Source: Octadecabacter antarcticus 307
GTDB lineage: Bacteria > Pseudomonadota > Alphaproteobacteria > Rhodobacterales > Rhodobacteraceae
NCBI RefSeq assembly: GCF_000155675.2
Contig: NC_020911.1
Span: 3,338,501-3,402,500 of the forward strand
Direction of reading: 5' to 3'
Length of the DNA: 64,000 bases
Positions 1 to 64,000 of this stretch are shown in pieces. A program made the position numbers and the translations under genes. Every line of letters begins with the position of its first letter. Position 1 is the stretch's first letter. The notes under the pieces were generated by a model that did not search any database, had not been told where the DNA came from, and saw only the letters and a list, made by a program, of their open reading frames with translations.

Positions 1-1047
1 GTCGGTGGCGTCGATACTCACAAAGATCTGCACGTCGCTGCTGTTGTTGATCAAAACGATCAGGTGCTTGGTACGCAAAGCTTTGCCACCACGCGGCAGG
101 GATACAAGCTGATGCTGGCTTGGATGCTATCCTTCGGAAACCTACAACGTATCGGGGTTGAATGCACTGGCAGCTATGGCGCAGGACTTTTGCGATATAT
201 GCAGGCTGCTGGTGTGGACGTCCTAGAGGTAAGCGCACCTGACAAGCTGGACCGAAGACGGCGCGGCAAGAACGATGACTTCGATGCGGAAAGTGCGGCT
301 CACGCAGCCTACGAAAAACGGCGCACAGTAACCCCGCGCAGTCGAGATGGGATGGTGGAATCCCTGCGTGTGCTGAAGGTTTGTCGCAAAACCGCCGTCC
401 AAGCGCGGCGGATTGCACTGCAAATTATCCAGACGACAATCGTTTGCGCGCCTGACCGATTGCGCGACACCCTGCGCAAGATGACCCGCATGCAACTGAT
501 CAGGACTTTAGCAGCCTGGCGTCCTGACCTGACTGCGTTTCGAGATATTGAAGAAGCTTATCGGATAGCTCTCAAATCACTGGCCCGCCGGTATCTTGAA
601 CTGCATGATGAAGTCGCCGAGCTGGACATTATGATCCAAGCAATTGTCACAGATTTGGCCCCAGAGCTGATCGCACGCAACTCAATCGGGTTGAACAGCG
701 CAGCCCAATTGTTGCTGACCGCAGGCGACAATCCTCAACGCCTCCGATCCGAAGCCAGCTTTGCTGCATTGTGTGGTGTCAGCCCAGTTCCTGCCTCATC
801 GGGCAAAACCACACGACACCGCTTGAACCGAGGTGGCGACCGTGCCGCGAACAGTGCGTTACACATCATTGCAATCGGACGGTTGCGGTTGGATACGAAG
901 ACCCAAGAATACGTCGCACGTAGAGTAGCCCCAGGCCATTCAAAGCTAGAAGCGATCCGCTGCCTCAAACGATACATTGCGCGCGAAGTCTTCAACATCA
1001 TCGCGCGTCGCCACAAACAAATAAATCAGGCTCAGATCGCGGCTTGA
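1..1047 (+). CDS. IS110-family transposase (5' end outside window)
   Basis: The frame is open from base 1 (VGGVDTHKDLHVAAVVD) and runs to a TGA at 1045-1047, so the gene starts upstream of the window; GTG 64 is only an internal start. It shows the IS110/IS116/IS902 layout: an N-terminal RuvC-like DEDD domain (Asp in GGVDTHKD, Glu in GVECTGSYG, two Asp in KNDDFDAES) and a C-terminal Tnp_20 domain with the Ser-containing GVSPVPASSGKTTRHRLNRGG region. IS110 enzymes carry out RNA-guided (bridge RNA), site-specific, cut-and-paste-like insertion. No palindromic insert interrupts it and the frame is intact, unlike most IS genes in this window, so it may be active. Confidence 0.85.
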   Translation, partial: VGGVDTHKDLHVAAVVDQNDQVLGTQSFATTRQGYKLMLAWMLSFGNLQRIGVECTGSYGAGLLRYMQAAGVDVLEVSAPDKLDRRRRGKNDDFDAESAAHAAYEKRRTVTPRSRDGMVESLRVLKVCRKTAVQARRIALQIIQTTIVCAPDRLRDTLRKMTRMQLIRTLAAWRPDLTAFRDIEEAYRIALKSLARRYLELHDEVAELDIMIQAIVTDLAPELIARNSIGLNSAAQLLLTAGDNPQRLRSEASFAALCGVSPVPASSGKTTRHRLNRGGDRAANSALHIIAIGRLRLDTKTQEYVARRVAPGHSKLEAIRCLKRYIAREVFNIIARRHKQINQAQIAA

Positions 1048-1063
1048 CACTTAGAAGGGCGTC

Positions 1064-1357
1064 CAGGGCAGCCAATACACTGGCGCAGGCTGGATCACAA
1101 CTTTGACCGAAGCCAACATCAAAATATCAATGGACGGACGCGGCCGCTATCTCGACAATATCTTCATCGAACGCCAGTGGCGATCCCTCAAGCAGGAGGC
1201 CGTTTACTTGCATGAAATCACCGGCGGGTTCCACGCAAAACGGATCATCGATACATGGGTTGGGTTCTACAACTCAGAACGCCCTCACACGGCCCTTGAT
1301 AAGCGAACACCGGACATCGCATACTTTGGCCACGCGGAGATACGAAAATCGGCATGA
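1064..1357 (+). pseudogene. IS3-family transposase OrfB, C-terminal fragment
   Basis: The frame reads QGSQYTGAGWITTLTEANIKISMDGRGRYLDNIFIERQWRSLK and ends ERPHTALDKRTPDIAYF, the C-terminal third of an IS3 OrfB (rve integrase core). The last catalytic Glu lies in DNIFIERQWRSLK. The first two catalytic Asp residues and the whole N-terminus are missing, so this is a dead fragment abutting the IS110 copy. No start codon of its own is credible. Confidence 0.8.
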
Positions 1358-1417
1358 ACATAAATTAGATGCATCTTAGCCAAGCCACATACCTGTCCTG
1401 AAAAGCAGGACCACTTC

Positions 1418-1745
1418 AATCGGCGCGGTCTGTGCTGCCACCATTTTGATAGACCCTCTCATGATTTGCATGCAAATCACTGCCGGGCAGTGGATGACGC
1501 GTCAATCGGGCCAATGGCGAGGAAAATCATTCATTCAGGGCGGCCAGAAAGTAGTGAGGGACGCACTCTATATGCCTGCCCTTGTGGCGATGCGGCACAA
1601 CCCCGATCTCAAGACCAAATACCAAGCCATGATTAAAGCTGGAAAGCCACCAAAAGTCGCCCTTACGACGCTCATGCGAAAGCTCATCGAGCTCGCTAAC
1701 GCCCTCATCAAAGCAAATCGAAATTGGGTGGAAAAGGGGGCTTGA
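1418..1745 (+). pseudogene. IS110-family transposase C-terminal fragment (copy 1)
   Basis: The sequence matches the 3' part of the IS110 copy at 26.1-27.2 kb almost base for base. It covers the IGAVCAATILI segment and then TRQSGQWRGKSFIQGGQKVVRDALYMPALVAMRHNP to NRNWVEKGA. Between these parts lies one palindromic element (1454-1492), whereas the other copy has two elements with about 55 bp of gene between them. The fragment therefore appears to have lost that stretch by recombination between the two elements. It ends at a junction with an IS3 remnant at about 1763, again at a palindromic element. Confidence 0.8.
1454..1492 (+). repeat. IS-nested palindromic element (39 bp), in IS110 copy 1
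   Basis: It has the CCCTCTC 5' end, the stem GATTTGCA/TGCAAATC (8 bp, no loop) and the 3' end CTGCCGGGCAGTG followed by GATG. The left half is identical to the element at 26808-26846. The right flank matches that of the element at 26903-26942, so it is probably a recombinant of the two. Confidence 0.85.
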
Positions 1746-1762
1746 TCAAGACGGATACTTAT

Positions 1763-1803
1763 CCACTGGCCCGGCAGTGCATGTTTACATGCATGAGAGG
1801 GGG
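1763..1803 (-). repeat. IS-nested palindromic element at IS110/IS3 junction
   Basis: On the minus strand it shows the C-run TCTCA, the stem TGCATGT-AA-ACATGCA, and CTGCCGGGCCAGTGG with one extra C. It marks the exact joint between IS110 copy 1 and IS3 copy 1. It occupies the same OrfB site as the element at 18803-18841. Confidence 0.8.
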
Positions 1804-2000
1804 ATACCTTGAAGTCACGTTGGCGGAGGACCTTCTGATAATCGTGAGAACAGTATTGGCTGCCACGATCCGTGTGATGGATGCAGCCTTGAGGCGGAGA
1901 CCGGAACGCTATTGCCATCTCCAGCGCCAGCGCTCTGATCGCCAAGTCCCGCTTCATCCGGTTGCTGTACCACTGATATACCGTTCTGGCGCATCCATTG

Positions 2001-2075
2001 CCCCGTCTCATCGCCGCAAGCGGCGACTGCCGGGCAGCGGGACAGGTAATTGCAAAGCAATCTGCCGAGAGGGGG
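2001..2075. repeat. Composite of two palindromic elements, tail to tail (in IS3 copy 1)
   Basis: A forward unit with the stem TCGCCGC-AA-GCGGCGA is followed at once by a reversed unit with the stem GATTGC/GCAAT. Their 3' ends meet at GCGGGACAGG. The mirror-image composite at 18536-18609 sits at the same site of IS3 copy 2, in the GHxRVGR region of OrfB. Confidence 0.8.
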
Positions 2076-2310
2076 CGGCCCACGCGCCGGTGCCCAATAT
2101 CCAAGCCAATCTCTTTGAGTTCCTCAGTTATGCGCGGCCTGCCATAGCTGTTGAGGCTGAGACGAGATTGTTCTTTGATGTGCGCCAGTGTGACCAGATC
2201 GGACCGCTGTCTGCGGCTGGCAGGACGGCTGCGGAACGGCCGCAAGCCACGAGAACTGACGTTCATGACACGACACATCCGAATGGTGGCGAAACTTTCG
2301 CGGTGTTCTT

Positions 2311-2349
2311 CCCCTCTCATCGATACTGCGTATCGACTGCCGCGCAATG
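2311..2349 (+). repeat. IS-nested palindromic element (in IS3 copy 1)
   Basis: It has CCCCTCTCA, the stem TCGATAC-TGC-GTATCGA, and the 3' end CTGCCGCGCAATG. It joins the OrfA remnant to the start of OrfB, abutting the same OrfB bases as the element at 18258-18299, which has a completely different stem. Confidence 0.8.
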
Positions 2350-2573
2350 GTGTCTCGCGTCGAAGCCGATCATTCTCTTGGGCGAGGCCTAAGTCCTCTT
2401 TCGATACGACATCCCAACACCAAGATCATCCGCAATTTGTTTGCGCTTCAGCCCACGGGTCAGCGCAATGCGTACCGCATCCTTGCCGAATTCGTCCGCT
2501 CTTCTGTGTCCCATAGTTCATCTCCTTTGTTGCAGTAAATGTTATCAAAGGAGCGCCATCAAACCGCGACAGG

Positions 2574-3184
2574 TCAACACAGGATGCCTGGACGGAGACA
2601 AACTTCTGCAGACTTCGCATGCGCCTAAAGCGCAGCATGGCCCGTTCCCGCCTTCGAAATGGCTGGTGTGAATTCTCAGCGCGGTTGTTGAGCCTGCGGC
2701 TAGTTTCCTGCTGGTTGGCGCTGCCAATGACCTTCATCGCAGCGCCATAGGCACGTAGCTTGTCGGTGACAAGAACCTCAACTTTGCCGTGGCGTTTCAT
2801 AGTTTTTCTGAGGAACTTCAATGCTGCTTTACGGTTACGGCGCTTCGTCACATAGCTTTCGAGCACTTCACCCTCATGATCCACGGCCCGCCAAAGATAG
2901 TGCGTCTCACCGTTAATCTTCACGAAAACCTCATCGAGATGCCACTGCCAGTTCGAGTAGGCGCGCATTTGTTTAACGCGCGTCTGGCGTATCCCAGTCG
3001 CGAACAGCGGGCCAAATCTATTCCACCAGAAACGGACTGTTTCGTGGCTAATGTCGATGCCGCGCTCATTCAGTAGGTCCTCCACATTTTGGAGTGAAAG
3101 CGGAAAACGGACATACATCATCACGGCCAAGCGGATGATTTCGGGAGACGTCTTAAAGTAGCGGAAAGGGCTGCGTTTAATCAT
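2574..3184 (-). pseudogene. IS6-family transposase, C-terminally truncated
   Basis: The protein starts MIKRSPFRYFKTSPEIIRLAVMMYVRFPLSLQNVEDLL and carries the IS6/IS26 DDE core: Asp in WHLDEVFVKINGE, Asp in VLVTDKLRAYGAA, and Glu in NNRAENSHQPFRRRERAM. After LQKFVSVQASC the frame runs into the end of IS3 copy 1 (VDLSRFDGAPL), so the last 20-30 residues are lost. The IS6 outer end is probably at 3241, where the minus strand begins GGCACTGTCAGAGG. This IS6 also truncates the beta-oxidation gene at 3314-3559. It contains no palindromic element. Confidence 0.8.
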
Positions 3185-3241
3185 CCCTCTATGCTAAGTC
3201 GCGGCCCTGCCAGCCTCAAGTCAGTTTCCTCTGACAGTGCC
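2576..3241 (-). mobile_element. Truncated IS6-family element
   Basis: It spans the truncated transposase and the surviving terminal repeat (GGCACTGTCAGAGG reading inward from 3241). The opposite end was lost when IS3 copy 1 entered or recombined at about 2575. Confidence 0.65.
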
Positions 3242-3313
3242 CTGTAGAAAACTAATGACGGGTTTTGGGTATTCATAAAGCTTCGTATTCAGCCGATACT
3301 CGTCACGTCAAAA

Positions 3314-3559
3314 CTAACGCCCATAGTCCAGATTACCATTTTGGCCGCTGCGGTACATGTCGGCAATATCACCACCAGAACAAAAGGCCCATATGCCAGC
3401 CGCGTCAATCATCACCAAATCAATGTCTGCGTCGCGCCATTCATCAATTGCGGATTCAATCGCTAACGTCATTTCAGTAGTTAAAGCATTCAGAGCATCG
3501 GGTCGGTTCAGCTTAATGCGCCCCGCGCGCCCTTCGATGCGAATGTCGATATCGCTCAT
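3314..3559 (-). pseudogene. 3-hydroxyisobutyryl-CoA hydrolase / enoyl-CoA hydratase, N-terminal fragment
   Basis: The 81-residue product MSDIDIRIEGRAGRIKLNRPDALNALTTEMTLAIESAIDEW to AFCSGGDIADMYRSGQNGNLDYGR is the N-terminus of a crotonase-fold protein. The FCSGGDIADMY motif forms part of the oxyanion hole and resembles 3-hydroxyisobutyryl-CoA hydrolases (valine degradation), which are normally about 350 residues. The frame stops just before the IS6 junction, so roughly three quarters are missing. The start codon overlaps the stop of the upstream acyl-CoA dehydrogenase (ATGA type), placing it last in the operon. Without the acid-base residues it cannot be active. Confidence 0.8.
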
Positions 3560-4695
3560 TTCGCGATCATCCCGCGACTGACAATCATGCGCATAATCTC
3601 GTTAGTACCTTCAAGAATTTCATGCACGCGCAGATCGCGCACCAACTTTTCTATTCCGTAATCGGCCAGATAGCCGTAGCCGCCATGCAGTTGCAGACAA
3701 TCATTGGCCACGCGGCTGCCCGCCTCGGTCACGAACTTTTTGGCCATGGCACAATGCGCAGCGGCATCGGGCGTACCAGTGTCCAGTTTCCACGCGGCTT
3801 GGTGAAGAAAAACACGCGCGGCCTGCAATTCAATTTCCATGTCCGCCAACCGGAACTGCAACGCTTGAAATTGATCAATGGATTTTCCAAATGCCTTGCG
3901 CTCGGCCATATAAGCCACAGTTTGGGTCAATGCCGCCTGCGCCGCGCCCAGCGAACAGGCCGCGATGTTCAAACGCCCGCCGTTCAGCCCAGCCATCGCA
4001 TATGTAAACCCTTTGCCTTCCTCGCCCACCAGATTGGTCGCAGGAATGTGGCAATCGTCCAATTGCACTTGCCGCGTTGGCTGCGCACGCCAGCCCATTT
4101 TGTCCTCAAGTCCACCAAAAGACAGCCCGTCGGTTTTATCCTCGACGATCACAGTAGAAATGCCTTTGGGCCCGTCATCACCAGTGCGGCACATAACGAT
4201 GTAGGCGCCAGAGTACCCCCCACCCGAAATGAACGCCTTTGTGCCAGTCAGCGCATAACCTTCATTCGTGCGCTCAGCACGGGTTTTGAGGGCCGCAGCG
4301 TCAGACCCGGACCCCGGTTCAGTCAAGCAATAGGACAAGACCATCTCCATGCTGAGGGCACGGGGCAGGAACTGCGCCCGTAGCGCGTCAGAACCGAATT
4401 TATCAATCATTGCCGCGCACATATTGTGGATCGACAAGAACGCCGCAACGGACGGGCAAGACATGCTCAGCGCCTCAAACACCAGCGTTGCATCCAGCCG
4501 TGACAGCCCCGATCCACCGCTTTCTTCGCGCACGTACAACCCGCCAAACCCCAATTCTGCCAGCTTGGGCCACAGGTCTTTCGGGATGTTTTCAGCCTTT
4601 TCCCACGCCTGCGCATTGGGTTTGATATGTTCGTCGCCAAAGGCCTTGGCCATGTCAAAAATCAATGTCTGTTCTTCGCTCAGCGCAAAATCCAT
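3556..4695 (-). CDS. Acyl-CoA dehydrogenase (isobutyryl-CoA dehydrogenase type)
   Basis: This 379-residue FAD flavoprotein oxidises an acyl-CoA to the 2-enoyl-CoA and passes electrons to ETF. It has the normal family length. Visible parts are the N-terminal helical domain (MDFALSEEQTLIFDMAKAF), the middle beta-domain (YCLTEPGSGSDAAALKTRAER, then GTKAFISGGGYSGAYIV), and the C-terminal helical domain (RKAFGKSIDQFQALQFRLADM). LHGGYGYL and the catalytic-base motif VHEILEGTNEIMRMIV are also present. The resemblance is closest to the short/branched-chain isobutyryl-CoA dehydrogenase group, which fits the adjacent 3-hydroxyisobutyryl-CoA hydrolase remnant, but the exact substrate is an inference. 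It lies 3 bp downstream of the SDR gene in the same operon. Confidence 0.9.
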   Translation of the reverse strand: MDFALSEEQTLIFDMAKAFGDEHIKPNAQAWEKAENIPKDLWPKLAELGFGGLYVREESGGSGLSRLDATLVFEALSMSCPSVAAFLSIHNMCAAMIDKFGSDALRAQFLPRALSMEMVLSYCLTEPGSGSDAAALKTRAERTNEGYALTGTKAFISGGGYSGAYIVMCRTGDDGPKGISTVIVEDKTDGLSFGGLEDKMGWRAQPTRQVQLDDCHIPATNLVGEEGKGFTYAMAGLNGGRLNIAACSLGAAQAALTQTVAYMAERKAFGKSIDQFQALQFRLADMEIELQAARVFLHQAAWKLDTGTPDAAAHCAMAKKFVTEAGSRVANDCLQLHGGYGYLADYGIEKLVRDLRVHEILEGTNEIMRMIVSRGMIAK

Positions 4696-4698
4696 GTC

Positions 4699-5460
4699 TT
4701 ACCTCATTGCCAGTCGGGTCGCGCCATCAAGGCGTATGACCGACCCATTTAGGAATGCGTTTTCAATGATATGCAGCGCCAAGGCTGCAAATTCATCTGG
4801 ATCACCAAGGCGTGGTGGAAACGGTATTCCTGCCGCCAGACCATTCTGAATGTCTTGGCTCATGGAGGTCACCATAGGTGTGCCAAATATTCCTGGCGCG
4901 ATGGCCATGACCCGCACACCGCTCCGCGCCAGATCACGCGCCATGGGTAACGTCAGCCCCACGATACCGCCCTTTGACGCCGCATAGGCCACCTGCCCCA
5001 TCTGTCCTTCAAAGGCCGCGATGGATGCCGTGTGAATGATGACGCCGCGTTCTTCACCCACAGGATCTGCGGCCACCATACCCGCCGCACTTTGCGATGC
5101 CACATTAAAACTGCCGACCAGATTGACGTTGATAACCATTTGAAACAGCGCCAAATCATGGGCCTCACCACGCGACACAGTTTTGGCAGCAGGCGCAATC
5201 CCCGCACAATTCACGCAGATGCTTTCCTGGCCGTGCGCACCGCGTGCTTGTGTCAGTGCCGCTGCGACAGATGTAGCATCGATCACATCCGTTTCGTAAA
5301 AATTTGCGCCTATTTCTGCGGCATAGGCCATGCCCTTGTCGGTATCGCGATCGAGTAGCGCCACTTTAACGCCTTTCAGACGCAACGCCGCAGCCACTGC
5401 GGCACCAAGTCCCGATGCGCCGCCAGTGACAACGGCAGCATGATCAGAGCCAAGCTTCAA
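4699..5460 (-). CDS. SDR-family 3-hydroxyacyl-CoA dehydrogenase (type-2 like)
   Basis: This 253-residue short-chain dehydrogenase has the NAD-binding TGGASGLGAAVA motif near residue 12, the VNCAGIA motif, the catalytic Ser in HTASIAAFEGQMG and the YAASKGG motif (Tyr and Lys). The C-terminus IRLDGATRLAMR is typical of HSD17B10/FabG-like 3-hydroxyacyl-CoA dehydrogenases. Within this operon it would oxidise a 3-hydroxyacyl-CoA to the 3-ketoacyl-CoA for the thiolase encoded just upstream. Its start overlaps the thiolase stop by 4 bp, implying translational coupling. The chain-length preference cannot be read from sequence. Confidence 0.85.
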   Translation of the reverse strand: MKLGSDHAAVVTGGASGLGAAVAAALRLKGVKVALLDRDTDKGMAYAAEIGANFYETDVIDATSVAAALTQARGAHGQESICVNCAGIAPAAKTVSRGEAHDLALFQMVINVNLVGSFNVASQSAAGMVAADPVGEERGVIIHTASIAAFEGQMGQVAYAASKGGIVGLTLPMARDLARSGVRVMAIAPGIFGTPMVTSMSQDIQNGLAAGIPFPPRLGDPDEFAALALHIIENAFLNGSVIRLDGATRLAMR

Positions 5461-6632
5461 GGGCGCTCAACTGCGATCGCAGTCCCCTCACCGCCACCAA
5501 TACAAATCGCAGCGATACCACGCTTAAGACCCCGCTTTTCCAGCGCATTCAGCAGGGTCACGATGATCCGTGTTCCCGATGCGCCAATCGGATGACCGAG
5601 CGCACAGGCCCCACCATTTACGTTCATCTTTTCACGCTCAATTCCAAGGTCTTGCATGAAGGCCATCGGTACCACCGCAAAGGCCTCATTGACCTCCCAC
5701 AGATCGACGTCATCGACGCTCCATCCGATACGGGTCAGTAACTTTTGCGTTGCAGGCACCGGTGCTGTTGTGAACCATGCGGGATCTTGCGCATGGCTTG
5801 CATGGCCCACTATGCGGGCCCGCATTGTCAGTCCGCACACCTGAGCGTGCGTCTCACTGGTCAAAACTATCGCCGCCGCCCCGTCTGAAATTGACGATGC
5901 ATTAGCGGCTGTCACAGTACCATCTTTCTTGAAGGCAGGCCGCAACGTAGGGATCTTGTCGGGCCGTGCATTGCCCGGTTGTTCATCAAGCGACACGGTC
6001 ACATCGCCTTTGCGCGACATAACGGTGACGTTGGTGATTTCACCGTCAAACGCACCGGACTTTTGGGCGGCCAATGCGTTTGATAGTGACCCAAGCGCAT
6101 AGGCGTCCTGTGCCTCACGTGTGAACTGATATTGCTCGGCGCAGGCTTCGGCGAATGTGCCCATCAACGCGCCACGCGTGTAAGCGTCTTCAAGCCCGTC
6201 GAGAAACATGTGGTCCTTCATTTCGACATGACCCAACCGCGCACCATCGCGTGTCTTCAACGACAAATACGGCGCACCCGACATGCTTTCCATGCCACCC
6301 GCGATCATCAAGTCTTGGCTACCAGCAATGATCTGGTCATGCGCCGCCATCACTGTTTTCATGCCCGATCCGCAGACCTTGTTTACCGTGCTGCACGGAA
6401 CCGATTGCGGCAATCCAGCGCCCAATGCGGCCTGACGTGCGGGCGCTTGGCCCAATCCTGCGGGCAAAACACAGCCCATCAAGACCTCGTCGACGCCGCC
6501 CGGCGACACGTCTCCATTTTCCAGCGCACCACGAATGGCTGCTGCCCCAAGATCGGTTGCCGTGACGGTGGACAATGCACCTTGAAATCCGCCCATCGGG
6601 GTGCGGGCTGCACCAACAATCACAACCGACAT
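5457..6632 (-). CDS. Acetyl-CoA acetyltransferase / 3-ketoacyl-CoA thiolase
   Basis: This 391-residue thiolase is full length. The nucleophile Cys lies in VNKVCGSGMKTVM (around residue 88), the His in GGACALGHPIGASG, and the second Cys in AAICIGGGEGTAIAVE. The substrate-loop and dimer regions (LMIAGGMESMSGAPY) are present. It cleaves a 3-ketoacyl-CoA to acetyl-CoA plus a shortened acyl-CoA, or condenses two acetyl-CoA. Its place between a CoA-ligase gene and an SDR/acyl-CoA dehydrogenase pair argues for a degradative role. It overlaps both neighbours by a few bases. Confidence 0.9.
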   Translation of the reverse strand: MSVVIVGAARTPMGGFQGALSTVTATDLGAAAIRGALENGDVSPGGVDEVLMGCVLPAGLGQAPARQAALGAGLPQSVPCSTVNKVCGSGMKTVMAAHDQIIAGSQDLMIAGGMESMSGAPYLSLKTRDGARLGHVEMKDHMFLDGLEDAYTRGALMGTFAEACAEQYQFTREAQDAYALGSLSNALAAQKSGAFDGEITNVTVMSRKGDVTVSLDEQPGNARPDKIPTLRPAFKKDGTVTAANASSISDGAAAIVLTSETHAQVCGLTMRARIVGHASHAQDPAWFTTAPVPATQKLLTRIGWSVDDVDLWEVNEAFAVVPMAFMQDLGIEREKMNVNGGACALGHPIGASGTRIIVTLLNALEKRGLKRGIAAICIGGGEGTAIAVERP

Positions 6633-7840
6633 CAGCTGACCTGTCGCAGGTCTGCGATCACGACACCGTCACGCGGAAGCACCCCACGCGAGACAATCTC
6701 GACCTCACCGCGCAACTTTAACACTTCTGAAATGGACGCCGCATAGGCTGCCAAATCGGACCCGTCGGTTTCCAGTTTGACCAGCATAGTATCGGTCTTG
6801 CCGTTATGGCCGACCTCAACTCGGGCGCGATGAATTTCAGGATGGCGTTCAACCAATCGCGCAACCTGTTCGGGGCGAACGAACATACCTTTAACCTTGG
6901 TAGCTTGATCAGCGCGGCCTTTCCAGCCCGCCAAGCGCATGTTCGTGCGGCCACAGTCGGACATGCCCGGTACGATTGCGGACAGATCGCCCGTCGCAAA
7001 TCGGATCAAAGGATAATCGGCATTCAATGCCGTCACGACAACTTCACCGACTTCTCCAATCGGAACCGGATCGCCTGTGCCCGGAGTAACGATTTCAACG
7101 ATTGCGCCTTCATCAATCACCATGGGCGCATCGGCCTGCGTTTCATACGCAATATGGCCCACGTCCGCCGTACCGTAGCATTGCAAACACGTGATGCCGC
7201 GCGCAGCATAGGCTGCACGGACCTGCGGAAACAACGGCCCACCGGACACAACGGCCTTGGTGATATGGCCTAAATCGACGCCCATTTCATCGGCCTTGGC
7301 CAAGATTGCACCCAGATAATCAGGCGTTCCTGCATATGCTGTCACACCAAGATCAACAGCCGCGCGGACCTGCAATTCAGTCTGCCCTGGACCCGCGGCA
7401 AACACCTGAGCGCCAACGGCTATCACCGCGCTTTCAAACATCGCGCCGGCAGGGGTGAAATGATAAGAAAACGTGTTCTGCACCACATCATCTGCACCAA
7501 TACCCGCCGCCCGTAAAAACCGCGCAAATCGCCACCAATCAGGTGTCGACCCACCGGGTTCATAGATCGGCCCCGGCGACTGAAACAGTCGCGTAACACC
7601 GTTCGTCAGAATACCACCAAAGGGCGGTTTTTCAGCCTGCCATTTGCCAAGGTCAGATTTTCGCAGCACGGGAAGATGGCGCAGGTCGGCAAGAGATTGG
7701 ACCTTATCCACACCAGTCAGGCAGCTGTTTTGCGCAGCGTTGATGTGGGCCAACAACGGCAATAGCTGCGCCAGTTGATCGGCCTCGCGCGCATCAGCGG
7801 AGCGGGTTTCCAATTGATCCAAATTACTCATGACAGCCAC
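6632..7840 (-). CDS. PaaK-like (phenylacetate-CoA ligase family) AMP-dependent CoA ligase
   Basis: This 402-residue adenylate-forming enzyme has the phenylacetate-CoA ligase fold. It shows an N-terminal PVLRKSDLGKWQ segment, a P-loop-like SPGPIYEPGGSTPDWWRF region, CYGTADVGHIAYE (the usual YG-T/S-E region) and RFATGDLSAIV (ATP-binding Asp). It ends with a C-terminal lid containing KGRADQATKVKGMFVRPEQV. The usual hinge SGRSDDMxxxRGxN appears as KGRADQATKVKGM. It should activate an aromatic or related carboxylate to its CoA thioester, although the substrate is unknown. An internal Met (MSNLD, 7831) is an alternative start. It overlaps the ABC ATPase gene upstream. Confidence 0.85.
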   Translation of the reverse strand: MAVMSNLDQLETRSADAREADQLAQLLPLLAHINAAQNSCLTGVDKVQSLADLRHLPVLRKSDLGKWQAEKPPFGGILTNGVTRLFQSPGPIYEPGGSTPDWWRFARFLRAAGIGADDVVQNTFSYHFTPAGAMFESAVIAVGAQVFAAGPGQTELQVRAAVDLGVTAYAGTPDYLGAILAKADEMGVDLGHITKAVVSGGPLFPQVRAAYAARGITCLQCYGTADVGHIAYETQADAPMVIDEGAIVEIVTPGTGDPVPIGEVGEVVVTALNADYPLIRFATGDLSAIVPGMSDCGRTNMRLAGWKGRADQATKVKGMFVRPEQVARLVERHPEIHRARVEVGHNGKTDTMLVKLETDGSDLAAYAASISEVLKLRGEVEIVSRGVLPRDGVVIADLRQVS

Positions 7841-8643
7841 CTTTTGCGGCGACGATAGGATCGCACATCACGAAACGATTTGCGCCCCTCCTCCGACATA
7901 CCGAGATAAAATTCTTTGACGTCTGGATTTTCGCGCAGCTCAGAGGCTTTACCGTCCATAACCACGCGACCACTTTCCAGAATGTAGCCGTAGTGCGCAA
8001 ACCGCAGAGCCACGTTTGTGTTCTGTTCGGCCAGCAAAAACGACACACCTTCGTTTTCGTTCAATGATTTAACGATGCCAAAGATCTCTTCGACCAGTTG
8101 CGGGGCTAAGCCCATGCTCGGCTCATCCAGTAAAATTGTTTCGGGTTTGGACATCAACGCTCGCCCAAGTGCCACCATTTGTTGTTCGCCACCTGACGTA
8201 TATCCGGCCTGCGATTTGCGGCGGGTTTTCAGGCGAGGGAAGTATTCATACACCATCTCAAGCGCTTGCGCGGTCTTACCGTCAGTCCGAGTATAGGCTC
8301 CTGTAAGCAGGTTTTCTTCAACAGTGAGGTGTTCAAAACAGTGACGGCCTTCCATCACTTGCACGACACCGCGTTTGACCAAAGCCTCGGGTGATAGATC
8401 CTGCACAAGATCGCCGCGATAATGAATTGATCCTTTGGTGACTTCGCCACGTTCAGATTGCAGCAGGTTAGAAATCGCCTTCAACGTTGTGGTTTTGCCA
8501 GCGCCGTTGCCACCCAGCAGCGCGGTAATCCCTCCCTTTGGCACAGATAGCGACACGCCCTTCAACACAAGAATCACGTGATTGTAGATCACTTCGATAT
8601 TATTGACCTCAAGCAAGGTCTCGGTCTTTGCACTATCCAGCAT
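7828..8643 (-). CDS. Liv-type ABC transporter ATP-binding protein (LivF-like)
   Basis: This 271-residue ATPase has Walker A GGNGAGKTTTLKA, the Q-loop/LivF-type RGVVQVMEGRHCFEHLTV, signature YTSGGEQQMVALGRAL, Walker B ETILLDEPSMGLAP, and an H-loop position occupied by LLAEQNTNVAL (Gln, as is common in LivF). With the LivG-like ATPase it would power the LivH/LivM permease. About 25 basic residues after GMSEEGRKSF extend past the usual end. It lies downstream of the binding-protein gene after a stem-loop, so expression may be partly attenuated relative to that gene. Confidence 0.9.
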   Translation of the reverse strand: MLDSAKTETLLEVNNIEVIYNHVILVLKGVSLSVPKGGITALLGGNGAGKTTTLKAISNLLQSERGEVTKGSIHYRGDLVQDLSPEALVKRGVVQVMEGRHCFEHLTVEENLLTGAYTRTDGKTAQALEMVYEYFPRLKTRRKSQAGYTSGGEQQMVALGRALMSKPETILLDEPSMGLAPQLVEEIFGIVKSLNENEGVSFLLAEQNTNVALRFAHYGYILESGRVVMDGKASELRENPDVKEFYLGMSEEGRKSFRDVRSYRRRKRWLS

Positions 8644-8676
8644 GATGTCCGTACTCCTGCGTTGGGGCCCGTATTG

Positions 8677-8721
8677 GAAAAAGTGGGCTTTGGCGGCAGA
8701 CAGAAATACCCGCCGCCAAAG
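8677..8721 (-). terminator. Stem-loop between livK-like and livF-like genes (attenuator or partial terminator)
   Basis: On the minus strand CTTTGGCGGC pairs with GCCGCCAAAG (10-bp stem, 14-nt loop), followed by ACTTTTTCC. It sits just after the stop of the binding-protein gene and before the LivF-like gene. Such hairpins commonly lower expression of downstream transporter genes relative to the binding protein; this role is inferred. Confidence 0.6.
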
Positions 8722-8732
8722 TCCGAATTACA

Positions 8733-10016
8733 TCACAAGCACCCTGGAGTGATGTTGTTCTCAGCTGCAAACGCGGCTGCATCTGCTGTGATAAGTGGGC
8801 CTGTCACGCTATCATCAGGTGCGATGTAGTCCGTCAGCGCAACAAACGCGCCTGCTGCTGCATCCCACTGCTGAACGATGCCCATGCCGGAACCGCCGTG
8901 ATCCTGACAGGATACGCTGAACTCAGGACCAACCAAAGGCATGCCCAGTTCTTCCATGCGTGCATTTGTGATCTCGAGGGCTTCCATCCCGTCACGCATC
9001 ATCGCGGGCGTGATGTCTGCAACACCGTGGATTTCCTGTGCCTTGGCAATCGCTTCGGCTGCAAGCATCGCAGCATACATGCCACGGACGTACAGAACGG
9101 ACCCGACGTTGGACCCGTCGCCAGCACCGTTACCAGCATCAACAACCATCGACTGCATTTCAGCCAGAACCGGCATGTCACCAATACGGTTCATGTTCAG
9201 CGACAGATAACCGTTCGCCGCAGCACCCGCAGGCGTCACGTCGTGTTCAGCGCCAGCCCACCAGTTGCCGATGAACTGATCCATTGGATAGCTGATGTTC
9301 GCGGCTTCCTGAATTGCGACTTGGTTCATAACGCCCCAGCCCCACATCAAAACATAATCAGGACGCTCACGGCGGATTTGCAACCATTGAGCGGTCTGTT
9401 CCTGACCCGGGTGATCCACGGCAAGTTCGCTGAAGTTAAAGCCATGCAATTCGGCCAATGCGTTCAACGTAGCGATAGGTTCTTTGCCATAAGCTGAGTT
9501 GTGGAACAGCAACGTGATGTCTTTACCCTCAAGGCTGCCACCGTTCTGGCCCAACAGATAGTTGACCATCACCGACGCAGCATCCCAGTAGTTTGCAGGA
9601 TAATTGAAGACCCAGTTGAACGTTTCACCATCGGCGGCAGATGTGCGGCCGTAGCCCATTGTGTGAATAGGGATGCCATCAGCTGTAGCGCGTGGGATCA
9701 GTTGGTATGTGATGCCTGTGGACAGCGGTTGATAGACCAACGCGCCTTCGCCCTTGGTGGACTCGTAACACTCAACGCCAACTTCGGTGTTGTAGCCCGT
9801 TTCACATTCAACGATGCGGATCGCTTCGCCGCCGATGCCGCCATCGCGTGCATTCAACAAGTTAAAATAGTCCTGATAGCCATCCGAGAACGGCGTACCG
9901 CCAGCAGCATAAGCGCCCGAGCGGTAGCTGAGATCGGGGATGACCAAGTCGGCCATCGCTGCGGTTGCGCCAATTGTGGCTGTCAGGGCCAGCGCCCCAA
10001 GTGTCTTAAGTGTCAT
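8733..10016 (-). CDS. Liv-type ABC transporter substrate-binding protein
   Basis: This 427-residue periplasmic binding protein starts with a clear signal peptide (MTLKTLGALALTATIGATAAMA, cleavage near residue 22). The mature part has the type-I periplasmic-binding fold of LivJ/LivK relatives: VIPDLSYRSGAYAAGGTPFSDGYQDYFNLLNARDGGIGG, then ITLLFHNSAYGKEP in the second lobe. Its length exceeds E. coli LivK by about 60 residues, as in the AmiC/FmdD-like and aromatic-acid-associated groups. It is expressed just after the LivM gene in a leftward operon. With acyl-CoA synthetase and PaaK-like ligase genes in the operon, a carboxylate or acid ligand is more likely than leucine, but this is inference. 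Confidence 0.88.
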   Translation of the reverse strand: MTLKTLGALALTATIGATAAMADLVIPDLSYRSGAYAAGGTPFSDGYQDYFNLLNARDGGIGGEAIRIVECETGYNTEVGVECYESTKGEGALVYQPLSTGITYQLIPRATADGIPIHTMGYGRTSAADGETFNWVFNYPANYWDAASVMVNYLLGQNGGSLEGKDITLLFHNSAYGKEPIATLNALAELHGFNFSELAVDHPGQEQTAQWLQIRRERPDYVLMWGWGVMNQVAIQEAANISYPMDQFIGNWWAGAEHDVTPAGAAANGYLSLNMNRIGDMPVLAEMQSMVVDAGNGAGDGSNVGSVLYVRGMYAAMLAAEAIAKAQEIHGVADITPAMMRDGMEALEITNARMEELGMPLVGPEFSVSCQDHGGSGMGIVQQWDAAAGAFVALTDYIAPDDSVTGPLITADAAAFAAENNITPGCL

Positions 10017-10115
10017 CGGATATATCCTCCCATTGGTTGATCCGTTCGTATGCCAAGTTGCCTCGGTCGTGTCGCGGGGCGGACCCCACGGGTAATCTTG
10101 TACTCGTAAAGGGCC

Positions 10116-11192
10116 CTAGTAAGGGAACGGCCAAAGCCGCAGCTTTTCCTTGGCCAATCGCCAAAGCTGCGCCAGCCCGTGCGGTTCCTTGATCAAGAAA
10201 AACATGATTAGCGCGCCGATGATGACCAACCTTAGATGGCTCACCAAATCAGTGGGCCACCCTAACAGATCAACCCCGACCACCTTGAGCAAAACCGGCA
10301 GCAGCACGAGGAACGCGGCCCCTGCAAAGCTGCCGAAAATGCTGCCAAGCCCCCCGAGGATAATCATAAAGAGCACCAGAAACGATTTTTGGATACCGAA
10401 TGCATCGCCCACTTCCACGGCCCCAAGGTAAACACTGAAAAACAGCGCGCCCGAGATGCCGATGAAAAACGATGACACCGCAAATGCGGTTAGCTTCGCC
10501 TTGAGCGGGTTCACCCCGATGATCTCAGCGGCGATATCCATGTCGCGGATCGCCATCCAAGAGCGGCCCAGTGTTCCACGGGTCAGATTGCGCGCGATGA
10601 TCGCGCAGATCGTCACAAATACGAGGCACACCATGTATTGAACCCACGGCTCAGTGTTTGGGCCCGTCACCGCTGCGCCGAACACCAGACGTTCAGGCGC
10701 TGAGATCTGGCCAGATGCGGAGTAGTTGTAAAACCACGACACTTTGTTGAACAACCAGACTAGAAAGAACTGCGCAGCGAGCGTTGCGACCGCAAGGTAA
10801 AACCCCTTGATACGCAGACTTGGAAGACCAAATGCCGCCCCGACAATCGCAGTGATACCGCCAGCTAGAATGACGTGAATAAGGATGGAAACGTCCGGAA
10901 AACTGGTCATCAACTTATAGCAGCTGTACGCACCAACAGCCATGAAGCCGCCAGTACCAAGGCTTACCTGTCCGCAATAGCCCGTTAAGATGTTTAGTCC
11001 GATCGCCGCAATCGCATAGATCAGAAACGGCACCAAAATAGCATTGGCCCAGTAATCGTTGATCAGGAACGGGATAACTAGGTAGGCGAAAGCCAAAATA
11101 GCCCAGTAGCGATAGCGATCAAAGGCAATCGGAAAGGTCTGATTGTCGGCCTTATAGGACGTCTTGAAATCACCAGCTTCGCGATAAAACAT
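10116..11192 (-). CDS. Liv-type ABC transporter permease (LivM-like)
   Basis: This 358-residue inner-membrane permease has about nine hydrophobic segments. The LivM family hallmark is GLNILTGYCGQVSLGTGGFMAVGAYSCY near residues 63-90, followed by ALRDMD-type RSWMAIRDMDIAAEIIGVNPLKAKLTAFAVSS and GLGSIFGSFAGAAFL. It pairs with the LivH-like permease gene upstream to form the translocation channel. The C-terminal KEPHGLAQLWRLAKEKLRLWPFPY tail is ordinary for the family. About 100 bp of leader separate it from the binding-protein gene. Confidence 0.9.
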   Translation of the reverse strand: MFYREAGDFKTSYKADNQTFPIAFDRYRYWAILAFAYLVIPFLINDYWANAILVPFLIYAIAAIGLNILTGYCGQVSLGTGGFMAVGAYSCYKLMTSFPDVSILIHVILAGGITAIVGAAFGLPSLRIKGFYLAVATLAAQFFLVWLFNKVSWFYNYSASGQISAPERLVFGAAVTGPNTEPWVQYMVCLVFVTICAIIARNLTRGTLGRSWMAIRDMDIAAEIIGVNPLKAKLTAFAVSSFFIGISGALFFSVYLGAVEVGDAFGIQKSFLVLFMIILGGLGSIFGSFAGAAFLVLLPVLLKVVGVDLLGWPTDLVSHLRLVIIGALIMFFLIKEPHGLAQLWRLAKEKLRLWPFPY

Positions 11193-11222
11193 CAGGACGT
11201 TCCTTGGTTTGTGGAAAGGGAT

Positions 11223-12221
11223 TTAAACACGTTCAATGATCTTCTCCCCGAACAGGCCTTGTGGACGAAACACAAGGAACAAGAGCGCCAGCATGTAGGC
11301 AAACCAGTTTTCAGTCGCGCCACCAAGGAACGGCCCGCCAATGGTGTATTCAAACAGCTGTTCGCCCACGCCGATTATCAGACCGCCGATAATTGCACCG
11401 GGGATGGACGTGAAACCGCCGAGCATAAGCACCGGCAACGCCTTGAGTGCGATCAACGACAGCGAAAACTGCACGCCCGATTTTGCGCCCCACATGATGC
11501 CTGCGACCAATGCCACGATGCCCGCAAGCGACCACACCAACACCCAGATAAAGTTTAGCGAAATACCGACCGACAACGCCGCTTGGTGATCATCCGCTAC
11601 AGCCCGCATCGCGCGGCCTTGCTTGGTGTATTGGGCAAAACAAATCAATGCAGTGACCAGAACGATGGCCACAAGGGCCGCAACAATGTCCAACTTTCGG
11701 ACAAAGAAGCCGAAGAAACTGTCATCCCCGAGGGTCGATGTTATATCCTCAAACCAACGCGCGTTGCCTTGCGGCAGACCCAGCGCGATTGTCTTGATCT
11801 CAGATCCCCACATCAGATCACCCACCCCTTCGAGGAAATAGGCGAGGCCAATGGTGGCCATAAACAAAATGATCGGTTCCTGTCCGACCAGATGTCGGAA
11901 CACGTACCTCTGCACCAGCCATGCAAATATGACCATCACCACCACCGTCAGCGCGATCGCCAATAAGGCTGGCACCTCCCATCCAAAGTGATGAAATTCG
12001 GTGCCGAAAATAGAGTTGATCAGATGGGCGAAGGGTATCTGTCCGTCCATGATCCCCACGAGGGTCAGGGCGGCAAACAGCGCCATAACACCTTGGGCAA
12101 AATTGAAAATACCCGACGCTTTGTAGATCAACACGAACCCCAGCGCGACCAGCGCATAAAGAACGCCAGCCATCAGCCCGTTGATGACAACTTCGATGCC
12201 GTAAAGAAAATCAGCCGACAT
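11223..12221 (-). CDS. Liv-type ABC transporter permease (LivH-like)
   Basis: This 332-residue membrane protein has eight or more hydrophobic segments. It starts GIEVVINGLMAGVLYALVALGFVLIYKASGIFNFAQGVMALFAAL, the LivH signature (GLxYALxAxGFVLIYxxxGxxNFAQG). The coupling-helix region CFAQYTKQGRAMRAVADDHQAALSVGISLNFIW should contact the ATPases. It is longer than E. coli LivH because of an internal extracytoplasmic insertion around residues 130-170. The C-terminal FLVFRPQGLFGEKIIERV is typical. It is co-directional with the livG-like gene, 26 bp apart. Confidence 0.9.
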   Translation of the reverse strand: MSADFLYGIEVVINGLMAGVLYALVALGFVLIYKASGIFNFAQGVMALFAALTLVGIMDGQIPFAHLINSIFGTEFHHFGWEVPALLAIALTVVVMVIFAWLVQRYVFRHLVGQEPIILFMATIGLAYFLEGVGDLMWGSEIKTIALGLPQGNARWFEDITSTLGDDSFFGFFVRKLDIVAALVAIVLVTALICFAQYTKQGRAMRAVADDHQAALSVGISLNFIWVLVWSLAGIVALVAGIMWGAKSGVQFSLSLIALKALPVLMLGGFTSIPGAIIGGLIIGVGEQLFEYTIGGPFLGGATENWFAYMLALLFLVFRPQGLFGEKIIERV

Positions 12222-12247
12222 GTTTGCCCCCTGCGTGTGCGGTGAAA

Positions 12248-13066
12248 TTAGTCATGTGCAACCCCCAGATAAGCATCAATCACGTCTTGATTGTTGCGCA
12301 CTTCGTCCGGCGTGCCGTCGCCAATTTTACGGCCATAATCCATCACGACCACACGGTCGCTTAGATCCATCACAACGCCCATGTCGTGTTCGATCAGGGC
12401 AATCGTGGTGCCAAATTCGTCGTTCACATCAAGAATAAAGCGGCTCATGTCCTCTTTTTCCTCAACGTTCATGCCCGCCATCGGTTCGTCCAGCAGCAGC
12501 AATCTCGGTTCCGCGGCAAGGGCACGCGCCAACTCAACGCGCTTTTTCAAACCGTACGGTAGGCGCCCAACCGGCGTCTTGCGGATCTTCTGGATTTCCA
12601 AAAAATCTATGACCCGTTCTACAACTTCACGGTTTTCGACTTCTTCGCGCTCAGCCTTACCAAGCCACATCGCTTGGCTAAACATGCCCGCTTTCATGTG
12701 GTTCAATCGGCCCGTCATGACGTTGTCCAGCACTGACATACCCTCAAACAGGGCGATGTTTTGGAATGTACGCGCAATGCCTTGGCGCGCCACTTTATAG
12801 GGACGCATCGGGGGGCGCTCGACGCCGTCAAACCAGACTTCACCTTCTTGCGGTTTATAAAACCCCGAGATGATGTTCAGCATGGATGATTTGCCCCCAC
12901 CGTTTGGCCCGATAATCGCACGAATCTCGCCTTCGCGGATATCGAACGAAATGTCTTTGATCGCCTCGACCCCACCAAAACGCAGGGTGATGTTGCGCAG
13001 ATCAAGCATTACGTCCCCGATCAGGCGGCCATCATCCGTCACATATGGTTCGACACTATCTTTCAT
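12248..13066 (-). CDS. Liv-type ABC transporter ATP-binding protein (LivG-like)
   Basis: This 272-residue ATPase has Walker A IIGPNGGGKSSMLNIISGFY, in which the usual GPNGAGKTT is GPNGGGKSS. Further motifs are the Q-loop RTFQNIALFEGMSVLDNVMTG, signature RLPYGLKKRVELARAL (the usual LSGGQ replaced by LPYGL, as in many LivG-like proteins), Walker B LLLLDEPMAGMN and H-loop ALIEHDMGVVM. The C-terminal DAYLGVAHD matches LivG (which normally ends YLG-E/D). It forms the ATPase pair with the LivF-like protein. Its start overlaps the stop of the acyl-CoA synthetase gene. Confidence 0.9.
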   Translation of the reverse strand: MKDSVEPYVTDDGRLIGDVMLDLRNITLRFGGVEAIKDISFDIREGEIRAIIGPNGGGKSSMLNIISGFYKPQEGEVWFDGVERPPMRPYKVARQGIARTFQNIALFEGMSVLDNVMTGRLNHMKAGMFSQAMWLGKAEREEVENREVVERVIDFLEIQKIRKTPVGRLPYGLKKRVELARALAAEPRLLLLDEPMAGMNVEEKEDMSRFILDVNDEFGTTIALIEHDMGVVMDLSDRVVVMDYGRKIGDGTPDEVRNNQDVIDAYLGVAHD

Positions 13067-15030
13067 TCCGCAGCCTCCAATTTTTGGACAGGCTGCACGG
13101 CAGCATCGACAATCATGAGGGTCGCCTTGATCTGGCCTTTGCGGCCATCTTCATAGGTCACTTCGGTCTCAGTATAAATTTCGGCCTTGTCGTTATACAT
13201 CGCGATCAGAATATCGCTGAATTTGTCTTCAACCACCACACGGCGCACCTTTTGAGTGCGGGTCATTTCACCGTCATCCGGATCCAACTGCTTGTGCAGT
13301 ACTACAAAGCGGCTCACCTGACAGCTTGACAGCATCGGATCAGCGGCAACAGACACGTTCACTTCTTCCACGTGCCCGCGCAAAACTTCCAACACACGAG
13401 GATGACCTGCCAATTCTTGGTAGGATGAATACGCAATGTTATGACGTTCAGCCCAGTTGCCCACCGCCATCAGGTCGATGTTCAGAAACGCAGTGCACAT
13501 CGTACGGCCATTGCCGAACACAACGGCCTCAAGAATGTTGGGGAAGAATTTCAATTTGTTTTCAACGTATTTTGGTGAAAACATCGCGCTATCGCTCATC
13601 TTGCCAACGTCTTTTGCGCGATCAATAATCCGTAGGTGCCCGGACTCAGGGTCGATGAAGCCAGCATCACCTGTCGCAACCCAACCATCGGCATCCTTGG
13701 TCGATGCAGTACTTTCGGGATTATTGAAATATTCAACAAACACACCGGGGGATCGATAGAAAACTTCGCCGCTTTCGGCTATTCTCAATTCAACACCCGG
13801 ACTTGGTACGCCAACAGTGTCGCTGCGCACCTGACCGTCTGGTTGCTGCGTGATGAACACGCTGGCTTCCGTCTGACCGTACAGCTGTTTCAGATTAATC
13901 CCGAGCGAGCGATAAAACGAAAACAGCTCCGGCCCAATCGCCTCACCCGCTGTGTACCCAACGCGCACACGGCTGAGGCCCAAAGTGTTCTTAAGGGGGC
14001 CATAGACAAGCAGATTGCCAAGTAAATAACCGATCCGGTCGCCAAAACCCACGCTTTCACCATCCAGCAGGCGGGGACCGACCGTTTTGGCATGTGCCAT
14101 GTAGCGTTTAAATAGCCACTTTTTGAACCGGCTCGCATCTTCCATGCGGATCATCACTTCGGTCAATTGGCTTTCAAAGACGCGCGGTGGGGCGAAAAAA
14201 TACGTGGGGCCAATTTCACGCAGGTCAGTCTGCATCGTCTCGGCGCTTTCGGGGCAGTTCACGCAAAACCCTGTCCACAACGATTGGCCTACAGAGAAGA
14301 TGAAATCGCCGACCCATGCCATTGGCAGATAGGCCAGTACATCCTCATCGGCGCGCAAGTTGTCAAACTCAGCCGAGTTCTTTGACGTCTCAATGATGTT
14401 GCGATTTGACAGAACCACACCTTTTGGGCGGCCGGTGGTGCCAGACGTATATAGCATCACGCAGGTATCATCGTAGCTTTTGGTAGCCTGAATAGCCTCA
14501 AGGCGCGGCCAAATCTCGGCACGTTTATCACGGCCAATTGCGCGCACCTTTGCCATAGCGGACAGGTTTGGGGCATCATATTTCCGCATTCCGCGCGGAT
14601 CATGGTAGATCATCTGCTCAACCTGGGGGATCTGGTCTTGGACTTCGTGAATCTTGTCGATTTGTTCTTGGTCGCCCGCAATTACGAACCGCGCCTCGCA
14701 GTTGCTCAACACATAAATCATCTCTTCGGCGACGGCGTCTTGGTACAACGGTACCGGTATCGCGCCGCACATTTGAACAGAAATCATCGCCCAATACAGC
14801 GCGGGCCTGTTGCGTCCGATGATCGCAACACTATCGCCTGGCCCAAGCCCCATATCGGCCAGACCGCAAGCAAGATCTTCGATTTCAGTCGCGGCCTGCG
14901 CCCACGTCCAACTTTGCCAGATACCAAATGCTTTTTCACGGTAGGCAGGCTTGTTTGGGTGACGCAAAACATTGCGTGCCAATAATTTTGGCAGCGTTTC
15001 ACGGCCCTCTTTTGGCGCAATTGCGATCAT
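13063..15030 (-). CDS. Long-chain-type acyl-CoA synthetase (AMP-forming)
   Basis: This 655-residue ANL enzyme has the ATP-binding P-loop TCVMLYTSGTTGRPKGVVLSNRNI, the A5 motif QLYGQTEASVFITQQPDG, A7 DGWVATGDAGFIDPESG and A8 LRIIDRAKDVGKMSDSAMFSPKYVENKLK. The length and the FADD/Faa-like linker (AAPPRVFESQLTE-type FFAPPRVFESQL) place it with long-chain fatty-acid CoA ligases found with Liv-type transporters in alphaproteobacteria. It converts a free acid plus ATP and CoA to acyl-CoA, feeding the beta-oxidation genes downstream. It is the first gene of the leftward operon and diverges from the histidine-kinase gene across about 80 bp. Confidence 0.9.
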   Translation of the reverse strand: MIAIAPKEGRETLPKLLARNVLRHPNKPAYREKAFGIWQSWTWAQAATEIEDLACGLADMGLGPGDSVAIIGRNRPALYWAMISVQMCGAIPVPLYQDAVAEEMIYVLSNCEARFVIAGDQEQIDKIHEVQDQIPQVEQMIYHDPRGMRKYDAPNLSAMAKVRAIGRDKRAEIWPRLEAIQATKSYDDTCVMLYTSGTTGRPKGVVLSNRNIIETSKNSAEFDNLRADEDVLAYLPMAWVGDFIFSVGQSLWTGFCVNCPESAETMQTDLREIGPTYFFAPPRVFESQLTEVMIRMEDASRFKKWLFKRYMAHAKTVGPRLLDGESVGFGDRIGYLLGNLLVYGPLKNTLGLSRVRVGYTAGEAIGPELFSFYRSLGINLKQLYGQTEASVFITQQPDGQVRSDTVGVPSPGVELRIAESGEVFYRSPGVFVEYFNNPESTASTKDADGWVATGDAGFIDPESGHLRIIDRAKDVGKMSDSAMFSPKYVENKLKFFPNILEAVVFGNGRTMCTAFLNIDLMAVGNWAERHNIAYSSYQELAGHPRVLEVLRGHVEEVNVSVAADPMLSSCQVSRFVVLHKQLDPDDGEMTRTQKVRRVVVEDKFSDILIAMYNDKAEIYTETEVTYEDGRKGQIKATLMIVDAAVQPVQKLEAAE

Positions 15031-15112
15031 TGGTCCTCCCAGACGTATGGGCCGAATCTCCCGTTCAGGCCCACATCACAGAAGTACCCTCATGAATTAG
15101 TCTTTCACAAGT
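15031..15112. promoter_or_regulatory. Divergent control region between the catabolic operon and the two-component system
   Basis: Eighty-two bases separate the start of the acyl-CoA synthetase gene from the GTG start chosen for the histidine kinase. Both promoters must lie here or within the 5' ends of the genes, which makes this the likely target of the neighbouring response regulator. I see no confident -35/-10 pair or direct repeat. Confidence 0.45.
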
Positions 15113-17125
15113 GTGTCACAAATCCATCCAAATCTTACAACGCAGCTGATCTCTAGCCAAGTGTCTAGCATTGGTGTTACGCTTGATGACATCATGCACC
15201 ACAGCGCCGATTATATTCAAAAGCTAACGTCCGCGGGCTTGAACCTGATCACGCAAGCAATCTCCATTTATGACAGGGACTTACGGTTGGTCGTCGCAAA
15301 TGAGCGGTTTCAAAAGATGTTCGACCTACCGGTCCGTTTGGTGGAATTTGGAGCATGTTTTGAAGACACGGTTCGCCATCTGGTCTGGCGCGGCGACTAT
15401 GGCGATGTTGTCGATATTGAAGCATTTATTTCCGAACGTAAGACCCAAGCCCGCGCATTTGAACCCCATTATTTTGAGCGGACACGCTCAAATGGCACGA
15501 CCATCTCAGTTGAAGGCGTGCCCTTGGAAGAAGGCGGCTGGGTCACGGTTTACACCGACATTTCGACCGTCAAAGCGCAAGAACACCTCTTGCGAAAACG
15601 CTCGGCCAACTTGTCAGATAAATTAATATCGCGATCCGAGGAACTGTCCCAAACCAACCGCGCATTGATGGCCACTATCACCGCCTTAGAGGAGGCCAAG
15701 CGCAATCTGACAGCGTCGCAGGATCGACTGAACCTCACCAATGCCATGACCCCCGCACACATCGCGCGCGTCGGGCCAGATGGCGTATACACATATTCCA
15801 ACCGAAAACTGCATACGATCTTGCCCAGCCAATCCAGCAACGTGATTGGCAAGCATCTGCTCGACGCTTTGGGGGAGGAAGTCTACAGTCTCATCAGCCC
15901 CGACTTTGCCCGTGCGCTCAACGGGGAAGCGCCTGTTCTCGAGTTTACGGACAGCCAATCTTCAAAACACATTCGCATCGCGTTCACGCCCGAAATGGAC
16001 AGCGCTGATCACGTCACAGGCGTCTATCTATTGTCAACAGACGTCACCGAGGAGGTCAACGCAAGACAAGCGTTGGTTCATGCTCGCAGACGTGAATTGG
16101 CGGCACAGCTGACCAGTGGTTTAGCGCACGATTTTAACAACTTACTTACGATCATTCTAGGGCAACAAGGTCGTCTTGCTGCACAATCCAACCTATCCCC
16201 TATTCAACACGAGATCAGCCAAACGATTAGATCAGCAGCCTTTCGTGGTGCTGCCCTTATTGAAGGCTTGTCAAAAGTTGACGCCAAACGCGAATTGGAA
16301 ATCCAACCAGTCCAGATGCAGCCTTTTATCGAGAACTTCGCGCTTTTGGCACAGGCGGCCCTTCCGTCTGGCACAGTTTTGGACATCGCGCATGATTTGC
16401 CCGATCCGGAACTGATACTTGACGCAGGCTTCGCACAAGATGCGCTTTTAAACCTCGTGCTGAATGCTGGTGAAGCCATGAAAGATCCGGGTCTCGTGAA
16501 GATTGACCTGCGCCGCGCCGATGGCCCGACTTTGCTATTGTCGGTCCGTGACACGGGCCCTGGATTTACAGAACACGCGCTGAAAAATGCGCTTGCGCCA
16601 TTTTACACCTCAAAGCGCGGGAAACCGGGGCGGGGTTTGGGTCTATCGACCGCCTTTGATTTTGCCAAATTAAGCGGTGGTCGCATCCATTTGGGCAACC
16701 ATAAAGATGGAGGGGCGGAAATTACACTGCGCCTTCCCTACCAGACACCACCACAAGATCTGCCCGGTCTGATCCTGCTGGTTGAGGATGATCCGGCATT
16801 GCGCGAAACCATCCGCGAACAACTGCGCGATCTGGGTCACGCTGTGATTGAAACCGACAATGTAGCGGAAGCCGTTCGGCTGGCCCAAGTTCCTGACGTG
16901 ACATTGATTTTAACAGATGTGATGTTAGCACAGGGTGGCACAGGGTTTGATTTGTCGGAAGCGTTGGTCGATGCGGGCCTAGACCTGCCTTTGCGGGCTA
17001 TTACTGGCCTGCCCGAAAACGATCCAGTGCGCCAATCTTTAGCCCGTTTTCACCCTGTTCTAAGTAAGCCATTCACTTTGACCGCCCTCAAAAGCCACCT
17101 CCAGATCTCACAAGGCCCCACATGA
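15113..17125 (+). CDS. PAS-domain hybrid sensor histidine kinase
   Basis: This 670-residue cytoplasmic hybrid kinase has no membrane segment. Domains in order: a PAS_7-type PAS (about 30-150, ITQAISIYDRDLRLVVANERFQKMF), a coiled coil (about 165-205), a second PAS (about 205-315, IARVGPDGVYTYSNRKL), and HisKA with the phospho-acceptor His339 in GLAHDFNNLL. An HATPase_c domain follows (N-box LLNLVLNAGEAM, G1 SVRDTGPGFT, G2 GRGLGLSTAFDFAKLSGG), then a C-terminal receiver with Asp602 in ILTDVML and Lys in HPVLSKPF. The start is a GTG; a later ATG in the first PAS region is possible. It overlaps the response-regulator gene by 4 bp and faces the transport/acyl-CoA operon, which it probably controls. 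Confidence 0.88.
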   Translation: MSQIHPNLTTQLISSQVSSIGVTLDDIMHHSADYIQKLTSAGLNLITQAISIYDRDLRLVVANERFQKMFDLPVRLVEFGACFEDTVRHLVWRGDYGDVVDIEAFISERKTQARAFEPHYFERTRSNGTTISVEGVPLEEGGWVTVYTDISTVKAQEHLLRKRSANLSDKLISRSEELSQTNRALMATITALEEAKRNLTASQDRLNLTNAMTPAHIARVGPDGVYTYSNRKLHTILPSQSSNVIGKHLLDALGEEVYSLISPDFARALNGEAPVLEFTDSQSSKHIRIAFTPEMDSADHVTGVYLLSTDVTEEVNARQALVHARRRELAAQLTSGLAHDFNNLLTIILGQQGRLAAQSNLSPIQHEISQTIRSAAFRGAALIEGLSKVDAKRELEIQPVQMQPFIENFALLAQAALPSGTVLDIAHDLPDPELILDAGFAQDALLNLVLNAGEAMKDPGLVKIDLRRADGPTLLLSVRDTGPGFTEHALKNALAPFYTSKRGKPGRGLGLSTAFDFAKLSGGRIHLGNHKDGGAEITLRLPYQTPPQDLPGLILLVEDDPALRETIREQLRDLGHAVIETDNVAEAVRLAQVPDVTLILTDVMLAQGGTGFDLSEALVDAGLDLPLRAITGLPENDPVRQSLARFHPVLSKPFTLTALKSHLQISQGPT

Positions 17126-17826
17126 CCGATGCCCCTCTGATCGCAATTGTTGATGACACCCGCGAGATCCGGACATTGCTGCAAGACGCATTGGAGGACG
17201 CCGGATTTCAAACAGTTTGCTTTGCAAGTGCGACGATGTTCGAGCAATCGATGCGCTCACTCACACCGCAGGTCTGCATTGTCGATCTGGGGCTGCCAGA
17301 TCGTGACGGCCTATCCCTAGTCAACAAATTATCGAGCGAAACAAACGCGGCAATCATGATTATTTCAGGGCGAATTGCCCTGCCCGACAGGATAGCGGGA
17401 TTGGAGCTCGGGGCTGATGATTACGTCACTAAGCCGTTCGAGCTGGCCGAGGTTGTAACGCGTGTCAAAGTCCTGTTGCGCCGCCGCAAGCCCAGCCCCA
17501 TAGACGTACCTGCCGCAGCGATCCGGTTAGGGAACTGGACAGCCAATCTTGATCAACACGCGTTGGTTTCGGACACGGGTGAGACAAAGCGATTGTCTTA
17601 CGCCGAGGTCAAAATCCTTGAGCTTTTCACCAGCGCACCCAATCGACTAATCACCCGCGATCGCCTGCTTAGTCATTTGCGCGAAGACGGTTCGGAAACC
17701 TATGATCGCGCGATAGACGTAAGAATTTCTCGGCTACGCAACAAGCTCGGCGACGATCCCGTCAATCCAAAGATGATCAAAACGATCTATGGTGCTGGCT
17801 ATATTTTTATAGCAGAGCTGACCTAA
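17122..17826 (+). CDS. OmpR/PhoB-family response regulator
   Basis: This 234-residue protein has a receiver domain (acidic pair Asp11/Asp12, phospho-acceptor Asp55 in CIVDLGLPDRDG, Lys in DDYVTKPFE near residue 104). A Trans_reg_C winged helix follows, with LSYAEVKILELF, RLITRDRLLSHLRE and RAIDVRISRLRNKLGDDPVNPKMIKTIYGAGYIF. The ATG overlaps the kinase stop, so the pair is translationally coupled. It is probably the output of the hybrid kinase and regulates the divergent catabolic operon; the target is inferred from position. Confidence 0.9.
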   Translation: MTDAPLIAIVDDTREIRTLLQDALEDAGFQTVCFASATMFEQSMRSLTPQVCIVDLGLPDRDGLSLVNKLSSETNAAIMIISGRIALPDRIAGLELGADDYVTKPFELAEVVTRVKVLLRRRKPSPIDVPAAAIRLGNWTANLDQHALVSDTGETKRLSYAEVKILELFTSAPNRLITRDRLLSHLREDGSETYDRAIDVRISRLRNKLGDDPVNPKMIKTIYGAGYIFIAELT

Positions 17827-17931
17827 TATAAGAGTGATGAGGAAACAGCACGCAGCATCTGTCACATTGGGCGGCGGTTTCAACCGGTCGACGCAACACT
17901 TCGATCTTTAAGAAAAGTTGGAGCGTAAGCC

Positions 17932-18021
17932 ATGAAGTATCGTCGTCGTGTATTTTTCACGGACAAGCAAAAGTCAGAGATATGGGATCGGTGGCAACGC
18001 GGGGAGACGATGAGTTCGATC
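17932..18021 (+). pseudogene. IS30-family transposase, N-terminal fragment
   Basis: Thirty codons read MKYRRRVFFTDKQKSEIWDR, then WQRGETMSSIG, which match the start of IS30 transposases (helix-turn-helix segment). The frame is cut exactly where the IS3 copy at 18022 begins. I do not find the rest of the gene on the other side, so this is a remnant with most of the element lost. The sequence GTCGACGCAACACTTCGATC at about 17887 could be part of the IS30 end. Confidence 0.65.
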
Positions 18022-18183
18022 GGACCTGTCGCGGTTTGATGGCGCTCCTTTGATAACATTTACTGCAACAAAGGAGATGAACTATGGGACTGAAACGAAC
18101 GGACGAATTCCGTAAGGATGCGGTGCGCATTGCACTGACCAGCGGGCTTACACGCAAGCAAGTGGCAGATGATCTTGCCATAA

Positions 18184-18222
18184 TTGCCCAGCAAGCGATT
18201 ACAAAGCAATCTGCCGAAAGGG
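18184..18222 (-). repeat. IS-nested palindromic element in OrfA (IS3 copy 2)
   Basis: Minus-strand form: C-run TTTCGGCA, stem GATTGC-TTT-GTAATC (one G-T pair), 3' end CTTGCTGGGCAA. Relative to the expected DDLGVGMSTLNKW it adds a net 39 bp in frame (QQAITKQSAERG). The matching site in copy 1 is empty. Confidence 0.8.
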
Positions 18223-18257
18223 GGATGTCGACGCTGAACAAATGGATCACGGAACAT

Positions 18258-18299
18258 CCCACTGCCCGGCAGTCGTTTGCCAGCAAACGATGAGAGGGG
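18258..18299 (-). repeat. IS-nested palindromic element at OrfA/OrfB deletion joint (IS3 copy 2)
   Basis: Stem TCGTTTGC-TG-GCAAACGA, 3' end CTGCCGGGCAGTG next to GATG. It abuts the same OrfB bases (AAGAACACCGCG) as the element at 2311-2349 of copy 1, but with a different stem and a different left deletion point. Read with the gene it brings a TGA stop. Confidence 0.8.
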
Positions 18300-18535
18300 G
18301 AAGAACACCGCGAAAGCTTCGCCACCATTCGGATGTGTCGTGTCATGAACGTCAGTTCTCGTGGCTTGCGGCCGTTCCGCAGCCGTCCTGCCCGCCGCAG
18401 ACAGCGGTCCGATCTGGTCACACTGGCGCACATCAAAGAACAATCTCGTCTCAGCCTCAACAGCTATGGCAGGCCGCGCATAACTGAGGAACTCAAAGAG
18501 ATTGGCTTGGATATTGGGCACCAGCGCGTGGGCCG

Positions 18536-18609
18536 CCCCCTCTCGGCAGATTGCTTTGCAATCACCTGTCCCGCTGCCCGGCAGTCGCCGCTTGCGGCGA
18601 TGAGAGGGG
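18536..18609. repeat. Composite of two palindromic elements, tail to tail (IS3 copy 2)
   Basis: A forward unit (GGCAGATTGC-TTT-GCAATC) and a reversed unit (TCGCCGC/GCGGCGA) meet at CCTGTCCCGCTGCCCGG. It lies between OrfB segments GHQRVGR and MRQNGI, the same place as 2001-2075. Confidence 0.8.
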
Positions 18610-18802
18610 CAGTGGATGCGCCAGAACGGTATATCAGTGGTACAGCAACCGGATGAAGCGGGACTTGGCGATCAGAGCGCTGGGGATGGCAATAGCGTTC
18701 CGGTCACCGCCTCAAGGCTGCATCCATCACACGGATCGTGGCAGCCAATAATGTTCTCACGATTATCAGAAGGTCTTGCGCCAACATGACTTCAAGGTAT
18801 CC

Positions 18803-18841
18803 CCCTCTCATGCATGTAAACATGCACTGCCGGGGCAGTGC
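18803..18841 (+). repeat. IS-nested palindromic element in OrfB (IS3 copy 2)
   Basis: CCCTCTCA, stem TGCATGT-AA-ACATGCA, CTGCCGGGGCAGTGC with one extra G. It adds 13 codons in frame (PSHACKHALPGQC) between FKVS and MSGKG. The downstream flank is ATGAGC. Confidence 0.85.
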
Positions 18842-18899
18842 ATGAGCGGGAAAGGGGATTGTCACGACAACGCCGTCGTCGAAACGGTCCTCAAAACCA

Positions 18900-18938
18900 C
18901 TCCTCTCGGTGAATATGAATATTCACCTGCCGGGCAAC
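18900..18938 (+). repeat. IS-nested palindromic element in OrfB (IS3 copy 2)
   Basis: CTCCTCTC, stem GGTGAATAT-GA-ATATTCACC, CTGCCGGGCAACG. Relative to the family sequence KT-I-KAELIW it adds 13 codons (TPLGEYEYSPAGQR replaces one residue), so the frame is preserved. Confidence 0.8.
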
Positions 18939-19130
18939 GCAAGGCGGAACTGATCTGGCGGGACACATGGGAAACCCGCAGGCGTGCCAAAATGGCGATC
19001 TTTGGATACATTAATGGCTTCAATAATCCACGACGGCGGCACTCCGCATTAGGCTGGAAAAGCCCTGTCGCATTCGAACGGAAAGTGGCCTAAATGGGCA
19101 TCTGGGGCGGCACGAAAGCGCGACAGGTCC

Positions 19131-19359
19131 AGATCGGACGTAGCGACCTGCGCCCCTAGCTTCCTCAAACCGAACATTGGTAAGGTGGCTCAACATTTTG
19201 GTATCCATATGACCGCTGTGCGGTGTCTTGTTTCAACTGTCCGGCTGACATCATGAGAACGTTTATGTCAAAACAGTGCAGCTTATGTGGACGCTACTTA
19301 AATCGTTCTGCATTCATCGGCAGCGCCAACGACTGTGCAGAGAGTCGAGACATCGAGAC
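19131..19359. other. Unassigned spacer between IS3 copy 2 and IS5 copy A
   Basis: About 230 bp with no credible reading frame or known motif. It is probably scrap left from the locus into which the IS elements inserted. Confidence 0.4.
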
Positions 19360-19576
19360 GGCTTTGTTGCACAAATCGTCATGATGTCAGACCTCCCCTT
19401 AAATCTTGACCGATTTAGCCTACGGTCTCGGTACGGGGGATGCCAAGGGCTGTGAAACCGTTCAGGATCGCAGCACGGATTTGGATTTCCGCGACCTGAC
19501 GATCGCACCGCCTCGCTTCGCGCCCTCGCACCGGGCGTGTCTAACTTCCACAATTTGGCGTTCTTGCGCGGGTGAT

Positions 19577-19640
19577 GGGCGTCTTAGAATTGATCCTGTG
19601 GATCAATTCAGCCCAGAACGGGCGTGGCCCTGGGGGGATC
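19577..19640 (-). repeat. Second-type hairpin insert (about 62 bp) in IS5 copy A
   Basis: Relative to IS5 copies B and D, about 62 extra bases interrupt the AVIPPRKNAKLW codons. The core is GAATTGATCC-TGT-GGATCAATTC (10-bp perfect stem, 19587-19609), flanked by GGGCGT on both sides. It lacks the CCCTCTC and CTGCCGGGCAG ends, so it is a different insert class. Confidence 0.65.
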
Positions 19641-19771
19641 ACAGCCTGAGCATTACGGGCCGCAATAGCGTCATGGCATTTGAGCGTATTGTATGCCCCA
19701 TCTGCCGTGACGCTGCCGATCTCTTGGTCTGGTGGAATTTGGTTGAGCAAGTCAGGGAGCACAGGCGAATC

Positions 19772-19814
19772 CCTTGCTCAGCAGGCGATTGCAAAGCAAT
19801 CTGCTGAGAGGGGG
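19772..19814 (-). repeat. IS-nested palindromic element in IS5 copy A
   Basis: Minus strand: CCCCCTCTCAGCA, stem GATTGC-TTT-GCAATC, CTGCTGAGCAA. Net insertion is about 41 bp after the SSSI codons; IS5 copies B and D are empty here. Confidence 0.8.
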
Positions 19815-19911
19815 CAATGCTGCTGCTCGTCGCCTCAATTGCGCGTATTTCCAGTGTTTGTTCGTCGATACCTATATGTATCCTGCGCCAGAGGCGGCGT
19901 TTAGGGCCACC

Positions 19912-19949
19912 CTTTGCCCGACAACACATGCTTGCATGTGTGAGAGGAG
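19912..19949 (-). repeat. IS-nested palindromic element in IS5 copy A
   Basis: Minus strand: CTCCTCTC, stem ACACATGC-AA-GCATGTGT, TTGTCGGGCAAAG. Net 37 bp in the RKHGGPKRR codons. IS5 copies B and D are empty at this site. It shares its stem with elements in IS110 (26903) and IS256 (39319). Confidence 0.85.
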
Positions 19950-20002
19950 TGCTTGCGCGCATTCCACTCGCCTTCGCCCTCCGCTTTGATGCCCGTGCTG
20001 TC

Positions 20003-20041
20003 CAATGCCCGTCAGGGGTTTGCTTGCAAACCATGGGAGGG
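20003..20041 (-). repeat. IS-nested palindromic element in IS5 copy A
   Basis: Minus strand: CCCTCCCAT, stem GGTTTGC-AA-GCAAACC, CCTGACGGGCATTG. Exactly 39 bp between ATC and GACAGC of the LLIDSTG codons, without target duplication. The same site is filled in copy D (56824-56862) and empty in copy B. Confidence 0.85.
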
Positions 20042-20104
20042 GATCAGAAGGTGCAGCGGCCCCGCTGACCTCTGGTATGGAATAGCAACGGACAACGTCT
20101 TTTG

Positions 20105-20144
20105 CCCCTCTCATGGAAACTGTGTTTCGACTGCCGGGCAGTCG
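20105..20144 (+). repeat. IS-nested palindromic element in IS5 copy A
   Basis: CCCCTCTCAT, stem GAAAC-TGT-GTTTC, CTGCCGGGCAGTCG. Net 37 bp after the CRR codons. The same site is filled in IS5 copy D (56722-56760) and empty in copy B. Confidence 0.85.
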
Positions 20145-20502
20145 TCGACAGAAGGTGCTGAAATCGGGCACCCCCCAGTCCAGTCCAACCAGTTCCAAAA
20201 GGCTTTCTACAAACCCAGTGGTTTGCCTCAACGGCAAACCAAACAACACTTTCATGGTTAGGCAGGTTTGTATGGTCGCATCACTATAAGCTTGTTGACA
20301 GCCGCGATTGCCTGAAGGCTCCGCTTCCCAATCCATCTTGGTGTCAAACCAGATCGAAAGGGACCCCCGTAGCTTCAGAGAAAGGTTATAGTTCGACCAA
20401 TTCCTGGTCTTGCAAGTCCTTGGGATCCAGCTGCTCATGACGCAAAGCCATCACTCTGGATCCACAACATGAATCCCTTCGGGCAATTTGTGCAACAAAG
20501 CC

Positions 20503-21664
20503 CCAACCGACCATCAACTCCCGCCGCCGCTCCAACAAATCAGACCGCGCATAAGCCCGCTCTACGTTTGACCCAACTTGATGCGCCAGTGCCGCCTCTG
20601 CAAGCTCACGCGGTGCGTTTGCCGCCTCCGCGGCCTAATCCCCTGAACGAACTGCGGAAACCATGCACGGTGAAGCCATCGCGCCCCATACGGCGCAACA
20701 GCATCAGCATCGACATATTCGACACCGGCTTGTGGCGTTTCTGCCCCTCAAAGACATAGGCCGACACCATCGCTTTGAGCGGTTCCAGTATCGCCAGCAT
20801 GTCCTCCGTAAGTGGGACGCGATGTTCTTTGCCACCTTTCATCCGCGCGGCTGGCACGGTCCACAAACGCGCCTCAACATCAACCTCAGGCCATGTCATG
20901 TCCAATACCTCAGACGTGCGGCTGGCCGTTAGGATTGTGAATTGCAGCGCCTTCGCCGCCGTCGCGCTGCGCCCGTTCAGTTCAGCAAAGAACGCTGGCA
21001 CGTCGCGCCACGGCATCGCGTCGTGATGTTGCACCTTGGCCTTCACTTTTGGCAAAAACTGCGCGTCCTTGATTGCTGTCACTGGATTTTCGCCTGAGCG
21101 AAAGCCCTTAGACTTCGCCACGTCCAGAACAGTCTTGATGCGCTGTGCCAGCCGCCGCGCCGTTTCGTGCTTATCCGTCCAGATAGGCGACAGGCACATC
21201 AGCACTTCAGGCTGGCCGATGCTATCAATCGGCATGCGGCCAATCTTGGGAAAGGCATAGTCGCGCAAAGTGTTCAGCCATTGCTGGCCGTGTTTCGGGT
21301 TTTTCCACGTCGGCAAACGGTCAATATGCACTTAGCGGCTGACCTCTTCAAACGTGGGGATGTCGCGGTCCGCGTTGAAACGTGGGTTCAAGCCCGTCTT
21401 GGCCATCCGCCGATATTCCAGCGCACGGTCGCGAGCTTAGTTGAGCGTGACAATATCTGCGCCGCCTAAACCAAAGTCAGTGCGCAGTGGCGCGCCCTTG
21501 CGGTTCTTCTGGCCTTTGAAGGTGACCCGCACAATATAACGCAGTGCCCCTGAGGGATCGACAACCAGATAAAGGCCCGCGCCATCGCCATGACGACCAG
21601 CCCCTAGGTTCTCAACCAGCTTCTTCGTCAGTTTGCCGCTCAGTGCTGCAAAGATAAATACCAC
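20503..21664 (-). pseudogene. Tyrosine integrase (P4/phage type), multiply broken
   Basis: Reading leftwards, an N-terminal integrase segment (LSGKLTKKLVENLGAGRHGDGAGLYLVVDPSGALRYIVRV) is followed by an in-frame TAA where Gln is expected (TLN*ARDRALEYRRMAKTGL). A second stop comes before VHIDRLPTWKNPKHGQQW. The core-binding and catalytic parts follow: LTASRTSEVLDMTW (Arg) and TVHGFRSSFR (His-x-x-Arg). A one-base frameshift after SSFR moves the WAAEAANAPRELAEAALAH tail out of frame. The tail runs into IS5 copy A. Two nonsense changes and a frameshift show an old, dead integrase; this family normally inserts islands at tRNA genes. Confidence 0.8.
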
Positions 21665-21987
21665 TCTTCATACCACTCAAGGAAAGTATACAGGGGCAAT
21701 TGGATGAAAGCCAATGAAACGTACAACAACGATTATCAGCATATAAATAAAGGCTGATAGCAACTTAAACTGATGGGAAAAAATTTATACAAATGTGGTA
21801 ATGGCGGATCGACAGAAAGAAGTGAATTCTGCCCAATAGCCCTCAGAAGCCGTCAAGACTTACCTTTAACCGATTGTATTTCATATCTTATTTCCACCGC
21901 CTGCCCCCACGTGCCCCGAGGTTGGGTTCGTGCAGTTCAGTGCCGTTTTGTACCCTGTTTTCAAAGCAAAACGGAAAGGAACAATCA
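21665..21987. other. Spacer between the two integrase pseudogenes
   Basis: About 320 bp, AT-rich at first. It contains the inverted repeat TATCAGC (21734-21740)/GCTGATA (21753-21759) with an AT-rich spacer, possibly an integrase arm or promoter site. No credible coding sequence seen. Confidence 0.35.
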
Positions 21988-23198
21988 ATGTTAACAGTCA
22001 AACAGATCGAAGCAGCACAACACGGATCGTCACCAGATCGGCTTGCAGACGGCAATGGTCTTTATCTGCGTTTAAACAAAGGGGCGGAAAAACTTTCCAG
22101 CTCCGCATGACGCCCAACGGCAAAACTAAATGGATCACATTGGGTCATTACCCAGAGCTCTCATTGCGCGATGCGCGCATGAAATCGATGCTCACACGAG
22201 CTGATATTCTAGATCCAAAGACAGATGTTTATAAACCACCAGAAATCATAGGCATGCCCGACTTGCCTGAAAAAAACGAAGCCATACCCCTCTTCCGTGA
22301 CGTTGCAAAGGTGTGGTTTGATCGAAAAGTGCTAGGGCTTTCAAACGGCAAACACATTCAGCAAAACTGGAACACACTGAAGACCTACGTTTTCCCACAG
22401 TTGGGCGCACTTCCAATTGATCAAATTAAGCAGCGCCATCTGATTGCTGTCTTTGACCCAATCTGGCGGATCAAGCACACAACAGCAAAGCGGACGCTGG
22501 GACGTGTGGAAGAGGTTTTCGAACTGGCCAAGTTGCTCGAACATATTGAAATCAATCCAGCGAGCTTCAAACGCCAGATCGCATTTGGCCGCGTCACGAT
22601 TCAAACACGTCACCAACCGTCGTTGGATCGGTCACGTGCCCCCGATCTGTGGCAGTGGATACTAAAGCACGATGTTGCTGAGGACGTGCGCCAAATGCTG
22701 ATGGTGATGCTCCTCACGGGCAAGCGAACAAAGGAAGTGCGGATGGTTCAATGGATCGATCTTGAACTGGATCAGCTCATTTGGACCAGTCAAAGGGAGC
22801 ACATGAAAATGCGTCGCGCGCACCGCATTCCAATCTGCAAGCAACTTGATGTTATCTTTGATAATATGAGCTTGTTGACAGGTACGTCAGACGCAGTCTT
22901 TGCCCGACCGAAGAACAAGCTTGGTGTGATTGATGAGAATTGCGCTCGGTTAGAATTTCAAAAATTTTATCCAAATATCACTGAGCATGGAATGCGGGCA
23001 ACATTTCGGACATGGCTCCGCAAGCAAAACTGCTATTCGCAAGACCTGATGGAAACGGCTTTATCCCATGAGAAAGATCCGATGGTAAACGCATATATGC
23101 GTGATGATCTTCTCGACGAACGGCGACCTACGATGCAAAATTGGGCCGATTACGTAACGGGCGGCGCTATGCCTCCTCGCCTACAAGACCAGCTCTAA
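21988..23198 (+). pseudogene. Tyrosine integrase, single-base frameshift near the N-terminus
   Basis: The proper start is ATG 21988 (MLTVKQIEAAQHGSSPDRLADGNGLYLRLNKG). About 30 codons in, one base appears missing in the AAAGGGGCGG tract near 22080. The rest (KTFQLRMTPNGKTKWITLGHYPELSLRDARM and onward) lies in another frame to 23198. The catalytic domain is otherwise complete: LLTGKRTKEVRMVQW (Arg), EHGMRATFRTWLRKQ (His-x-x-Arg), and ALSHEKDPMVNAYMRDD (His and the Tyr position). The total of about 400 residues fits P4-type integrases. Expression would need frameshifting, or the gap is a recent mutation. It is a different subtype from the integrase just to its left. Confidence 0.8.
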
Positions 23199-23381
23199 AG
23201 TGGCCACGCTGGCCGGCTCAGGCAGATCCGGTCAGAGCTTATCTGCGGCTTAGAGGCGCTAAAGGACATACTGCGCTCAAAACAAAAAAGAAAGCGCACC
23301 AGCATAGAAGCTGAGATGCTGTCTCATTTCAGTGAGACTGAAAGCGGTAACCCGGCCTGATATGTGGTTGTGCAGGACTTG

Positions 23382-23540
23382 TCAGCCACCCTCTTCTTGT
23401 TTCATCCAGTTTACGAACAGGACAAGTTTTGGATCTGGATTTGGCGTCGCCTCAGAAACCACGTAAAGCCCTTGCGGTCGTTCTACCTTAATCGGACTTA
23501 GCTGAACAAGGCTACCGGCGACCTCATCCGCCGCGGTCAA
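23382..23540 (-). pseudogene. LysR-family regulator, C-terminal fragment
   Basis: A short minus-strand frame reads AADEVAGSLVQLSPIKVERPQGLYVVSEATPNPDPKLVLFVNWMKQEEGG and stops at 23382. It resembles the last 50 residues of GcvA-type LysR proteins (substrate-binding domain, 'LVQLSPI...GLYLV...F..WLxxE'). No upstream frame continues it, so it is a remnant. Confidence 0.55.
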
Positions 23541-23570
23541 GCACGACGGGGATCATCCACATTCACCCAA

Positions 23571-23972
23571 TCAGCGTTTACGGTTGCGTCTCGCGGCATA
23601 GCGACGGTCACGTTCTGCCTTACGTTCGGCTTCTCGCACCGCATTTTGCTTGATCTCTCGATCGACAGCCTCAGCTTGCTCAATCTCGAGTTCAGCGTCA
23701 CGCGCCAGTGTTTGCACGCCCTGCCGTTCAGCGGCCACAGCTTGTTGCCGCTCAACATCCGCTTTGCCTTGCAGCAATTTGGTCGCTTTATTTTTTCGTG
23801 CTGCCTCAAGACCTGCCGCTACTTCTTGTCTTTCTGCGCGCTTTGCCAGCCTCTCAGGATCATCCGCCGCAGCTTTGAACCGTTCGAGCCGCTGCTGTTT
23901 GGCTTCAGACGCTGTCTTGAGGCGCCCGTCAAAGCGATCTCCAATAGAGTTCTTCATGTATTCTTTGCTCAC
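23571..23972 (-). CDS. DUF6481-family conserved hypothetical protein
   Basis: This 133-residue, highly charged, Ala/Glu/Arg-rich protein is almost entirely predicted coiled coil (FKAAADDPERLAKRAERQEVAAGLEAARKNKATKL to RDRRYAARRNRKR). The pattern matches the small alphaproteobacterial DUF6481 proteins of unknown function. It starts at GTG 23972 or at the ATG five codons later (MKNSIGDRF), the latter being closer to the usual family start. There is no signal peptide or membrane segment. It is an intact gene in an otherwise decayed neighbourhood. Confidence 0.65.
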   Translation of the reverse strand: MSKEYMKNSIGDRFDGRLKTASEAKQQRLERFKAAADDPERLAKRAERQEVAAGLEAARKNKATKLLQGKADVERQQAVAAERQGVQTLARDAELEIEQAEAVDREIKQNAVREAERKAERDRRYAARRNRKR

Positions 23973-24204
23973 ATTTCCTGCAGTCAGAGGCCTACGAGAT
24001 TTCCACGCAGAACCGCTGGACTATGTGACCTTGTGATCACTCATTAGGACGGTCGCCTATCTCACAGGATTGCGCTTAGCAATAAAAAGTGGGCACTAAA
24101 ATTACATATCCGATAAAAGCTGCGCACCGCAAACATCGAATGATCATGAAAAATCCAGCGGTGGATTTGGCGACCCTTCCCTTTCGGTAACCCCTTTCAT
24201 CTCA

Positions 24205-24718
24205 ATACCAATGCATTCGGTTCTCTAGGTGTTCGGTCCCGGCATCTGGTGGATCGGATTAACGATGAATCTTTCTGGTTCTGAAGTCCCTATCTTGCAG
24301 ATGTATTCGTACGGCGTCAGGCCGTTGAGCGTCTTCAGCCTTCGAGCAAAATTGTAGGCCGCTATGAAGTCTGCGAGATGGGTGTGCAGCTGATCATTCT
24401 TGTCGTAGTGATGCCGCCTGACTGTTGCGTCCTTGATCGTGCGGTTCATCCGCTCAACCTGGCCATTGGTCCATGGATGGTTGGGCTTGGTCAGCCGGTG
24501 CTCAATCCTGTTGGCATCGCAGATCATGTCGAACCGCATAGGCCGTGAATATGGTGTGTTCCGGTTACGTGGTTGCTCACAAAATTGAATGCCATTGTCC
24601 GTCAGAATTGTGTGGATCTTGTATGGCACCGCTTCCAGAACAGCCTCCAGGAACTCCCAGGCCGTCTTGCGATTTGCTTTTTCTACAAGCCGTGCCACGG
24701 CAAACTTGCTGGTTCGGT
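24205..24718 (-). pseudogene. IS481-family transposase, C-terminal fragment
   Basis: The frame from ARLVEKANRKTAWEFLEAVLEAVPYKIHTILTDNGIQF to RFIVNPIHQMPGPNT is the C-terminal part of an IS481 DDE transposase. It has the second Asp in ILTDNGIQF and the Glu in HPWTNGQVERMNRTIKDAT, then ADFIAAYNFARRLKTLNGLTPYEYI. The N-terminus (HTH and first Asp) is absent. The break falls at a palindromic element (24719-24759), beyond which IS110 sequence begins. The IS end is probably the TGTTCGGTCCCGGCATCTGG stretch near 24228. Confidence 0.75.
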
Positions 24719-24759
24719 CCCTCTCGTGACATCGCTTTGCGATTCACTGCCGGGCAATG
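24719..24759 (+). repeat. IS-nested palindromic element at IS481/IS110 junction
   Basis: CCCTCTC, stem GTGA-C-ATCGC-TTT-GCGAT-TCAC, CTGCCGGGCAATG followed by AATGG. It joins the IS481 remnant to the 5' part of IS110 copy 2 (continuing after the IS3 insertion at 26150). Confidence 0.8.
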
Positions 24760-24810
24760 AATGGCAAACTGAACCGCCCCGGCTTTACCGGAGGGTGATT
24801 TATTCAATGA

Positions 24811-25756
<946 letters not shown>

Positions 25757-25760
<4 letters not shown>

Positions 25761-26107
25761 TTGCGAAACGGGCGGTCGAGCTCCGCCTGTGCAAAATACG
25801 CCGACGCCTTACGCAAAATCTCATTGGCTTGACGCAGTTCGCGGTTCTCACGCTCAAGTTCCTTGATCCGCGCCTTCTCAGCGCTGGTAGGCTCTGGCCG
25901 TTCGCCGCCATCGCGCTGGACCTGACGGGCCCAAACGCGAAGGCTGTCCGGTGAACAACCCAATTTACCCGCGATCGCCGTCAGCGCCGCAGCTTCGCTC
26001 TGATATTCATCGCGGTGTTCCATAAGCAGCCGAACCGCACGCTCGCGGAACTCAGGTGAATACGGCTTCGAGGTCTTCTTCTTTTGTGTCTGTTCCATAA
26101 CGGGCAA
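25757..26107 (-). CDS. IS3-family transposase OrfA
   Basis: This 116-residue HTH/leucine-zipper protein reads SKPYSPEFRERAVRLLMEHRDEYQSEAAALTAIAGKLGCSPDSLRVWARQVQRD, then [41 protein letters not shown]. The first half is the DNA-binding domain; the second, with Leu heptads, mediates OrfA/OrfAB dimerisation. It is intact, but its OrfB partner is broken by a palindromic element, so the element is probably not autonomous. Confidence 0.85.
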
Positions 26108-26397
26108 TTCTCCGAGAGTTTTGCCCTCCGGTAAAGCCGGGCCGGTTCAAACTGGATATTCACCGGTTGAGCGACGGGAAGATGATGTCGTTTAGCAATT
26201 GCCCTGCAGGATTTAAGGCGCTTTCCAAGTTCTGCGCAAAGACGCCAGTGACACGCGTTATTTATGAAGCAACAGGCGCCTACCACAGTGGTCTAGAACG
26301 GGCCCTAGGCGGGTATTTGCCATTGGTAAAAGTGAACCCCTTGCAGGCGCGCCGGTTTGCTCAGGCACAAGGCGTACGCGCAAAAACCGACGCCGTC

Positions 26398-26434
26398 CCT
26401 TCTCAGCGATGTAAACATCGCCTGCCAGGCAATG
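26398..26434 (+). repeat. IS-nested palindromic element (37 bp) in IS110 copy 2
   Basis: CCTTCTCA, stem GCGATG-TAAA-CATCGC, CTGCCAGGCAATG followed by GATGCC. It precisely separates KTDAV from DAKMLAVMG. The 37-bp length shifts the frame. Confidence 0.85.
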
Positions 26435-26730
26435 GATGCCAAAATGCTGGCCGTTATGGGGATTGCTTTTGTGTTAGAACCAGATGAGCCAGCCACAAAA
26501 ATACAGCACGATCTGAAGGAGTTACGCGCATTTCGTTCAGGATTAATCAAAGATCGCACCAGCATCATGAGCCGTCTGAAAACCCAAACCCTGTCCATCA
26601 CTTGCCGTCAAAGCAAAGCCCGCTTGGCTCAAGTTGAAAGACAAATCGCTGAAATCAATGCTGAGGTTGATCGTCTGATACACTCCAACGACACGCTGGC
26701 GCATTCGATGAAAATTCTTCGCTCAATTCC

Positions 26731-26767
26731 CCCCTCTCATGCATGCGAGCATGCACTGCCGGGCAAC
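26731..26767 (+). repeat. IS-nested palindromic element in IS110 copy 2
   Basis: C-run TCTCA, stem TGCATG-CGAG-CATGCA, CTGCCGGGCAACG. It interrupts the LRSIPGIGAV motif. Confidence 0.85.
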
Positions 26768-26807
26768 GGGACATCGGCGCGGTCTGTGCTGCCACCATTT
26801 TGATAGA

Positions 26808-26846
26808 CCCTCTCATGATTTGCATGCAAATCACTGCCGGGCAGTG
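26808..26846 (+). repeat. IS-nested palindromic element (39 bp) in IS110 copy 2
   Basis: CCCTCTCAT, stem GATTTGCA/TGCAAATC, CTGCCGGGCAGTG followed by GATGCC. It sits between ILIE and MPEI codons and adds 39 bp. Identical to 1454-1492 in copy 1. Confidence 0.85.
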
Positions 26847-26902
26847 GATGCCTGAGATCGAGTGGACAGAATGCAGGTGGCCAGTTTGACTGGAACATCT
26901 AG

Positions 26903-26942
26903 CCCCCCTCTCACACATGCAAGCATGTGTGAGAGGGCAGTG
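26903..26942 (+). repeat. IS-nested palindromic element in IS110 copy 2 (extended stem)
   Basis: The whole unit folds into one long stem, CCTCTCACACATGC-AA-GCATGTGTGAGAGG (14 bp), with the CTGCCG part missing; the 3' end is GGCAGTG followed by GATGACG. It looks like a product of inverted duplication or partial recombination. Confidence 0.75.
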
Positions 26943-27210
26943 GATGACGCGTCAATCGGGCCAATGGCGAGGAAAATCATTCATTCAGGGCGGCCGGAAA
27001 GTAGTGCGGGACGCACTCTATATGCCTGCCCTTGTGGCGATGCGGCACAACCCCGATCTCAAGACCAAATACCAAGCCATGATTAAAGCTGGAAAGCCAC
27101 CAAAAGTCGCCCTTACGACGCTCATGCGAAAGCTCATTGAACTCGCCAACGCCCTCATCAAAGCAAATCGAAATTGGGTGGAAAAGGGGGCTTGATCAAG
27201 ACGGATACTC

Positions 27211-27414
27211 GTTTGTTAACTCTTCGTCGTGGAGCGCCACAAACCATGCGTCCGAGTAAAACATCAGCTTTTGCAGCTTAAGCGGAGTTAGTAAATCGCC
27301 ACGCTCACAGCTTTCCACAATCAAAAAATCTTGCTGATTTTTTGATGCGGTCGAATCTGGTCCTGTCGCAATTTTGAACATCATAAACTGCATACAGGTT
27401 GATTTTTCTAACAA
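27211..27414 (-). pseudogene. Panacea/SocA-like (DUF4065, GepA) protein, N-terminal fragment
   Basis: The minus-strand frame ends ...VESCERGDLLTPLKLQKLMFYSDAWFVALHDEELTNE, the highly recognisable start of Panacea-domain (SocA/GepA, formerly DUF4065) proteins, which often act as antitoxins or proteolysis adaptors. The frame then enters the IS110 end (YPS), so about two thirds is lost. The stretch before VESCERG (MLEKSTCMQFMMFKIATG) reads less typically, and the true start may be MFKIATGP. Confidence 0.7.
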
Positions 27415-27466
27415 TGGAATCCTTATAGCAAAATGTTATCCCCGCATTACCCAAATCCACGCCGGG

Positions 27467-27803
27467 CTAGATTCCAATCCGCCATAAACACCCATCCGGC
27501 CCGAAGTCCTGCACCACATGCCCGCTATCCCAAAGCCGACACAGTGCTATGTAGGCCCGTTGCACGGCACTCTTGCGCGACACCCCCACCAGTTCAGCTT
27601 GTATAACGTCTGCCACGTCTGACGTAGTGCACGGCAGCATCGCCAACACGATCCGCTTGCGCTTACCTGCTCGATAACGGCCTGTCGTGCATCCGCTGGG
27701 GTCTATCAACGCCGCGCAGGTCCATTATGGCCTCTACGTCATGCCTCGCTTCGCCAGTGCGATACAGTGCCAGCAGCGCGTTGTTGATGGTTTTATCCTG
27801 CAT
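27467..27803 (-). pseudogene. Small phage/mobilome-type hypothetical protein, apparently frameshifted
   Basis: Frame one starts ATG at 27803 (MQDKTINNALLALYRTGEARHDVEAIMDLRGVDRPQRMHDRPL) and soon stops. A second frame takes over as RYRAGKRKRIVLAMLPCTTSDVADVIQAELVGVSRKSAVQRAYIALCRLWDSGHVVQDFGPDGCLWRIGI. The two read as one protein of about 110 residues with a winged-helix-like second half. Joining them requires one frameshift near 27680. I do not recognise the family; the reconstruction is inference. Confidence 0.45.
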
Positions 27804-28006
27804 GCCCTATTGTGATTCACATGGGCGGAAAGATCAGCTATATTTTTGGTGCGTTCGATACATAAGGCCGTAAATATCCACTCCGGAGGCACCAACCGTT
27901 CAACCCGCACCACGCAAAATGTGCGCGATCTGGCAGCCAAACGGACAAAATTAAACATCACGCGCGGCGTAGCCGCTCCGCTGGATCACGGCCATGAATG
28001 CAGTAC

Positions 28007-29047
28007 CTAAAACGGCATCGGGTGGGCGCGGTGGGCGGTGTCGATATCTGCCAAGACCTCAGCCGATAGTTCAATATCTTTGCCCGCCAACAACTCTGCC
28101 AGTTGCGCCGATGTGGACGCGCCGAAAATCGCGCTGACCTTGAACGGGCGGGACCGCTGGAACGCCATCGCCATATGCGCCAGCGACATGTCGTGTTTTT
28201 GCGCCACCTTTAGATAAGCATCCACGGCGTCAAACACACGCGGCTGCACCCGCCCGCCCAGCTGCGGCCCGTAAGTCATGCGCGACCCGTCCGGCACCAC
28301 ACCATTCTGATATTTACCTGTCAAAAGCCCTGTCGCCAGTGGTGAGAATGAAAAACAAACCACGTCCTCGTTGACCGACATTTCCGCCATATCAGTGTCA
28401 TACAGCCTGCACAGCAGCGAATATTCGTTCTGCACAGACGCCACACGCGGCGCGCCCAATTCTGTCGCCACATCGATCCATTTCGTCGTCCCCCACGCGC
28501 TTTCATTGGACAAACCAAAGGCACGAATTTTGCCCGCGTCTTGCGCCTGCTTTAACTTGTCCAGCACCCCGGCGATGTGATCCATCGTCTGTGCACGGCT
28601 CTGCCCGCTTGGATCAAAAGTCCAGTTCTGGCGGAACATATACGACCCGCGTGCCGGCCAGTGTAACTGATACAGATCGATGTAATCAGTGCCAAGCCGC
28701 GCCAGATTACCATCCAAAACATCAAGGATATTCTCAGGCGTGAAACCCGCACCGCCACGGATCAGCGGGCTATCACCACCAGCTTTTGTGGCGATAACCA
28801 CATCCTTGCGCCGTCCGGTCTTGGTGATCCATTCAGCAATGCACTTTTCGGAATTGCCGACAGTGTCTTTGCGCATCGGATTGACCGGATACATTTCCGC
28901 AGTGTCGAGAAAATTCAGTCCCGCGTCCAAGGCCATATCAATTTGGCGGTGCGCATCGTCTTGCGGGGTCTGTGTCGAAAACGTCATCGTGCCAAGGCAC
29001 CAATCGCTGACCATAATTCCAGTGCGCCCAAGTTCGATCTGCTTCAT
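28007..29047 (-). CDS. Aldo/keto reductase (Tas-like)
   Basis: This 346-residue NADPH-dependent oxidoreductase begins at MKQIELGRTGIMVSDWCLGTMTFSTQ (ATG at 29047; an upstream in-frame start lacks family support). Catalytic tetrad positions are Asp/Tyr in FLDTAEMYPVNP, Lys in VVIATKAGGDSP, and His in DLYQLHWPAR. The NADPH-binding C-terminus is SAIFGASTSAQLAELLAGKDIELSAEVLADID. Length and the 'AEMYPVN' motif match the Tas/YajO branch. Its natural substrate is unknown. It diverges from the small ORF at 29133. Confidence 0.88.
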   Translation of the reverse strand: MKQIELGRTGIMVSDWCLGTMTFSTQTPQDDAHRQIDMALDAGLNFLDTAEMYPVNPMRKDTVGNSEKCIAEWITKTGRRKDVVIATKAGGDSPLIRGGAGFTPENILDVLDGNLARLGTDYIDLYQLHWPARGSYMFRQNWTFDPSGQSRAQTMDHIAGVLDKLKQAQDAGKIRAFGLSNESAWGTTKWIDVATELGAPRVASVQNEYSLLCRLYDTDMAEMSVNEDVVCFSFSPLATGLLTGKYQNGVVPDGSRMTYGPQLGGRVQPRVFDAVDAYLKVAQKHDMSLAHMAMAFQRSRPFKVSAIFGASTSAQLAELLAGKDIELSAEVLADIDTAHRAHPMPF

Positions 29048-29132
29048 CTGCGTGCCTCTGCTGCTGCGTTTCGCAAAAACATAAAGACCACAAATGGCTG
29101 CACAACCCCGAACCAACAATTACACCAAAAAT

Positions 29133-29276
29133 ATGGATGACCGGAACGAAAGCACCTGCAAACGGTTTAACGGCGAATTGCGCCGCATGCATTTGTGCGA
29201 CCGCCGTCGTTGGGCGGGATGGGCTGTGTTGATGGCAACTGTCGGACTGTTTACAGTCTTTTCGCTCAATACCTAA
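29133..29276 (+). CDS. Small hypothetical protein with one membrane segment
   Basis: The 47-residue product MDDRNESTCKRFNGELRRMH, then LCDRRRWAGWAVLMATVGLFTVFSLNT, has a charged N-terminus and one hydrophobic C-terminal helix. Start ATG 29133. No family recognised. It could be a real single-pass peptide or chance; it lies in the divergent spacer between the aldo/keto reductase and the MFS transporter. Confidence 0.35.
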   Translation: MDDRNESTCKRFNGELRRMHLCDRRRWAGWAVLMATVGLFTVFSLNT

Positions 29277-29315
29277 ATTAACAAACGCTTTGTTGACGGG
29301 GTTGCGGCGCAAACG

Positions 29316-29534
29316 ATGTCGTTTCCCACCAAGCACCGGATGATCATCAAGATGCGTGTACAGGTCGAAGACCGCGTCTGTGATCAGACCTTACCGCCGC
29401 AACTGCTGCATCCGGCGCTGGCGAAAACGCTGTGCCTGCGCGCGTCTGAACGGCGTTTAGGCGGACACACGACCTATCACAATGTGTCGCGGACCTTGTG
29501 CGATCGCCCGACTGCGACACCAGATGTCGATTAA
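29316..29534 (+). CDS. Short hypothetical protein
   Basis: The 72-codon frame, MSFPTKHRMIIKMRVQVEDR to HNVSRTLCDRPTATPDVD, lies just ahead of the MFS gene and overlaps the region before its true start. Basic composition, no membrane segment, no recognised family. Reported at low confidence because no other feature explains the stretch. Confidence 0.3.
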   Translation: MSFPTKHRMIIKMRVQVEDRVCDQTLPPQLLHPALAKTLCLRASERRLGGHTTYHNVSRTLCDRPTATPDVD

Positions 29535-29572
29535 GCCGCAGTTATCCCTGCGCAATCGGCTTTTATGACCCA

Positions 29573-30796
29573 ATGCGTATGATCGTTTCCTTTGCTGCAT
29601 TGTTTTTGTCGGTGTTGTTGTTGCAACTGTCGTCAGGTGCCGTTGGCCCTCTGGATGCGCTTGCAGGATTGCAGAACGGTTTCAGCCGTGGCGAGGTTGG
29701 CTTCCTCGGGTCCATGCATTTCTTGGGCTTCTTTATCGGTTGCTGGTGGGCACCACGCCTCATGGGGGACGTCGGCCATAGCCGCGCATTCGCCGCGTTC
29801 ACCGCCATGGGGGCGATTGGCATGGCGGGGCATATTCTGATCTTCGATCCGACAGCTTGGGCGCTGCTGCGCATCATGTCGGGCATTTGCATCGCGGGAT
29901 GTTACACCGTGATCGAAAGCTGGCTGCAGGCCAAAGTCACCAATGCATCACGCGGTCGTGCCATGGGCCTTTACCGCGTCGTAGACATGGGCGGCAGCCT
30001 GATCGCGCAGCTGATGATCGGCACCTTGGCCAGCATGGAAACCTACATCGCCTACAACCTACTGACGATCCTGTGCTGTGCGGCGATGCTGCCGCTGGCC
30101 CTGACCCGCGTGCCACAACCCGAAACGCCCAGCGCTCCGCGCCTGCGCCCCTCCCTTGCGTGGCGTTTGTCACCGCTGGCAGTTGCGGGTGTTTTGGTCG
30201 CCGCATTGTCCAGCGCATCGTTCAGAATGGTCGGCCCGATTTATGGCCAGGAGGTCGGGCTGGCGGCCACCCAGATCGGCCTGTTTCTGGCGGCCTTCGT
30301 GGCCGGCGGTGCCGCAGCACAATATCCGATCGGTTGGTTGGCGGATAAATATGACCGACGCTGGATCTTGGTGTGGTTGTCAGTGGCATCAGTGTTTTCT
30401 TGCGCGGTGACAGTCGCCGCCTCCGGTCTTGGCACTGCGGGCGTGATGATAAGTGCCGCACTTTTCGGACTGACCACGTTTCCCGTCTATTCCGTCGCCG
30501 CATCCCACGCCCATGATTTTGCCACCAACGAAGAACGCGTGGAATTGTCGGCCGCCTTGATGTTCTTTTATGCGGTTGGCGCGATTGCAGCCCCGTGGGG
30601 CACATCATTGCTGATCGAGGCGTTCGGCCCGTCCGCGTTGTTCTATTTCATATCTGCGGGCCATGTCTTGCTGGTCATCTTCGGCCTGCGGCGGATGCGC
30701 GTGCGCGACACCCGCGAAGACCGCACACCCTACGTCTATACCCCCCGCACATCGTTTACGATCGGGCGGCTGCTGAGGCGAACGCGCGACCGCTAG
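29573..30796 (+). CDS. MFS transporter (YcaD/CsbX-like major facilitator)
   Basis: This 407-residue, 12-helix membrane protein starts at MRMIVSFAALFLSVLLLQLSSGAVGPL (ATG 29573, chosen over an upstream in-frame GTG-like start because the hydrophobic first helix begins here). The motif-A region between helices 2 and 3 is GCWWAPRLMGDVGHSRAFA. The central loop carries PQPETPSAPRLRPS, and helices 7-12 follow, including GWLADKYDRRWILVWLSVA (second motif A). It probably exports or imports a small solute by proton coupling; the substrate is unknown. Arg-rich tail (GRLLRRTRDR). Confidence 0.85.
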   Translation: MRMIVSFAALFLSVLLLQLSSGAVGPLDALAGLQNGFSRGEVGFLGSMHFLGFFIGCWWAPRLMGDVGHSRAFAAFTAMGAIGMAGHILIFDPTAWALLRIMSGICIAGCYTVIESWLQAKVTNASRGRAMGLYRVVDMGGSLIAQLMIGTLASMETYIAYNLLTILCCAAMLPLALTRVPQPETPSAPRLRPSLAWRLSPLAVAGVLVAALSSASFRMVGPIYGQEVGLAATQIGLFLAAFVAGGAAAQYPIGWLADKYDRRWILVWLSVASVFSCAVTVAASGLGTAGVMISAALFGLTTFPVYSVAASHAHDFATNEERVELSAALMFFYAVGAIAAPWGTSLLIEAFGPSALFYFISAGHVLLVIFGLRRMRVRDTREDRTPYVYTPRTSFTIGRLLRRTRDR

Positions 30797-30850
30797 TATC
30801 ACGCCAACCTTCGCGCTACACCACACCTAACAGCGTATTGGCAGGAAAAC

Positions 30851-32563
30851 ATGGCACGTCACCTCATCACATCGGCGATTCCGTATATCAACGGGATCAA
30901 ACACCTCGGCAACCTGATCGGCAGTCAATTGCCCGCTGATCTGTACGCACGCTATCTGCGCGGGCGTGGCCATGAAGTGCTGTTTTTGTGCGCCACGGAT
31001 GAGCACGGCACCCCCGCTGAACTGGCCGCCGCCAAAGCAGGCAAACCAGTTGCAGACTATTGCGCCGAGATGTGGACTGTACAAGCGGATTTAGCCACGA
31101 GGTTCGGGTTGTCGTTTGATCACTACGGACGGTCCTCTTCGCTGCAAAACCGCGCCTTAACGCAGCACTTTGCCGGTGTTCTGGCCGACAACGGGTTGAT
31201 CGAAGAACGCATGGAAACCCAGATGTATTCCCATGAAGACGGGCGATACCTGCCGGATCGCTACATCGAAGGCACCTGCCCCAACTGCGGTTTTGAATCA
31301 GCGCGTGGCGATCAGTGCGACAATTGCACGAAGCAGCTGGATCCAGTCGATTTGATCAATCCGTATTCGACAATTTCCGGTTCAACCGATCTGGAAATGC
31401 GCGACACCAAACATTTGTATCTGCTGCAATCCAAGCTCAAGGACGAAATTGAGGCATGGATCGACAGCCAGACAGGCTGGCCCGTTCTGACGACGTCGAT
31501 TGCAAAGAAATGGCTGAACGACGGCGACGGTTTGCAGGACCGTGGCATCACCCGTGACCTTGACTGGGGCGTGCCCGTGATGCGCGGCGACGCCCCTTGG
31601 CCCGGTATGGAAGACAAGGTTTTCTACGTCTGGTTTGACGCGCCCATCGAATACATCGCCTGCGCGCAAGAATGGTCAGACGCGACCGGTGGCCAAGATT
31701 GGGCGCGCTGGTGGCGCACGGATAAAGGCGCCGATGATGTGCGCTATACGCAGTTCATGGGCAAAGATAATGTGCCGTTCCACACGCTGAGCTTTCCCGC
31801 CACGATCATCGGATCTGGTGAACCTTGGAAACGGGTCGACTACCTGAAATCGTTCAACTTTTTGAACTACGATGGCGGGCAATTTTCCACATCACGCGGG
31901 CGCGGTGTGTTCATGGATCAAGCGCTTGAAATCCTACCGGCGGACTATTGGCGCTGGTGGCTGTTGTCGCGCGCACCTGAAACCTCGGATTCAGAATTCA
32001 CTTGGGACGCGTTCCAGGTGGACACGAACAAAGACCTCGCCGATGTATTGGGTAACTTCGTGTCCCGTGTTACGAAATTCTGCCGTTCAAAATTCTCCGA
32101 AGCCGTGCCAGCGGGTGGCGAATACGGCGACGCTGAGAACAAACTTATCGCTGATCTGCAAACCCGCCTGACGACGTATCAGGCCGCTATGGATGCCATA
32201 GAAGTACGCAAAGCCGCCGCCGAATTGCGCGCAATGTGGGCCGCTGGCAACGAATATTTGCAGGCCGCCGCACCGTGGTCGGTGTTTAAGGAAGACCCCG
32301 ACAAGGCAGCGGCGCAAATCCGGCTCGCGCTTAACCTGATCCGTATTTACGCTGTTCTTTCAGCGCCATTCATCCCGACCGCGTCTGCCACGTTGTTATC
32401 AGCAATGAACACGATGGATATGGACTGGCCCGACGACATGAACGCATCCGCGCGCGCGCTGTCCGCAGGACACGCGTTTACTGTCCCAGACAATCTGTTC
32501 GCCAAAATTTCTGACGAACAACGGGAAGAATGGGTCGAAAAGTTCGCCGGAACCCGCGACTAA
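30851..32563 (+). CDS. metG: Methionyl-tRNA synthetase
   Basis: This 570-residue class I synthetase charges tRNA-Met. It has an N-terminal HIGH-type motif in [14 protein letters not shown], the CP/zinc-knuckle region [17 protein letters not shown] (four Cys), and [22 protein letters not shown]. The KMSKS loop is written as [13 protein letters not shown], the FSTS variant seen in some MetRS lineages. An anticodon-binding helical domain follows ([17 protein letters not shown]). It lacks the C-terminal dimerisation (Trbp111-like) domain of E. coli MetRS, ending at about residue 570 as in other alphaproteobacteria. It is a single gene with ATG 30851. Confidence 0.95.
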
Positions 32564-32791
32564 CGCGTCGGTTCAATCTGCACTGTCCGACACGCCGCCT
32601 TTTGTGGGGTAACCTAGTGTTGGGAAGTCACCGTCTGTGAAAATGCGGCGATGACGGCCACAATAAGGCGGGGCAACCACCCGAGCTGTTCCGCCAGTAT
32701 TGCGATTTTGACAGGTCACAAATTCCTGACTTAACAGGCCGCTAAAACCTACTAACCTTCTGCAAATCAGATTTTTGACCGGAGCTTCAGT

Positions 32792-33599
32792 ATGCGTAGT
32801 CTGCTTGCCGCCGCCCTCACCGCCGCAACTGCTTTGGGTGCGACCGCTGCCCTTTCCGCCACGTGCGGCAATGACGCGTCCGGATTTTACGGGTGGAAAC
32901 TGGCTTTTGCCCAAGAAGCCGCCGCGGCTGGCGTGGGTCAGGCAGGCCTATAAGCCTTGACCAACGCACAGTATTCCACCTCCACCATCCGCGCTGATCG
33001 CAACCAGACGGGTGTGCGGTATGAATTGAACGACTTCATCCGCATTCCCCTCGGCTCGCTCGCTCGACAGTTTTGCCAGCCAGATGCGGCGCGAGCAGAA
33101 TAAAAACCCCAATTTCCACACCTCGCTTAAACAGGCTTACGGTGTCCCCACCGTTATTTTGCTGACGATCCACGGTATGGAAAATGGTTTTGGCCGCTGG
33201 ATGGGCAGCACGCCTGTGGTCGATAGCATCACCACCGTCGCCTACGACTGTCGCCGCGCCGCGTTCTTTACACCCCACGCCATCGCCGCACTAATGTTGG
33301 TCGATCAGGGTGGACTTGGCCCAAACCAACAAGGTGCTGCGCATGGTGAGATGGGCCACACACAGTTCCTACCCGGCAATGCGCTGCGCTACGGCGTGGA
33401 CGCTGACGGTAACGGGCATGTCGACTTGTATTCGATTAGAGATAGCCTTGCGTCAACCGCCAATTTCCTGCGTCAAAAAGGCTGGCAGCCCAGTCAAAGC
33501 TTTCAAGAAGGCAGTGCCAACTTTCGCGTCCTAAACGACTGGAACGCCGCAACCGTCGACCAAAAGGCCATTTCGCTGTCGGCCGCCCGCCTTCAATAA
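32792..33599 (+). pseudogene. Lytic murein transglycosylase, broken by a stop and a frameshift
   Basis: The gene starts with a signal peptide (MRSLLAAALTAATALGATAALSA, 32792), then CGNDASGFYGWKLAFAQEAAAAGVGQAGL, an in-frame TAA at 32950-32952, and NAQYSTSTIRADRNQTGVRYELNDFIRIPLGS. A second lesion in the CTCGCTCGCTCG tract near 33060 shifts the frame to SQMRREQNKNPNFHTSLKQAYGVPTVILLTIHGMENGFGRW. The remainder to NFRVLNDWNAATVDQKAISLSAARLQ is intact and includes the catalytic Glu region (ILLTIHGMENGFG) and GEMGHTQFLPGNALRYGVD of the SLT/MltB-like fold. The protein would cleave peptidoglycan glycan strands if repaired. Confidence 0.8.
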
Positions 33600-33695
33600 C
33601 TTTAGCATTGTTTTTGTCTTAAAAAAACCCGGCCTCATGTAGGCTTTGTTGCACAAATCGCCCTTATGGCGTGCTTCCCCTGACCCCTGACGGAT

Positions 33696-34667
33696 TCAGC
33701 CTACAGTAACGGTGTTTGGGATGCCAAGGGCGGTGAAGCCGTTGAGTATCGCGGCACGGATTTGGACTTCCGCAACTTGCCGGTCAAAGTCTCGTGCGGC
33801 CAGGCGCTGCCCGAGTAGTTTCAAACAATGCATCTTTGTCTCAACACGACTCCTGCGGTGGTATCCGCTCAAGCGACGCCATTGAGCGCGGCCGAGATCC
33901 TTTGAGGACTGTACCGCTTCGTTTCGGGCTCTGGCCCCCAGCGTATCCGGCTTCCATAGCTTGGCATTCTTGCGTGGCGGGATGACAGCACGGGCATTGC
34001 GGGCCGCAATCGCATCATGGCATTTGCGGGTGTCATATGCCCCATCTGCTGTGACACTGCCAATCTTCTGATCTGGTGTGATCTGACCGAGAAGGTTGGG
34101 CAACATGGGTGGGTCTCCAATGCTGCTACTCGTCACTTCGACCGCGCGTATCTCCAACGTTTCTTCATCAATCCCTATATGTATCTTGCGCCACACCCGA
34201 CGTTTCGGCCCGCCATGCTTGCGAGCGTTCCACTCACCTTCGCCCTCAACTTTGATGCCGGTACTGTCGATAAGGAGGTTTAGCGGGCCCTTTGAGCCCT
34301 GATACGGGATGGTAACCGATAGCCTTTTCTGACGCCGACATAACGTGCTGAAGTCTGGGACCTCCCAGTCAAGGTCGATCAATTTCAACAGGCTTTCCAC
34401 AAAGCCCGTCGCCTGCCTCAAAGGCATTCCGAACAGCACTTTCAACGTGAGACAGGCTTGGATCGCCGCATCGCTATAGCGTGGCTGGCGGCCCCGTTTG
34501 CCCCCCTCTCATGGTTTGCAAACAAACCACTGCCGGGCAACGGTAGGCGCAGCTTTCCAAGTGACCTCTGGGTTAAACCAAATGGTCAGTGACCCGCGTC
34601 GCTTCAGGGCCTTGTTATACTCAGGCCAGTTCCTCGTGCGGTAAATCGGGGCGATAGGTTTACTCAT
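33696..34667 (-). pseudogene. IS5-family transposase (copy B) interrupted by one in-frame palindromic element
   Basis: The product starts MSKPIAPIYRTRNWPEYNKALKRRGSLTIWFNPEVTWKAAPT, then 13 inserted codons (VARQWFVCKP, stop, EG), then GKRGRQPRYSDAAIQACLTLKVLFGMPLRQATGFVESLL to LGIPNTVTVG. The DDE core is complete: Asp in LLIDSTGIKVEGEGEW, Asp in VTADGAYDTRKCH, Glu in HRRSRVETKMHCLKLLG. The insert is exactly 39 bp and in frame but brings a TGA, so the only visible lesion is the palindromic element itself. The region after the insert could still be translated from an internal start. Confidence 0.85.
34503..34541 (+). repeat. IS-nested palindromic element (39 bp) in IS5 copy B
   Basis: CCCCTCTCA, stem TGGTTTG-CAAA-CAAACCA, CTGCCGGGCAAC. 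It lies between the APT and GKRGR codons; IS5 copies A and C are empty at this site. Net 39 bp. Confidence 0.88.
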
Positions 34668-34737
34668 GACGCCAGCTACCATGCTGGATTTACAACATGA
34701 ATCCCTGATACGAGACTATTTGTGCAACAAAGCCCCG

Positions 34738-34961
34738 CAGGAGTCGTGTTGAGACAAAGATGCATTGTTTGAAACTACTCGGGCAGCGCCTGGCCGCACG
34801 AGACTTTGACCGGCAAGTTGCGGAAGTCCAAATCCGTGCCGCGATACTCAACGGCTTCACCGCCCTTGGCATCCCAAACACCGTTACTGTAGGCTGAATC
34901 CGTCAGGGGTCAGGGGAAGCACGCCATAAGGGCGATTTGTGCAACAAAGCCGGTGTGAGGA
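34738..34961 (+). pseudogene. IS5 3'-end fragment in inverted orientation to copy B
   Basis: About 220 bp repeat, on the opposite strand, the last part of IS5 copy B (RRSRVETKMHCLKLLGQRLAARDFDRQVAEVQIRAAILNGFTALGIPNTVTVG) through the outer end GATTTGTGCAACAAAGCC. With 33642-33870 it forms a long inverted repeat bracketing copy B. It is a remnant of a second, nearly identical IS5. Confidence 0.8.
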
Positions 34962-34997
34962 ACAAAACCTTCGCAACCCCAATTCAGGGGTTTCCAA

Positions 34998-35375
34998 ATG
35001 CCACGCAATAGAACGTCGATAGCAATCGCCAAAGTGACCGGACAGGCCGCAAAGCACCCCGAGCGGTTCGATTAGCGCGCAGAGCCTACCTTCAACGCCT
35101 TGGGGTCAGTGCCTAGCAATTTAGAGGTGATTGAAGCTGAGGCATGGCAAGATTTTGCCGCCGAAATGCCGTGGCTTTGTGCGTCCGACAGATGGATTGT
35201 CGCAATCGCTTGCAGACTTCTAACGCGAACGCATGAGCCGGATTGCCCTATCAGAATCTATGGGCAGTTGCAGCTTTGCCTAACATCGATGGGTGGCACG
35301 CCTGCGGACAGGTCGCGGGTCCAGTGGTCGACGGATGACGCAAGCGACGATCAAAAATGTGAGTCTTTAAACTGA
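34998..35375 (+). pseudogene. Phage terminase small subunit (P27-like) with an in-frame TAG
   Basis: The frame from ATG 34998 reads MPRNRTSIAIAKVTGQAAKHPERFD, TAG (35073), then RAEPTFNALGSVPSNLEVIEAEAWQDFAAEMPWLCASDRWIVAIACRLLTRTHEPDCPIRIYGQLQLCLTSMGGTPADRSRVQW, ending DDQKCESLN. Length, the basic N-terminus, EAWQDFAAEMPWL and LTSMGGTPADRSRV match P27-type terminase small subunits of alphaproteobacterial phages, which recognise pac/cos DNA. One stop codon splits it. No other phage structural gene is near, so this is an isolated prophage relic. Confidence 0.7.
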
Positions 35376-35410
35376 GGCTTAACGAATGACTGACAAGCAC
35401 CGAGCACCGA

Positions 35411-35487
35411 GCTTAGAGCTTAGGGCTTAGGGCTTAGGGCTTAGGGCTTAGGGCTTAGGGCTTAGGGCTTAGGGCTTAGGGCTTAGG
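35411..35487 (+). repeat. Tandem repeat: 11 copies of GCTTAGG
   Basis: Seventy-seven bases consist of eleven consecutive heptamers; the first is GCTTAGA and the rest GCTTAGG. It lies just after the terminase pseudogene, in non-coding DNA. A 7-bp unit is not a codon multiple, and a copy-number-variable array is likely. Confidence 0.95.
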
Positions 35488-35984
35488 CATAGATTTCGCC
35501 TGAGGTATTTTTTGCAAGGCGGGGTAATTTTCATCAGATATCTCATTAATATCGCCAACCAATTTAATACGCTAGGGTAAGCTTCGCCATGACCCCTCTG
35601 GTCACTCCTCGAGTCAAACTTGTGGGTACCTGAGATATACATAAGCGTACCTCAAATACGCTTATGTAAAGTTGCTTCGGATGCACCTCAAGTGTACCTT
35701 GAAAGCACCTAAGGTGAACTTAGGGTGATCCAAAAAGTGGGTCAAATACCTGTCTAACTTTACACATTCTCCTCCCGTGTAAAGTTCCCCCAGCCCCCTC
35801 TTCCTGAACCCATGTCCCAGGCAATGGGAGGGGGGGCACCCCCTGTGTTAAACCAAGGCAAATCATTCAACTTCAACCTGGCTGGTTTGGCTATCAAAGA
35901 TAATTTCAGCCATTTAATAGATAGAGAAAATTATGAAAAACACGCTTACAGTAGCGGCGGACGAGTTTTAAAGGGGTGTCATCG
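35488..35984. other. Non-coding stretch with several small inverted repeats
   Basis: No credible gene. It contains a perfect 10-bp hairpin CATAAGCGTA (35640-35649)/TACGCTTATG (35657-35666), then CAAG-TGTAC-CTTG and CACCT-A-AGGTG within 60 bp. It looks like a former regulatory or replication region, but no function can be assigned. Confidence 0.4.
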
Positions 35985-36208
35985 GTCGATTGATGGGTAT
36001 CGCAATTGGCCGCAAGAATTGGATGTTCACGGGTTCTGAAAGGGGCGGCAAAGCTATGGCCATCGCCTGTACTGTGATTGAGACCGCCAAGCTCAACAAC
36101 GTCGATCCGCAAGCTTGGCTGACATGGGTTCTTGGCCGCATCGCAGATCACAAGATGACGCGCCTCGATGAGCTTATGCCTTGGCGCTTTGCCGCTCTGG
36201 AAGCATAA
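35985..36208 (+). pseudogene. IS66-family transposase (TnpC), C-terminal fragment
   Basis: The frame [71 protein letters not shown] is the end of an IS66 TnpC (IGRKNWLFAGSxxGGxxAA...YTLIETAKLNGVDP...LxRIADHxxxRIDELLPW). Everything upstream is missing or shifted, so it is a relic. Confidence 0.8.
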
Positions 36209-36369
36209 TCAACGCGTTTCTGCAGGTGCGAAGACAAGTAGGCTGTTTACCTAAAGCCGCCATTGGAACCTAGATTGAAGCGATGAACCCGACAAAAACC
36301 ATCGGATGACTGCAATGAGTATCCGTTGTGTTCGATATGAGTTCTGTGTCTAGATTGGGGAATCTACCG

Positions 36370-36801
36370 CTAACGCTCAAATTCTACCATCGCTAACGGC
36401 ACGACTAACAAAAGCAGATAGATCACGTTGAACATGGCGTTTGACCAGACACCAGAGGCGACGCTACCTGTGCTGTCGACGACGAACCAAACGATGGCTG
36501 CGATGATACCTGCGCGCCTTGCGATGCGGTTGGCTTCGATGTTTCTTACCTTAAGTAGCGGGGCGATGCCGAATGCATAGAGCGCGCCAAATCCGGTAAT
36601 TAATCCGGCAAAGACAGCCCCGAAAAGGCGAGCATCCCGGGTCAGGGTTTCTGTATGGGTTCGTGAAAAATCAAGAAAATCAATTGAGGCATGGGCGAAG
36701 CTGTCATAACCGGCGAAGGCAATGGAAACAAAGGGCACCCCAAAAATCATTAATCCCCATCCTGTGAGCCCGACAATGCGGGCGGCGGTATTCGGCGTCA
36801 T
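36370..36801 (-). CDS. Small multi-pass membrane protein of unknown function
   Basis: The 143-residue product from ATG 36801 (MTPNTAARIVGLTGWGLMIFGVPFVSIAFAGYDSF) has four hydrophobic segments: about 10-30, 62-85, 101-118 and 122-140. A loop with DFLDFSRTHTETLTRDARLF and a basic cytoplasmic stretch (KVRNIEANRIARRAG) lie between them. A longer reading frame upstream is not supported. It diverges from an XRE regulator across about 100 bp with a palindrome, suggesting a regulator/target pair. No family recognised. Confidence 0.65.
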   Translation of the reverse strand: MTPNTAARIVGLTGWGLMIFGVPFVSIAFAGYDSFAHASIDFLDFSRTHTETLTRDARLFGAVFAGLITGFGALYAFGIAPLLKVRNIEANRIARRAGIIAAIVWFVVDSTGSVASGVWSNAMFNVIYLLLLVVPLAMVEFER

Positions 36802-36853
36802 ATCTCTCTCCTTTTGATGACTAGTCTTAGGATGACGCAGATAGGCAAAACAA

Positions 36854-36868
36854 TTACCTAGTAGGTAA
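36854..36868. promoter_or_regulatory. Palindromic operator candidate between the membrane-protein and XRE genes
   Basis: TTACCT-AGT-AGGTAA is a perfect 6-bp inverted repeat with a 3-bp centre, 34 bp before the XRE start codon and 52 bp before the divergent gene. The size suits a homodimeric HTH regulator; binding by the adjacent XRE protein is inferred. Confidence 0.5.
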
Positions 36869-36901
36869 GTGTATTTTGTATCGCAGGATGTATAAAAACG
36901 T

Positions 36902-37672
36902 ATGAGCACATCTTTTGGAAATATCATCAAGCACTGGAGGAACATTCGCCGGTTTAGCCAGTTGGCGCTGTCTGCCGAGTCCGGGCTATCCAGCCGTCAT
37001 ATAAGTTTTCTGGAAACAGGCCGTTCTCGGCCTAGCCGGGGCAGCGTACTGACTTTGGCTCGTGTACTTGATATGCCCAAGCACGTTGTAAATGATGCGT
37101 TGCTCGCCGTCGGTTTCTCCCCTGAATATCTAGCACTGGATATAGGCGACGTTGATCTCGCTCCAATGATGGATGCGATGACGACCATACTCGAAAACCA
37201 TGCTCCCATGCCCGCAATCATTATCAATAGTGCCTGGCAAATTGTTGGCGGTAACACCTCTGCCATGCATTTGATGCAGTTCTTACCCATGCATGGCTCG
37301 ATGAGTGTGGTAGACGCCTTGATAAATGATGATCCAGAGACACCAATTTTTCTGAATTGGGACGAAATCGCCGCATGGACATTGCTACGGTTGCAGGTCG
37401 AAAGCGTCCGTACGGGCAGGCAGGGCCCGCTTATGGAGGTTTATAACCGTCTTATCGCGGACCCCCGTTTGGCCAATAAAGATCTCGCTTCATTTTCTGA
37501 TAGCGGTCCCTATTTAACCCTGCAGGCGCGGGTGGGCGAACACACCCTTTCGCTCTTCACGATGCTCGCAGAGTTCACGACAGCCCAAGACATCAATATG
37601 AGCGAGCGTCGGGTCGAATTGTTTTTCCCAGAAAATGCGGAAACAGAAGCGTATTTCATGGCGTTGAGGTAA
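36902..37672 (+). CDS. XRE-family transcriptional regulator with MmyB-like ligand domain
   Basis: This 256-residue protein has an N-terminal HTH_31/XRE domain (FGNIIKHWRNIRRFSQLALSAESGLSSRHISFLETGRSRPSRGSVLTLARVLDMP). It is followed by a MmyB-type PAS-like domain (PMMDAMTTILENHAPMPAIIINSAWQIVGGN) that in this family binds fatty-acid-like ligands. The C-terminus SERRVELFFPENAETEAYFMALR matches the family end. It probably represses or activates the divergent small membrane-protein gene through the palindrome between them. Confidence 0.8.
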   Translation: MSTSFGNIIKHWRNIRRFSQLALSAESGLSSRHISFLETGRSRPSRGSVLTLARVLDMPKHVVNDALLAVGFSPEYLALDIGDVDLAPMMDAMTTILENHAPMPAIIINSAWQIVGGNTSAMHLMQFLPMHGSMSVVDALINDDPETPIFLNWDEIAAWTLLRLQVESVRTGRQGPLMEVYNRLIADPRLANKDLASFSDSGPYLTLQARVGEHTLSLFTMLAEFTTAQDINMSERRVELFFPENAETEAYFMALR

Positions 37673-38116
37673 GAGCGTTCATCCCTAACCGAAGACATTA
37701 GAAACCCATACCCAAGGTGATGGTGGTTTTCCAAAATGGTGCGCGTTTCACGATTGCTGCGAGCGGCGGAAGAGTCCGCAGACCGACGCTTAGGCGGCGA
37801 ATCTCGCGGCACCACGCTCAGAGGTCGGTTTTCTAGCCGCGCTGCGGCACATTTCTGCCAAAACCGCCCCAAACTGATCCGAAAGGTCGGGTTCACCGAA
37901 CGCTCACCATAATTTACTGATAATAAATAGTAAATTAGAATATAATGGTGCCCAGAAGAGAACTCTCTGTGTATCTGTCATTTACGAAGTCGCTAGCGAC
38001 TCTAACGAAGCCCTCTTTCATACGAGCACCAGCCGAACGAAGGGGGACTAATAGGGGGACCAGACAAACTAAGAAATGGCTAGCGACCTGAATTTAAGAG
38101 AATTTTCAATATAATT
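37673..38116. other. Non-coding region upstream of tRNA-Leu
   Basis: About 440 bp without a convincing gene. The 37.9-38.1 kb part is AT-rich and holds the 12-bp palindrome GTCGCTAGCGAC at about 37991 and G-tract repeats (AGGGGGACTAATAGGGGGACC). Its position beside tRNA-Leu is typical of a decayed island edge. Confidence 0.35.
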
Positions 38117-38202
38117 TGGTGCGGGCGGTGGGATTCGAACCCACACGGGCATACGCCCAACAGATTTTAAGTCTGGTATGTCTACCATTCCATCACGCCC
38201 GC
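38117..38202 (-). tRNA. tRNA-Leu (anticodon TAA)
   Basis: On the minus strand the acceptor arm GCGGGCG pairs with CGCCCGC. The anticodon loop is CTTAAAA (anticodon TAA), there is a class II variable arm (TTGGGCGTATGCCCGT), and the T arm is GTGGGTTCGAATCCCAC. A discriminator A and an encoded CCA follow (38117-38120). The 86-nt length fits a class II tRNA-Leu. Confidence 0.95.
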
Positions 38203-38307
38203 ATCCGGCGTTGTCTTTAATTTTCTGCATCGGGCCTATATCGGGCATGAAAACAGTCTCTCAGTCGCAACGCCTTGCTCCGTATGCATTTTACCGCACA
38301 GACACAA

Positions 38308-38349
38308 GAATTTTAAGTCTCCAGTGCCTACCGTTCCACCATGCAGGCT
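38308..38349 (-). pseudogene. Partial second tRNA-Leu (5' half, TAA anticodon)
   Basis: The minus strand reads GCATGGTGGAACGGTAGGCA followed by CTGGAGACTTAAAATTC, matching the D arm and anticodon stem-loop of a tRNA-Leu(TAA). The 3' half (variable and T arms) is absent. The sequence is not a copy of the complete tRNA 105 bp away, so it came from a different tRNA-Leu, possibly carried in by an integrated element. Confidence 0.6.
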
Positions 38350-38719
38350 AGAAGGTGTGAACATAGGCAAATCGCGCCGCGCGTCCAGTGCATTTCTAGT
38401 CAGATAGAGTTATAGCTGAAAGTTTGTGACGGCCCTGATGGGCGGCATATCATGGCGTTGTTGACGCGCCGCATTCTCATTGAGTAAGGGATATGCCACA
38501 TGACCAAGAATACAGTTATCGACTTCACGAAACCAAGCGATTTTTCACCTGATCCGTTGACAGATGTGCTGCGCGCAGGAGCACGGGAGCTTCTGGCCAC
38601 TGCTGTGCGCGCTGAGGTGTCGGAGTTTCTGGAAGGTCACGTCCACCTTTTGAACGACGAGGGTCGCCAGCGGCTGGTGCAGCATGGCTTTCTGCCGGAG
38701 CGCGAAGTTATGACCATTG

Positions 38720-38795
38720 CCCCCTCTCGGTCATGCAAAGCATGGCCTGTCGGCAACGGGACAGGCGATTGTGAAACAATCTGCCGAGAAGGGGG
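38720..38795. repeat. Composite of two palindromic elements, tail to tail (IS256)
   Basis: The forward unit has CATGC-AA-AGCATG; the reversed unit has GATTGT-GAA-ACAATC. They meet at CGGCAACGGGACAGG. The net addition is 77 bp (about 38 + 39) between EVMT and IGKVSVQV codons, replacing one codon. Confidence 0.8.
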
Positions 38796-38945
38796 ATCGG
38801 CAAGGTGTCAGTCCAGGTTCCTCGGGTGCGCGACCGTGGTGCAAACGCGGATGGTATGAAGGTCCATTTCAACGCGTCGCTTATCCCGCCCTATTTGCGC
38901 AAGGCAAAGTCTGTGGCGGAATTGCTGCCATGGCTTTACCTCAAG

Positions 38946-38985
38946 CACTGCCCGGCAGGCGATGCTTGCATCGCCGAGAGGGGGC
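38946..38985 (-). repeat. IS-nested palindromic element in IS256
   Basis: Minus strand: CCCCCTCTCG, stem GCGATGC-AA-GCATCGC, CTGCCGGGCAGTG. Net 37 bp between LYLK and ISTGDF codons. Confidence 0.85.
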
Positions 38986-39123
38986 ATCTCGACGGGGGAC
39001 TTCAGGGAGGCTCTGGCTTCGTTGGTGGGCCCGCCTGCCGAGGGGTTGTCGTCTTCGACAATCACACGTCTTAAGGCAACCTGGTGGGACGAGTATAAGG
39101 TCTGGCGCAAGCGCGATCTGACC

Positions 39124-39162
39124 TGTTGCCCGGCAGTGCATGCGTCGCATGCATGAGAGGGG
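39124..39162 (-). repeat. IS-nested palindromic element (39 bp) in IS256
   Basis: Minus strand: CCCCTCTCA, stem TGCATGC-GAC-GCATGCA, CTGCCGGGCAACA. Net 39 bp between DLT and GKRYAY. In frame but adds a TGA when read with the gene. Confidence 0.85.
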
Positions 39163-39318
39163 GGCAAGCGCTACGCCTACATCTGGGCGGACGGTGTCTA
39201 CTTCAACCCGCGCCTGGACGATGATCGTCAATGTATGTTGGTGATTATTGGCGCAGACGAATACGGCGACAAGGATGTTCTTGGTATCATGGATGGGTTC
39301 CGCGAGAACGCGGACAGC

Positions 39319-39358
39319 CCCCTCTCACACATGCAAGCATGTGTTGCCGCTCAACGGG
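39319..39358 (+). repeat. IS-nested palindromic element in IS256
   Basis: CCCCTCTC, stem ACACATGC-AA-GCATGTGT, TGCCGCTCAACGG. Net 37 bp in the NADSWRDLL codons. Same stem type as elements in IS5 (19912) and IS110 (26903). Confidence 0.85.
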
Positions 39359-39423
39359 CGTGATCTTCTTCGGAGCCTAAAAAAACGGGGACTGATGATT
39401 GCGCCCGATCTGGCCTGTGGCTC

Positions 39424-39465
39424 CTCCTCACGTGACATTGTTGCACAATGCACTGCCGGGCAATG
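39424..39465 (+). repeat. IS-nested palindromic element in IS256
   Basis: CTCCTCAC, stem CATTGT-TGC-ACAATG, CTGCCGGGCAATG followed by GATGGTGCC. It lies before the DGALGFWTAL codons; net length about 44 bp, one of the longer members. Confidence 0.75.
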
Positions 39466-39614
39466 GATGGTGCCCTGGGCTTTTGGACCGCATTGCGGGA
39501 CGTGTATCCGAGCACGCGCGAACAACGCTGCTGGCTCCACAAGATGGCCAACATCACGGGCGCGATGCCGAAGCCTCTGCATGAAAAGCCCAAGGCAGGG
39601 CTGCAAGACATCTG

Positions 39615-39651
39615 CCCTCTCAGGCATGCAAGCATGCCCTGCCGGGTCATA
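39615..39651 (+). repeat. IS-nested palindromic element (37 bp) in IS256
   Basis: CCCTCTCA, stem GGCATGC-AA-GCATGCC, CTGCCGGGTCATA followed by GATGGCC. It splits the W codon before MA in QDIWMA, with no target duplication. Confidence 0.85.
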
Positions 39652-39918
39652 GATGGCCGCAACAAAGAAAGAGGCCATCGTCGCCTTTGATCTGTTTGTG
39701 GAAACCGACGGCGTGAAATACGAGCGGGCTATCAAGAAGCTGACCAAAGATCGTGACGCGTTGCTTACCTTCTACGACTTTCCAGCCAAACACTGGAAGC
39801 ACATCCGCACGACAAATCCGATTGAAAGCGTCTTTGCCCCAGTCCGCAATCAGACACGCAAAACCAAAGGCTGCCTGAGCCGCAAAACCGCCCTATCTAT
39901 GGTCTTCAAGCCGATGAT

Positions 39919-39958
39919 CCTTCGCGGGACATTGCTGCGCAATACCCTGTCAGGCAAG
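39919..39958 (+). repeat. IS-nested palindromic element in IS256 (GGGACATTGC type)
   Basis: CCTTCGC, stem GGG-AC-ATTGC-TGC-GCAAT-A-CCC, CTGTCAGGCAA. The same stem occurs in elements at 53886 (IS3), 55593 (IS3) and 57370 (IS5). Confidence 0.8.
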
Positions 39959-40099
39959 GGGCAGCCAAGAAGAAATGGCGAAAGCTCAGCGGCACAAACC
40001 GACTGCCCGAAGTCATGCAAGGGGTTGAGTTCAAGGACACGATCAAGCAACCTCAGAACGCCGCCTAATCACACCGTCACCAACTTTCGCGCATAACTC

Positions 40100-40636
40100 T
40101 CAGATATCGGTGCCATCCGGTTCATCCAGCAGCGCACGCTCGGCCAGCCATGGATTGATCGCTAAGGCCGCTCGCAAAACCTCTTGTGCTTCGTCCCTGC
40201 GCTCCATCGAGATCAGTGTCAGCGCCTTTCCAGTCAAAGCGCCCAAATGCACCGGCTGCAACGCGATCGCTGCGTCCAGATCGACCAACGCGGCGGCATA
40301 GTCACCTTGTAGAAACGCCGCAAACGCGCGTTGATTATAACCTTCGGGGTACGCCGGACAGTAGTCGATCAATTCGCCCAGCACCGCGCGGCTGCTCGTG
40401 TGGTCGCCCATTTGCAAAAGCGCCAGTCCATTATCCAGCATCGCTTGCGCCAATTCATCCGGCGCATCCAGCCATATCTCCCACATCTTTCCCGCCAATA
40501 CGCGCGCAGCGCCCTCATCAGGGGCGGCCTGCATCTGCCCGACGATCTGCCCGATCTCTTCGGAATAATCCGTTCCAACCGAACAGTCTGCGAATGCGGG
40601 GGCGGCAAGGAAACTGAATATAGTTGCATATTTCAT
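40100..40636 (-). CDS. Periplasmic tetratricopeptide-repeat protein
   Basis: The 178-residue product has a short signal peptide (MKYATIFSFLAAPAFA, cleavage near 16) and a mature protein beginning DCSVGTDYSEEIG. TPR units occupy about 65-160 (DELAQAMLDNGLALLQMGD, YPEGYNQRAFAAFLQGDYAAALVDLDAAIALQP, ALTGKALTLISMERRDEAQEVLRAALAINPW). The stop codon TGA at 40100-40102 lies inside the target repeat of IS256, which therefore inserted without truncating the protein. It is a scaffold-type protein with no known partner. Confidence 0.8.
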   Translation of the reverse strand: MKYATIFSFLAAPAFADCSVGTDYSEEIGQIVGQMQAAPDEGAARVLAGKMWEIWLDAPDELAQAMLDNGLALLQMGDHTSSRAVLGELIDYCPAYPEGYNQRAFAAFLQGDYAAALVDLDAAIALQPVHLGALTGKALTLISMERRDEAQEVLRAALAINPWLAERALLDEPDGTDI

Positions 40637-40672
40637 GATGTATATGGTGGCGCGGTTTGTGGAATCGTCAAC

Positions 40673-41152
40673 TCACCCCGCCTTTGGCGCGATTGCTTCT
40701 TCTTTTACCGCCTGCATTGCCACGTATGTCGATGTACTGGCGACGTGGGGCAAGGTGGACAAACGGTCAGCTAATACAAGACGATAGCTGCCCATGCCGC
40801 TGGTGCGCACCTTGAGAAGGTAATCGAACGCCCCTGCAATCAGGTGGCATTGTTCAATTTCGGGAATGCGCGTCACAGCGGCGTTGAAAGTCGCCAGCGC
40901 GGATTCGCGCGTATCACTGAGCTTTACTTCAACGAAGGCCACATGGTCCCGGCCCAGCAAAATCGGATCGAACAGCGCGCGGTACCCTCGGACAACGCCG
41001 ATTTCTTCCAGTCGCCGCAACCGTGCTTGTGTTGGCGATTTGGACAGCCCGATGCGTTTGGCCAGATCGGTCACGGTGATTCTACCGTCCACTGCGATCA
41101 CGTCCAGAATCTTGCGATCAAACCCATCTATATCAGAAGTCACTTCGCCCAT
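40673..41152 (-). CDS. putR: Lrp/AsnC-family regulator of putA (PutR-like)
   Basis: The 159-residue product has an N-terminal HTH (FDRKILDVIAVDGRITVTDLAKRIGLSKSPTQARLRRLEEIGVVRGYRALFDP) and a C-terminal RAM ligand domain (AFVEVKLSDTRESALATFNAAVTRIPEIEQCHLIAGAFDYLLKVRT). It is divergent from putA. In alphaproteobacteria an Lrp-type PutR activates putA in response to proline, and the putA product here lacks its own DNA-binding domain, which supports the assignment. Confidence 0.85.
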   Translation of the reverse strand: MGEVTSDIDGFDRKILDVIAVDGRITVTDLAKRIGLSKSPTQARLRRLEEIGVVRGYRALFDPILLGRDHVAFVEVKLSDTRESALATFNAAVTRIPEIEQCHLIAGAFDYLLKVRTSGMGSYRLVLADRLSTLPHVASTSTYVAMQAVKEEAIAPKAG

Positions 41153-41276
41153 GTAACGCCCCCTAATTCAGTCGATATGTATCGCCGTGCTGACAAACAC
41201 AGGCATATCTTCGCACAATTGCGATGTATATGGGATCAAAGACTCATCTGTAAATCAAGCCCTTTGGAGACGTCAC
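41153..41276. promoter_or_regulatory. putR-putA divergent promoter region
   Basis: 124 bp between the divergent starts, containing TTCGCACAATTGCGATG (an inverted TCGCA/TGCGA pair around AATT, about 41213-41226), a plausible Lrp-type site. The putA ribosome-binding site is TTTGGAGA, 8 bp before its ATG. Confidence 0.45.
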
Positions 41277-44200
41277 ATGCCTAAAAGTGCAGCAAGAAAA
41301 CTTCGTAGTCAAATTGATGCAGCCTATTTGTTGGACGAACATGTGGCGCTTGAACGGTTGGTGAAGCAGGCCAATTTGACGCCGCAAGATCGCGCCGCCA
41401 TCGCAGAGCAGGGGGCGGACCTTGTGCGCCGCATCCGCGCCGCGTCCGATCCGGGATTGATGGAAGTGTTTCTCGCAGAATATGGGCTGTCCACCGACGA
41501 GGGCATTGCGCTGATGTGTCTGGCCGAAGCGCTGTTGCGCGTGCCGGATGCCGACACCATTGATGCCCTGATTGAAGATAAGATCGCGCCATCCAACTGG
41601 GGCACGCATTTAGGAAAATCTGCCTCCTCATTGGTCAATGCGTCGACATGGGCGCTGATGCTGACAGGCCGCGTTCTAGACGACGAAACACCCGGTATCA
41701 CGCGCCATTTGCGCTCTGCGGTGAAACGCCTCGGTGAACCTATCATTCGCAAGGCTGTCGGGCGTGCGATGCGTGAAATGGGCCGCCAGTTTGTCTTGGG
41801 GACAGACATCACATCGGCCATGAAACGCGCCGCTGGCATGGAGGCCAAAGGGTTCACCTACAGCTACGATATGCTGGGCGAAGCCGCACGGACCGAAAAG
41901 GACGCAAAGCAATACCACATTTCGTATAGCCGCGCGATTGCGTCGATTGCAGATGCCTGCATAAATGACACCGTGGCCGAAAACCCCGGCATTTCTGTCA
42001 AACTAAGCGCCCTGCATCCCCGCTACGAAGAAGCCCAACGCGATCGCGTTATGGCCGAACTCGTGCCGCGTCTGCGCAGCCTTGCAATGCTGGCCAAATC
42101 CGCAGGTCAGGGGTTTAATGTCGACGCCGAAGAAGCTGACCGTCTGTCGCTGTCTTTGGATGTGATCGAAGCGGTGGTGTCCGACACTGCACTGGCCGGA
42201 TGGGACGGTTTCGGTGTCGTCGTTCAGGCCTTCGGTCAACGCGCTGGCCATGTGATCGACTGGCTCGCCGATTTGGCGGCCCGCACGGATCGCAAACTGA
42301 TGGTCCGCCTTGTTAAGGGCGCCTATTGGGACGCTGAGATTAAACGCGCGCAAGTGCTTGGCATAGACGGGTTCCCCGTTTTCACGGCCAAGCCCCACAC
42401 CGATGTCAGCTACATCGCGAACGCGCGCAAATTGCTTGGGCTGACCGACCAACTGTATCCGCAATTTGCCACCCACAACGCCCACACGGTCGCGGCCATC
42501 CTGCATCTGGCAAATGATATGGGCGTCAGTGCAAAGTCGTATGAATTCCAGCGTTTGCATGGCATGGGCGAAACGCTGCATAAGATCGTACTGAAAGATA
42601 ACGCCACCAACTGCCGCATTTACGCGCCTGTGGGGGCGCACGAAGACCTGCTTGCCTACCTTGTGCGCCGCTTGTTGGAAAATGGTGCGAATTCATCGTT
42701 TGTGAACCAGATCGTCGACGAAGATGTGTCACCCGATGTTGTCGCCGCAGATCCGTTTGATCAGGTTGGCGTCACGCCGAACCTGCCCAAAGGCCAGGAC
42801 TTGTTCACGCCCCACCGCGCCAATGCCAAAGGCTGGGACATCACACACCGCCCGACGCTGGTTGACATCGACAAGGGGCGCGATCCGTTTCATGCCCACA
42901 GGTGGACCGCAACACCGCTGTCTTCCTCTTGGCATGAAAACTCAAATTCCACAGCCAGCCCCATGCGCAACCCCGCCGTCCCTGACGACACCGTTGGCCA
43001 GATCACCTTCGCCACGCCCGACGACGCAAAAAATGCAATCGCCGCTGCGACGCCGTGGGATCTGCCCGCGGCCGACCGTGCCGACGTGTTGCGCAAAGTC
43101 GCCGTTGCTTTCGAAGACAACGCCGAAGAACTGTTTGCGATGCTGCACCGTGAAGCCGGTAAAACCATCCTCGACGCGGTTGGGGAAATCCGTGAAGCCG
43201 TTGATTTCCTGTATTACTATGCGACCGAGGCCGAGACACGAAACCCGACCCCACGCGGTATCTGGACCTGTATTTCGCCGTGGAATTTCCCGCTCGCGAT
43301 CTTTACGGGGCAGGTTTCGGCGGCTTTGGCAGCAGGCAATGCCGTGCTTGCCAAGCCTGCTGAACAAACCGGCTTGATCGCGCACCGCGCCGTGCAATTG
43401 ATGATTGAGGCAGGCGTGCCAACAGATGTTCTGCACCTGCTGCCCGGTGGCGGCGACATCGGTGCGGCCCTCACATCTGACGCGCGTATCAATGGTGTCG
43501 CCTTTACCGGTTCAACCCCAACGGCGCTGAAAATCCGCGCAACAATGGCTGAAAATTGCGACCCCGGAACCCCGCTTATTGCCGAAACCGGCGGGCTGAA
43601 CGCGATGATCGTCGACTCAACAGCCCTGCCCGAACACGCGGTGCGCGACATCTTGCAATCGGCGTTCCAATCGGCAGGCCAACGCTGTTCAGCGCTGCGC
43701 TGCCTTTACGTGCAGGAAGATGTGGCCGACAAAGTGATCCACATGCTGAAGGGCGCAATGAACGAATTGCGTATAGGCGATCCGTGGCATCTGACCACCG
43801 ACGTGGGCCCCGTGATTGATGAAACTGCGCGCGCCGGCATCCAAGACCACATCGACGCCGCCCGCTTGGATGGTCGCGTGCTGCACGCGCTGATCGCGCC
43901 AGACGCGGGAACATTCATCGCGCCAACAGCCATCAGAGTGAATGGCATCGGCGATCTGACCCGTGAAATATTTGGCCCTGTGCTGCATATCGCGACCTAC
44001 AAGTCTGGTGATCTCGACAAGATTATCGCCGACATCAACGCGACGGGCTACGGGCTGACGTTCGGGTTGCATACCCGCATTGATGATCGTGTTCAGCAGG
44101 TCGTCGAAAATATCCATGCGGGCAATATCTACGTCAACCGCAACCAGATTGGCGCGGTTGTTGGCAGCCAACCCTTTGGAGGAGAGGGACTTTCTGGCAC

Positions 44201-44714
44201 AGGCCCAAAGGCAGGCGGCCCACTTTATATGCCACGCTTTGCCGTCATGATGGAGGTGCAACCGATCCCGTCACCCGAACCCGTCGATCTGCCGGGCCCA
44301 ACAGGTGAATCCAACCGACTTTCGGTTCATCCGCGTGGCCCCATCGCATGTCTTGGACCTGACGCGCGCACGCAGGCGGACGCGATCACAGCCCTTGGCG
44401 GCATCCCGATCATTCCAGACGTCGGGTCGCAGGCAGATGCGGCGACTGTCCTTGGCGGTGTTCCGGTGGTTCCCGAAGGAAACCTGCCGGCTGACGCACT
44501 GCTGACACTAGACTGCGCAGCCGTTATCTGGGAAGGCGATGACGACACGGCACGCGCCTATGAACGCGCACTGGCGCGCCGCACAGGGGCCATCGTGCCG
44601 CTGATCACGGGTGCGCTGGTTGCGGGGCACGTCCTGCACGAACGCCACATCTGCATTGACACCACGGCAGCGGGCGGCAATGCGGCGCTTCTGGCGGAAG
44701 TTGGCGGCACCTGA
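41277..44714 (+). CDS. putA: Bifunctional proline dehydrogenase / L-glutamate gamma-semialdehyde dehydrogenase
   Basis: The 1145-residue enzyme starts at MPKSAARKLRSQIDAAYLLDEH (ATG 41277; upstream in-frame codons lack support). It oxidises proline to glutamate. The first half is the FAD-dependent PRODH barrel (MLGEAARTEKDAKQYHISYSRAIASI, MVRLVKGAYWDAEIKRAQVLG, YEFQRLHGMGETLHK). The second half is the ALDH domain, with Asn/Lys regions ISPWNFPLAIFTGQVSAALAAGN, Glu in LIAETGGLNAMIV, and the nucleophile Cys in SAFQSAGQRCSALRCLYV. A C-terminal ALDH-like tail follows to residue 1145. It lacks the N-terminal ribbon-helix-helix of E. coli PutA, in keeping with the divergent Lrp regulator. Confidence 0.95.
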   Translation: MPKSAARKLRSQIDAAYLLDEHVALERLVKQANLTPQDRAAIAEQGADLVRRIRAASDPGLMEVFLAEYGLSTDEGIALMCLAEALLRVPDADTIDALIEDKIAPSNWGTHLGKSASSLVNASTWALMLTGRVLDDETPGITRHLRSAVKRLGEPIIRKAVGRAMREMGRQFVLGTDITSAMKRAAGMEAKGFTYSYDMLGEAARTEKDAKQYHISYSRAIASIADACINDTVAENPGISVKLSALHPRYEEAQRDRVMAELVPRLRSLAMLAKSAGQGFNVDAEEADRLSLSLDVIEAVVSDTALAGWDGFGVVVQAFGQRAGHVIDWLADLAARTDRKLMVRLVKGAYWDAEIKRAQVLGIDGFPVFTAKPHTDVSYIANARKLLGLTDQLYPQFATHNAHTVAAILHLANDMGVSAKSYEFQRLHGMGETLHKIVLKDNATNCRIYAPVGAHEDLLAYLVRRLLENGANSSFVNQIVDEDVSPDVVAADPFDQVGVTPNLPKGQDLFTPHRANAKGWDITHRPTLVDIDKGRDPFHAHRWTATPLSSSWHENSNSTASPMRNPAVPDDTVGQITFATPDDAKNAIAAATPWDLPAADRADVLRKVAVAFEDNAEELFAMLHREAGKTILDAVGEIREAVDFLYYYATEAETRNPTPRGIWTCISPWNFPLAIFTGQVSAALAAGNAVLAKPAEQTGLIAHRAVQLMIEAGVPTDVLHLLPGGGDIGAALTSDARINGVAFTGSTPTALKIRATMAENCDPGTPLIAETGGLNAMIVDSTALPEHAVRDILQSAFQSAGQRCSALRCLYVQEDVADKVIHMLKGAMNELRIGDPWHLTTDVGPVIDETARAGIQDHIDAARLDGRVLHALIAPDAGTFIAPTAIRVNGIGDLTREIFGPVLHIATYKSGDLDKIIADINATGYGLTFGLHTRIDDRVQQVVENIHAGNIYVNRNQIGAVVGSQPFGGEGLSGTGPKAGGPLYMPRFAVMMEVQPIPSPEPVDLPGPTGESNRLSVHPRGPIACLGPDARTQADAITALGGIPIIPDVGSQADAATVLGGVPVVPEGNLPADALLTLDCAAVIWEGDDDTARAYERALARRTGAIVPLITGALVAGHVLHERHICIDTTAAGGNAALLAEVGGT

Positions 44715-44730
44715 ACACGCATTGGGTCTT

Positions 44731-44758
44731 GACCGTCCGCGTCCATTCGCGGACGGTC
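44731..44758 (+). terminator. Stem-loop after putA
   Basis: GACCGTCCGCG pairs perfectly with CGCGGACGGTC (11 bp, 6-nt loop) 16 bp after the putA stop. No T-run follows, because the rhomboid ATG is 5 bp downstream. It may still act as a 3' stabiliser or partial terminator. Confidence 0.55.
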
Positions 44759-44763
44759 ACCCC

Positions 44764-45504
44764 ATGTTTCCCATTCGCGATCACAACCCTGCCGAAAAGA
44801 CTCCAATCGTCACCTATGTGATCATCGCGATCAATATCGCTGTGTTTGCATGGCAAGAACTGTTTGTGACGGGCATCGCCGCCAGCAACCAGTTCCTGAT
44901 CGACTATGCGTTCTGGCCCGCACTATTTGGCGAAGGCCAAGGAACCATCGGCTTTTTCACCCACATGTTTTTGCACGCTGGATTCTTGCATTTGGCAGGT
45001 AACATGCTGTTTTTGTGGATTTTCGGCGATAACATAGAAGAAGAGATGGGCCATCTGCCGTTCCTTGGCTTCTACATCCTCAGCGGTTTCGCAGCGGCCT
45101 ATCTGCAATACCTGCCCAACCCGTTAAGTGCGGTGCCGATGGTCGGTGCCTCGGGTGCAATCGCGGGCGTTATGGGTGGCTATTTGTTACTGTTTCCCAA
45201 GGCGCGCGTCGATGTGTTCATCTTCCTTGTCGTGTTCTTTCGCATCCTCCCGATCCCGTCGTTCATCGTGCTTGGCGTGTGGATGGCCCTACAAGTTTTC
45301 AACGGTTTGGGCAGTGATTTGAATGGTGGCGGCACGGCGTACTGGGCCCATGTGGGTGGCTTCATCGCGGGGTTCGTCATGACCGTTCCAATTTGGCTGC
45401 GCCGTGGGGCTATGCGTTATTGGGACCGCACGCGCGGCCACCCGCCACACCCTGAAACGCATTACCCAAGATCGAATATTCCCATCATCAAGAGACGCCG
45501 ATGA
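44764..45504 (+). CDS. Rhomboid-family intramembrane serine protease
   Basis: The 246-residue product starts at MFPIRDHNPAEKTPIVTYVIIAINIAVF (ATG 44764; the longer frame overlapping putA is unlikely). It has six or seven membrane helices. The catalytic Ser is in PMVGASGAIAGVMGGY and the His in AYWAHVGGFIAGFVM; HAGFLHLAGNMLFLWIFGDNIEEEMG is the conserved helix 2 region. Rhomboids cleave transmembrane helices of other proteins. It lies close behind putA on the same strand. Confidence 0.88.
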   Translation: MFPIRDHNPAEKTPIVTYVIIAINIAVFAWQELFVTGIAASNQFLIDYAFWPALFGEGQGTIGFFTHMFLHAGFLHLAGNMLFLWIFGDNIEEEMGHLPFLGFYILSGFAAAYLQYLPNPLSAVPMVGASGAIAGVMGGYLLLFPKARVDVFIFLVVFFRILPIPSFIVLGVWMALQVFNGLGSDLNGGGTAYWAHVGGFIAGFVMTVPIWLRRGAMRYWDRTRGHPPHPETHYPRSNIPIIKRRR

Positions 45505-45878
45505 CCAGGCTCACCTGCCATTGCGGCGCAGTCGAGGTGCAGTTCACGCCAAATGAACCGCTTACCAATGCACGGCGCTGCGATTGCAGTTTTTGTGTGC
45601 GGCGCGGGGCGGCGGTGGTGTTCGTAAACGCAGGTGATTTGATGGTGACCAAGGGCGCGGACCGCCTGACCCTGTATCAGTGGGGCACCTTTCAGGAAGA
45701 ACATTATTTCTGCACAACCTGCGGAATTTACACCCATCACCAGCACGCGGATGCGACCAAAGGCTATGCGGTAAACCTCGCCGCGATTGATGGCATCATC
45801 CCGCGCAATTTTGATCCGATCCCGTGGATCGACGGGATAAACTATACCCCTGCAAATTTTCAAAAGAACCCGACATGA
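45501..45878 (+). CDS. GFA/CENP-V-family zinc protein (first copy)
   Basis: The 125-residue product MTRLTCHCGAVEVQFTPNEPLTNARRCDCSFCVRRGAAVVFV has the Zn-binding pattern of glutathione-dependent formaldehyde-activating enzyme (GFA) relatives: CHCGAV, CDCSFC and CTTCGIYTHHQ. Similar proteins include S-(hydroxymethyl)glutathione synthase, though that activity is disputed for the family. Its ATG overlaps the rhomboid stop and its stop overlaps the next GFA gene (ATGA), so the three are coupled. Confidence 0.85.
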   Translation: MTRLTCHCGAVEVQFTPNEPLTNARRCDCSFCVRRGAAVVFVNAGDLMVTKGADRLTLYQWGTFQEEHYFCTTCGIYTHHQHADATKGYAVNLAAIDGIIPRNFDPIPWIDGINYTPANFQKNPT

Positions 45879-46240
45879 CCAAAGTTACCTGCCATTGCGG
45901 CGCAGTTGAACTGCGCGTGACACTGGCCGATGGGCTAAAGTCTGCGCGCCGCTGTGATTGTTCGTTTTGTCGCCGCCGCGGAACAGCCGCAGTCACGGTT
46001 AATGTTGGCGATCTTGTCGTCGTGCGCGGCGCGGATAATCTCACGCGCTACAGCTTTGAGACCAACACCGCGCAGCATCATTTCTGTAAGACCTGCGGAA
46101 TTTACACCCATCACCAACGCCGATCAAACCCCAATGAATACGGGGTGAATATGGGCGGGATTGAGGGCGTGAACCCGTCCAAACACGAACCCATCGTCTG
46201 GAACGATGGCGTCAATCACCCGTCTGACACAAAGGCCTGA
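45875..46240 (+). CDS. GFA/CENP-V-family zinc protein (second copy)
   Basis: The 121-residue paralogue of the preceding gene: MTKVTCHCGAVELRVTLADGLKSARRCDCSFCRRRGTAAVTV to KTCGIYTHHQRRSNPNEYGVNMGGIEGVNPSKHEPIVWNDG. The three Cys clusters are kept. The two genes are obvious tandem duplicates about 50 percent alike. Start ATG 45875 overlaps the upstream stop by 4 bp. Confidence 0.85.
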   Translation: MTKVTCHCGAVELRVTLADGLKSARRCDCSFCRRRGTAAVTVNVGDLVVVRGADNLTRYSFETNTAQHHFCKTCGIYTHHQRRSNPNEYGVNMGGIEGVNPSKHEPIVWNDGVNHPSDTKA

Positions 46241-46241
46241 T

Positions 46242-46625
46242 ATGATCCGTTTAGATGCCGTCGCCGTGTCGTCCAAGAACATGGCCAAGACCGTTGCGTT
46301 TTATGAAATATTGGGGTTCGACTTTCCCGAATGGGGCGCGGACGACAGACATGTCGAACCCAACACCAAACTCGGTGACGTGCGCCTGATGATCGACACC
46401 GCAGACTTGATCGAGCAACTGACGGGCCACGCGCCGACACCGCCCAGCCATTCCAGCTTCGCCATGGTGTGTGACACCGTGGCAGAGGTCGACTCGGTCG
46501 CAGCAGCGCTCAATCACGCGGGCCACGCCCTCACGGTGGAACCGTGGGATGCGTTTTGGGGCCAGCGCTACGCCACAGCCTGCGACCCTGACGGTTGCCA
46601 GATCGATATCTTCGCGGCCCTTTAG
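46242..46625 (+). CDS. VOC-family (glyoxalase/bleomycin resistance fold) protein
   Basis: The 127-residue product MIRLDAVAVSSKNMAKTVAFYEILGFDFPEWGADDRHVE to DAFWGQRYATACDPDGCQIDIFAAL has the paired beta-alpha-beta-beta-beta modules of VOC proteins. The DPDGCQIDIFA end carries the usual metal-ligand Glu position as Asp. Function unknown. It directly follows the GFA genes (start 1 bp after the stop). Confidence 0.82.
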   Translation: MIRLDAVAVSSKNMAKTVAFYEILGFDFPEWGADDRHVEPNTKLGDVRLMIDTADLIEQLTGHAPTPPSHSSFAMVCDTVAEVDSVAAALNHAGHALTVEPWDAFWGQRYATACDPDGCQIDIFAAL

Positions 46626-47416
46626 GCTTTTTTGGTACGGATCACTTTTGAGAACTTTTCAAAGATTGTCTCAGCGCCACAGATAACTTCGCCGGACTCA
46701 ATGATATTGTTCGCTGGATTGATCGATTCAACAATGCCGCCCGCTTCGCGCACGATGATCAGGCCAGCAGCCATGTCCCATGATTTCAGGCGGCGTTCCC
46801 AGAACCCGTCATAACGACCCGCCGCCACATACGCGAGGTCGAGCGACGCCGCGCCCCAACGGCGCACCCCCGCACAGGTCGGCAGGATACGGGCGAGATC
46901 TTGCAGGGTCGTCGGCAAATCGGCGCGGCCAGCAAACGGCAGGCCCGTAGAAAAGATGCTTTCGCTCATCTTGCTGCGGCCCGACACGCGCAGGCGCTTT
47001 TCGTTCATCCAAGCGCCTTCGCCCTTTTCAGCAAAAAACAACTCGTCCTTCATCGGGTCATAGATTACGCCAATAACGATCTGGCCCTTGTGTTCCAGCG
47101 CGATTGACACAGCCCAATGCGGCAGACCATGCAGGTAATTCGTGGTGCCATCCAACGGGTCAACGATCCAGCGGCGGGTGGGGTCGGCCCCGTCAATCTC
47201 GGTGCCTTCTTCGCCCAGAAAACCATAGGTCGGGCGGGCCTCCATCAACGCCTCCCGGATCATGAATTCCGCATTCTTGTCGGCACGGGTCACAAAATCA
47301 CTGGGGCCTTTGGTGGACACTTGCAGGTTCTCGACCTCACCAAAGTCTTTCAGCAACGCACGCCCCACACGTCGGGCGGTTTTCATCATCACGTTGAGGT
47401 TCGCACTGGCAACCAT
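46622..47416 (-). CDS. Inositol monophosphatase family protein (SuhB-like)
   Basis: The 264-residue product starts at MVASANLNVMMKTARRVGRALLKDFGEVENLQV (ATG 47416; preceded by a good AGGAG site). The metal/phosphate motifs are GFLGEEGTEI, RRWIVDPLDGTTNYLHGLPHWAVSI, and LKSWDMAAGLIIVREAGGIV. The Mg-dependent phosphatase acts on myo-inositol-1-phosphate or related monophosphates; E. coli SuhB also joins rRNA antitermination complexes. It converges with the VOC gene, overlapping its stop by 4 bp. Confidence 0.9.
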   Translation of the reverse strand: MVASANLNVMMKTARRVGRALLKDFGEVENLQVSTKGPSDFVTRADKNAEFMIREALMEARPTYGFLGEEGTEIDGADPTRRWIVDPLDGTTNYLHGLPHWAVSIALEHKGQIVIGVIYDPMKDELFFAEKGEGAWMNEKRLRVSGRSKMSESIFSTGLPFAGRADLPTTLQDLARILPTCAGVRRWGAASLDLAYVAAGRYDGFWERRLKSWDMAAGLIIVREAGGIVESINPANNIIESGEVICGAETIFEKFSKVIRTKKA

Positions 47417-47612
47417 GTCGATCTCCTTTGTGCGTTGACCAAAAACTGGCAGCGCATCATTTCTCGGGGCGTATAAGGGCTGCGTCATTTGCGAACAAGG
47501 GGCGATGACTAGCACAAATTGGATTCAAAGGCTGTGCCATTTGTTGGTTCGCTTTAACACTAAGTACGCCAAAATATGTTCAAGTGAGGTGAGCAAGACC
47601 ATAGGATAGTGT

Positions 47613-49547
47613 GTGTTTAACCGGATAATTGCGTCAACACGGCCCCACTTTGCCGATATCGCAAAGCTGAGCGTGCGAGATACCGAATTGGTGTTCGCAA
47701 CCGGGATACTGATGTGTACGTTATGCTGGCATGTGGGACACCCGATTGCCGCGTCAGTGATCGCGGTTACGTTGCTCACCAATGAAACGCTTTTGCGTCT
47801 GATGTTTTCACGAAAATTATGGTTCGCGTCGTTTGGCCAATCTCAAACCATTGGTCTTGCTTTGATCTTACACAGTATAAACGCTGCGGCCTATGCGTTG
47901 CCCGCCGTTTATCTTGCTGGTGATCCGTCCTTTGCAAGGAAAATAACAGGCCTGATGCTTGCGATGGGCATCCAAGTCTATATCGCCAATACATGGTCGA
48001 CCGTTCCGGTCTTCGTCTATGCTTTATTGCTCCCTTCAATCGCCATACTGTCACTGTCGTTCTTGCAATTGGCCACGACACAACCCGTTCCATCGTCAAT
48101 GACCCACTGGGCTATCGCTGTTGGCGCGTTGTTTTTGTTCATTTATTCGGCAGTCGACACATTGCGCCAACATCTTCAAACGCAACTGGCAATGTTTGCA
48201 GCACAGCATGACGCTGCGGCCCGCCTTGCCGAGCTCGAAGACTCCTTGCGGCTGGACACGCTCACTAAGTTGCTCAACCGACCCGCGTTTGATCGTGCGC
48301 TGAATATCATGTTGGAAGATCGCGCTGCGGGCACTGGCGAGGTTGCAGTTTTCTTAGTCGATCTCGACAGCTTCAAACCGATCAATGACACCTACAGCCA
48401 CGCGGCCGGCGATCAGGTTTTAATCGAAACCGCACGCAGGCTTCAATCGCGCGTTGGGCAAATGGGCATCGTCGGGCGTTTGGGCGGGGATGAATTTGTC
48501 TGCGCGGTTCAAGACCTGTCCGGCACCGATGATGCGATGGAATTTGCCAGAACCCTCAGCGCTTTGATTTCGCGCCCGATCAGGTGGGCCCAACGCCAAC
48601 TTAAGATCGGGGCGAGCATTGGCGTCACAATGACGGGCGATGGGCAATCTTCCCCACCTGCCAATGTGCCTGCGCTGTGTTCGGCTGCGGATCAAGCGAT
48701 GTTTATGTCCAAGTCGTCGCCCAACAAGGGGCCCATCTTATACCAAACACACCTGTTCGCGCCACGCATGTCACCGGACGACAAACAAATCCTTGTGGAC
48801 AGTATCGCCAACGAAACCATACTACCTTTCTATCAGCCCAAAATCCATCTCCCGACCGGCCAGATCATCGGGTTTGAGGCGTTGGCCCGCTGGAATCATC
48901 CAACGCTCGGTACCCGCGGCCCATCTGAATTTCTTGATCAAATTAATGAACTGGGCCTTCAGGGTGATTTCATGACGAGCATGGCAACCCAAGTGGTTCG
49001 CGACATCGAAACACTGTTAGGGCGCGGATATGATCCCGGCCAAGTGTCTCTCAACCTCTCCGAAGTGACCCTTGCCACACATTCCGGGCGGCAAGATTTG
49101 CACCGTATCATCGCAGCCAACCCGACAGCCGCGCAGCACTTGACGCTTGAAATCACCGAAGATGTGTTTATCGCCCGCGCCGCGGATGCGATCCAGGCCT
49201 CCATTGCCAGCTTTCATGACCTTGGCGTGCGCATTTCGCTGGATGACTTTGGCACTGGCTTTGCGTCGTTCCATCACCTGCGGCAACTTGATTTTGACGA
49301 ACTCAAGATCGACACCAGTTTCGTCGCAGGCCTTGGCCACGATTCAACGTCCGAAGTCCTCGTGCGCGGGTTTCTGAACATCGCATCGGGCCTTGGTGTC
49401 AGTGTCATCGCTGAAGGCGTCGAAACTGACGCTCAAAGTCAAGATTTGATCAACATGGGCTGCGTGGTTGCACAGGGATATTTGTTCAGCCCCGCCGTAC
49501 CCTTCGCGCAGGCGACGGACCTTTTGACAGACCAGAAAACGGCCTAG
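47613..49547 (+). CDS. Membrane-bound GGDEF-EAL protein (c-di-GMP turnover)
   Basis: The 644-residue product uses a GTG start at 47613. The N-terminal 190 residues hold about six hydrophobic segments (VFATGILMCTLCWHVGHPIAASVIAVTLL and on). A short coiled coil precedes the GGDEF domain (LDTLTKLLNRPAFDRAL, VFLVDLDSFKPINDTYSHAAGDQVL, VGRLGGDEFVCAV), whose signature is intact. The EAL domain is also complete (PFYQPKIHLPTGQIIGFEALARWNHP, LEITEDVFI, SLDDFGTGFASFHHL, IDTSFVAGL, IAEGVETDAQSQDL). Both synthase and phosphodiesterase activities are possible. Confidence 0.9.
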   Translation: MFNRIIASTRPHFADIAKLSVRDTELVFATGILMCTLCWHVGHPIAASVIAVTLLTNETLLRLMFSRKLWFASFGQSQTIGLALILHSINAAAYALPAVYLAGDPSFARKITGLMLAMGIQVYIANTWSTVPVFVYALLLPSIAILSLSFLQLATTQPVPSSMTHWAIAVGALFLFIYSAVDTLRQHLQTQLAMFAAQHDAAARLAELEDSLRLDTLTKLLNRPAFDRALNIMLEDRAAGTGEVAVFLVDLDSFKPINDTYSHAAGDQVLIETARRLQSRVGQMGIVGRLGGDEFVCAVQDLSGTDDAMEFARTLSALISRPIRWAQRQLKIGASIGVTMTGDGQSSPPANVPALCSAADQAMFMSKSSPNKGPILYQTHLFAPRMSPDDKQILVDSIANETILPFYQPKIHLPTGQIIGFEALARWNHPTLGTRGPSEFLDQINELGLQGDFMTSMATQVVRDIETLLGRGYDPGQVSLNLSEVTLATHSGRQDLHRIIAANPTAAQHLTLEITEDVFIARAADAIQASIASFHDLGVRISLDDFGTGFASFHHLRQLDFDELKIDTSFVAGLGHDSTSEVLVRGFLNIASGLGVSVIAEGVETDAQSQDLINMGCVVAQGYLFSPAVPFAQATDLLTDQKTA

Positions 49548-50449
49548 CCACGCTGCATTTTCACCGCCTCTTTGCGCGCCCGACGCACCAGATGGGCGAC
49601 AAATGGCAGCTCAGCGTCATCTTCGCGCACCGCCGCATAAAGCCTGCGGGTCAGCCCGTTTTCAGTCAGGGGTCGTGTCACATAGTCGGACCCGTATGAT
49701 GCTTGGCGCACGACCCAATCAGGCAGCACCGCGACCCCGCGCCCCGACGCCACCAGCAGCAAAATCACTGCGGTTAATTCGACCTGTCGCACGGCCAATG
49801 GTTGCACTTTTGCGGGTGTCAAAAGCTGCGAAAACACATCCAGACGCGATTGTTCAACCGGATAGGTGATCAGCGTCTGATCGCGAAAATCACGCGCCTC
49901 GATAAACGGCTTGCTGGCCAGCGGATGATTTGTCGCCGCGACGAATACTGGTTCGTAGTCAAACAACGGCTGGAACGCCACACCCGGCATGTCTTCGGGG
50001 TCCGAAGACACGACCAGATCGACCTGTTCTTTGCGCAATGCAGGCAGCGCATCGAACGCCAGACCAGGGCGAATATCCACGTCGACGTCCGGCCACGCTT
50101 TGCGGAATTCCTCAAGCACCGGAAGCAGCCATTCAAAACAGGCGTGACACTCAATTGCGATATGCATGCGCCCCGCGCTGCCCTGCACCAATCCAGAAAA
50201 TTCCTGTTCCAGCGCGGCCACCTCAGGGAGAATTCGGTCCGCCGCCGCCAACAGCCGATGCCCCGCCGCAGACAGCTTTAAAGGCTTGGACCGACGCACG
50301 AAAAGCTCCACCCCCGCTTGATCTTCGATCCCCTTGATCTGATGGCTAAGGGCCGATTGGGTAATGCCGAGACTGTCTGCGGCACGGGCCAGGCCGCCGG
50401 TCTCATGGATCGCCTTAATCGTGCGCAGGTGCCGGAACTCAATATGCAT
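49544..50449 (-). CDS. metR: LysR-family regulator of methionine biosynthesis (MetR-like)
   Basis: The 301-residue product starts at MHIEFRHLRTIKAIHETGGLARAADSLGITQSALSHQIKGIEDQAGVELFVRRSKPLKLSAAG (HTH). A LysR substrate domain (RMHIAIECHACFEWLLPVLEEFRKAWPDVDVDI) follows; the ECHxCFEWLLPxL motif is characteristic of MetR, which senses homocysteine. It is divergent from metF, with a TGAA-N5-TTCA box between them. The start is chosen to place the HTH at the N-terminus. It converges with the GGDEF-EAL gene by a 4-bp overlap. Confidence 0.9.
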   Translation of the reverse strand: MHIEFRHLRTIKAIHETGGLARAADSLGITQSALSHQIKGIEDQAGVELFVRRSKPLKLSAAGHRLLAAADRILPEVAALEQEFSGLVQGSAGRMHIAIECHACFEWLLPVLEEFRKAWPDVDVDIRPGLAFDALPALRKEQVDLVVSSDPEDMPGVAFQPLFDYEPVFVAATNHPLASKPFIEARDFRDQTLITYPVEQSRLDVFSQLLTPAKVQPLAVRQVELTAVILLLVASGRGVAVLPDWVVRQASYGSDYVTRPLTENGLTRRLYAAVREDDAELPFVAHLVRRARKEAVKMQRG

Positions 50450-50483
50450 AACTGAACAAACCTCATGATGTTCGTGAAACTTA

Positions 50484-50496
50484 TGAATTTGCTTCA
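50484..50496. promoter_or_regulatory. MetR-box in the metR-metF intergenic region
   Basis: TGAA-TTTGC-TTCA fits the published MetR consensus TGAAN5TTCA exactly. It is 47 bp upstream of the metF ATG and 35 bp from the metR ATG. A weaker half-matching copy (TGAACAAACCTCA) lies nearby at about 50452. Confidence 0.8.
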
Positions 50497-50542
50497 TGTA
50501 GACCAAGGTCGGATAAAGAAGCAACCTCTTGGAGACCGCCAC

Positions 50543-51406
50543 ATGACATGTCCGTCCGTATCCTTTGAATTCTTCCCGCCCAAGTCGCTGCAGGCGTCGT
50601 TCCGGCTGTGGGACTGCGTGCAAACGCTGGCGCCGTTAGACCCGTCTTTTGTGTCGGTCACCTATGGCGCAGGCGGCACCACCCGCCAATTGACCCACGA
50701 TGCGGTTGATGCGATTGTGAAGACCACCGATCTGCCCGTGGCCGGCCACCTGACATGCGTCGACGCAACCCGCGCCGAAACGCTGGCCATTGCCGCTGAT
50801 TACAAAGCGGCTGGTGTGACACATATCGTTGCTCTGCGCGGCGATCCGCCAAAGGGATCGGGTGGTTTTTCCCCGCACCTAGACGGCTTTCAAAGCTCAA
50901 TCGAATTGACAGGCGCATTGGCCGATAAAGGCTTTGACGTCACAGTGGGCGCCTACCCCGAAAGCCACCCTGATGCGGCAAACCAGCAAGCCTGCATTGA
51001 TCACCTAAAAGCCAAGATCGACGCAGGTGCATCCCGCGCCATCACCCAATTCTTCTTTGAAGCGGACACATTCCTGCGCTTTCGCGATGCCTGCGCCGAC
51101 GCGGGCATCACTGCGCCGATCCTGCCCGGAATTCTGCCGATTGAAAATTGGGCGGGCGTGCAAAAATTCGCCGCAGGCTGCGGCACCGCCATCCCGCAAA
51201 TCCTCAAAGACGCTTTTGCCAATGCCAAAGATCCCGACCTGATCAATCTGCTCGCCACCGCACAGGCGACAGAATTATGTGATCATCTGCTCGACGAAGG
51301 CGTCGACCACCTGCACTTCTACACCCTCAATAAACCTGAACTGACCCGCGATATTTGTCACGCCCTCGGCATGACACCTGCCGTGCGCTTGCAAAACGTG
51401 GCCTGA
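50543..51406 (+). CDS. metF: 5,10-methylenetetrahydrofolate reductase
   Basis: The 287-residue FAD enzyme makes 5-methyl-THF for methionine synthase. Start MTCPSVSFEFFPPKSLQASFRLWD (ATG 50543, with GGAGA 9 bp upstream) carries the active-site Glu in FEFFPPK. VSVTYGAGGTTRQLTHD, GVTHIVALRGDPPKG, VGAYPESHPDA, ITQFFFEADTFLRF and PGILPIENW are MetF landmarks. HFYTLNKPELTRDI near the end is typical. It is divergent from metR, which should activate it. Confidence 0.95.
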   Translation: MTCPSVSFEFFPPKSLQASFRLWDCVQTLAPLDPSFVSVTYGAGGTTRQLTHDAVDAIVKTTDLPVAGHLTCVDATRAETLAIAADYKAAGVTHIVALRGDPPKGSGGFSPHLDGFQSSIELTGALADKGFDVTVGAYPESHPDAANQQACIDHLKAKIDAGASRAITQFFFEADTFLRFRDACADAGITAPILPGILPIENWAGVQKFAAGCGTAIPQILKDAFANAKDPDLINLLATAQATELCDHLLDEGVDHLHFYTLNKPELTRDICHALGMTPAVRLQNVA

Positions 51407-51495
51407 CCGTCCTCTTCTTTGGTTTAAAAATATCTGGCCTTACGCATCAAACGCACCAACAATATCGCTGATAAATAACGGCCTGTGAATCCGTG

Positions 51496-51621
51496 ATGGT
51501 GTATGGGGCATCAATTCTGATTCACGGCTTAATCAAGAAACGCGCTGAACTGGCAGGCCAGCACAAGGCCGCTGTGAAGACTGCTGATGCAATCCGCGAT
51601 GATTTCGGCCGTGGAACTTGA
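51496..51621 (+). pseudogene. Truncated small conserved protein
   Basis: The 41-codon frame MVYGASILIHGLIKKRAELAGQHKAAVKTADAIRDDFGRG runs straight into the edge of an IS3 remnant. It resembles the start of small coiled-coil proteins found beside site-specific recombinases in alphaproteobacteria ('GLIxKRAELAG'). It is truncated after about 40 residues. Assignment tentative. Confidence 0.4.
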
Positions 51622-51637
51622 GTTATGCGCATAACTC
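51620..51637. repeat. 18-bp perfect palindrome matching two IS256 tips end to end
   Basis: GAGTTATGCGCATAACTC equals the terminal bases of the IS256 right end (40099 inward: GAGTTATGCGC) followed by the inverse of the same end. It sits at the boundary between the truncated small gene and the IS3 fragment. Confidence 0.6.
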
Positions 51638-51696
51638 GTGGTGTGATCTTGCACCTCCTGAATGCTGTGAAAGATGTGTGTTCCGAGCCATTCATT

Positions 51697-51735
51697 AACT
51701 GCCCGGCAGTCGATGCTAAGCATCGAAGAGAGGGG
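51697..51735 (-). repeat. IS-nested palindromic element in the 51.6-51.9 kb IS3 fragment
   Basis: Plus strand reads ACTGCCCGGCAGT, stem CGATGC-TAA-GCATCG, then AGAGAGGGG. Minus-strand 3' flank is TAATGAATGG. It interrupts OrfB near the NRTVR region. Confidence 0.8.
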
Positions 51736-51994
51736 CGAACCGTCCGATTGTATCGCTCGGTATAGGCATTCTGTTGGGGTTTCCTGGCTGGATGTAGCAT
51801 AGGGTGATGTGATGCTTTGATGCCCATTCCTGCAGCTTTGAACTGACGTATTCAGGGCCATAACACCTTCGGAATATCGCTAATTTAAGGCTATGACTGC
51901 CTGCGCAGCCCCAAATAACGCAGCAGGTGGTCATAGCCGTGCCTCAGGTCCCTACGGTGGTTTTGTACAAACCACACCGCAAAGGAGACCAACT

Positions 51995-53236
51995 ATGACC
52001 GATATCATTATTACACAAACTGCGCCCGTTTTGGTGGCCATCGATATCTCGAAGGCCCGCGACGAAGGTCTCATTGCTATTGCGGACAAGAAGCGCCGCC
52101 GTCGTTTGACTGTTCTGAACCAGCTAGACGACTTCAATCGTCTAATCACATCGCTTGCCTGCTACGGCCGCCCTGTCCGTGTAGCTTTTGAAGCAACGGG
52201 TAATTATCACCGTGCCTTGGCTTATCATCTTGCCGCAGCAGGTTTTGAGTTGAAGTTGGTGTCATCTGTGGCCCTGGCCAGAACGCGAGAGGCCTTGCAC
52301 AACAGTTGGGACAAAAACGACCCTAAGGATGCCCAGGTCATTCTTCACATGATGGAGATCGGGAACGAGCAGTTTTATCATGCCCCCCTCGTGCGTGGCA
52401 CTAACGACATCCAAGAGCTTTCCAAAACGCATGACATCGTATCCAAGTCGAAGACCGAGTTGTGGCACCGAGTTTTAACCCATTATCTGCCGCTGTATTT
52501 TCCTGAAGCTGATCGTTTCCATCGCAGTTCTCGCAGTTCTCGCAGTGACTGGTTCTTTGCTTTCCTTGAACGTTATCCGTCACCACACTTGATCTCAGCC
52601 ATGAGCAAGGAGGCATTCATCGCTGACGCTTGGGATGTGGTGGGCCTCAAGGTTGCAAAAGAGCGTTTACTTTCAGATATCTACGAGACTGCCAAAGTAT
52701 CAGTCGGACTGCCGGTTGCCGCAGATTCCGACGCGATAAGCATGTTCCGCTTGGTTCTCGGGGAAGGCCGCAGTCTTATCGCGCAACGCAATCAAATTGA
52801 AGATCGCGCCGTCGCGCTTCTCAAGGACCTACCAGATTATAAGCTACTGACATCGATACCTGGAATCGGTCCCATCAATGCTTTGACAATTTTGGCAGAA
52901 GCTGGGGATGTACGGCGCTTTCGTCATCACCGGCAGTTTTTGAAGTTCTGTGGAATGGACCTTGCGACTATGCAATCAGGTACATTCAGAGGGCAAACCA
53001 AACTGTCAAAATATGGCAATGCTCGGCTTCGTCGAACGCTTTGGATGGCTGGACAGGTTGCTATTCTGCAGCGCACCAACAGCTTCCGCGACAAGTTCGA
53101 GCGCTACATCGCCAAAGACCGTCACAACACCCATTTGCGCCGAAAGGCGTACACCGCAATCGCAGCGAAGATGGCCCGAACCGTTCATGGGATCATCAAG
53201 CACGGCGAACCATATCGCCCCTTCTTTGAGGGGTGA
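51995..53236 (+). CDS. IS110-family transposase (intact)
   Basis: The 413-residue product starts at MTDIIITQTAPVLVAIDISKARDEGLIAIADKKRR (ATG 51995 with AAGGAGA upstream). DEDD catalytic residues: Asp in VAIDISK, Glu in VAFEATGNYHRALAYH, Asp pair in NDPKDAQVILHMME. The C-terminal domain is SIPGIGPINALTILAEAGDVRRFRHHRQFLKFCGMDLATMQSGTFRGQTKLSKYGNARLRRTLW with the conserved Ser. It lacks any palindromic insert. It belongs to a different subgroup from the IS110 copies at 1.4 and 26 kb. Confidence 0.9.
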   Translation: MTDIIITQTAPVLVAIDISKARDEGLIAIADKKRRRRLTVLNQLDDFNRLITSLACYGRPVRVAFEATGNYHRALAYHLAAAGFELKLVSSVALARTREALHNSWDKNDPKDAQVILHMMEIGNEQFYHAPLVRGTNDIQELSKTHDIVSKSKTELWHRVLTHYLPLYFPEADRFHRSSRSSRSDWFFAFLERYPSPHLISAMSKEAFIADAWDVVGLKVAKERLLSDIYETAKVSVGLPVAADSDAISMFRLVLGEGRSLIAQRNQIEDRAVALLKDLPDYKLLTSIPGIGPINALTILAEAGDVRRFRHHRQFLKFCGMDLATMQSGTFRGQTKLSKYGNARLRRTLWMAGQVAILQRTNSFRDKFERYIAKDRHNTHLRRKAYTAIAAKMARTVHGIIKHGEPYRPFFEG

Positions 53237-53479
53237 TCGACAGCAGTAGGACCTTTCTCTGTAAGGGCCGTGGAGGCAGACAACTGACCTCGTAGATAAT
53301 GTTTAGGCCTTCTGCTCAACGACCCAAAGATCTCGTCTTAAGGACGGTGAGAGCCGCAAAAGCGTACTCTGTGTTTGTTATGGGAGAGACAGTTCGTTGA
53401 CCAAAATGCCAAACTGAGCAATGCTTCTAACGTGTCGAGACGCCTCGATGCGACAATAACCTGACGCCAATTCAGCTAA
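53237..53479. other. Downstream non-coding part of the intact IS110 and junction DNA
   Basis: About 240 bp after the transposase without a credible gene. In the IS110 family one flank encodes the structured bridge RNA; whether that RNA lies here or in the upstream flank (51896-51994) cannot be decided by eye. Confidence 0.35.
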
Positions 53480-53680
53480 TCATTCCGCGCATAGGACGTT
53501 ATCCACGCGTATCATCGCGGGCTTTCCGCGCCATTGGATGACTTGATTAAGGCTGCGCACAACCCGTGCTGCTGGCAGTGAGAAGCCCACGTCAATGGCC
53601 AAGCCTTCGCGATTGAAGTCGTCTATGATGTTCAATGTCCTGAACGATTTCCCGTTCCACAACTGGTCTACCATAAAGTT

Positions 53681-53719
53681 CCTTTCTGCAGATTGCTTCG
53701 CAATCGCCTATCGGGCGAG
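53681..53719 (+). repeat. IS-nested palindromic element (IS3 remnant 53.5-54.5 kb)
   Basis: CCTTTCTGCA, stem GATTGC-TTC-GCAATC, CTATCGGGCGAGG. It interrupts OrfB between VWSM and the DQLWNGKSF segment. A diverged member. Confidence 0.7.
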
Positions 53720-53885
53720 GCATAGACCACACTTGGTTTGGTCGATCTGGCACTGACAACGGATCGGGGCGCTCACGCTTAAGCCGTTTGCGGGGCTTGA
53801 TCCGCAGGTTCAGCTCCAGCTCACAATAAATCCGGCGGACCCGTTTATGGTTCCATTTGAACCCTTTCACATTGCGCAGATACAA

Positions 53886-53925
53886 CCTCTCGGGACATTG
53901 CTTCGCAATACCCTGTCGGTCGATG
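53886..53925 (+). repeat. IS-nested palindromic element (GGGACATTGC type) in OrfB
   Basis: CCTCTC, stem GGG-AC-ATTGC-TTC-GCAAT-A-CCC, CTGTCGGTCGATG. Same stem type as elements in IS256 and IS5. Confidence 0.75.
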
Positions 53926-54051
53926 GGTAACACAATCCAAAGCCCCAGTTCTTACGGGCCTTGGTCAAAGCAATCAGCCAATCTTCAATCTCTTCATTTT
54001 CGTTAGCCAACAGCGGCACATACCGAAAGCACCGCTGGCAGATCGCGAATG

Positions 54052-54089
54052 CCCCCTCTCAGGCATGTAAACATGCCCTGCCGGGCAGC
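54052..54089 (+). repeat. IS-nested palindromic element (IS3 remnant)
   Basis: CCCCCTCTCA, stem GGCATGT-AA-ACATGCC, CTGCCGGGCAGCG followed by GGCATGCC. Confidence 0.8.
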
Positions 54090-54155
54090 GGGCATGCCAG
54101 TGCAATGCTGACACCGCGCACAGCGACTGCTTGTTGGGCCATCTCTCGTCAGAAA

Positions 54156-54195
54156 CCCTCTCGGGATCATGCTACCCATAACCCTGCAGGGCAAT
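54156..54195 (+). repeat. Degenerate IS-nested palindromic element
   Basis: CCCTCTCGGGATCATGC, then ACCCATAACCCTGCAGGGCAATG. The ends fit the family but the central stem is eroded, suggesting an older copy. Confidence 0.6.
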
Positions 54196-54327
54196 GGACG
54201 GCCTCATTCCATTTTTGCCAGCGCTTCCATAAACCAGCGCATTTTGCATGCTCACATCCGCATACATACGTTTCAAACGCGCATTCTCTGCCTACAATTG
54301 TTTCATCGCAGAAATGAGTGACGCGTC

Positions 54328-54366
54328 CCTCTCGGCAGATTGCTACGCAATCGCCTGCCGGCAATG
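54328..54366 (+). repeat. IS-nested palindromic element (39 bp) in OrfA
   Basis: CCTCTCGGCA, stem GATTGC-TAC-GCAATC, CTGCCGGCAATG followed by CATGCC. Net 39 bp in OrfA between YGGM and DASL, in frame but with a TAG formed by the loop. Confidence 0.8.
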
Positions 54367-54572
54367 CATGCCCCCATACTTTGAACGCCACTGATAAAAC
54401 GCGGCACTGCTCATTCCGTGGATACGCCACAGCTCAGAAACCGAAACACCACTCTCAGCTTCTTTCAAAACTGAGACAATCCACGTCTCTGAATAACGTG
54501 ATTTCTTCATCGTGAATCTCCTTGGCTTATCTTGCCGCAAAAATTCTTGTTTTCAACACAACCATTTTTAGG

Positions 54573-54719
54573 GGGGGACCCCGTAAACCCTGTTTCGGTT
54601 GAATGCTACTGCGCCCTGACCAATAACAAGAACCGCGGCCTGAAGCCGAACGTGGGTGGCGATGAAACAACAGTGTCGGATGCGATAAGGATGGTCTCCG
54701 CGTCAGTCACTGACAACTG
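54573..54719 (+). pseudogene. PhoX-family (DUF839) phosphatase fragment
   Basis: The frame NPVSVECYCALTNNKNRGLKPNVGGDETTVSDA contains the PhoX-type signature 'YCALTNNxNRGLKPNxGGDE' and then loses similarity. Only about 30 residues of a protein of 500 or more remain, flanked by IS3 and IS5 sequence. PhoX enzymes are periplasmic Ca/Fe phosphatases. A small remnant, but the motif is distinctive. Confidence 0.55.
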
Positions 54720-55121
54720 ATATACGGAAAAGTGACCATTGGTCTTGATCATGCCAATAGGCTTTGTTGCACAAATCAGTTGAGGGGATTCATGTTGTGA
54801 GTCCATAGTGGTAGCATGTCGTTCATGAGCAGCTGGACCCCTACGACTTACAAGACCAAGAACTGGTCAGATTATAACGACGCCCCGAAGCGCCGGGGAT
54901 CATTGACGCTATGGTTTGATTCTGGTCTGATCCGGTCTGGGAGGCTAAATCTTCTGGTAAGCGTGGGCGGCAGCAAGCCTACAGCGATGCGGCCATACAA
55001 ACCTGCCTGACCATCAAAGTGCTGTTCGGGATGCCGTTGAGGCAAACTGTACGTCGTCAGGGTTTTTGGCACCAAAGGCGGCTTAAATTAAGAGAGCGTT
55101 CGGCTCATCTGGTTGGTGTCA

Positions 55122-56142
55122 TTATGTGGCGTGCAGGCTGTGATGCAAGCGGCGCGCTTCGAGTGTCTTTCGTTTGATCCTTTCCCTTTGTTGTAGAATG
55201 GCTTTGTCACGGCCGAAGTAGACGTCAGACGGCGTGACGTTGTTCAGACTCTCGTGGAAGCGCTGGTGGTTGTAGTGATCGACGAATGCTTCAATTTGGG
55301 CTTCAAGATCACCTGGCAGGAAGTAGTTTTCCAAGAGGATGCGGTTCTTCAAGGTTTGATGCCATCGCTCGATCTTGCCCTGTGTTTGCGGATGATATGG
55401 CGCGCCGCGAGAATGCTTCATGCCTTTCCCTTGCAACCACTCAGCCAGGTCACCGGATACGTAACTGGATCCGTTGTCGCTCAGCAGCCGTGGTTTGTGA
55501 ACGACGTGAACCTGATCACAGCCGGACGCCTTAAGGGCCAAGTCGAGCGTGTCAGTCACGTCCTCAGCCCGCATATTGGTGCAGAGTTTCCACCCTCTCG
55601 GGACATTGCTGCGCAATACCCTGCCGGGCAGCGGAGATGATGTAACGGCTGTAATCGTCTAGGATCGTACTGAGATAGAACCAGCCCCATCCCAGAACCT
55701 TGAGATAGGTGAAGTCAGTTTGCCAAAGCTGGTTGATCGCTGTGGTTTTGTCTTTGAACGCACTGGCGGCTTTCATGACGATGAAGGCTGGGCTGGTGAT
55801 CAGGTCATGCGCCTTCAGCATACGGTATACGGAAGCCTCTGATACGAAGTAGCTTTCCTTATCTGTGAAGGTCACTGCCAGTTCACGCGGTGACAGTTCT
55901 GTCTCTTCCAGCGCAAGGTCCACAACCCGACGTCGCACCTCGTCAGGAATACGGTTCCAGACGTGCTTTGGCTTGGGAGATTGGTCTTGCAAGCCAGCCT
56001 CACCACGCTGCCAATACCGATCATACCAACGGTAGAATGTGGTGCGTGGAATGCCGAGCTTGGCCAAAGTCAGGCGGGCCGGCAGATGCGACCCCTCGAC
56101 CAGCTTGATGATCTCCAGCTTCTCTGATGCGGGATACCTCAT
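55122..56142 (-). pseudogene. IS3-family transposase OrfB interrupted by a 40-bp palindromic element
   Basis: Part one reads MRYPASEKLEIIKLVEGSHLPARLTLAKLGIPRTTFYRWYDRYWQRGEAGL to LWQTDFTYLKVLGWGWFYLSTILDDYSRYIIS. Part two, in a shifted frame, is WKLCTNMRAEDVTDTLDLALKASGC to GKIERWHQTLKNRILLENYFLPG. The DDE residues are present (QTDFTYL, LLSDNGSSYVS, GKIERWHQTL). The only lesion visible is the insert at 55593-55632, placed exactly between TCC and TGG codons. Being 40 bp it shifts the frame by one. Confidence 0.85.
55593..55632 (+). repeat. IS-nested palindromic element (40 bp, GGGACATTGC type)
   Basis: CCCTCTC, stem GGG-AC-ATTGC-TGC-GCAAT-A-CCC, CTGCCGGGCAGC. The sole lesion in OrfB of the nested IS3; no target duplication. 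Confidence 0.88.
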
Positions 56143-56553
56143 TCGTGGTCGCCCCCACCGTCGAACATGCTTTTTTTGAGCAAGCGGAGTTCAAGTGTTT
56201 GCTCCGCAACGACTTCCTTCAGATCACGTGCTTCACGGCGCAGATCCTTCACCTCGTCGGTTGTGGCGGCGCGGGCGGTATCGCCCGTAAGGCGCTTCTT
56301 ACCGGCCTCCATAAAGTCCTTGGACCATTTGTAGTAGATGCCTTGGGAGATGCCTTCACCCCTCTCGTGCATGTAAACATGCACTGCCGGGCAGTGGACC
56401 ACACAGCTCGGCAATGCTGTCTTCCCCACGCAGACCGGCTAAGACGATCCTAATCTTCTCTTCAGATGAATAATGCTTGCGGGTCGCCCGTTTGATATCT
56501 TTGACGATCTTCTCGCCCGGGCTTTTGCGTGTTCCAGTTGTCTGTCTCATGTC
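56139..56553 (-). pseudogene. IS3-family transposase OrfA interrupted by a palindromic element
   Basis: The start MRQTTGTRKSPGEKIVKDIKRATRKHYSSEEKIRIVLAGLRGEDSIAELC is followed by the element (56359-56396) and then EGISQGIYYKWSKDFMEAGKKRLTGDTARAATTDEVKDLRREARDLKEVVAEQTLELRLLKKSMFDGGGDHE. The HTH and leucine-zipper parts are otherwise intact, so the element again is the main lesion. Confidence 0.82.
56359..56396 (+). repeat. IS-nested palindromic element in OrfA of the nested IS3
   Basis: CCCCTCTC, stem GTGCATGT-AA-ACATGCAC, CTGCCGGGCAGTG. Net about 37 bp in the ELCRREGIS region. Confidence 0.85.
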
Positions 56554-56721
56554 CCACTCCTCTGTGGTTACGATGAGCCAACAACACTCTCTTATCAAAT
56601 ATGCCTATTTGGACCCAGAAGCGCTGACGTCAGACAGTGCAAACCACTGGGTTTGTGGAAAGTCTGTTGGAACTGGTTGGCTTGGACTGGAGAGTTCCAG
56701 ATTTCAGCGCTTTGTGTCGGC

Positions 56722-56760
56722 CACGGCCCGGCAGTCGAAACGCAGTTTCAATGAGAGGGG
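56722..56760 (-). repeat. IS-nested palindromic element in IS5 copy D
   Basis: Minus strand: CCCCTCTCAT, stem GAAAC-TGC-GTTTC, CTGCCGGGCCGTG. Net 37 bp after the CRR codons. Same site as 20105-20144 in copy A; empty in copy B. Confidence 0.85.
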
Positions 56761-56823
56761 CAAAGGACGTTGTCCGTTGTTATTCCACACCAAGGATCGG
56801 CGGGGCCGCCGCACCTCTTGATC

Positions 56824-56862
56824 CCTTCTCATGGTTGGTAAGCAAACCACTGCCGGGCAGTG
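56824..56862 (+). repeat. IS-nested palindromic element (39 bp) in IS5 copy D
   Basis: CCTTCTCAT, imperfect stem GGTTGG-TAA-GCAAACC, CTGCCGGGCAGTG. Exactly 39 bp between ATC and GACAGC. Same site as 20003-20041 in copy A; empty in copy B. Confidence 0.88.
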
Positions 56863-56954
56863 GACAGCACTGGCATCAAAGCTGAGGGCGAAGGCGAGTG
56901 GAACGCACGCAAGCATGGTAGCCCAAAGCGCCGCGTCTGGCGCAAGATACATAT

Positions 56955-56993
56955 TCATTGCCCGGCAGGCAAATAGGACATTCGCTGAGAGGG
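56955..56993 (-). repeat. IS-nested palindromic element in IS5 copy D (absent from A and B)
   Basis: Minus strand: CCCTCTCA, stem GCGAAT-GTCCT-ATTTGC (contains a G-T pair), CTGCCGGGCAATG. It interrupts the KIHIGIDE codons; copies A and B are intact here. Net 37 bp. Confidence 0.85.
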
Positions 56994-57120
56994 GGATAGA
57001 CGAAAAACACTGGAAATACGCGCAGTCGAAGTGACCAGAAACGGCGTTGGTGATGCACCCATTCTACCCGATCTCCTTGATCAGATCCCGCCGGGTGAGA
57101 AGATTGGCAGCGTCACAGCG

Positions 57121-57157
57121 CCCTCTCATGCATGTAAACATGCGCCGTCAGGCAGTG
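57121..57157 (+). repeat. IS-nested palindromic element (37 bp) in IS5 copy D (absent from A and B)
   Basis: CCCTCTCA, stem GCATGT-AA-ACATGC, GCCGTCAGGCAGTG followed by GATGGGG. Precise 37-bp insertion between GCG and GATGGG of the VTADGAYD codons, no target duplication. Confidence 0.9.
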
Positions 57158-57369
57158 GATGGGGCATACGATACGCGCAAATGCCACGACGCGATTGCTT
57201 CCCGCAATGCTCATGCTGTGATCCCGCCGCGCAAAAATGCTAAGTTGTGGAAGTCCGACACTCCAGGGGCACAAGCGCGAAACGAAGCGGTCCGATCTTC
57301 AAAATATCTGGGCCGCGCATTGTGGCGGCAACTGACTGGGTACCACCGTCGAAGCCGCGCTGAAACGAA

Positions 57370-57411
57370 CCCTCTCGGGACATTGCTGCGCAAATACCCT
57401 GCCGGGCAGTG
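57370..57411 (+). repeat. IS-nested palindromic element (42 bp, GGGACATTGC type) in IS5 copy D
   Basis: CCCTCTC, stem GGG-AC-ATTGC-TGC-GCAAAT-A-CCC, CTGCCGGGCAGTG followed by AATGCATTG. Precise 42-bp insertion in the VETKMHC codons; copy B is empty. Confidence 0.9.
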
Positions 57412-57656
57412 AATGCATTGTGTGAAGCTGCTTGTTCAGCGCCTCTCTGCGCGTGACTTCGACCGTCAGGTCGCGGAAATCCAAGTCCGTGCTGCGATCC
57501 TGAACGGTTTCACAGCCCTTGGCATCCCCCGTACCGAGACCGTAGGCTGAATCTATCTGCGGTAAGGGGAAGAACGGCCTAATACCGACTTGTCCAACAA
57601 AGCCGGTCATGCCCACCACAGGATCAATAAAAAATGCAGCCAAGCGCAGCTTGGGT

Positions 57657-58721
57657 TCAATTTGGCTGCACGATCTTGGTGTGATCGGCTCGGTTCTTGG
57701 TGACACTAGGGTGTAGACACTCGGACAAGTCACACCCAACCACCCGCGCCTTGCGCGACCAGAACAGCTTAGACCAACCACGCCACTGACCCGATGATGG
57801 GGCCGTTGCATTCGTGGGGAACCGTTCGGCCCATCCATCAGGCAATGGGATTTTGCAGCGTGCCAGACGTTCTAACATCCAGACCAGCGACAGGTTGGCC
57901 AAGGGGCGCGCGGGTTCATACCCACTGATCTGCCCACCGATGTCGCCGTGGGTTCCCGGAAACCAGACTTGTTCCATTTTACCGGCCCACCCTGGGGGAC
58001 AGGCCCAAAGCACTGGCGCATACGCTTCGCGCTTTTCATCCAACGCCAAGGCATGAAACCCGTGGCGCACCGACGCGCCCAGCGCGTGGTTGTGAAAGGC
58101 ATGTTCGATGTTGGACCACCGCCAAAGGATCGGCAACCGCACGCCAAGCGCTTTGACCGTGTCCCAAACCGCCACTGCCTCGATCACAACGACTGAATGA
58201 CACATGCGTTTGCGGAATGCCTCAGCTGCCAAGCCACGCCCACCACGCCGATAATGGCGGTAAGCCAGTTGTATATTGCGTTCCGTCGCACAGTCGGTTT
58301 TCACCAGCCCGACCAGATCAATCACCCCCGCAAGCGAACGCACAGCATAGGCCCCGCGGGAATAACCTGACAAAACGATGCGATCCCCAGTCTGGTAGCG
58401 CGTCGCCAAGACACCGTACGCCCGTTTGATCTGGCGATTGATGCCCCGCCCTTCCATCACGTCCAGCGTCTCTCCCCAGTCAGTCCATTGAATACCGGGT
58501 TCGTAATAAATTGTCAGGTTGTCTGCGCGTTTGGTGCCCCCACTTGCCTCTCGCAACAGTTTGTACAGCTGCCCTGCATGAGTTTCAAAGCCAACGTCTA
58601 ACGACGACATCGTCCCATCAAGGATAATCACATGGGTGGCGGGGCCACGGTGTCGTACACCAGCCGTCTCGTGCTGCCGCCCGCGTCCGATCAGGAATTG
58701 GACCCAATTACGCAGACGCAT
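57657..58721 (-). CDS. DUF2235 alpha/beta-hydrolase-like protein
   Basis: The 354-residue product starts at MRLRNWVQFLIGRGRQHETAG (ATG 58721, overlapping the CoxL-like stop by 14 bp; a longer frame is unlikely). VIILDGTMSSL, the nucleophile elbow IVLSGYSRGAYAVRSLAGVI (GYSRG), the Asp region VAVWDTVKALG and the His region WFPGTHGDIGGQ make up the DUF2235 (T6SS phospholipase Tle1-like) catalytic set. The family includes lipid hydrolases and uncharacterised cytoplasmic proteins. No secretion-system gene lies in the window. The last residues (ADHTKIVQPN) end 53 bp before the IS5. Confidence 0.8.
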   Translation of the reverse strand: MRLRNWVQFLIGRGRQHETAGVRHRGPATHVIILDGTMSSLDVGFETHAGQLYKLLREASGGTKRADNLTIYYEPGIQWTDWGETLDVMEGRGINRQIKRAYGVLATRYQTGDRIVLSGYSRGAYAVRSLAGVIDLVGLVKTDCATERNIQLAYRHYRRGGRGLAAEAFRKRMCHSVVVIEAVAVWDTVKALGVRLPILWRWSNIEHAFHNHALGASVRHGFHALALDEKREAYAPVLWACPPGWAGKMEQVWFPGTHGDIGGQISGYEPARPLANLSLVWMLERLARCKIPLPDGWAERFPTNATAPSSGQWRGWSKLFWSRKARVVGCDLSECLHPSVTKNRADHTKIVQPN

Positions 58722-61005
58722 CACTGCCCCTTTGCAACATCTGCCAGACGCGGTGCGGCGTGAACGGCATCTGCACATCGCGCACGCCAAGATCCCAAAC
58801 CGCGTCTTGCACCGCGTTTGTGATGGCGGCTAATGCGCCGACCGTGCCCGCCTCACCGCAGCCCTTCATGCCCATCGGATTATACCGGCTCGGCGTGCCC
58901 TCTGTGTCGAAATACATCATCGGGACATCGTCGGCGCGCGCCATCCCATAGTCCATGAACGATGCAGTGAGCAGTTGGCCGTCTTCGTCATAAACAACCC
59001 GTTCAAACAGCGCCTGACCAATGCCCTGCACGACCCCGCCATGTACTTGCCCTTCAACCAGCATCGGGTTGATAAGATTTCCAAAATCATCAATCACTGT
59101 GTAACGTTCGACAGTGACAACACCTGTCTCTGGGTCAATCTCAACCTCTGAAACATGGGCACCATTGGGGTAACTGCGCTGGTCAAGTGTGATCCGTTTT
59201 GACACACTCAACAGGTCATCTCGCCCTGCGTCGCGCGCCATATCCGCCACGTCAAGCATGGTGGGTGTCAGGTTTGATCCATTAACACGGAAACGCTCAT
59301 CATCGAACGACACGTCCGTTGCGGGCACGCCTTCACCTTGCGCAAGGAACGCCGAAAACCCGTTAATCATCATGTCTACGGCGGCCAGTGTCGCGGTGTT
59401 TTGCACGGTGGCGGACCGCGACCCACCTGTGCCACCGCCCGTGGCGATCAAATCAGAATCGCCTTGCACAACTGCGATCCGATCCGCAGGAATCCCCGTT
59501 TGATCCGCCAAGAACTGCGCAAAGACAGTTTCGTGGCCCTGTCCGTTGCTTTGCGTGCCGACGAATATTGACACCGTTCCATCCTTGTTGAAATCCACAC
59601 GGCTCGTTTCGCTAGAATCGCCCAGAATGCTTTCGATATAGTAACACAGACCGATTCCGCGCAATTTGCCCGCCGCCGCAGACGCCACGCGGCGTTCGGC
59701 AAACCCATCGCGGTCTGCCTCACGCGTGACACGCGCCAACACCCGTTCGAAATCGCCCACGTCATAGGGCTGGCCCGTGGCGGACATATACGGAAACTGG
59801 TCGGGTTTGATGAAATTGCGCTGCCGCAACGTCCAAGGGTCCACACCCATTTCGCGGGCCGCGTGATCTAAGCTGCGTTCCAGCACATAAATCGCTTCGG
59901 GTCGCCCTGCACCGCGATAGGCGTCGACCTGCGTGGTGTTCGTGTAGACCCCAACAGTGCGCATCGCCACAGCCTGCACATCATAAACACCCGGCAGAAC
60001 CTTACTGAAAAACGCCGTCTGGATCAGTTGCCCAGCTTGGGAATTATAGGCACCCAGATTGGCAATTGTATCGACTTTGTAGGCGACTAAACGATGATTT
60101 GCATCAAATCCCAACGTCGCAGTGCTGACCAGATCGCGCCCCGCATTGTCGCTTTGCATCGCCTCTGATCGATCCGACATCCACGCCACAGGACGGCCCA
60201 AAACCTTTGCTGCGTGGGCACACAGGAATGTTTCGGGGTAATCCATCGCCTTCATGCCGAACCCACCACCAACATCGGGGGTGGTGACACGCACATCCGC
60301 GGTGTCCATCCGCAACGCTTGCGCGATTGAATCTCGCGGTGCCCAAACGCCCTGACCATTGACGCTAACGTGTAAACGCGCGCCTTCGGGTTCCGCGTAA
60401 CAGCCGCGCGGCTCCATTGAATTGACGATGATGCGGTTGTCGTGCACGGGCACTTCGATCACATGCGCAGCACTTGCCAGTGCTTTATCCACCGCCGCGT
60501 TGTCCCCCATCGACCAGTCAAACGCCACATTGTCCGGCGCTTGGGGATGCAATGGCGGCCCACCGGGTGCCAACGCCATGTGGACATCCAGATCGTCAAA
60601 ATCCAGTTCGATCATTTCGGCCGCATCGCGCGCTTGCGCCAATGTGTCGGCAACAACGAACGCCACGGGTTCCCCGACAAACCGCACACGGCCCCGCGCC
60701 AAGATCGGGCGTTCGGGGGCTGCGGCTTTCGTGCCGTCGCTGTTGTTGATGATGTTGGCATTCATCGCGACGTGCAGCCCTACGGCTTCAAGGTCCGCCA
60801 ACGTCGCCACCATGTGCACCCCGTCTGCTGCGCGCGCCTCAGCGATGTCCAGCGTCGTGATCTCCCCGTGGGCGACGGTTGATCGCAGCACATAGGCCCG
60901 CAGCGCCCCCTGAGGCACAATATCATCCACATACCGCCCGGTACCGTTTAGAAAACGAACGTCCTCAACCCGTTTGACCGATTGGGATTTTCCAAACTTT
61001 TCCAT
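58708..61005 (-). CDS. Xanthine dehydrogenase/CoxL-family molybdopterin-binding subunit
   Basis: The 765-residue large subunit of a molybdenum hydroxylase. The N-terminal Ald_Xan_dh domain (GTGRYVDDIVPQGALRAYVLRSTVAHGEI) is followed by the Mo-cofactor domain (GGGFGMKAMDYPETFLCAHAAK, TTQVDAYRGAGRPEAIYVLERSLD). It then has GQGHETVFAQFLADQTGIP, GGGTGGSRSATVQ and the catalytic Glu in KGCGEAGTVGALAAITNAV. AYRGAGRPE marks a form-II (non-CO) enzyme, whose substrate is unknown (aldehydes or N-heterocycles). The small FeS and medium FAD subunits are not adjacent here; the single gene is separated from valS by 152 bp. Confidence 0.88.
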   Translation of the reverse strand: MEKFGKSQSVKRVEDVRFLNGTGRYVDDIVPQGALRAYVLRSTVAHGEITTLDIAEARAADGVHMVATLADLEAVGLHVAMNANIINNSDGTKAAAPERPILARGRVRFVGEPVAFVVADTLAQARDAAEMIELDFDDLDVHMALAPGGPPLHPQAPDNVAFDWSMGDNAAVDKALASAAHVIEVPVHDNRIIVNSMEPRGCYAEPEGARLHVSVNGQGVWAPRDSIAQALRMDTADVRVTTPDVGGGFGMKAMDYPETFLCAHAAKVLGRPVAWMSDRSEAMQSDNAGRDLVSTATLGFDANHRLVAYKVDTIANLGAYNSQAGQLIQTAFFSKVLPGVYDVQAVAMRTVGVYTNTTQVDAYRGAGRPEAIYVLERSLDHAAREMGVDPWTLRQRNFIKPDQFPYMSATGQPYDVGDFERVLARVTREADRDGFAERRVASAAAGKLRGIGLCYYIESILGDSSETSRVDFNKDGTVSIFVGTQSNGQGHETVFAQFLADQTGIPADRIAVVQGDSDLIATGGGTGGSRSATVQNTATLAAVDMMINGFSAFLAQGEGVPATDVSFDDERFRVNGSNLTPTMLDVADMARDAGRDDLLSVSKRITLDQRSYPNGAHVSEVEIDPETGVVTVERYTVIDDFGNLINPMLVEGQVHGGVVQGIGQALFERVVYDEDGQLLTASFMDYGMARADDVPMMYFDTEGTPSRYNPMGMKGCGEAGTVGALAAITNAVQDAVWDLGVRDVQMPFTPHRVWQMLQRGSDASA

Positions 61006-61157
61006 GTGCCTCGCTCCTGTAACCTCACGTTAAATCCTAGACTGCAGGACGGGCGCGTCTACCCCTATCCTTGGCCCTAACCTTGGCCCTAACCTTGGCC
61101 CCTTCCCCTTCACGCCCCGCTCGGTTATTTCACGCCCAAACAAAGGGGCCGCACACC
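61006..61157. promoter_or_regulatory. Divergent spacer with 12-bp tandem repeat between coxL-like gene and valS
   Basis: About 150 bp between divergent genes. CCTTGGCCCTAA repeats nearly three times at 61069-61102. Promoters for both genes must be here; no clear boxes seen. Confidence 0.5.
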
Positions 61158-64000
61158 ATGCCAATGGAAAAGAAATTCGACGCGAGTGAGGCCGAGGCCC
61201 GCATCACCGACCGCTGGTTGTCCGAAGACGCCTTCAAAGCAGGCGCAAATGCGTCGCGCCCCGACACCTACTGCGTCATGATCCCGCCGCCCAACGTCAC
61301 CGGCGTTTTGCACATGGGCCATGCGTTCAACAACACCTTGCAGGACATTCTGGTGCGCTGGCATCGGATGCGCGGGTTCGACACGCTTTGGCAGCCGGGA
61401 ACCGACCATGCGGGCATCGCCACGCAAATGGTGGTGGAACGGCAACTGGCCGAAACGGGGCAGCCCAAACGCATCGAAATGGGGCGCGAAAAGTTCCTCG
61501 AAAAGGTCTGGGACTGGAAGGCCGAATCCGGTGGCCAGATCATCAATCAGCTCAAACGCCTTGGTGCGTCGTGTGACTGGGACCGCGAGGCATTCACCAT
61601 GTCCGGCGCCCCCGGTGCGCCCGCATCAGCGCAAGGGAATTTCCACGACGCCGTCATCAAAGTCTTTGTTGAAATGTACAACAAAGGCCTGATCTATCGC
61701 GGCAAACGTCTGGTCAATTGGGACCCGCACTTTGAAACCGCGATTTCCGATCTTGAGGTCGAAAATATCGAAGTCGACGGCCATATGTGGCATTTCAAAT
61801 ACCCGCTCGCGGACGGCGTAACCTATGACTACATCGAAAAAGACGCGGACGGAAACGTAACACTTAGCGAAAAGCGAAACTATATCTCAATCGCCACAAC
61901 ACGGCCCGAAACCATGCTTGGGGACGGCGCTGTGGCCGTCAATCCAAAGGATGAACGGTACGCGCCACTGATCGGAAAACTATGTGAAATTCCGGTTGGT
62001 CCAAAAGAATCCCGTCGCCTAATCCCGATCATCCTTGACGACTACCCGGATATGGATTTCGGCTCAGGTGCGGTGAAAATCACCGGCGCGCATGACTTCA
62101 ACGACTACATGGTCGCCAAACGAAACGGCATCCCGATGTACGCGCTGATGGACACACGCGGTGCGATGCGCAGCGATGGCAAACCCTACGCAGACGAAGC
62201 CGCAGTCGCGCAATCCATCGCCAGTGGTGACACCGAATTTGACGAAGCGATGATCGCCGCGATGAACCTTGTGCCAGACGCCTATCGTGGCATGGATCGT
62301 TTTGCAGCCCGCGATGCAGTTGTGGCCGATATCACCGCCGACGGCCTCGCCGTGATGCACGACGTCACCCGCAAGATTAAGGATGATGAGGGCGTTGAGA
62401 GCGAGATTACCGAAACCGTGCCCTACGTCGAAGCCAAGAAAATCATGCAGCCGTTTGGCGACCGATCAGGCGTCGTCATCGAACCTGCGCTGACTGATCA
62501 ATGGTTCGTGGAAACCGACAAAATTGTCGGCCCAGCGCTGGACGCGGTGCGCGACGGCACGGTCACAATCATGCCGGACTCGGGCAAGAAAACCTACTTC
62601 CATTGGCTGGAAAACATCGAACCATGGTGCATCTCACGCCAGTTGTGGTGGGGACACCAGATTCCGGTTTGGACAGCAATGGTCCCCACGCTTGAAGGTC
62701 AAGTAGGGACATGGAGAGTTGGTGTCGGCGACGGTATTTCGCGAGAGAAAGCCAAGAAATTCCTTGATGAAAACAAGTATGACGAGGAAGCAATGGGCGG
62801 CAAGCTCACACCCGGCGGAATGCTAACAATGGATTTCTGTGCAGCCAGTTTAGAGGAGGCTCAAGCACAGATTTCCAAGGTTTGGCAGGAACGGATGAAC
62901 TTTGTCCCAAAGAATTTCGTAGAACTGGATGGCGATCCCGGCGATTGGCTTCAAAACCAAGCTTGGGTGCTGCGAGACGATAGCGAGTACGACTCACTAC
63001 CAATGTGGCGCGATCCAGACGTCCTCGACACATGGTTCTCCTCCGGCCTTTGGCCCATCGGCACACTCGGCTGGCCCGAAGACACCGACGCGCTGAAAAA
63101 ATACTTCCCCACCTCTGATCTGATCACCGGACAGGACATCCTGTTTTTCTGGGTCGCCCGCATGATGATGATGCAGCTGGCCGTCGTGAACCAAGTGCCG
63201 TTCAAAACCATCTACCTCCACGGCCTCGTGCGCGATGCCAAGGGTAAGAAGATGTCGAAATCCACCGGCAACGTCATCGACCCGCTTGATATCATCGACG
63301 AATACGGCGCCGACGCGCTGCGGTTCACCAATGCCGCGATGGCGTCCCTTGGTGGGGCGCTGAAACTCGACATGCAGCGCATCGCGGGCTACCGCAATTT
63401 TGGCACCAAACTGTGGAACGCCTGTCGGTTCGCAGAAATGAACGGTGCCTTCGGTATGTACAGCCAGTGCACAGCCTGTGTACACGATGTGCCACCCACC
63501 CAATCGGTCAATAAATGGATCATCGGTGAGACCGCAAAGGTGCTGGTTGTGGTGAATGACGCCTTAAATACCTACCGCTTTAACGACGCCGCGGACGCGC
63601 TTTATAAATTCGTCTGGGGCAAGGTGTGCGATTGGTATGTTGAACTGTCAAAGCCGCTGTTGATGGATGGTACGGACGCAGAAAAGCAGGAAACTCAACA
63701 GGTTATGAACTGGGTTCTGTCGCAATGCGTCACGCTTTTGCATCCGATTATGCCGTTCATCACCGAAGAATTATGGGCATTGATGGGCAACGACACCTTA
63801 CTGACGCATCAAGACTGGCCCGAAATTTCCGCAGGCCTGGTGGACGATCAGGCGGACGCTGAAATGTCGTGGGTTATCCAAATCATCGAAAACATTAGAT
63901 CAACCCGCGCACAGATGAACGTGCCGGCGGGTCTTTATGTGCCACTGATCCAGACCGAAGCGGATGCAGACGCGCGTACAGCTTGGGCCAACAATGAAGC
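61158..64000 (+). CDS. valS: Valyl-tRNA synthetase (3' end outside window)
   Basis: The frame is open from ATG 61158 to the end of the window, about 947 codons. The product starts [63 protein letters not shown] (HMGH = HIGH motif). It continues through the editing domain ([36 protein letters not shown]), [46 protein letters not shown], and [14 protein letters not shown] (KMSKS). The anticodon-binding domain begins near 63300. Between QIPVW and [12 protein letters not shown] lies an extra stretch of about 105 codons (62675-62995). It is read without stops and is richer in A/T than its surroundings; this spot varies among alphaproteobacterial ValS proteins. Confidence 0.95.

Follow-up and report, generated by a model that had tools for sequence, protein, structure and literature searches.

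Hairpin units in the window

The window, a stretch of 64,000 nucleotides of the genome of the sea-ice bacterium Octadecabacter antarcticus 307, carries a family of short hairpin units, each made up of a fixed CCTCTC end, a variable hairpin and a fixed CTGCCGGGCARYG end (Table 1). Counted from CCTCTC the units are 36-42 bp long, and longer if the C-run is included. With up to one mismatch, the CTGCCGGGCARYG right end has 29 matches in the window, among them a few near-palindromic ends read from the opposite strand, as compared with a mean of 0.78 and a maximum of 3 in 100 shuffles. The exact two-ended pattern followed by G occurs 9 times, and not once (0) in 100 shuffles. These tests confirm the family with shared ends that had been proposed in an earlier, sequence-only reading of this DNA.

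An automated caller made 35 calls in the window, a few of them spurious and with some degenerate units missed; reading by eye also kept 35 units, about 10 of which have degenerate ends. Since two outer units, each split by a nested one, and a single composite come on top of these, the ~40 loci of the sequence-only reading hold, whereas its 43 units become 38-39 on recount. Both orientations are present, as that reading had stated and as reading the stretches in full bore out. A match list with only + units beyond 1.05 Mb had suggested a replication-strand bias; the full stretches carry both orientations, and the apparent bias is therefore a listing artefact. The units at 1455..1492 and 26809..26846 are identical, as are their left flanks.

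Rfam at its gathering score does not match the units, its only matches in the window being an ALIL pseudoknot and a tRNA, and the open-access literature searched holds no paper describing them, in agreement with the earlier view that they resemble no known CRISPR, REP/BIME, ERIC or attC type.

Table 1. Hairpin units and related features of the window.
Feature	Position	Strand	Remark
hairpin unit, stem TGATTTGC/GCAAATCA	1455..1492	+	IS110-like context by eye
hairpin unit, right end slightly altered (CTGCCGGGCCAGTGG)	1765..1800	-	
outer unit split by nested unit, IS3 type	1996..2072	-	
inner nested unit, left end CGTCTC	2004..2039	+	
hairpin unit, IS3	2313..2349	+	
degenerate unit	18182..18221	-	
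hairpin unit, IS3	18260..18297	-	
outer unit split by nested unit	18539..18614	+	
inner nested unit	18572..18607	-	
unit, altered right end CTGCCGGGGCAGTG	18804..18840	+	
hairpin unit, IS3	18902..18939	+	
unit, right end degenerate	19772..19811	-	
unit, right end degenerate	19912..19947	-	
unit, ends degenerate	20003..20040	-	
hairpin unit	20107..20143	+	
hairpin unit, truncated IS481 copy	24720..24759	+	identical unit in 8 full genomic copies
hairpin unit	25366..25407	-	
hairpin unit	26399..26434	+	
hairpin unit	26733..26768	+	
hairpin unit	26809..26846	+	IS110-like context, by eye only
hairpin unit	34505..34542	+	
degenerate composite, nested units	38720..38795	.	
hairpin unit, IS256	38946..38981	-	
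hairpin unit, IS256	39124..39160	-	
unit, right end degenerate	39321..39356	+	
hairpin unit, IS256, left end CCTCAC	39426..39465	+	
unit, right end degenerate	39616..39651	+	
hairpin unit	51697..51733	-	adjoining ORF: weak rve match, E 0.0013, below cut-off
unit, right end degenerate	53886..53925	+	
hairpin unit	54055..54090	+	region 51200-57800 matches IS110 and other ISs
unit, stem partly degenerate	54157..54196	+	
hairpin unit	55594..55633	+	
hairpin unit	56361..56396	+	
hairpin unit	56722..56758	-	
hairpin unit, left end CTTCTC	56825..56862	+	
hairpin unit	56956..56992	-	
unit, right end degenerate	57122..57157	+	
hairpin unit	57371..57411	+	

Insertion sites, location and spread

The units are insertions, as follows from unit-free homologues of the same insertion sequences (ISs). 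An IS of 1386 bp (G013) differs by gaps from three 1231-bp unit-free homologues only in its four units (38-40 bp); an O. antarcticus 307 IS481 with two units has a unit-free relative on the organism's own plasmid, and the counterpart of a nine-unit IS3 is a 1263-bp homologue free of units. Homologues lacking the units exactly were found in Phaeobacter, Pseudosulfitobacter, Rhodobacteraceae SC52 and Falsihalocynthiibacter, as well as on the own plasmid. The units are thus not a canonical part of these ISs, full-length unit-free versions of which exist.

No target duplication accompanies the insertions, which abut a host G-W-Y-V motif with a sharp boundary. In the right flank G is found in 71-75%, A in 61-64%, Y in 79-84% and G in 53-63% of the sites in the own genome (108 sites, a few of them spurious) and in other genomes (161 sites), and the motif is also seen at 35 unit-free reference sites. 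Rows were deduplicated by 12-14-base flanks before the 161 sites of other genomes and the 306 exact-ended sites described below were counted, and units with more than one left-end or more than two right-end mismatches were excluded from the former count, from the comparison of hairpins at IS sites and from the 425-kb tally given below.

Some sites were used repeatedly. Of the 35 rows in a tree of IS3, 5 have a unit at site 353; well-supported branches force each of the 5 changes that this distribution requires, and for site 593 the same tree analysis gives 4 changes. IS3 site 353 and IS5 site 482 each hold six different hairpins; conversely, one hairpin sequence was found at 8 flank-distinct sites, and in the window units are nested inside units. 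Sister IS copies share or lack units in a pattern that requires recombination or loss, and the hot spots could also represent old insertions followed by many precise losses. Early hot spots looked palindromic, an idea that we rejected: the 35 reference sites have no stem excess at the insertion point (mean stem 2.17, as compared with 2.36 at GWY sites, P = 0.91), and a scan for flank complementarity gave only weak signals (largest offset z 2.9).

In a 425-kb sample of the O. antarcticus 307 genome, 145 of 163 unit calls are supported as lying in IS DNA. These comprise 106 calls at most 200 bp from matches to 23 transposase-type queries and, among the remaining 57, 39 that were traced directly or via copies to IS3, IS110, IS1182 and other transposases; 4 have a weak integrase-core match only, 6 were judged IS110-like by eye alone, and 8 are untraced. 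The claim that the family is confined to ISs therefore nearly holds, with an exception in viral DNA. Viral contigs contain 20 stretches fitting the pattern, 11 with a real hairpin unit and the others looking like chance. In three contigs a unit lies inside a C5 (cytosine) methyltransferase-like gene, and in one of these genes it is in frame, the gene being open over 479 codons. A further unit, seemingly within a phage portal gene, was discounted, as by eye it sits in an adjoining IS5-like remnant.

The whole O. antarcticus 307 genome has 255 exact two-ended matches, and 111 of 394 family genomes carry at least one unit. A further pattern scan returned at least 120 stretches; among the 80 listed, 73 pass the hairpin test, at least three of these (L304, L317, L375) probably by chance. 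Open reading frames were tested for 23 of the 37 family-genome unit rows and for 7 viral rows. Some 'frameshifted' transposases in the genomes of marine Rhodobacterales may owe their state to such units.

Paired stems and interrupted transposases

The 306 distinct exact-ended sites hold 238 inner sequences, and at least 5 pairs form in 286 of them, as compared with 110 of 306 after letter shuffling. Outer pairs 1 and 2 are Watson-Crick in 89% and 90% of sites (shuffled means 44% and 42%, maximum 51%); the outermost pair, often A-C instead, reaches only 68%. This excess of pairing supports the earlier proposal that structure rather than sequence is conserved. In four units (L173, L290, L114:6522 and L238:417) the right end now repeats left-end sequence, copied over at the hairpin; these are template-switch changes. 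Stem covariation is strong here, in DNA that is not known to have a role as RNA, so that together with the template-switched copies the units provide a natural setting in which to ask whether selection or hairpin copying errors maintain the pairing.

ISs with two to nine units are multicopy, and their transposase genes are almost free of other damage. The nine-unit IS3 exists in four full copies of 98-100% identity; units aside, a single in-frame 9-bp deletion sets it apart from a unit-free homologue, its reading frame has no stop, and dN/dS is 0.06. Every full copy of the G013 IS, six in all, carries four units; the dN/dS comparison of this IS with Pseudorhodobacter was excluded because a 1-base indel shifts the frame. 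Such intact, multiplied copies would be expected if the units were removable inserts, cut out at the DNA or RNA level or skipped during translation in the manner of introns, IESs or byp elements, so that the transposases stay functional. The changes separating the two copy groups of the nine-unit IS3 (2N:4S, an N count below the neutral-drift expectation, P = 0.03) point the same way; the script counts 6N:4S overall, and including an extra N common to L285 and the partial copy L289 gives 3N:4S.

Several observations argue against removal. IS3 sites carry 9 units on the + and 10 on the - strand, codon phases 0, 1 and 2 are all occupied (by eye), and none of six net unit lengths measured in ISs (38, 40, 38, 38, 40 and 41) is a multiple of three. 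IS481 copies with lesions have multiplied, a stop being common to 3 copies and a 1-bp frameshift to 2, while dN/dS against distant homologues mostly reflects the time before the units arrived. Shared coding changes in the G013 IS are 8N:0S after exclusion of 5 changes downstream of the stop, 2 upstream of the start and 3 within units; 4 of the 8 are common only to the pair L082/L083. Of the two other ISs tested in this way, one has 8N:6S, with positions 904 and 1099 scored S by codon reading (10N:4S by script), and the other is the nine-unit IS3; pooled, the three ISs give 18N:10S as compared with 0.77 N expected (P = 0.09). The inherited changes thus look nearly neutral and, given the shared stop and the shared frameshift, we read the unit-bearing ISs as dead ISs moved in trans, rather than as introns or bypass elements. 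We consider removable inserts unlikely as a general account, and doubt that in some ISs, such as the nine-unit IS3, the interrupted transposase is still used and the units removed by excision, RNA processing or bypass; if this were true, a single gene of a bacterial IS could contain as many as nine very small inserts, all removable. The sequence-only reading drew an analogy with mitochondrial bypass elements, which the same orientations, phases, frame-breaking lengths and multiplied damaged copies do not support.

Origin of the units and comparison with known systems

We think it rather likely that the units form a new class of non-autonomous miniature hairpin insertion elements of Rhodobacterales, putatively mobile and parasitising ISs. 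A unit in this model comprises 36-44 bp, namely a C-run with TCTC, a hairpin of free sequence, and CTGCCGGGCARYG. Recognition would be by an enzyme acting in trans that reads the two constant ends together with the folded shape of the hairpin, probably in single-stranded DNA. The units would hitch-hike on ISs, inactivating them, while intact relatives would supply in trans what the ISs need to go on spreading, and by this route units may pass between species. The arms may stay complementary through recopying of one arm by template switching at the hairpin, a process seen in part and otherwise presumed, and a need for pairing in mobilisation may add to this. If the model is right, it describes a second layer of parasitism, in which elements of ~40 bp live on ISs, disrupt them and are carried along from species to species, and it points to a mobilising enzyme.

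The search for that enzyme found none, and the two candidate families did not track the units in a comparison of 20 unit-bearing with 20 unit-free genomes. Reverse transcriptases, present in 8/20 and 4/20 respectively, were rejected as the driver. Y1 transposases deserve closer consideration, as a REP-like family that depends for its movement on a Y1 (IS200/RAYT-type) transposase of its host genome would share with the units a tagged hairpin, the lack of target duplication and a short target motif beside one end, and O. antarcticus 307 has 24 Y1 matches. We give this possibility a small chance, and rejected Y1 as the driver: matches were found in 4/20 unit-bearing and 1/20 unit-free genomes, leaving 16 of the 20 carriers without any, the hairpin ends of the IS200-type elements of O. 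antarcticus 307 bear no resemblance to the units, and the units have no GTAG or CGTC tag and, lying inside transposase genes, are intragenic rather than extragenic. By eye, no autonomous relative was seen among 25 orphan right and 42 orphan left ends, nor did any IS turn up with these ends.

Alternatively, the hairpins could be written into ISs by a defence that silences them, a host or hyper-parasite gaining from the killed transposases. The near confinement to ISs of several families, the reused sites and the frame-breaking lengths in measured ISs are consistent with this; however, two gene families tested yielded no associated gene, the bias towards ISs can also stem from tolerance and hitch-hiking, and the in-frame viral unit leaves its methyltransferase open, so that we regard a defence as quite improbable. 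Least plausible, and in our judgement very improbable, is that no mobile element exists and that break repair or replication slippage left the hairpins behind as ISs decayed. Units do contain template-switch changes, but such footprints would hardly show the same two fixed ends across the 111 carrier genomes, identical hairpins at different sites, exact insertions wherever checked, and a target motif.

As insertion elements, the units can be set beside several known systems. GTAG/CGTC-tagged REP elements (PMC3733652) are palindromic sequences of 20-40 bp with a short tag at one end and a high copy number. On that description the units resemble REP elements in being short, palindromic, tagged and present in high copy number; they differ in that their stem sequence is free and both ends are fixed, as CCTCTC and CTGCCGGGCARYG in place of a GTAG/CGTC tag, in that they lie inside ISs, not between genes, and in that 16 of 20 carriers tested have no Y1 gene. 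MITEs are short, non-autonomous and spread by the enzymes of other elements; unlike them, the units have asymmetric ends, no target duplication and a free inner sequence. The double-hairpin and byp elements of fungal mitochondria are mobile hairpins whose stems vary while the structure is kept, as is true of the units, which however occur in both orientations and all codon phases and interrupt genes that show no sign of continuing selection in two of three ISs tested. Rickettsia palindromic elements, finally, are palindromic inserts of 100-150 bp inside protein genes. The unit that sits in frame in one viral methyltransferase, leaving the gene open, is reminiscent of these, whereas units in general are ~40 bp long, break the frame in the measured ISs and are conserved only at their ends.

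Unit architecture and stem pairing

The window occupies bases 3338501-3402500 of contig C2 (4,812,600 bp), one of the two contigs of this genome. Each unit runs from a C-run plus TCTC through R and a hairpin to CTGCCGGGCARYG. Allowing at most one mismatch, this right end occurs 29 times in the window versus 0.78 expected, and the exact two-ended pattern occurs nine times versus none in 100 shuffles; we accepted 35 units, plus two outer units split by nested units and one composite. The whole genome holds 255 exact two-ended matches; exact right ends number 287, versus one match for their reversed control. Rearranged units, their palindromic right end altered (TTGCCGGCAACG, CTGCCGGGGCAGTG) or their hairpin gone, were seen at window 18804-18840 and in three extracted stretches (L116:1410-1520, L118:6042 and L143:632).

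Pairing was assessed on 306 distinct sites picked on exact ends alone, which carry 238 different inner sequences. At least five pairs form in 286 of them, versus 110 after letter shuffling. The two pairs just inside the outermost are Watson-Crick in 89% and 90% of sites (shuffled means 44% and 42%, maximum 51%), percentages not to be read as probabilities because related units are non-independent. Several pair types occur at these two positions (GC, TA, CG, AT); the outermost pair, one side of which is a fixed C, is Watson-Crick in 68%. A single hairpin sequence was found again at 8 sites with distinct flanks.

Four units (L173, L290, L114:6522 and L238:417) have lost CTGCCG, and in each the left end of the same unit has been duplicated, lengthening the palindrome as far as the GGG common to both ends. 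Such copying is the trace that template switching at a hairpin leaves behind, a process that can transfer changes between arms without selection. A hairpin requirement in mobilisation could also keep the arms matched, alongside template switching.

Insertion into insertion sequences

Comparison with unit-free homologues shows that the units are insertions. In genome G013, an IS3-type element of 1386 bp is colinear with 1231-bp homologues of Phaeobacter, Pseudosulfitobacter and strain SC52 once its four units are set aside; these measure 38, 40, 38 and 38 bp and alternate in orientation. Two units, adding a net 40 and 41 bp, interrupt the IS481-type element of O. antarcticus and are absent from a unit-free relative on the organism's own plasmid. 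The nine-unit IS3 of this genome (eight units by the caller, one degenerate unit from the alignment) matches a unit-free Falsihalocynthiibacter homologue except for the units, an in-frame 9-bp deletion and the tips. No target duplication was present at the insertion sites compared in these three elements. The junction following CARYG is sharp, and the C-run on the opposite side is 2 to 9 long (0 in a few mutated ends). Host sequence at the sharp junction is G-W-Y-V, both at filled sites (108 here, a few of them spurious, and 161 in other genomes) and at 35 reference sites free of units.

A 425-kb sample of this genome gave 163 unit calls, 106 of them no more than 200 bp from matches to 23 transposase-type queries, which make up 20% of the sampled DNA (1.24 versus 0.17 units per kb). 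By our own tally, transposases (IS3, IS110, IS1182 or others) account for 39 of the remaining 57, whether traced directly or through copies of traced places; the 57 also include four weak matches, six IS110-like by eye and eight untraced. In other genomes, ORFs adjoining units are transposases in 16 of 23 tested (37 on the list), one of the 16 slightly under its cut-off; in genome G302, IS21 was assigned by eye only. Near the unit at 25366, window 25686-25802 (-) holds an ALIL pseudoknot (RF01497) scoring 107.9 bits; this is the frameshift signal of IS3.

We were able to place 225 of 521 unit calls (duplicates counted) on 12 reference ISs. The same position can be occupied by different hairpins: IS3 site 353 and IS5 site 482 have six each. 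On a quick IS3 tree of 35 rows, site 353 is filled in five rows, which require five changes, every one forced by starred branches; four changes are required at site 593. Sister copies of the nine-unit IS3 carry two unrelated hairpins at one site with identical flanks, and one related copy lacks another of the units. Such differences mean either repeated insertion, or recombination plus loss, between near copies. Between L289 and L285-L288, copies of this nine-unit IS3, units are shared and missing in an order that fits no simple tree, pointing to IS copies that recombined or lost units precisely.

State of the unit-loaded insertion sequences

Loaded ISs exist in multiple full copies: six in G013 with four units each (no full copy without units was found there), and in this genome eight of the two-unit IS481 and four of the nine-unit IS3. 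Read in the frame of the unit-free homologue, the loaded transposases lack premature stops in the copies compared, with dN/dS of 0.05-0.09, close to the 0.04 of unit-free controls; these values mostly reflect the period preceding unit arrival. Changes common to several copies must, being shared, have gone through copying. Such shared changes, nonsynonymous to synonymous, number 8:0 in G013, 8:6 in IS481 (including a stop common to three copies, and besides a frameshift common to two) and 2:4 in the nine-unit IS3; pooled, 18 of 28 are nonsynonymous versus 77% expected (P = 0.09). We conclude that most loaded ISs are probably dead and moved in trans, a possible exception being the nine-unit IS3.

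Distribution, viral genes and known systems

At least one exact two-ended match occurs in 111 of 394 family genomes, this one counted, with zero for the reversed control among the matches listed. A wider scan, one genome per species, gave at least 80 matches; among the matches listed, 71 of 80 titles are, by our own reading, Rhodobacterales or unspecified Alphaproteobacteria, and 73 of 80 passed the hairpin test. Stems in the nine remaining titles listed are mostly poor or absent, except in Vreelandella neptunia HM116, a Halomonas relative outside Alphaproteobacteria, with three good units at two loci (L310:4179-4216 and L374); either transfer or contamination is possible.

Three viral contigs carry a unit at one common gene site, with hairpins all different. 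The gene reads as a C5 methyltransferase, from motifs by eye and the name borne by distant phage matches.

Putative methyltransferase genes bearing a unit in viral contigs
Feature	Location	Observation
Unit-bearing methyltransferase gene	L039:8380-9816	Unit in frame; gene open for 479 codons
Unit-bearing methyltransferase gene	L052	In frame; net +36 bases versus unit-free Shinella plasmid gene
Unit-bearing methyltransferase gene	L049	Frame broken by unit

We found no account of the units in the open-access library searched; publication elsewhere is possible. Octadecabacter genomes are rich in ISs (PMC3646047), and the terms "palindrom" and "repeat" are absent from the text consulted. Tagged REPs are treated in PMC3733652; the terms Rhodobacter, Octadecabacter and Roseo are absent from the text consulted there. 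Across 20 unit-bearing versus 20 unit-free genomes, neither Y1 transposases nor reverse transcriptases tracked with units. IS200-type Y1 elements occur at 24 places in this genome; the eight we read (L191-L198) have hairpin ends of their own, unrelated to the units.
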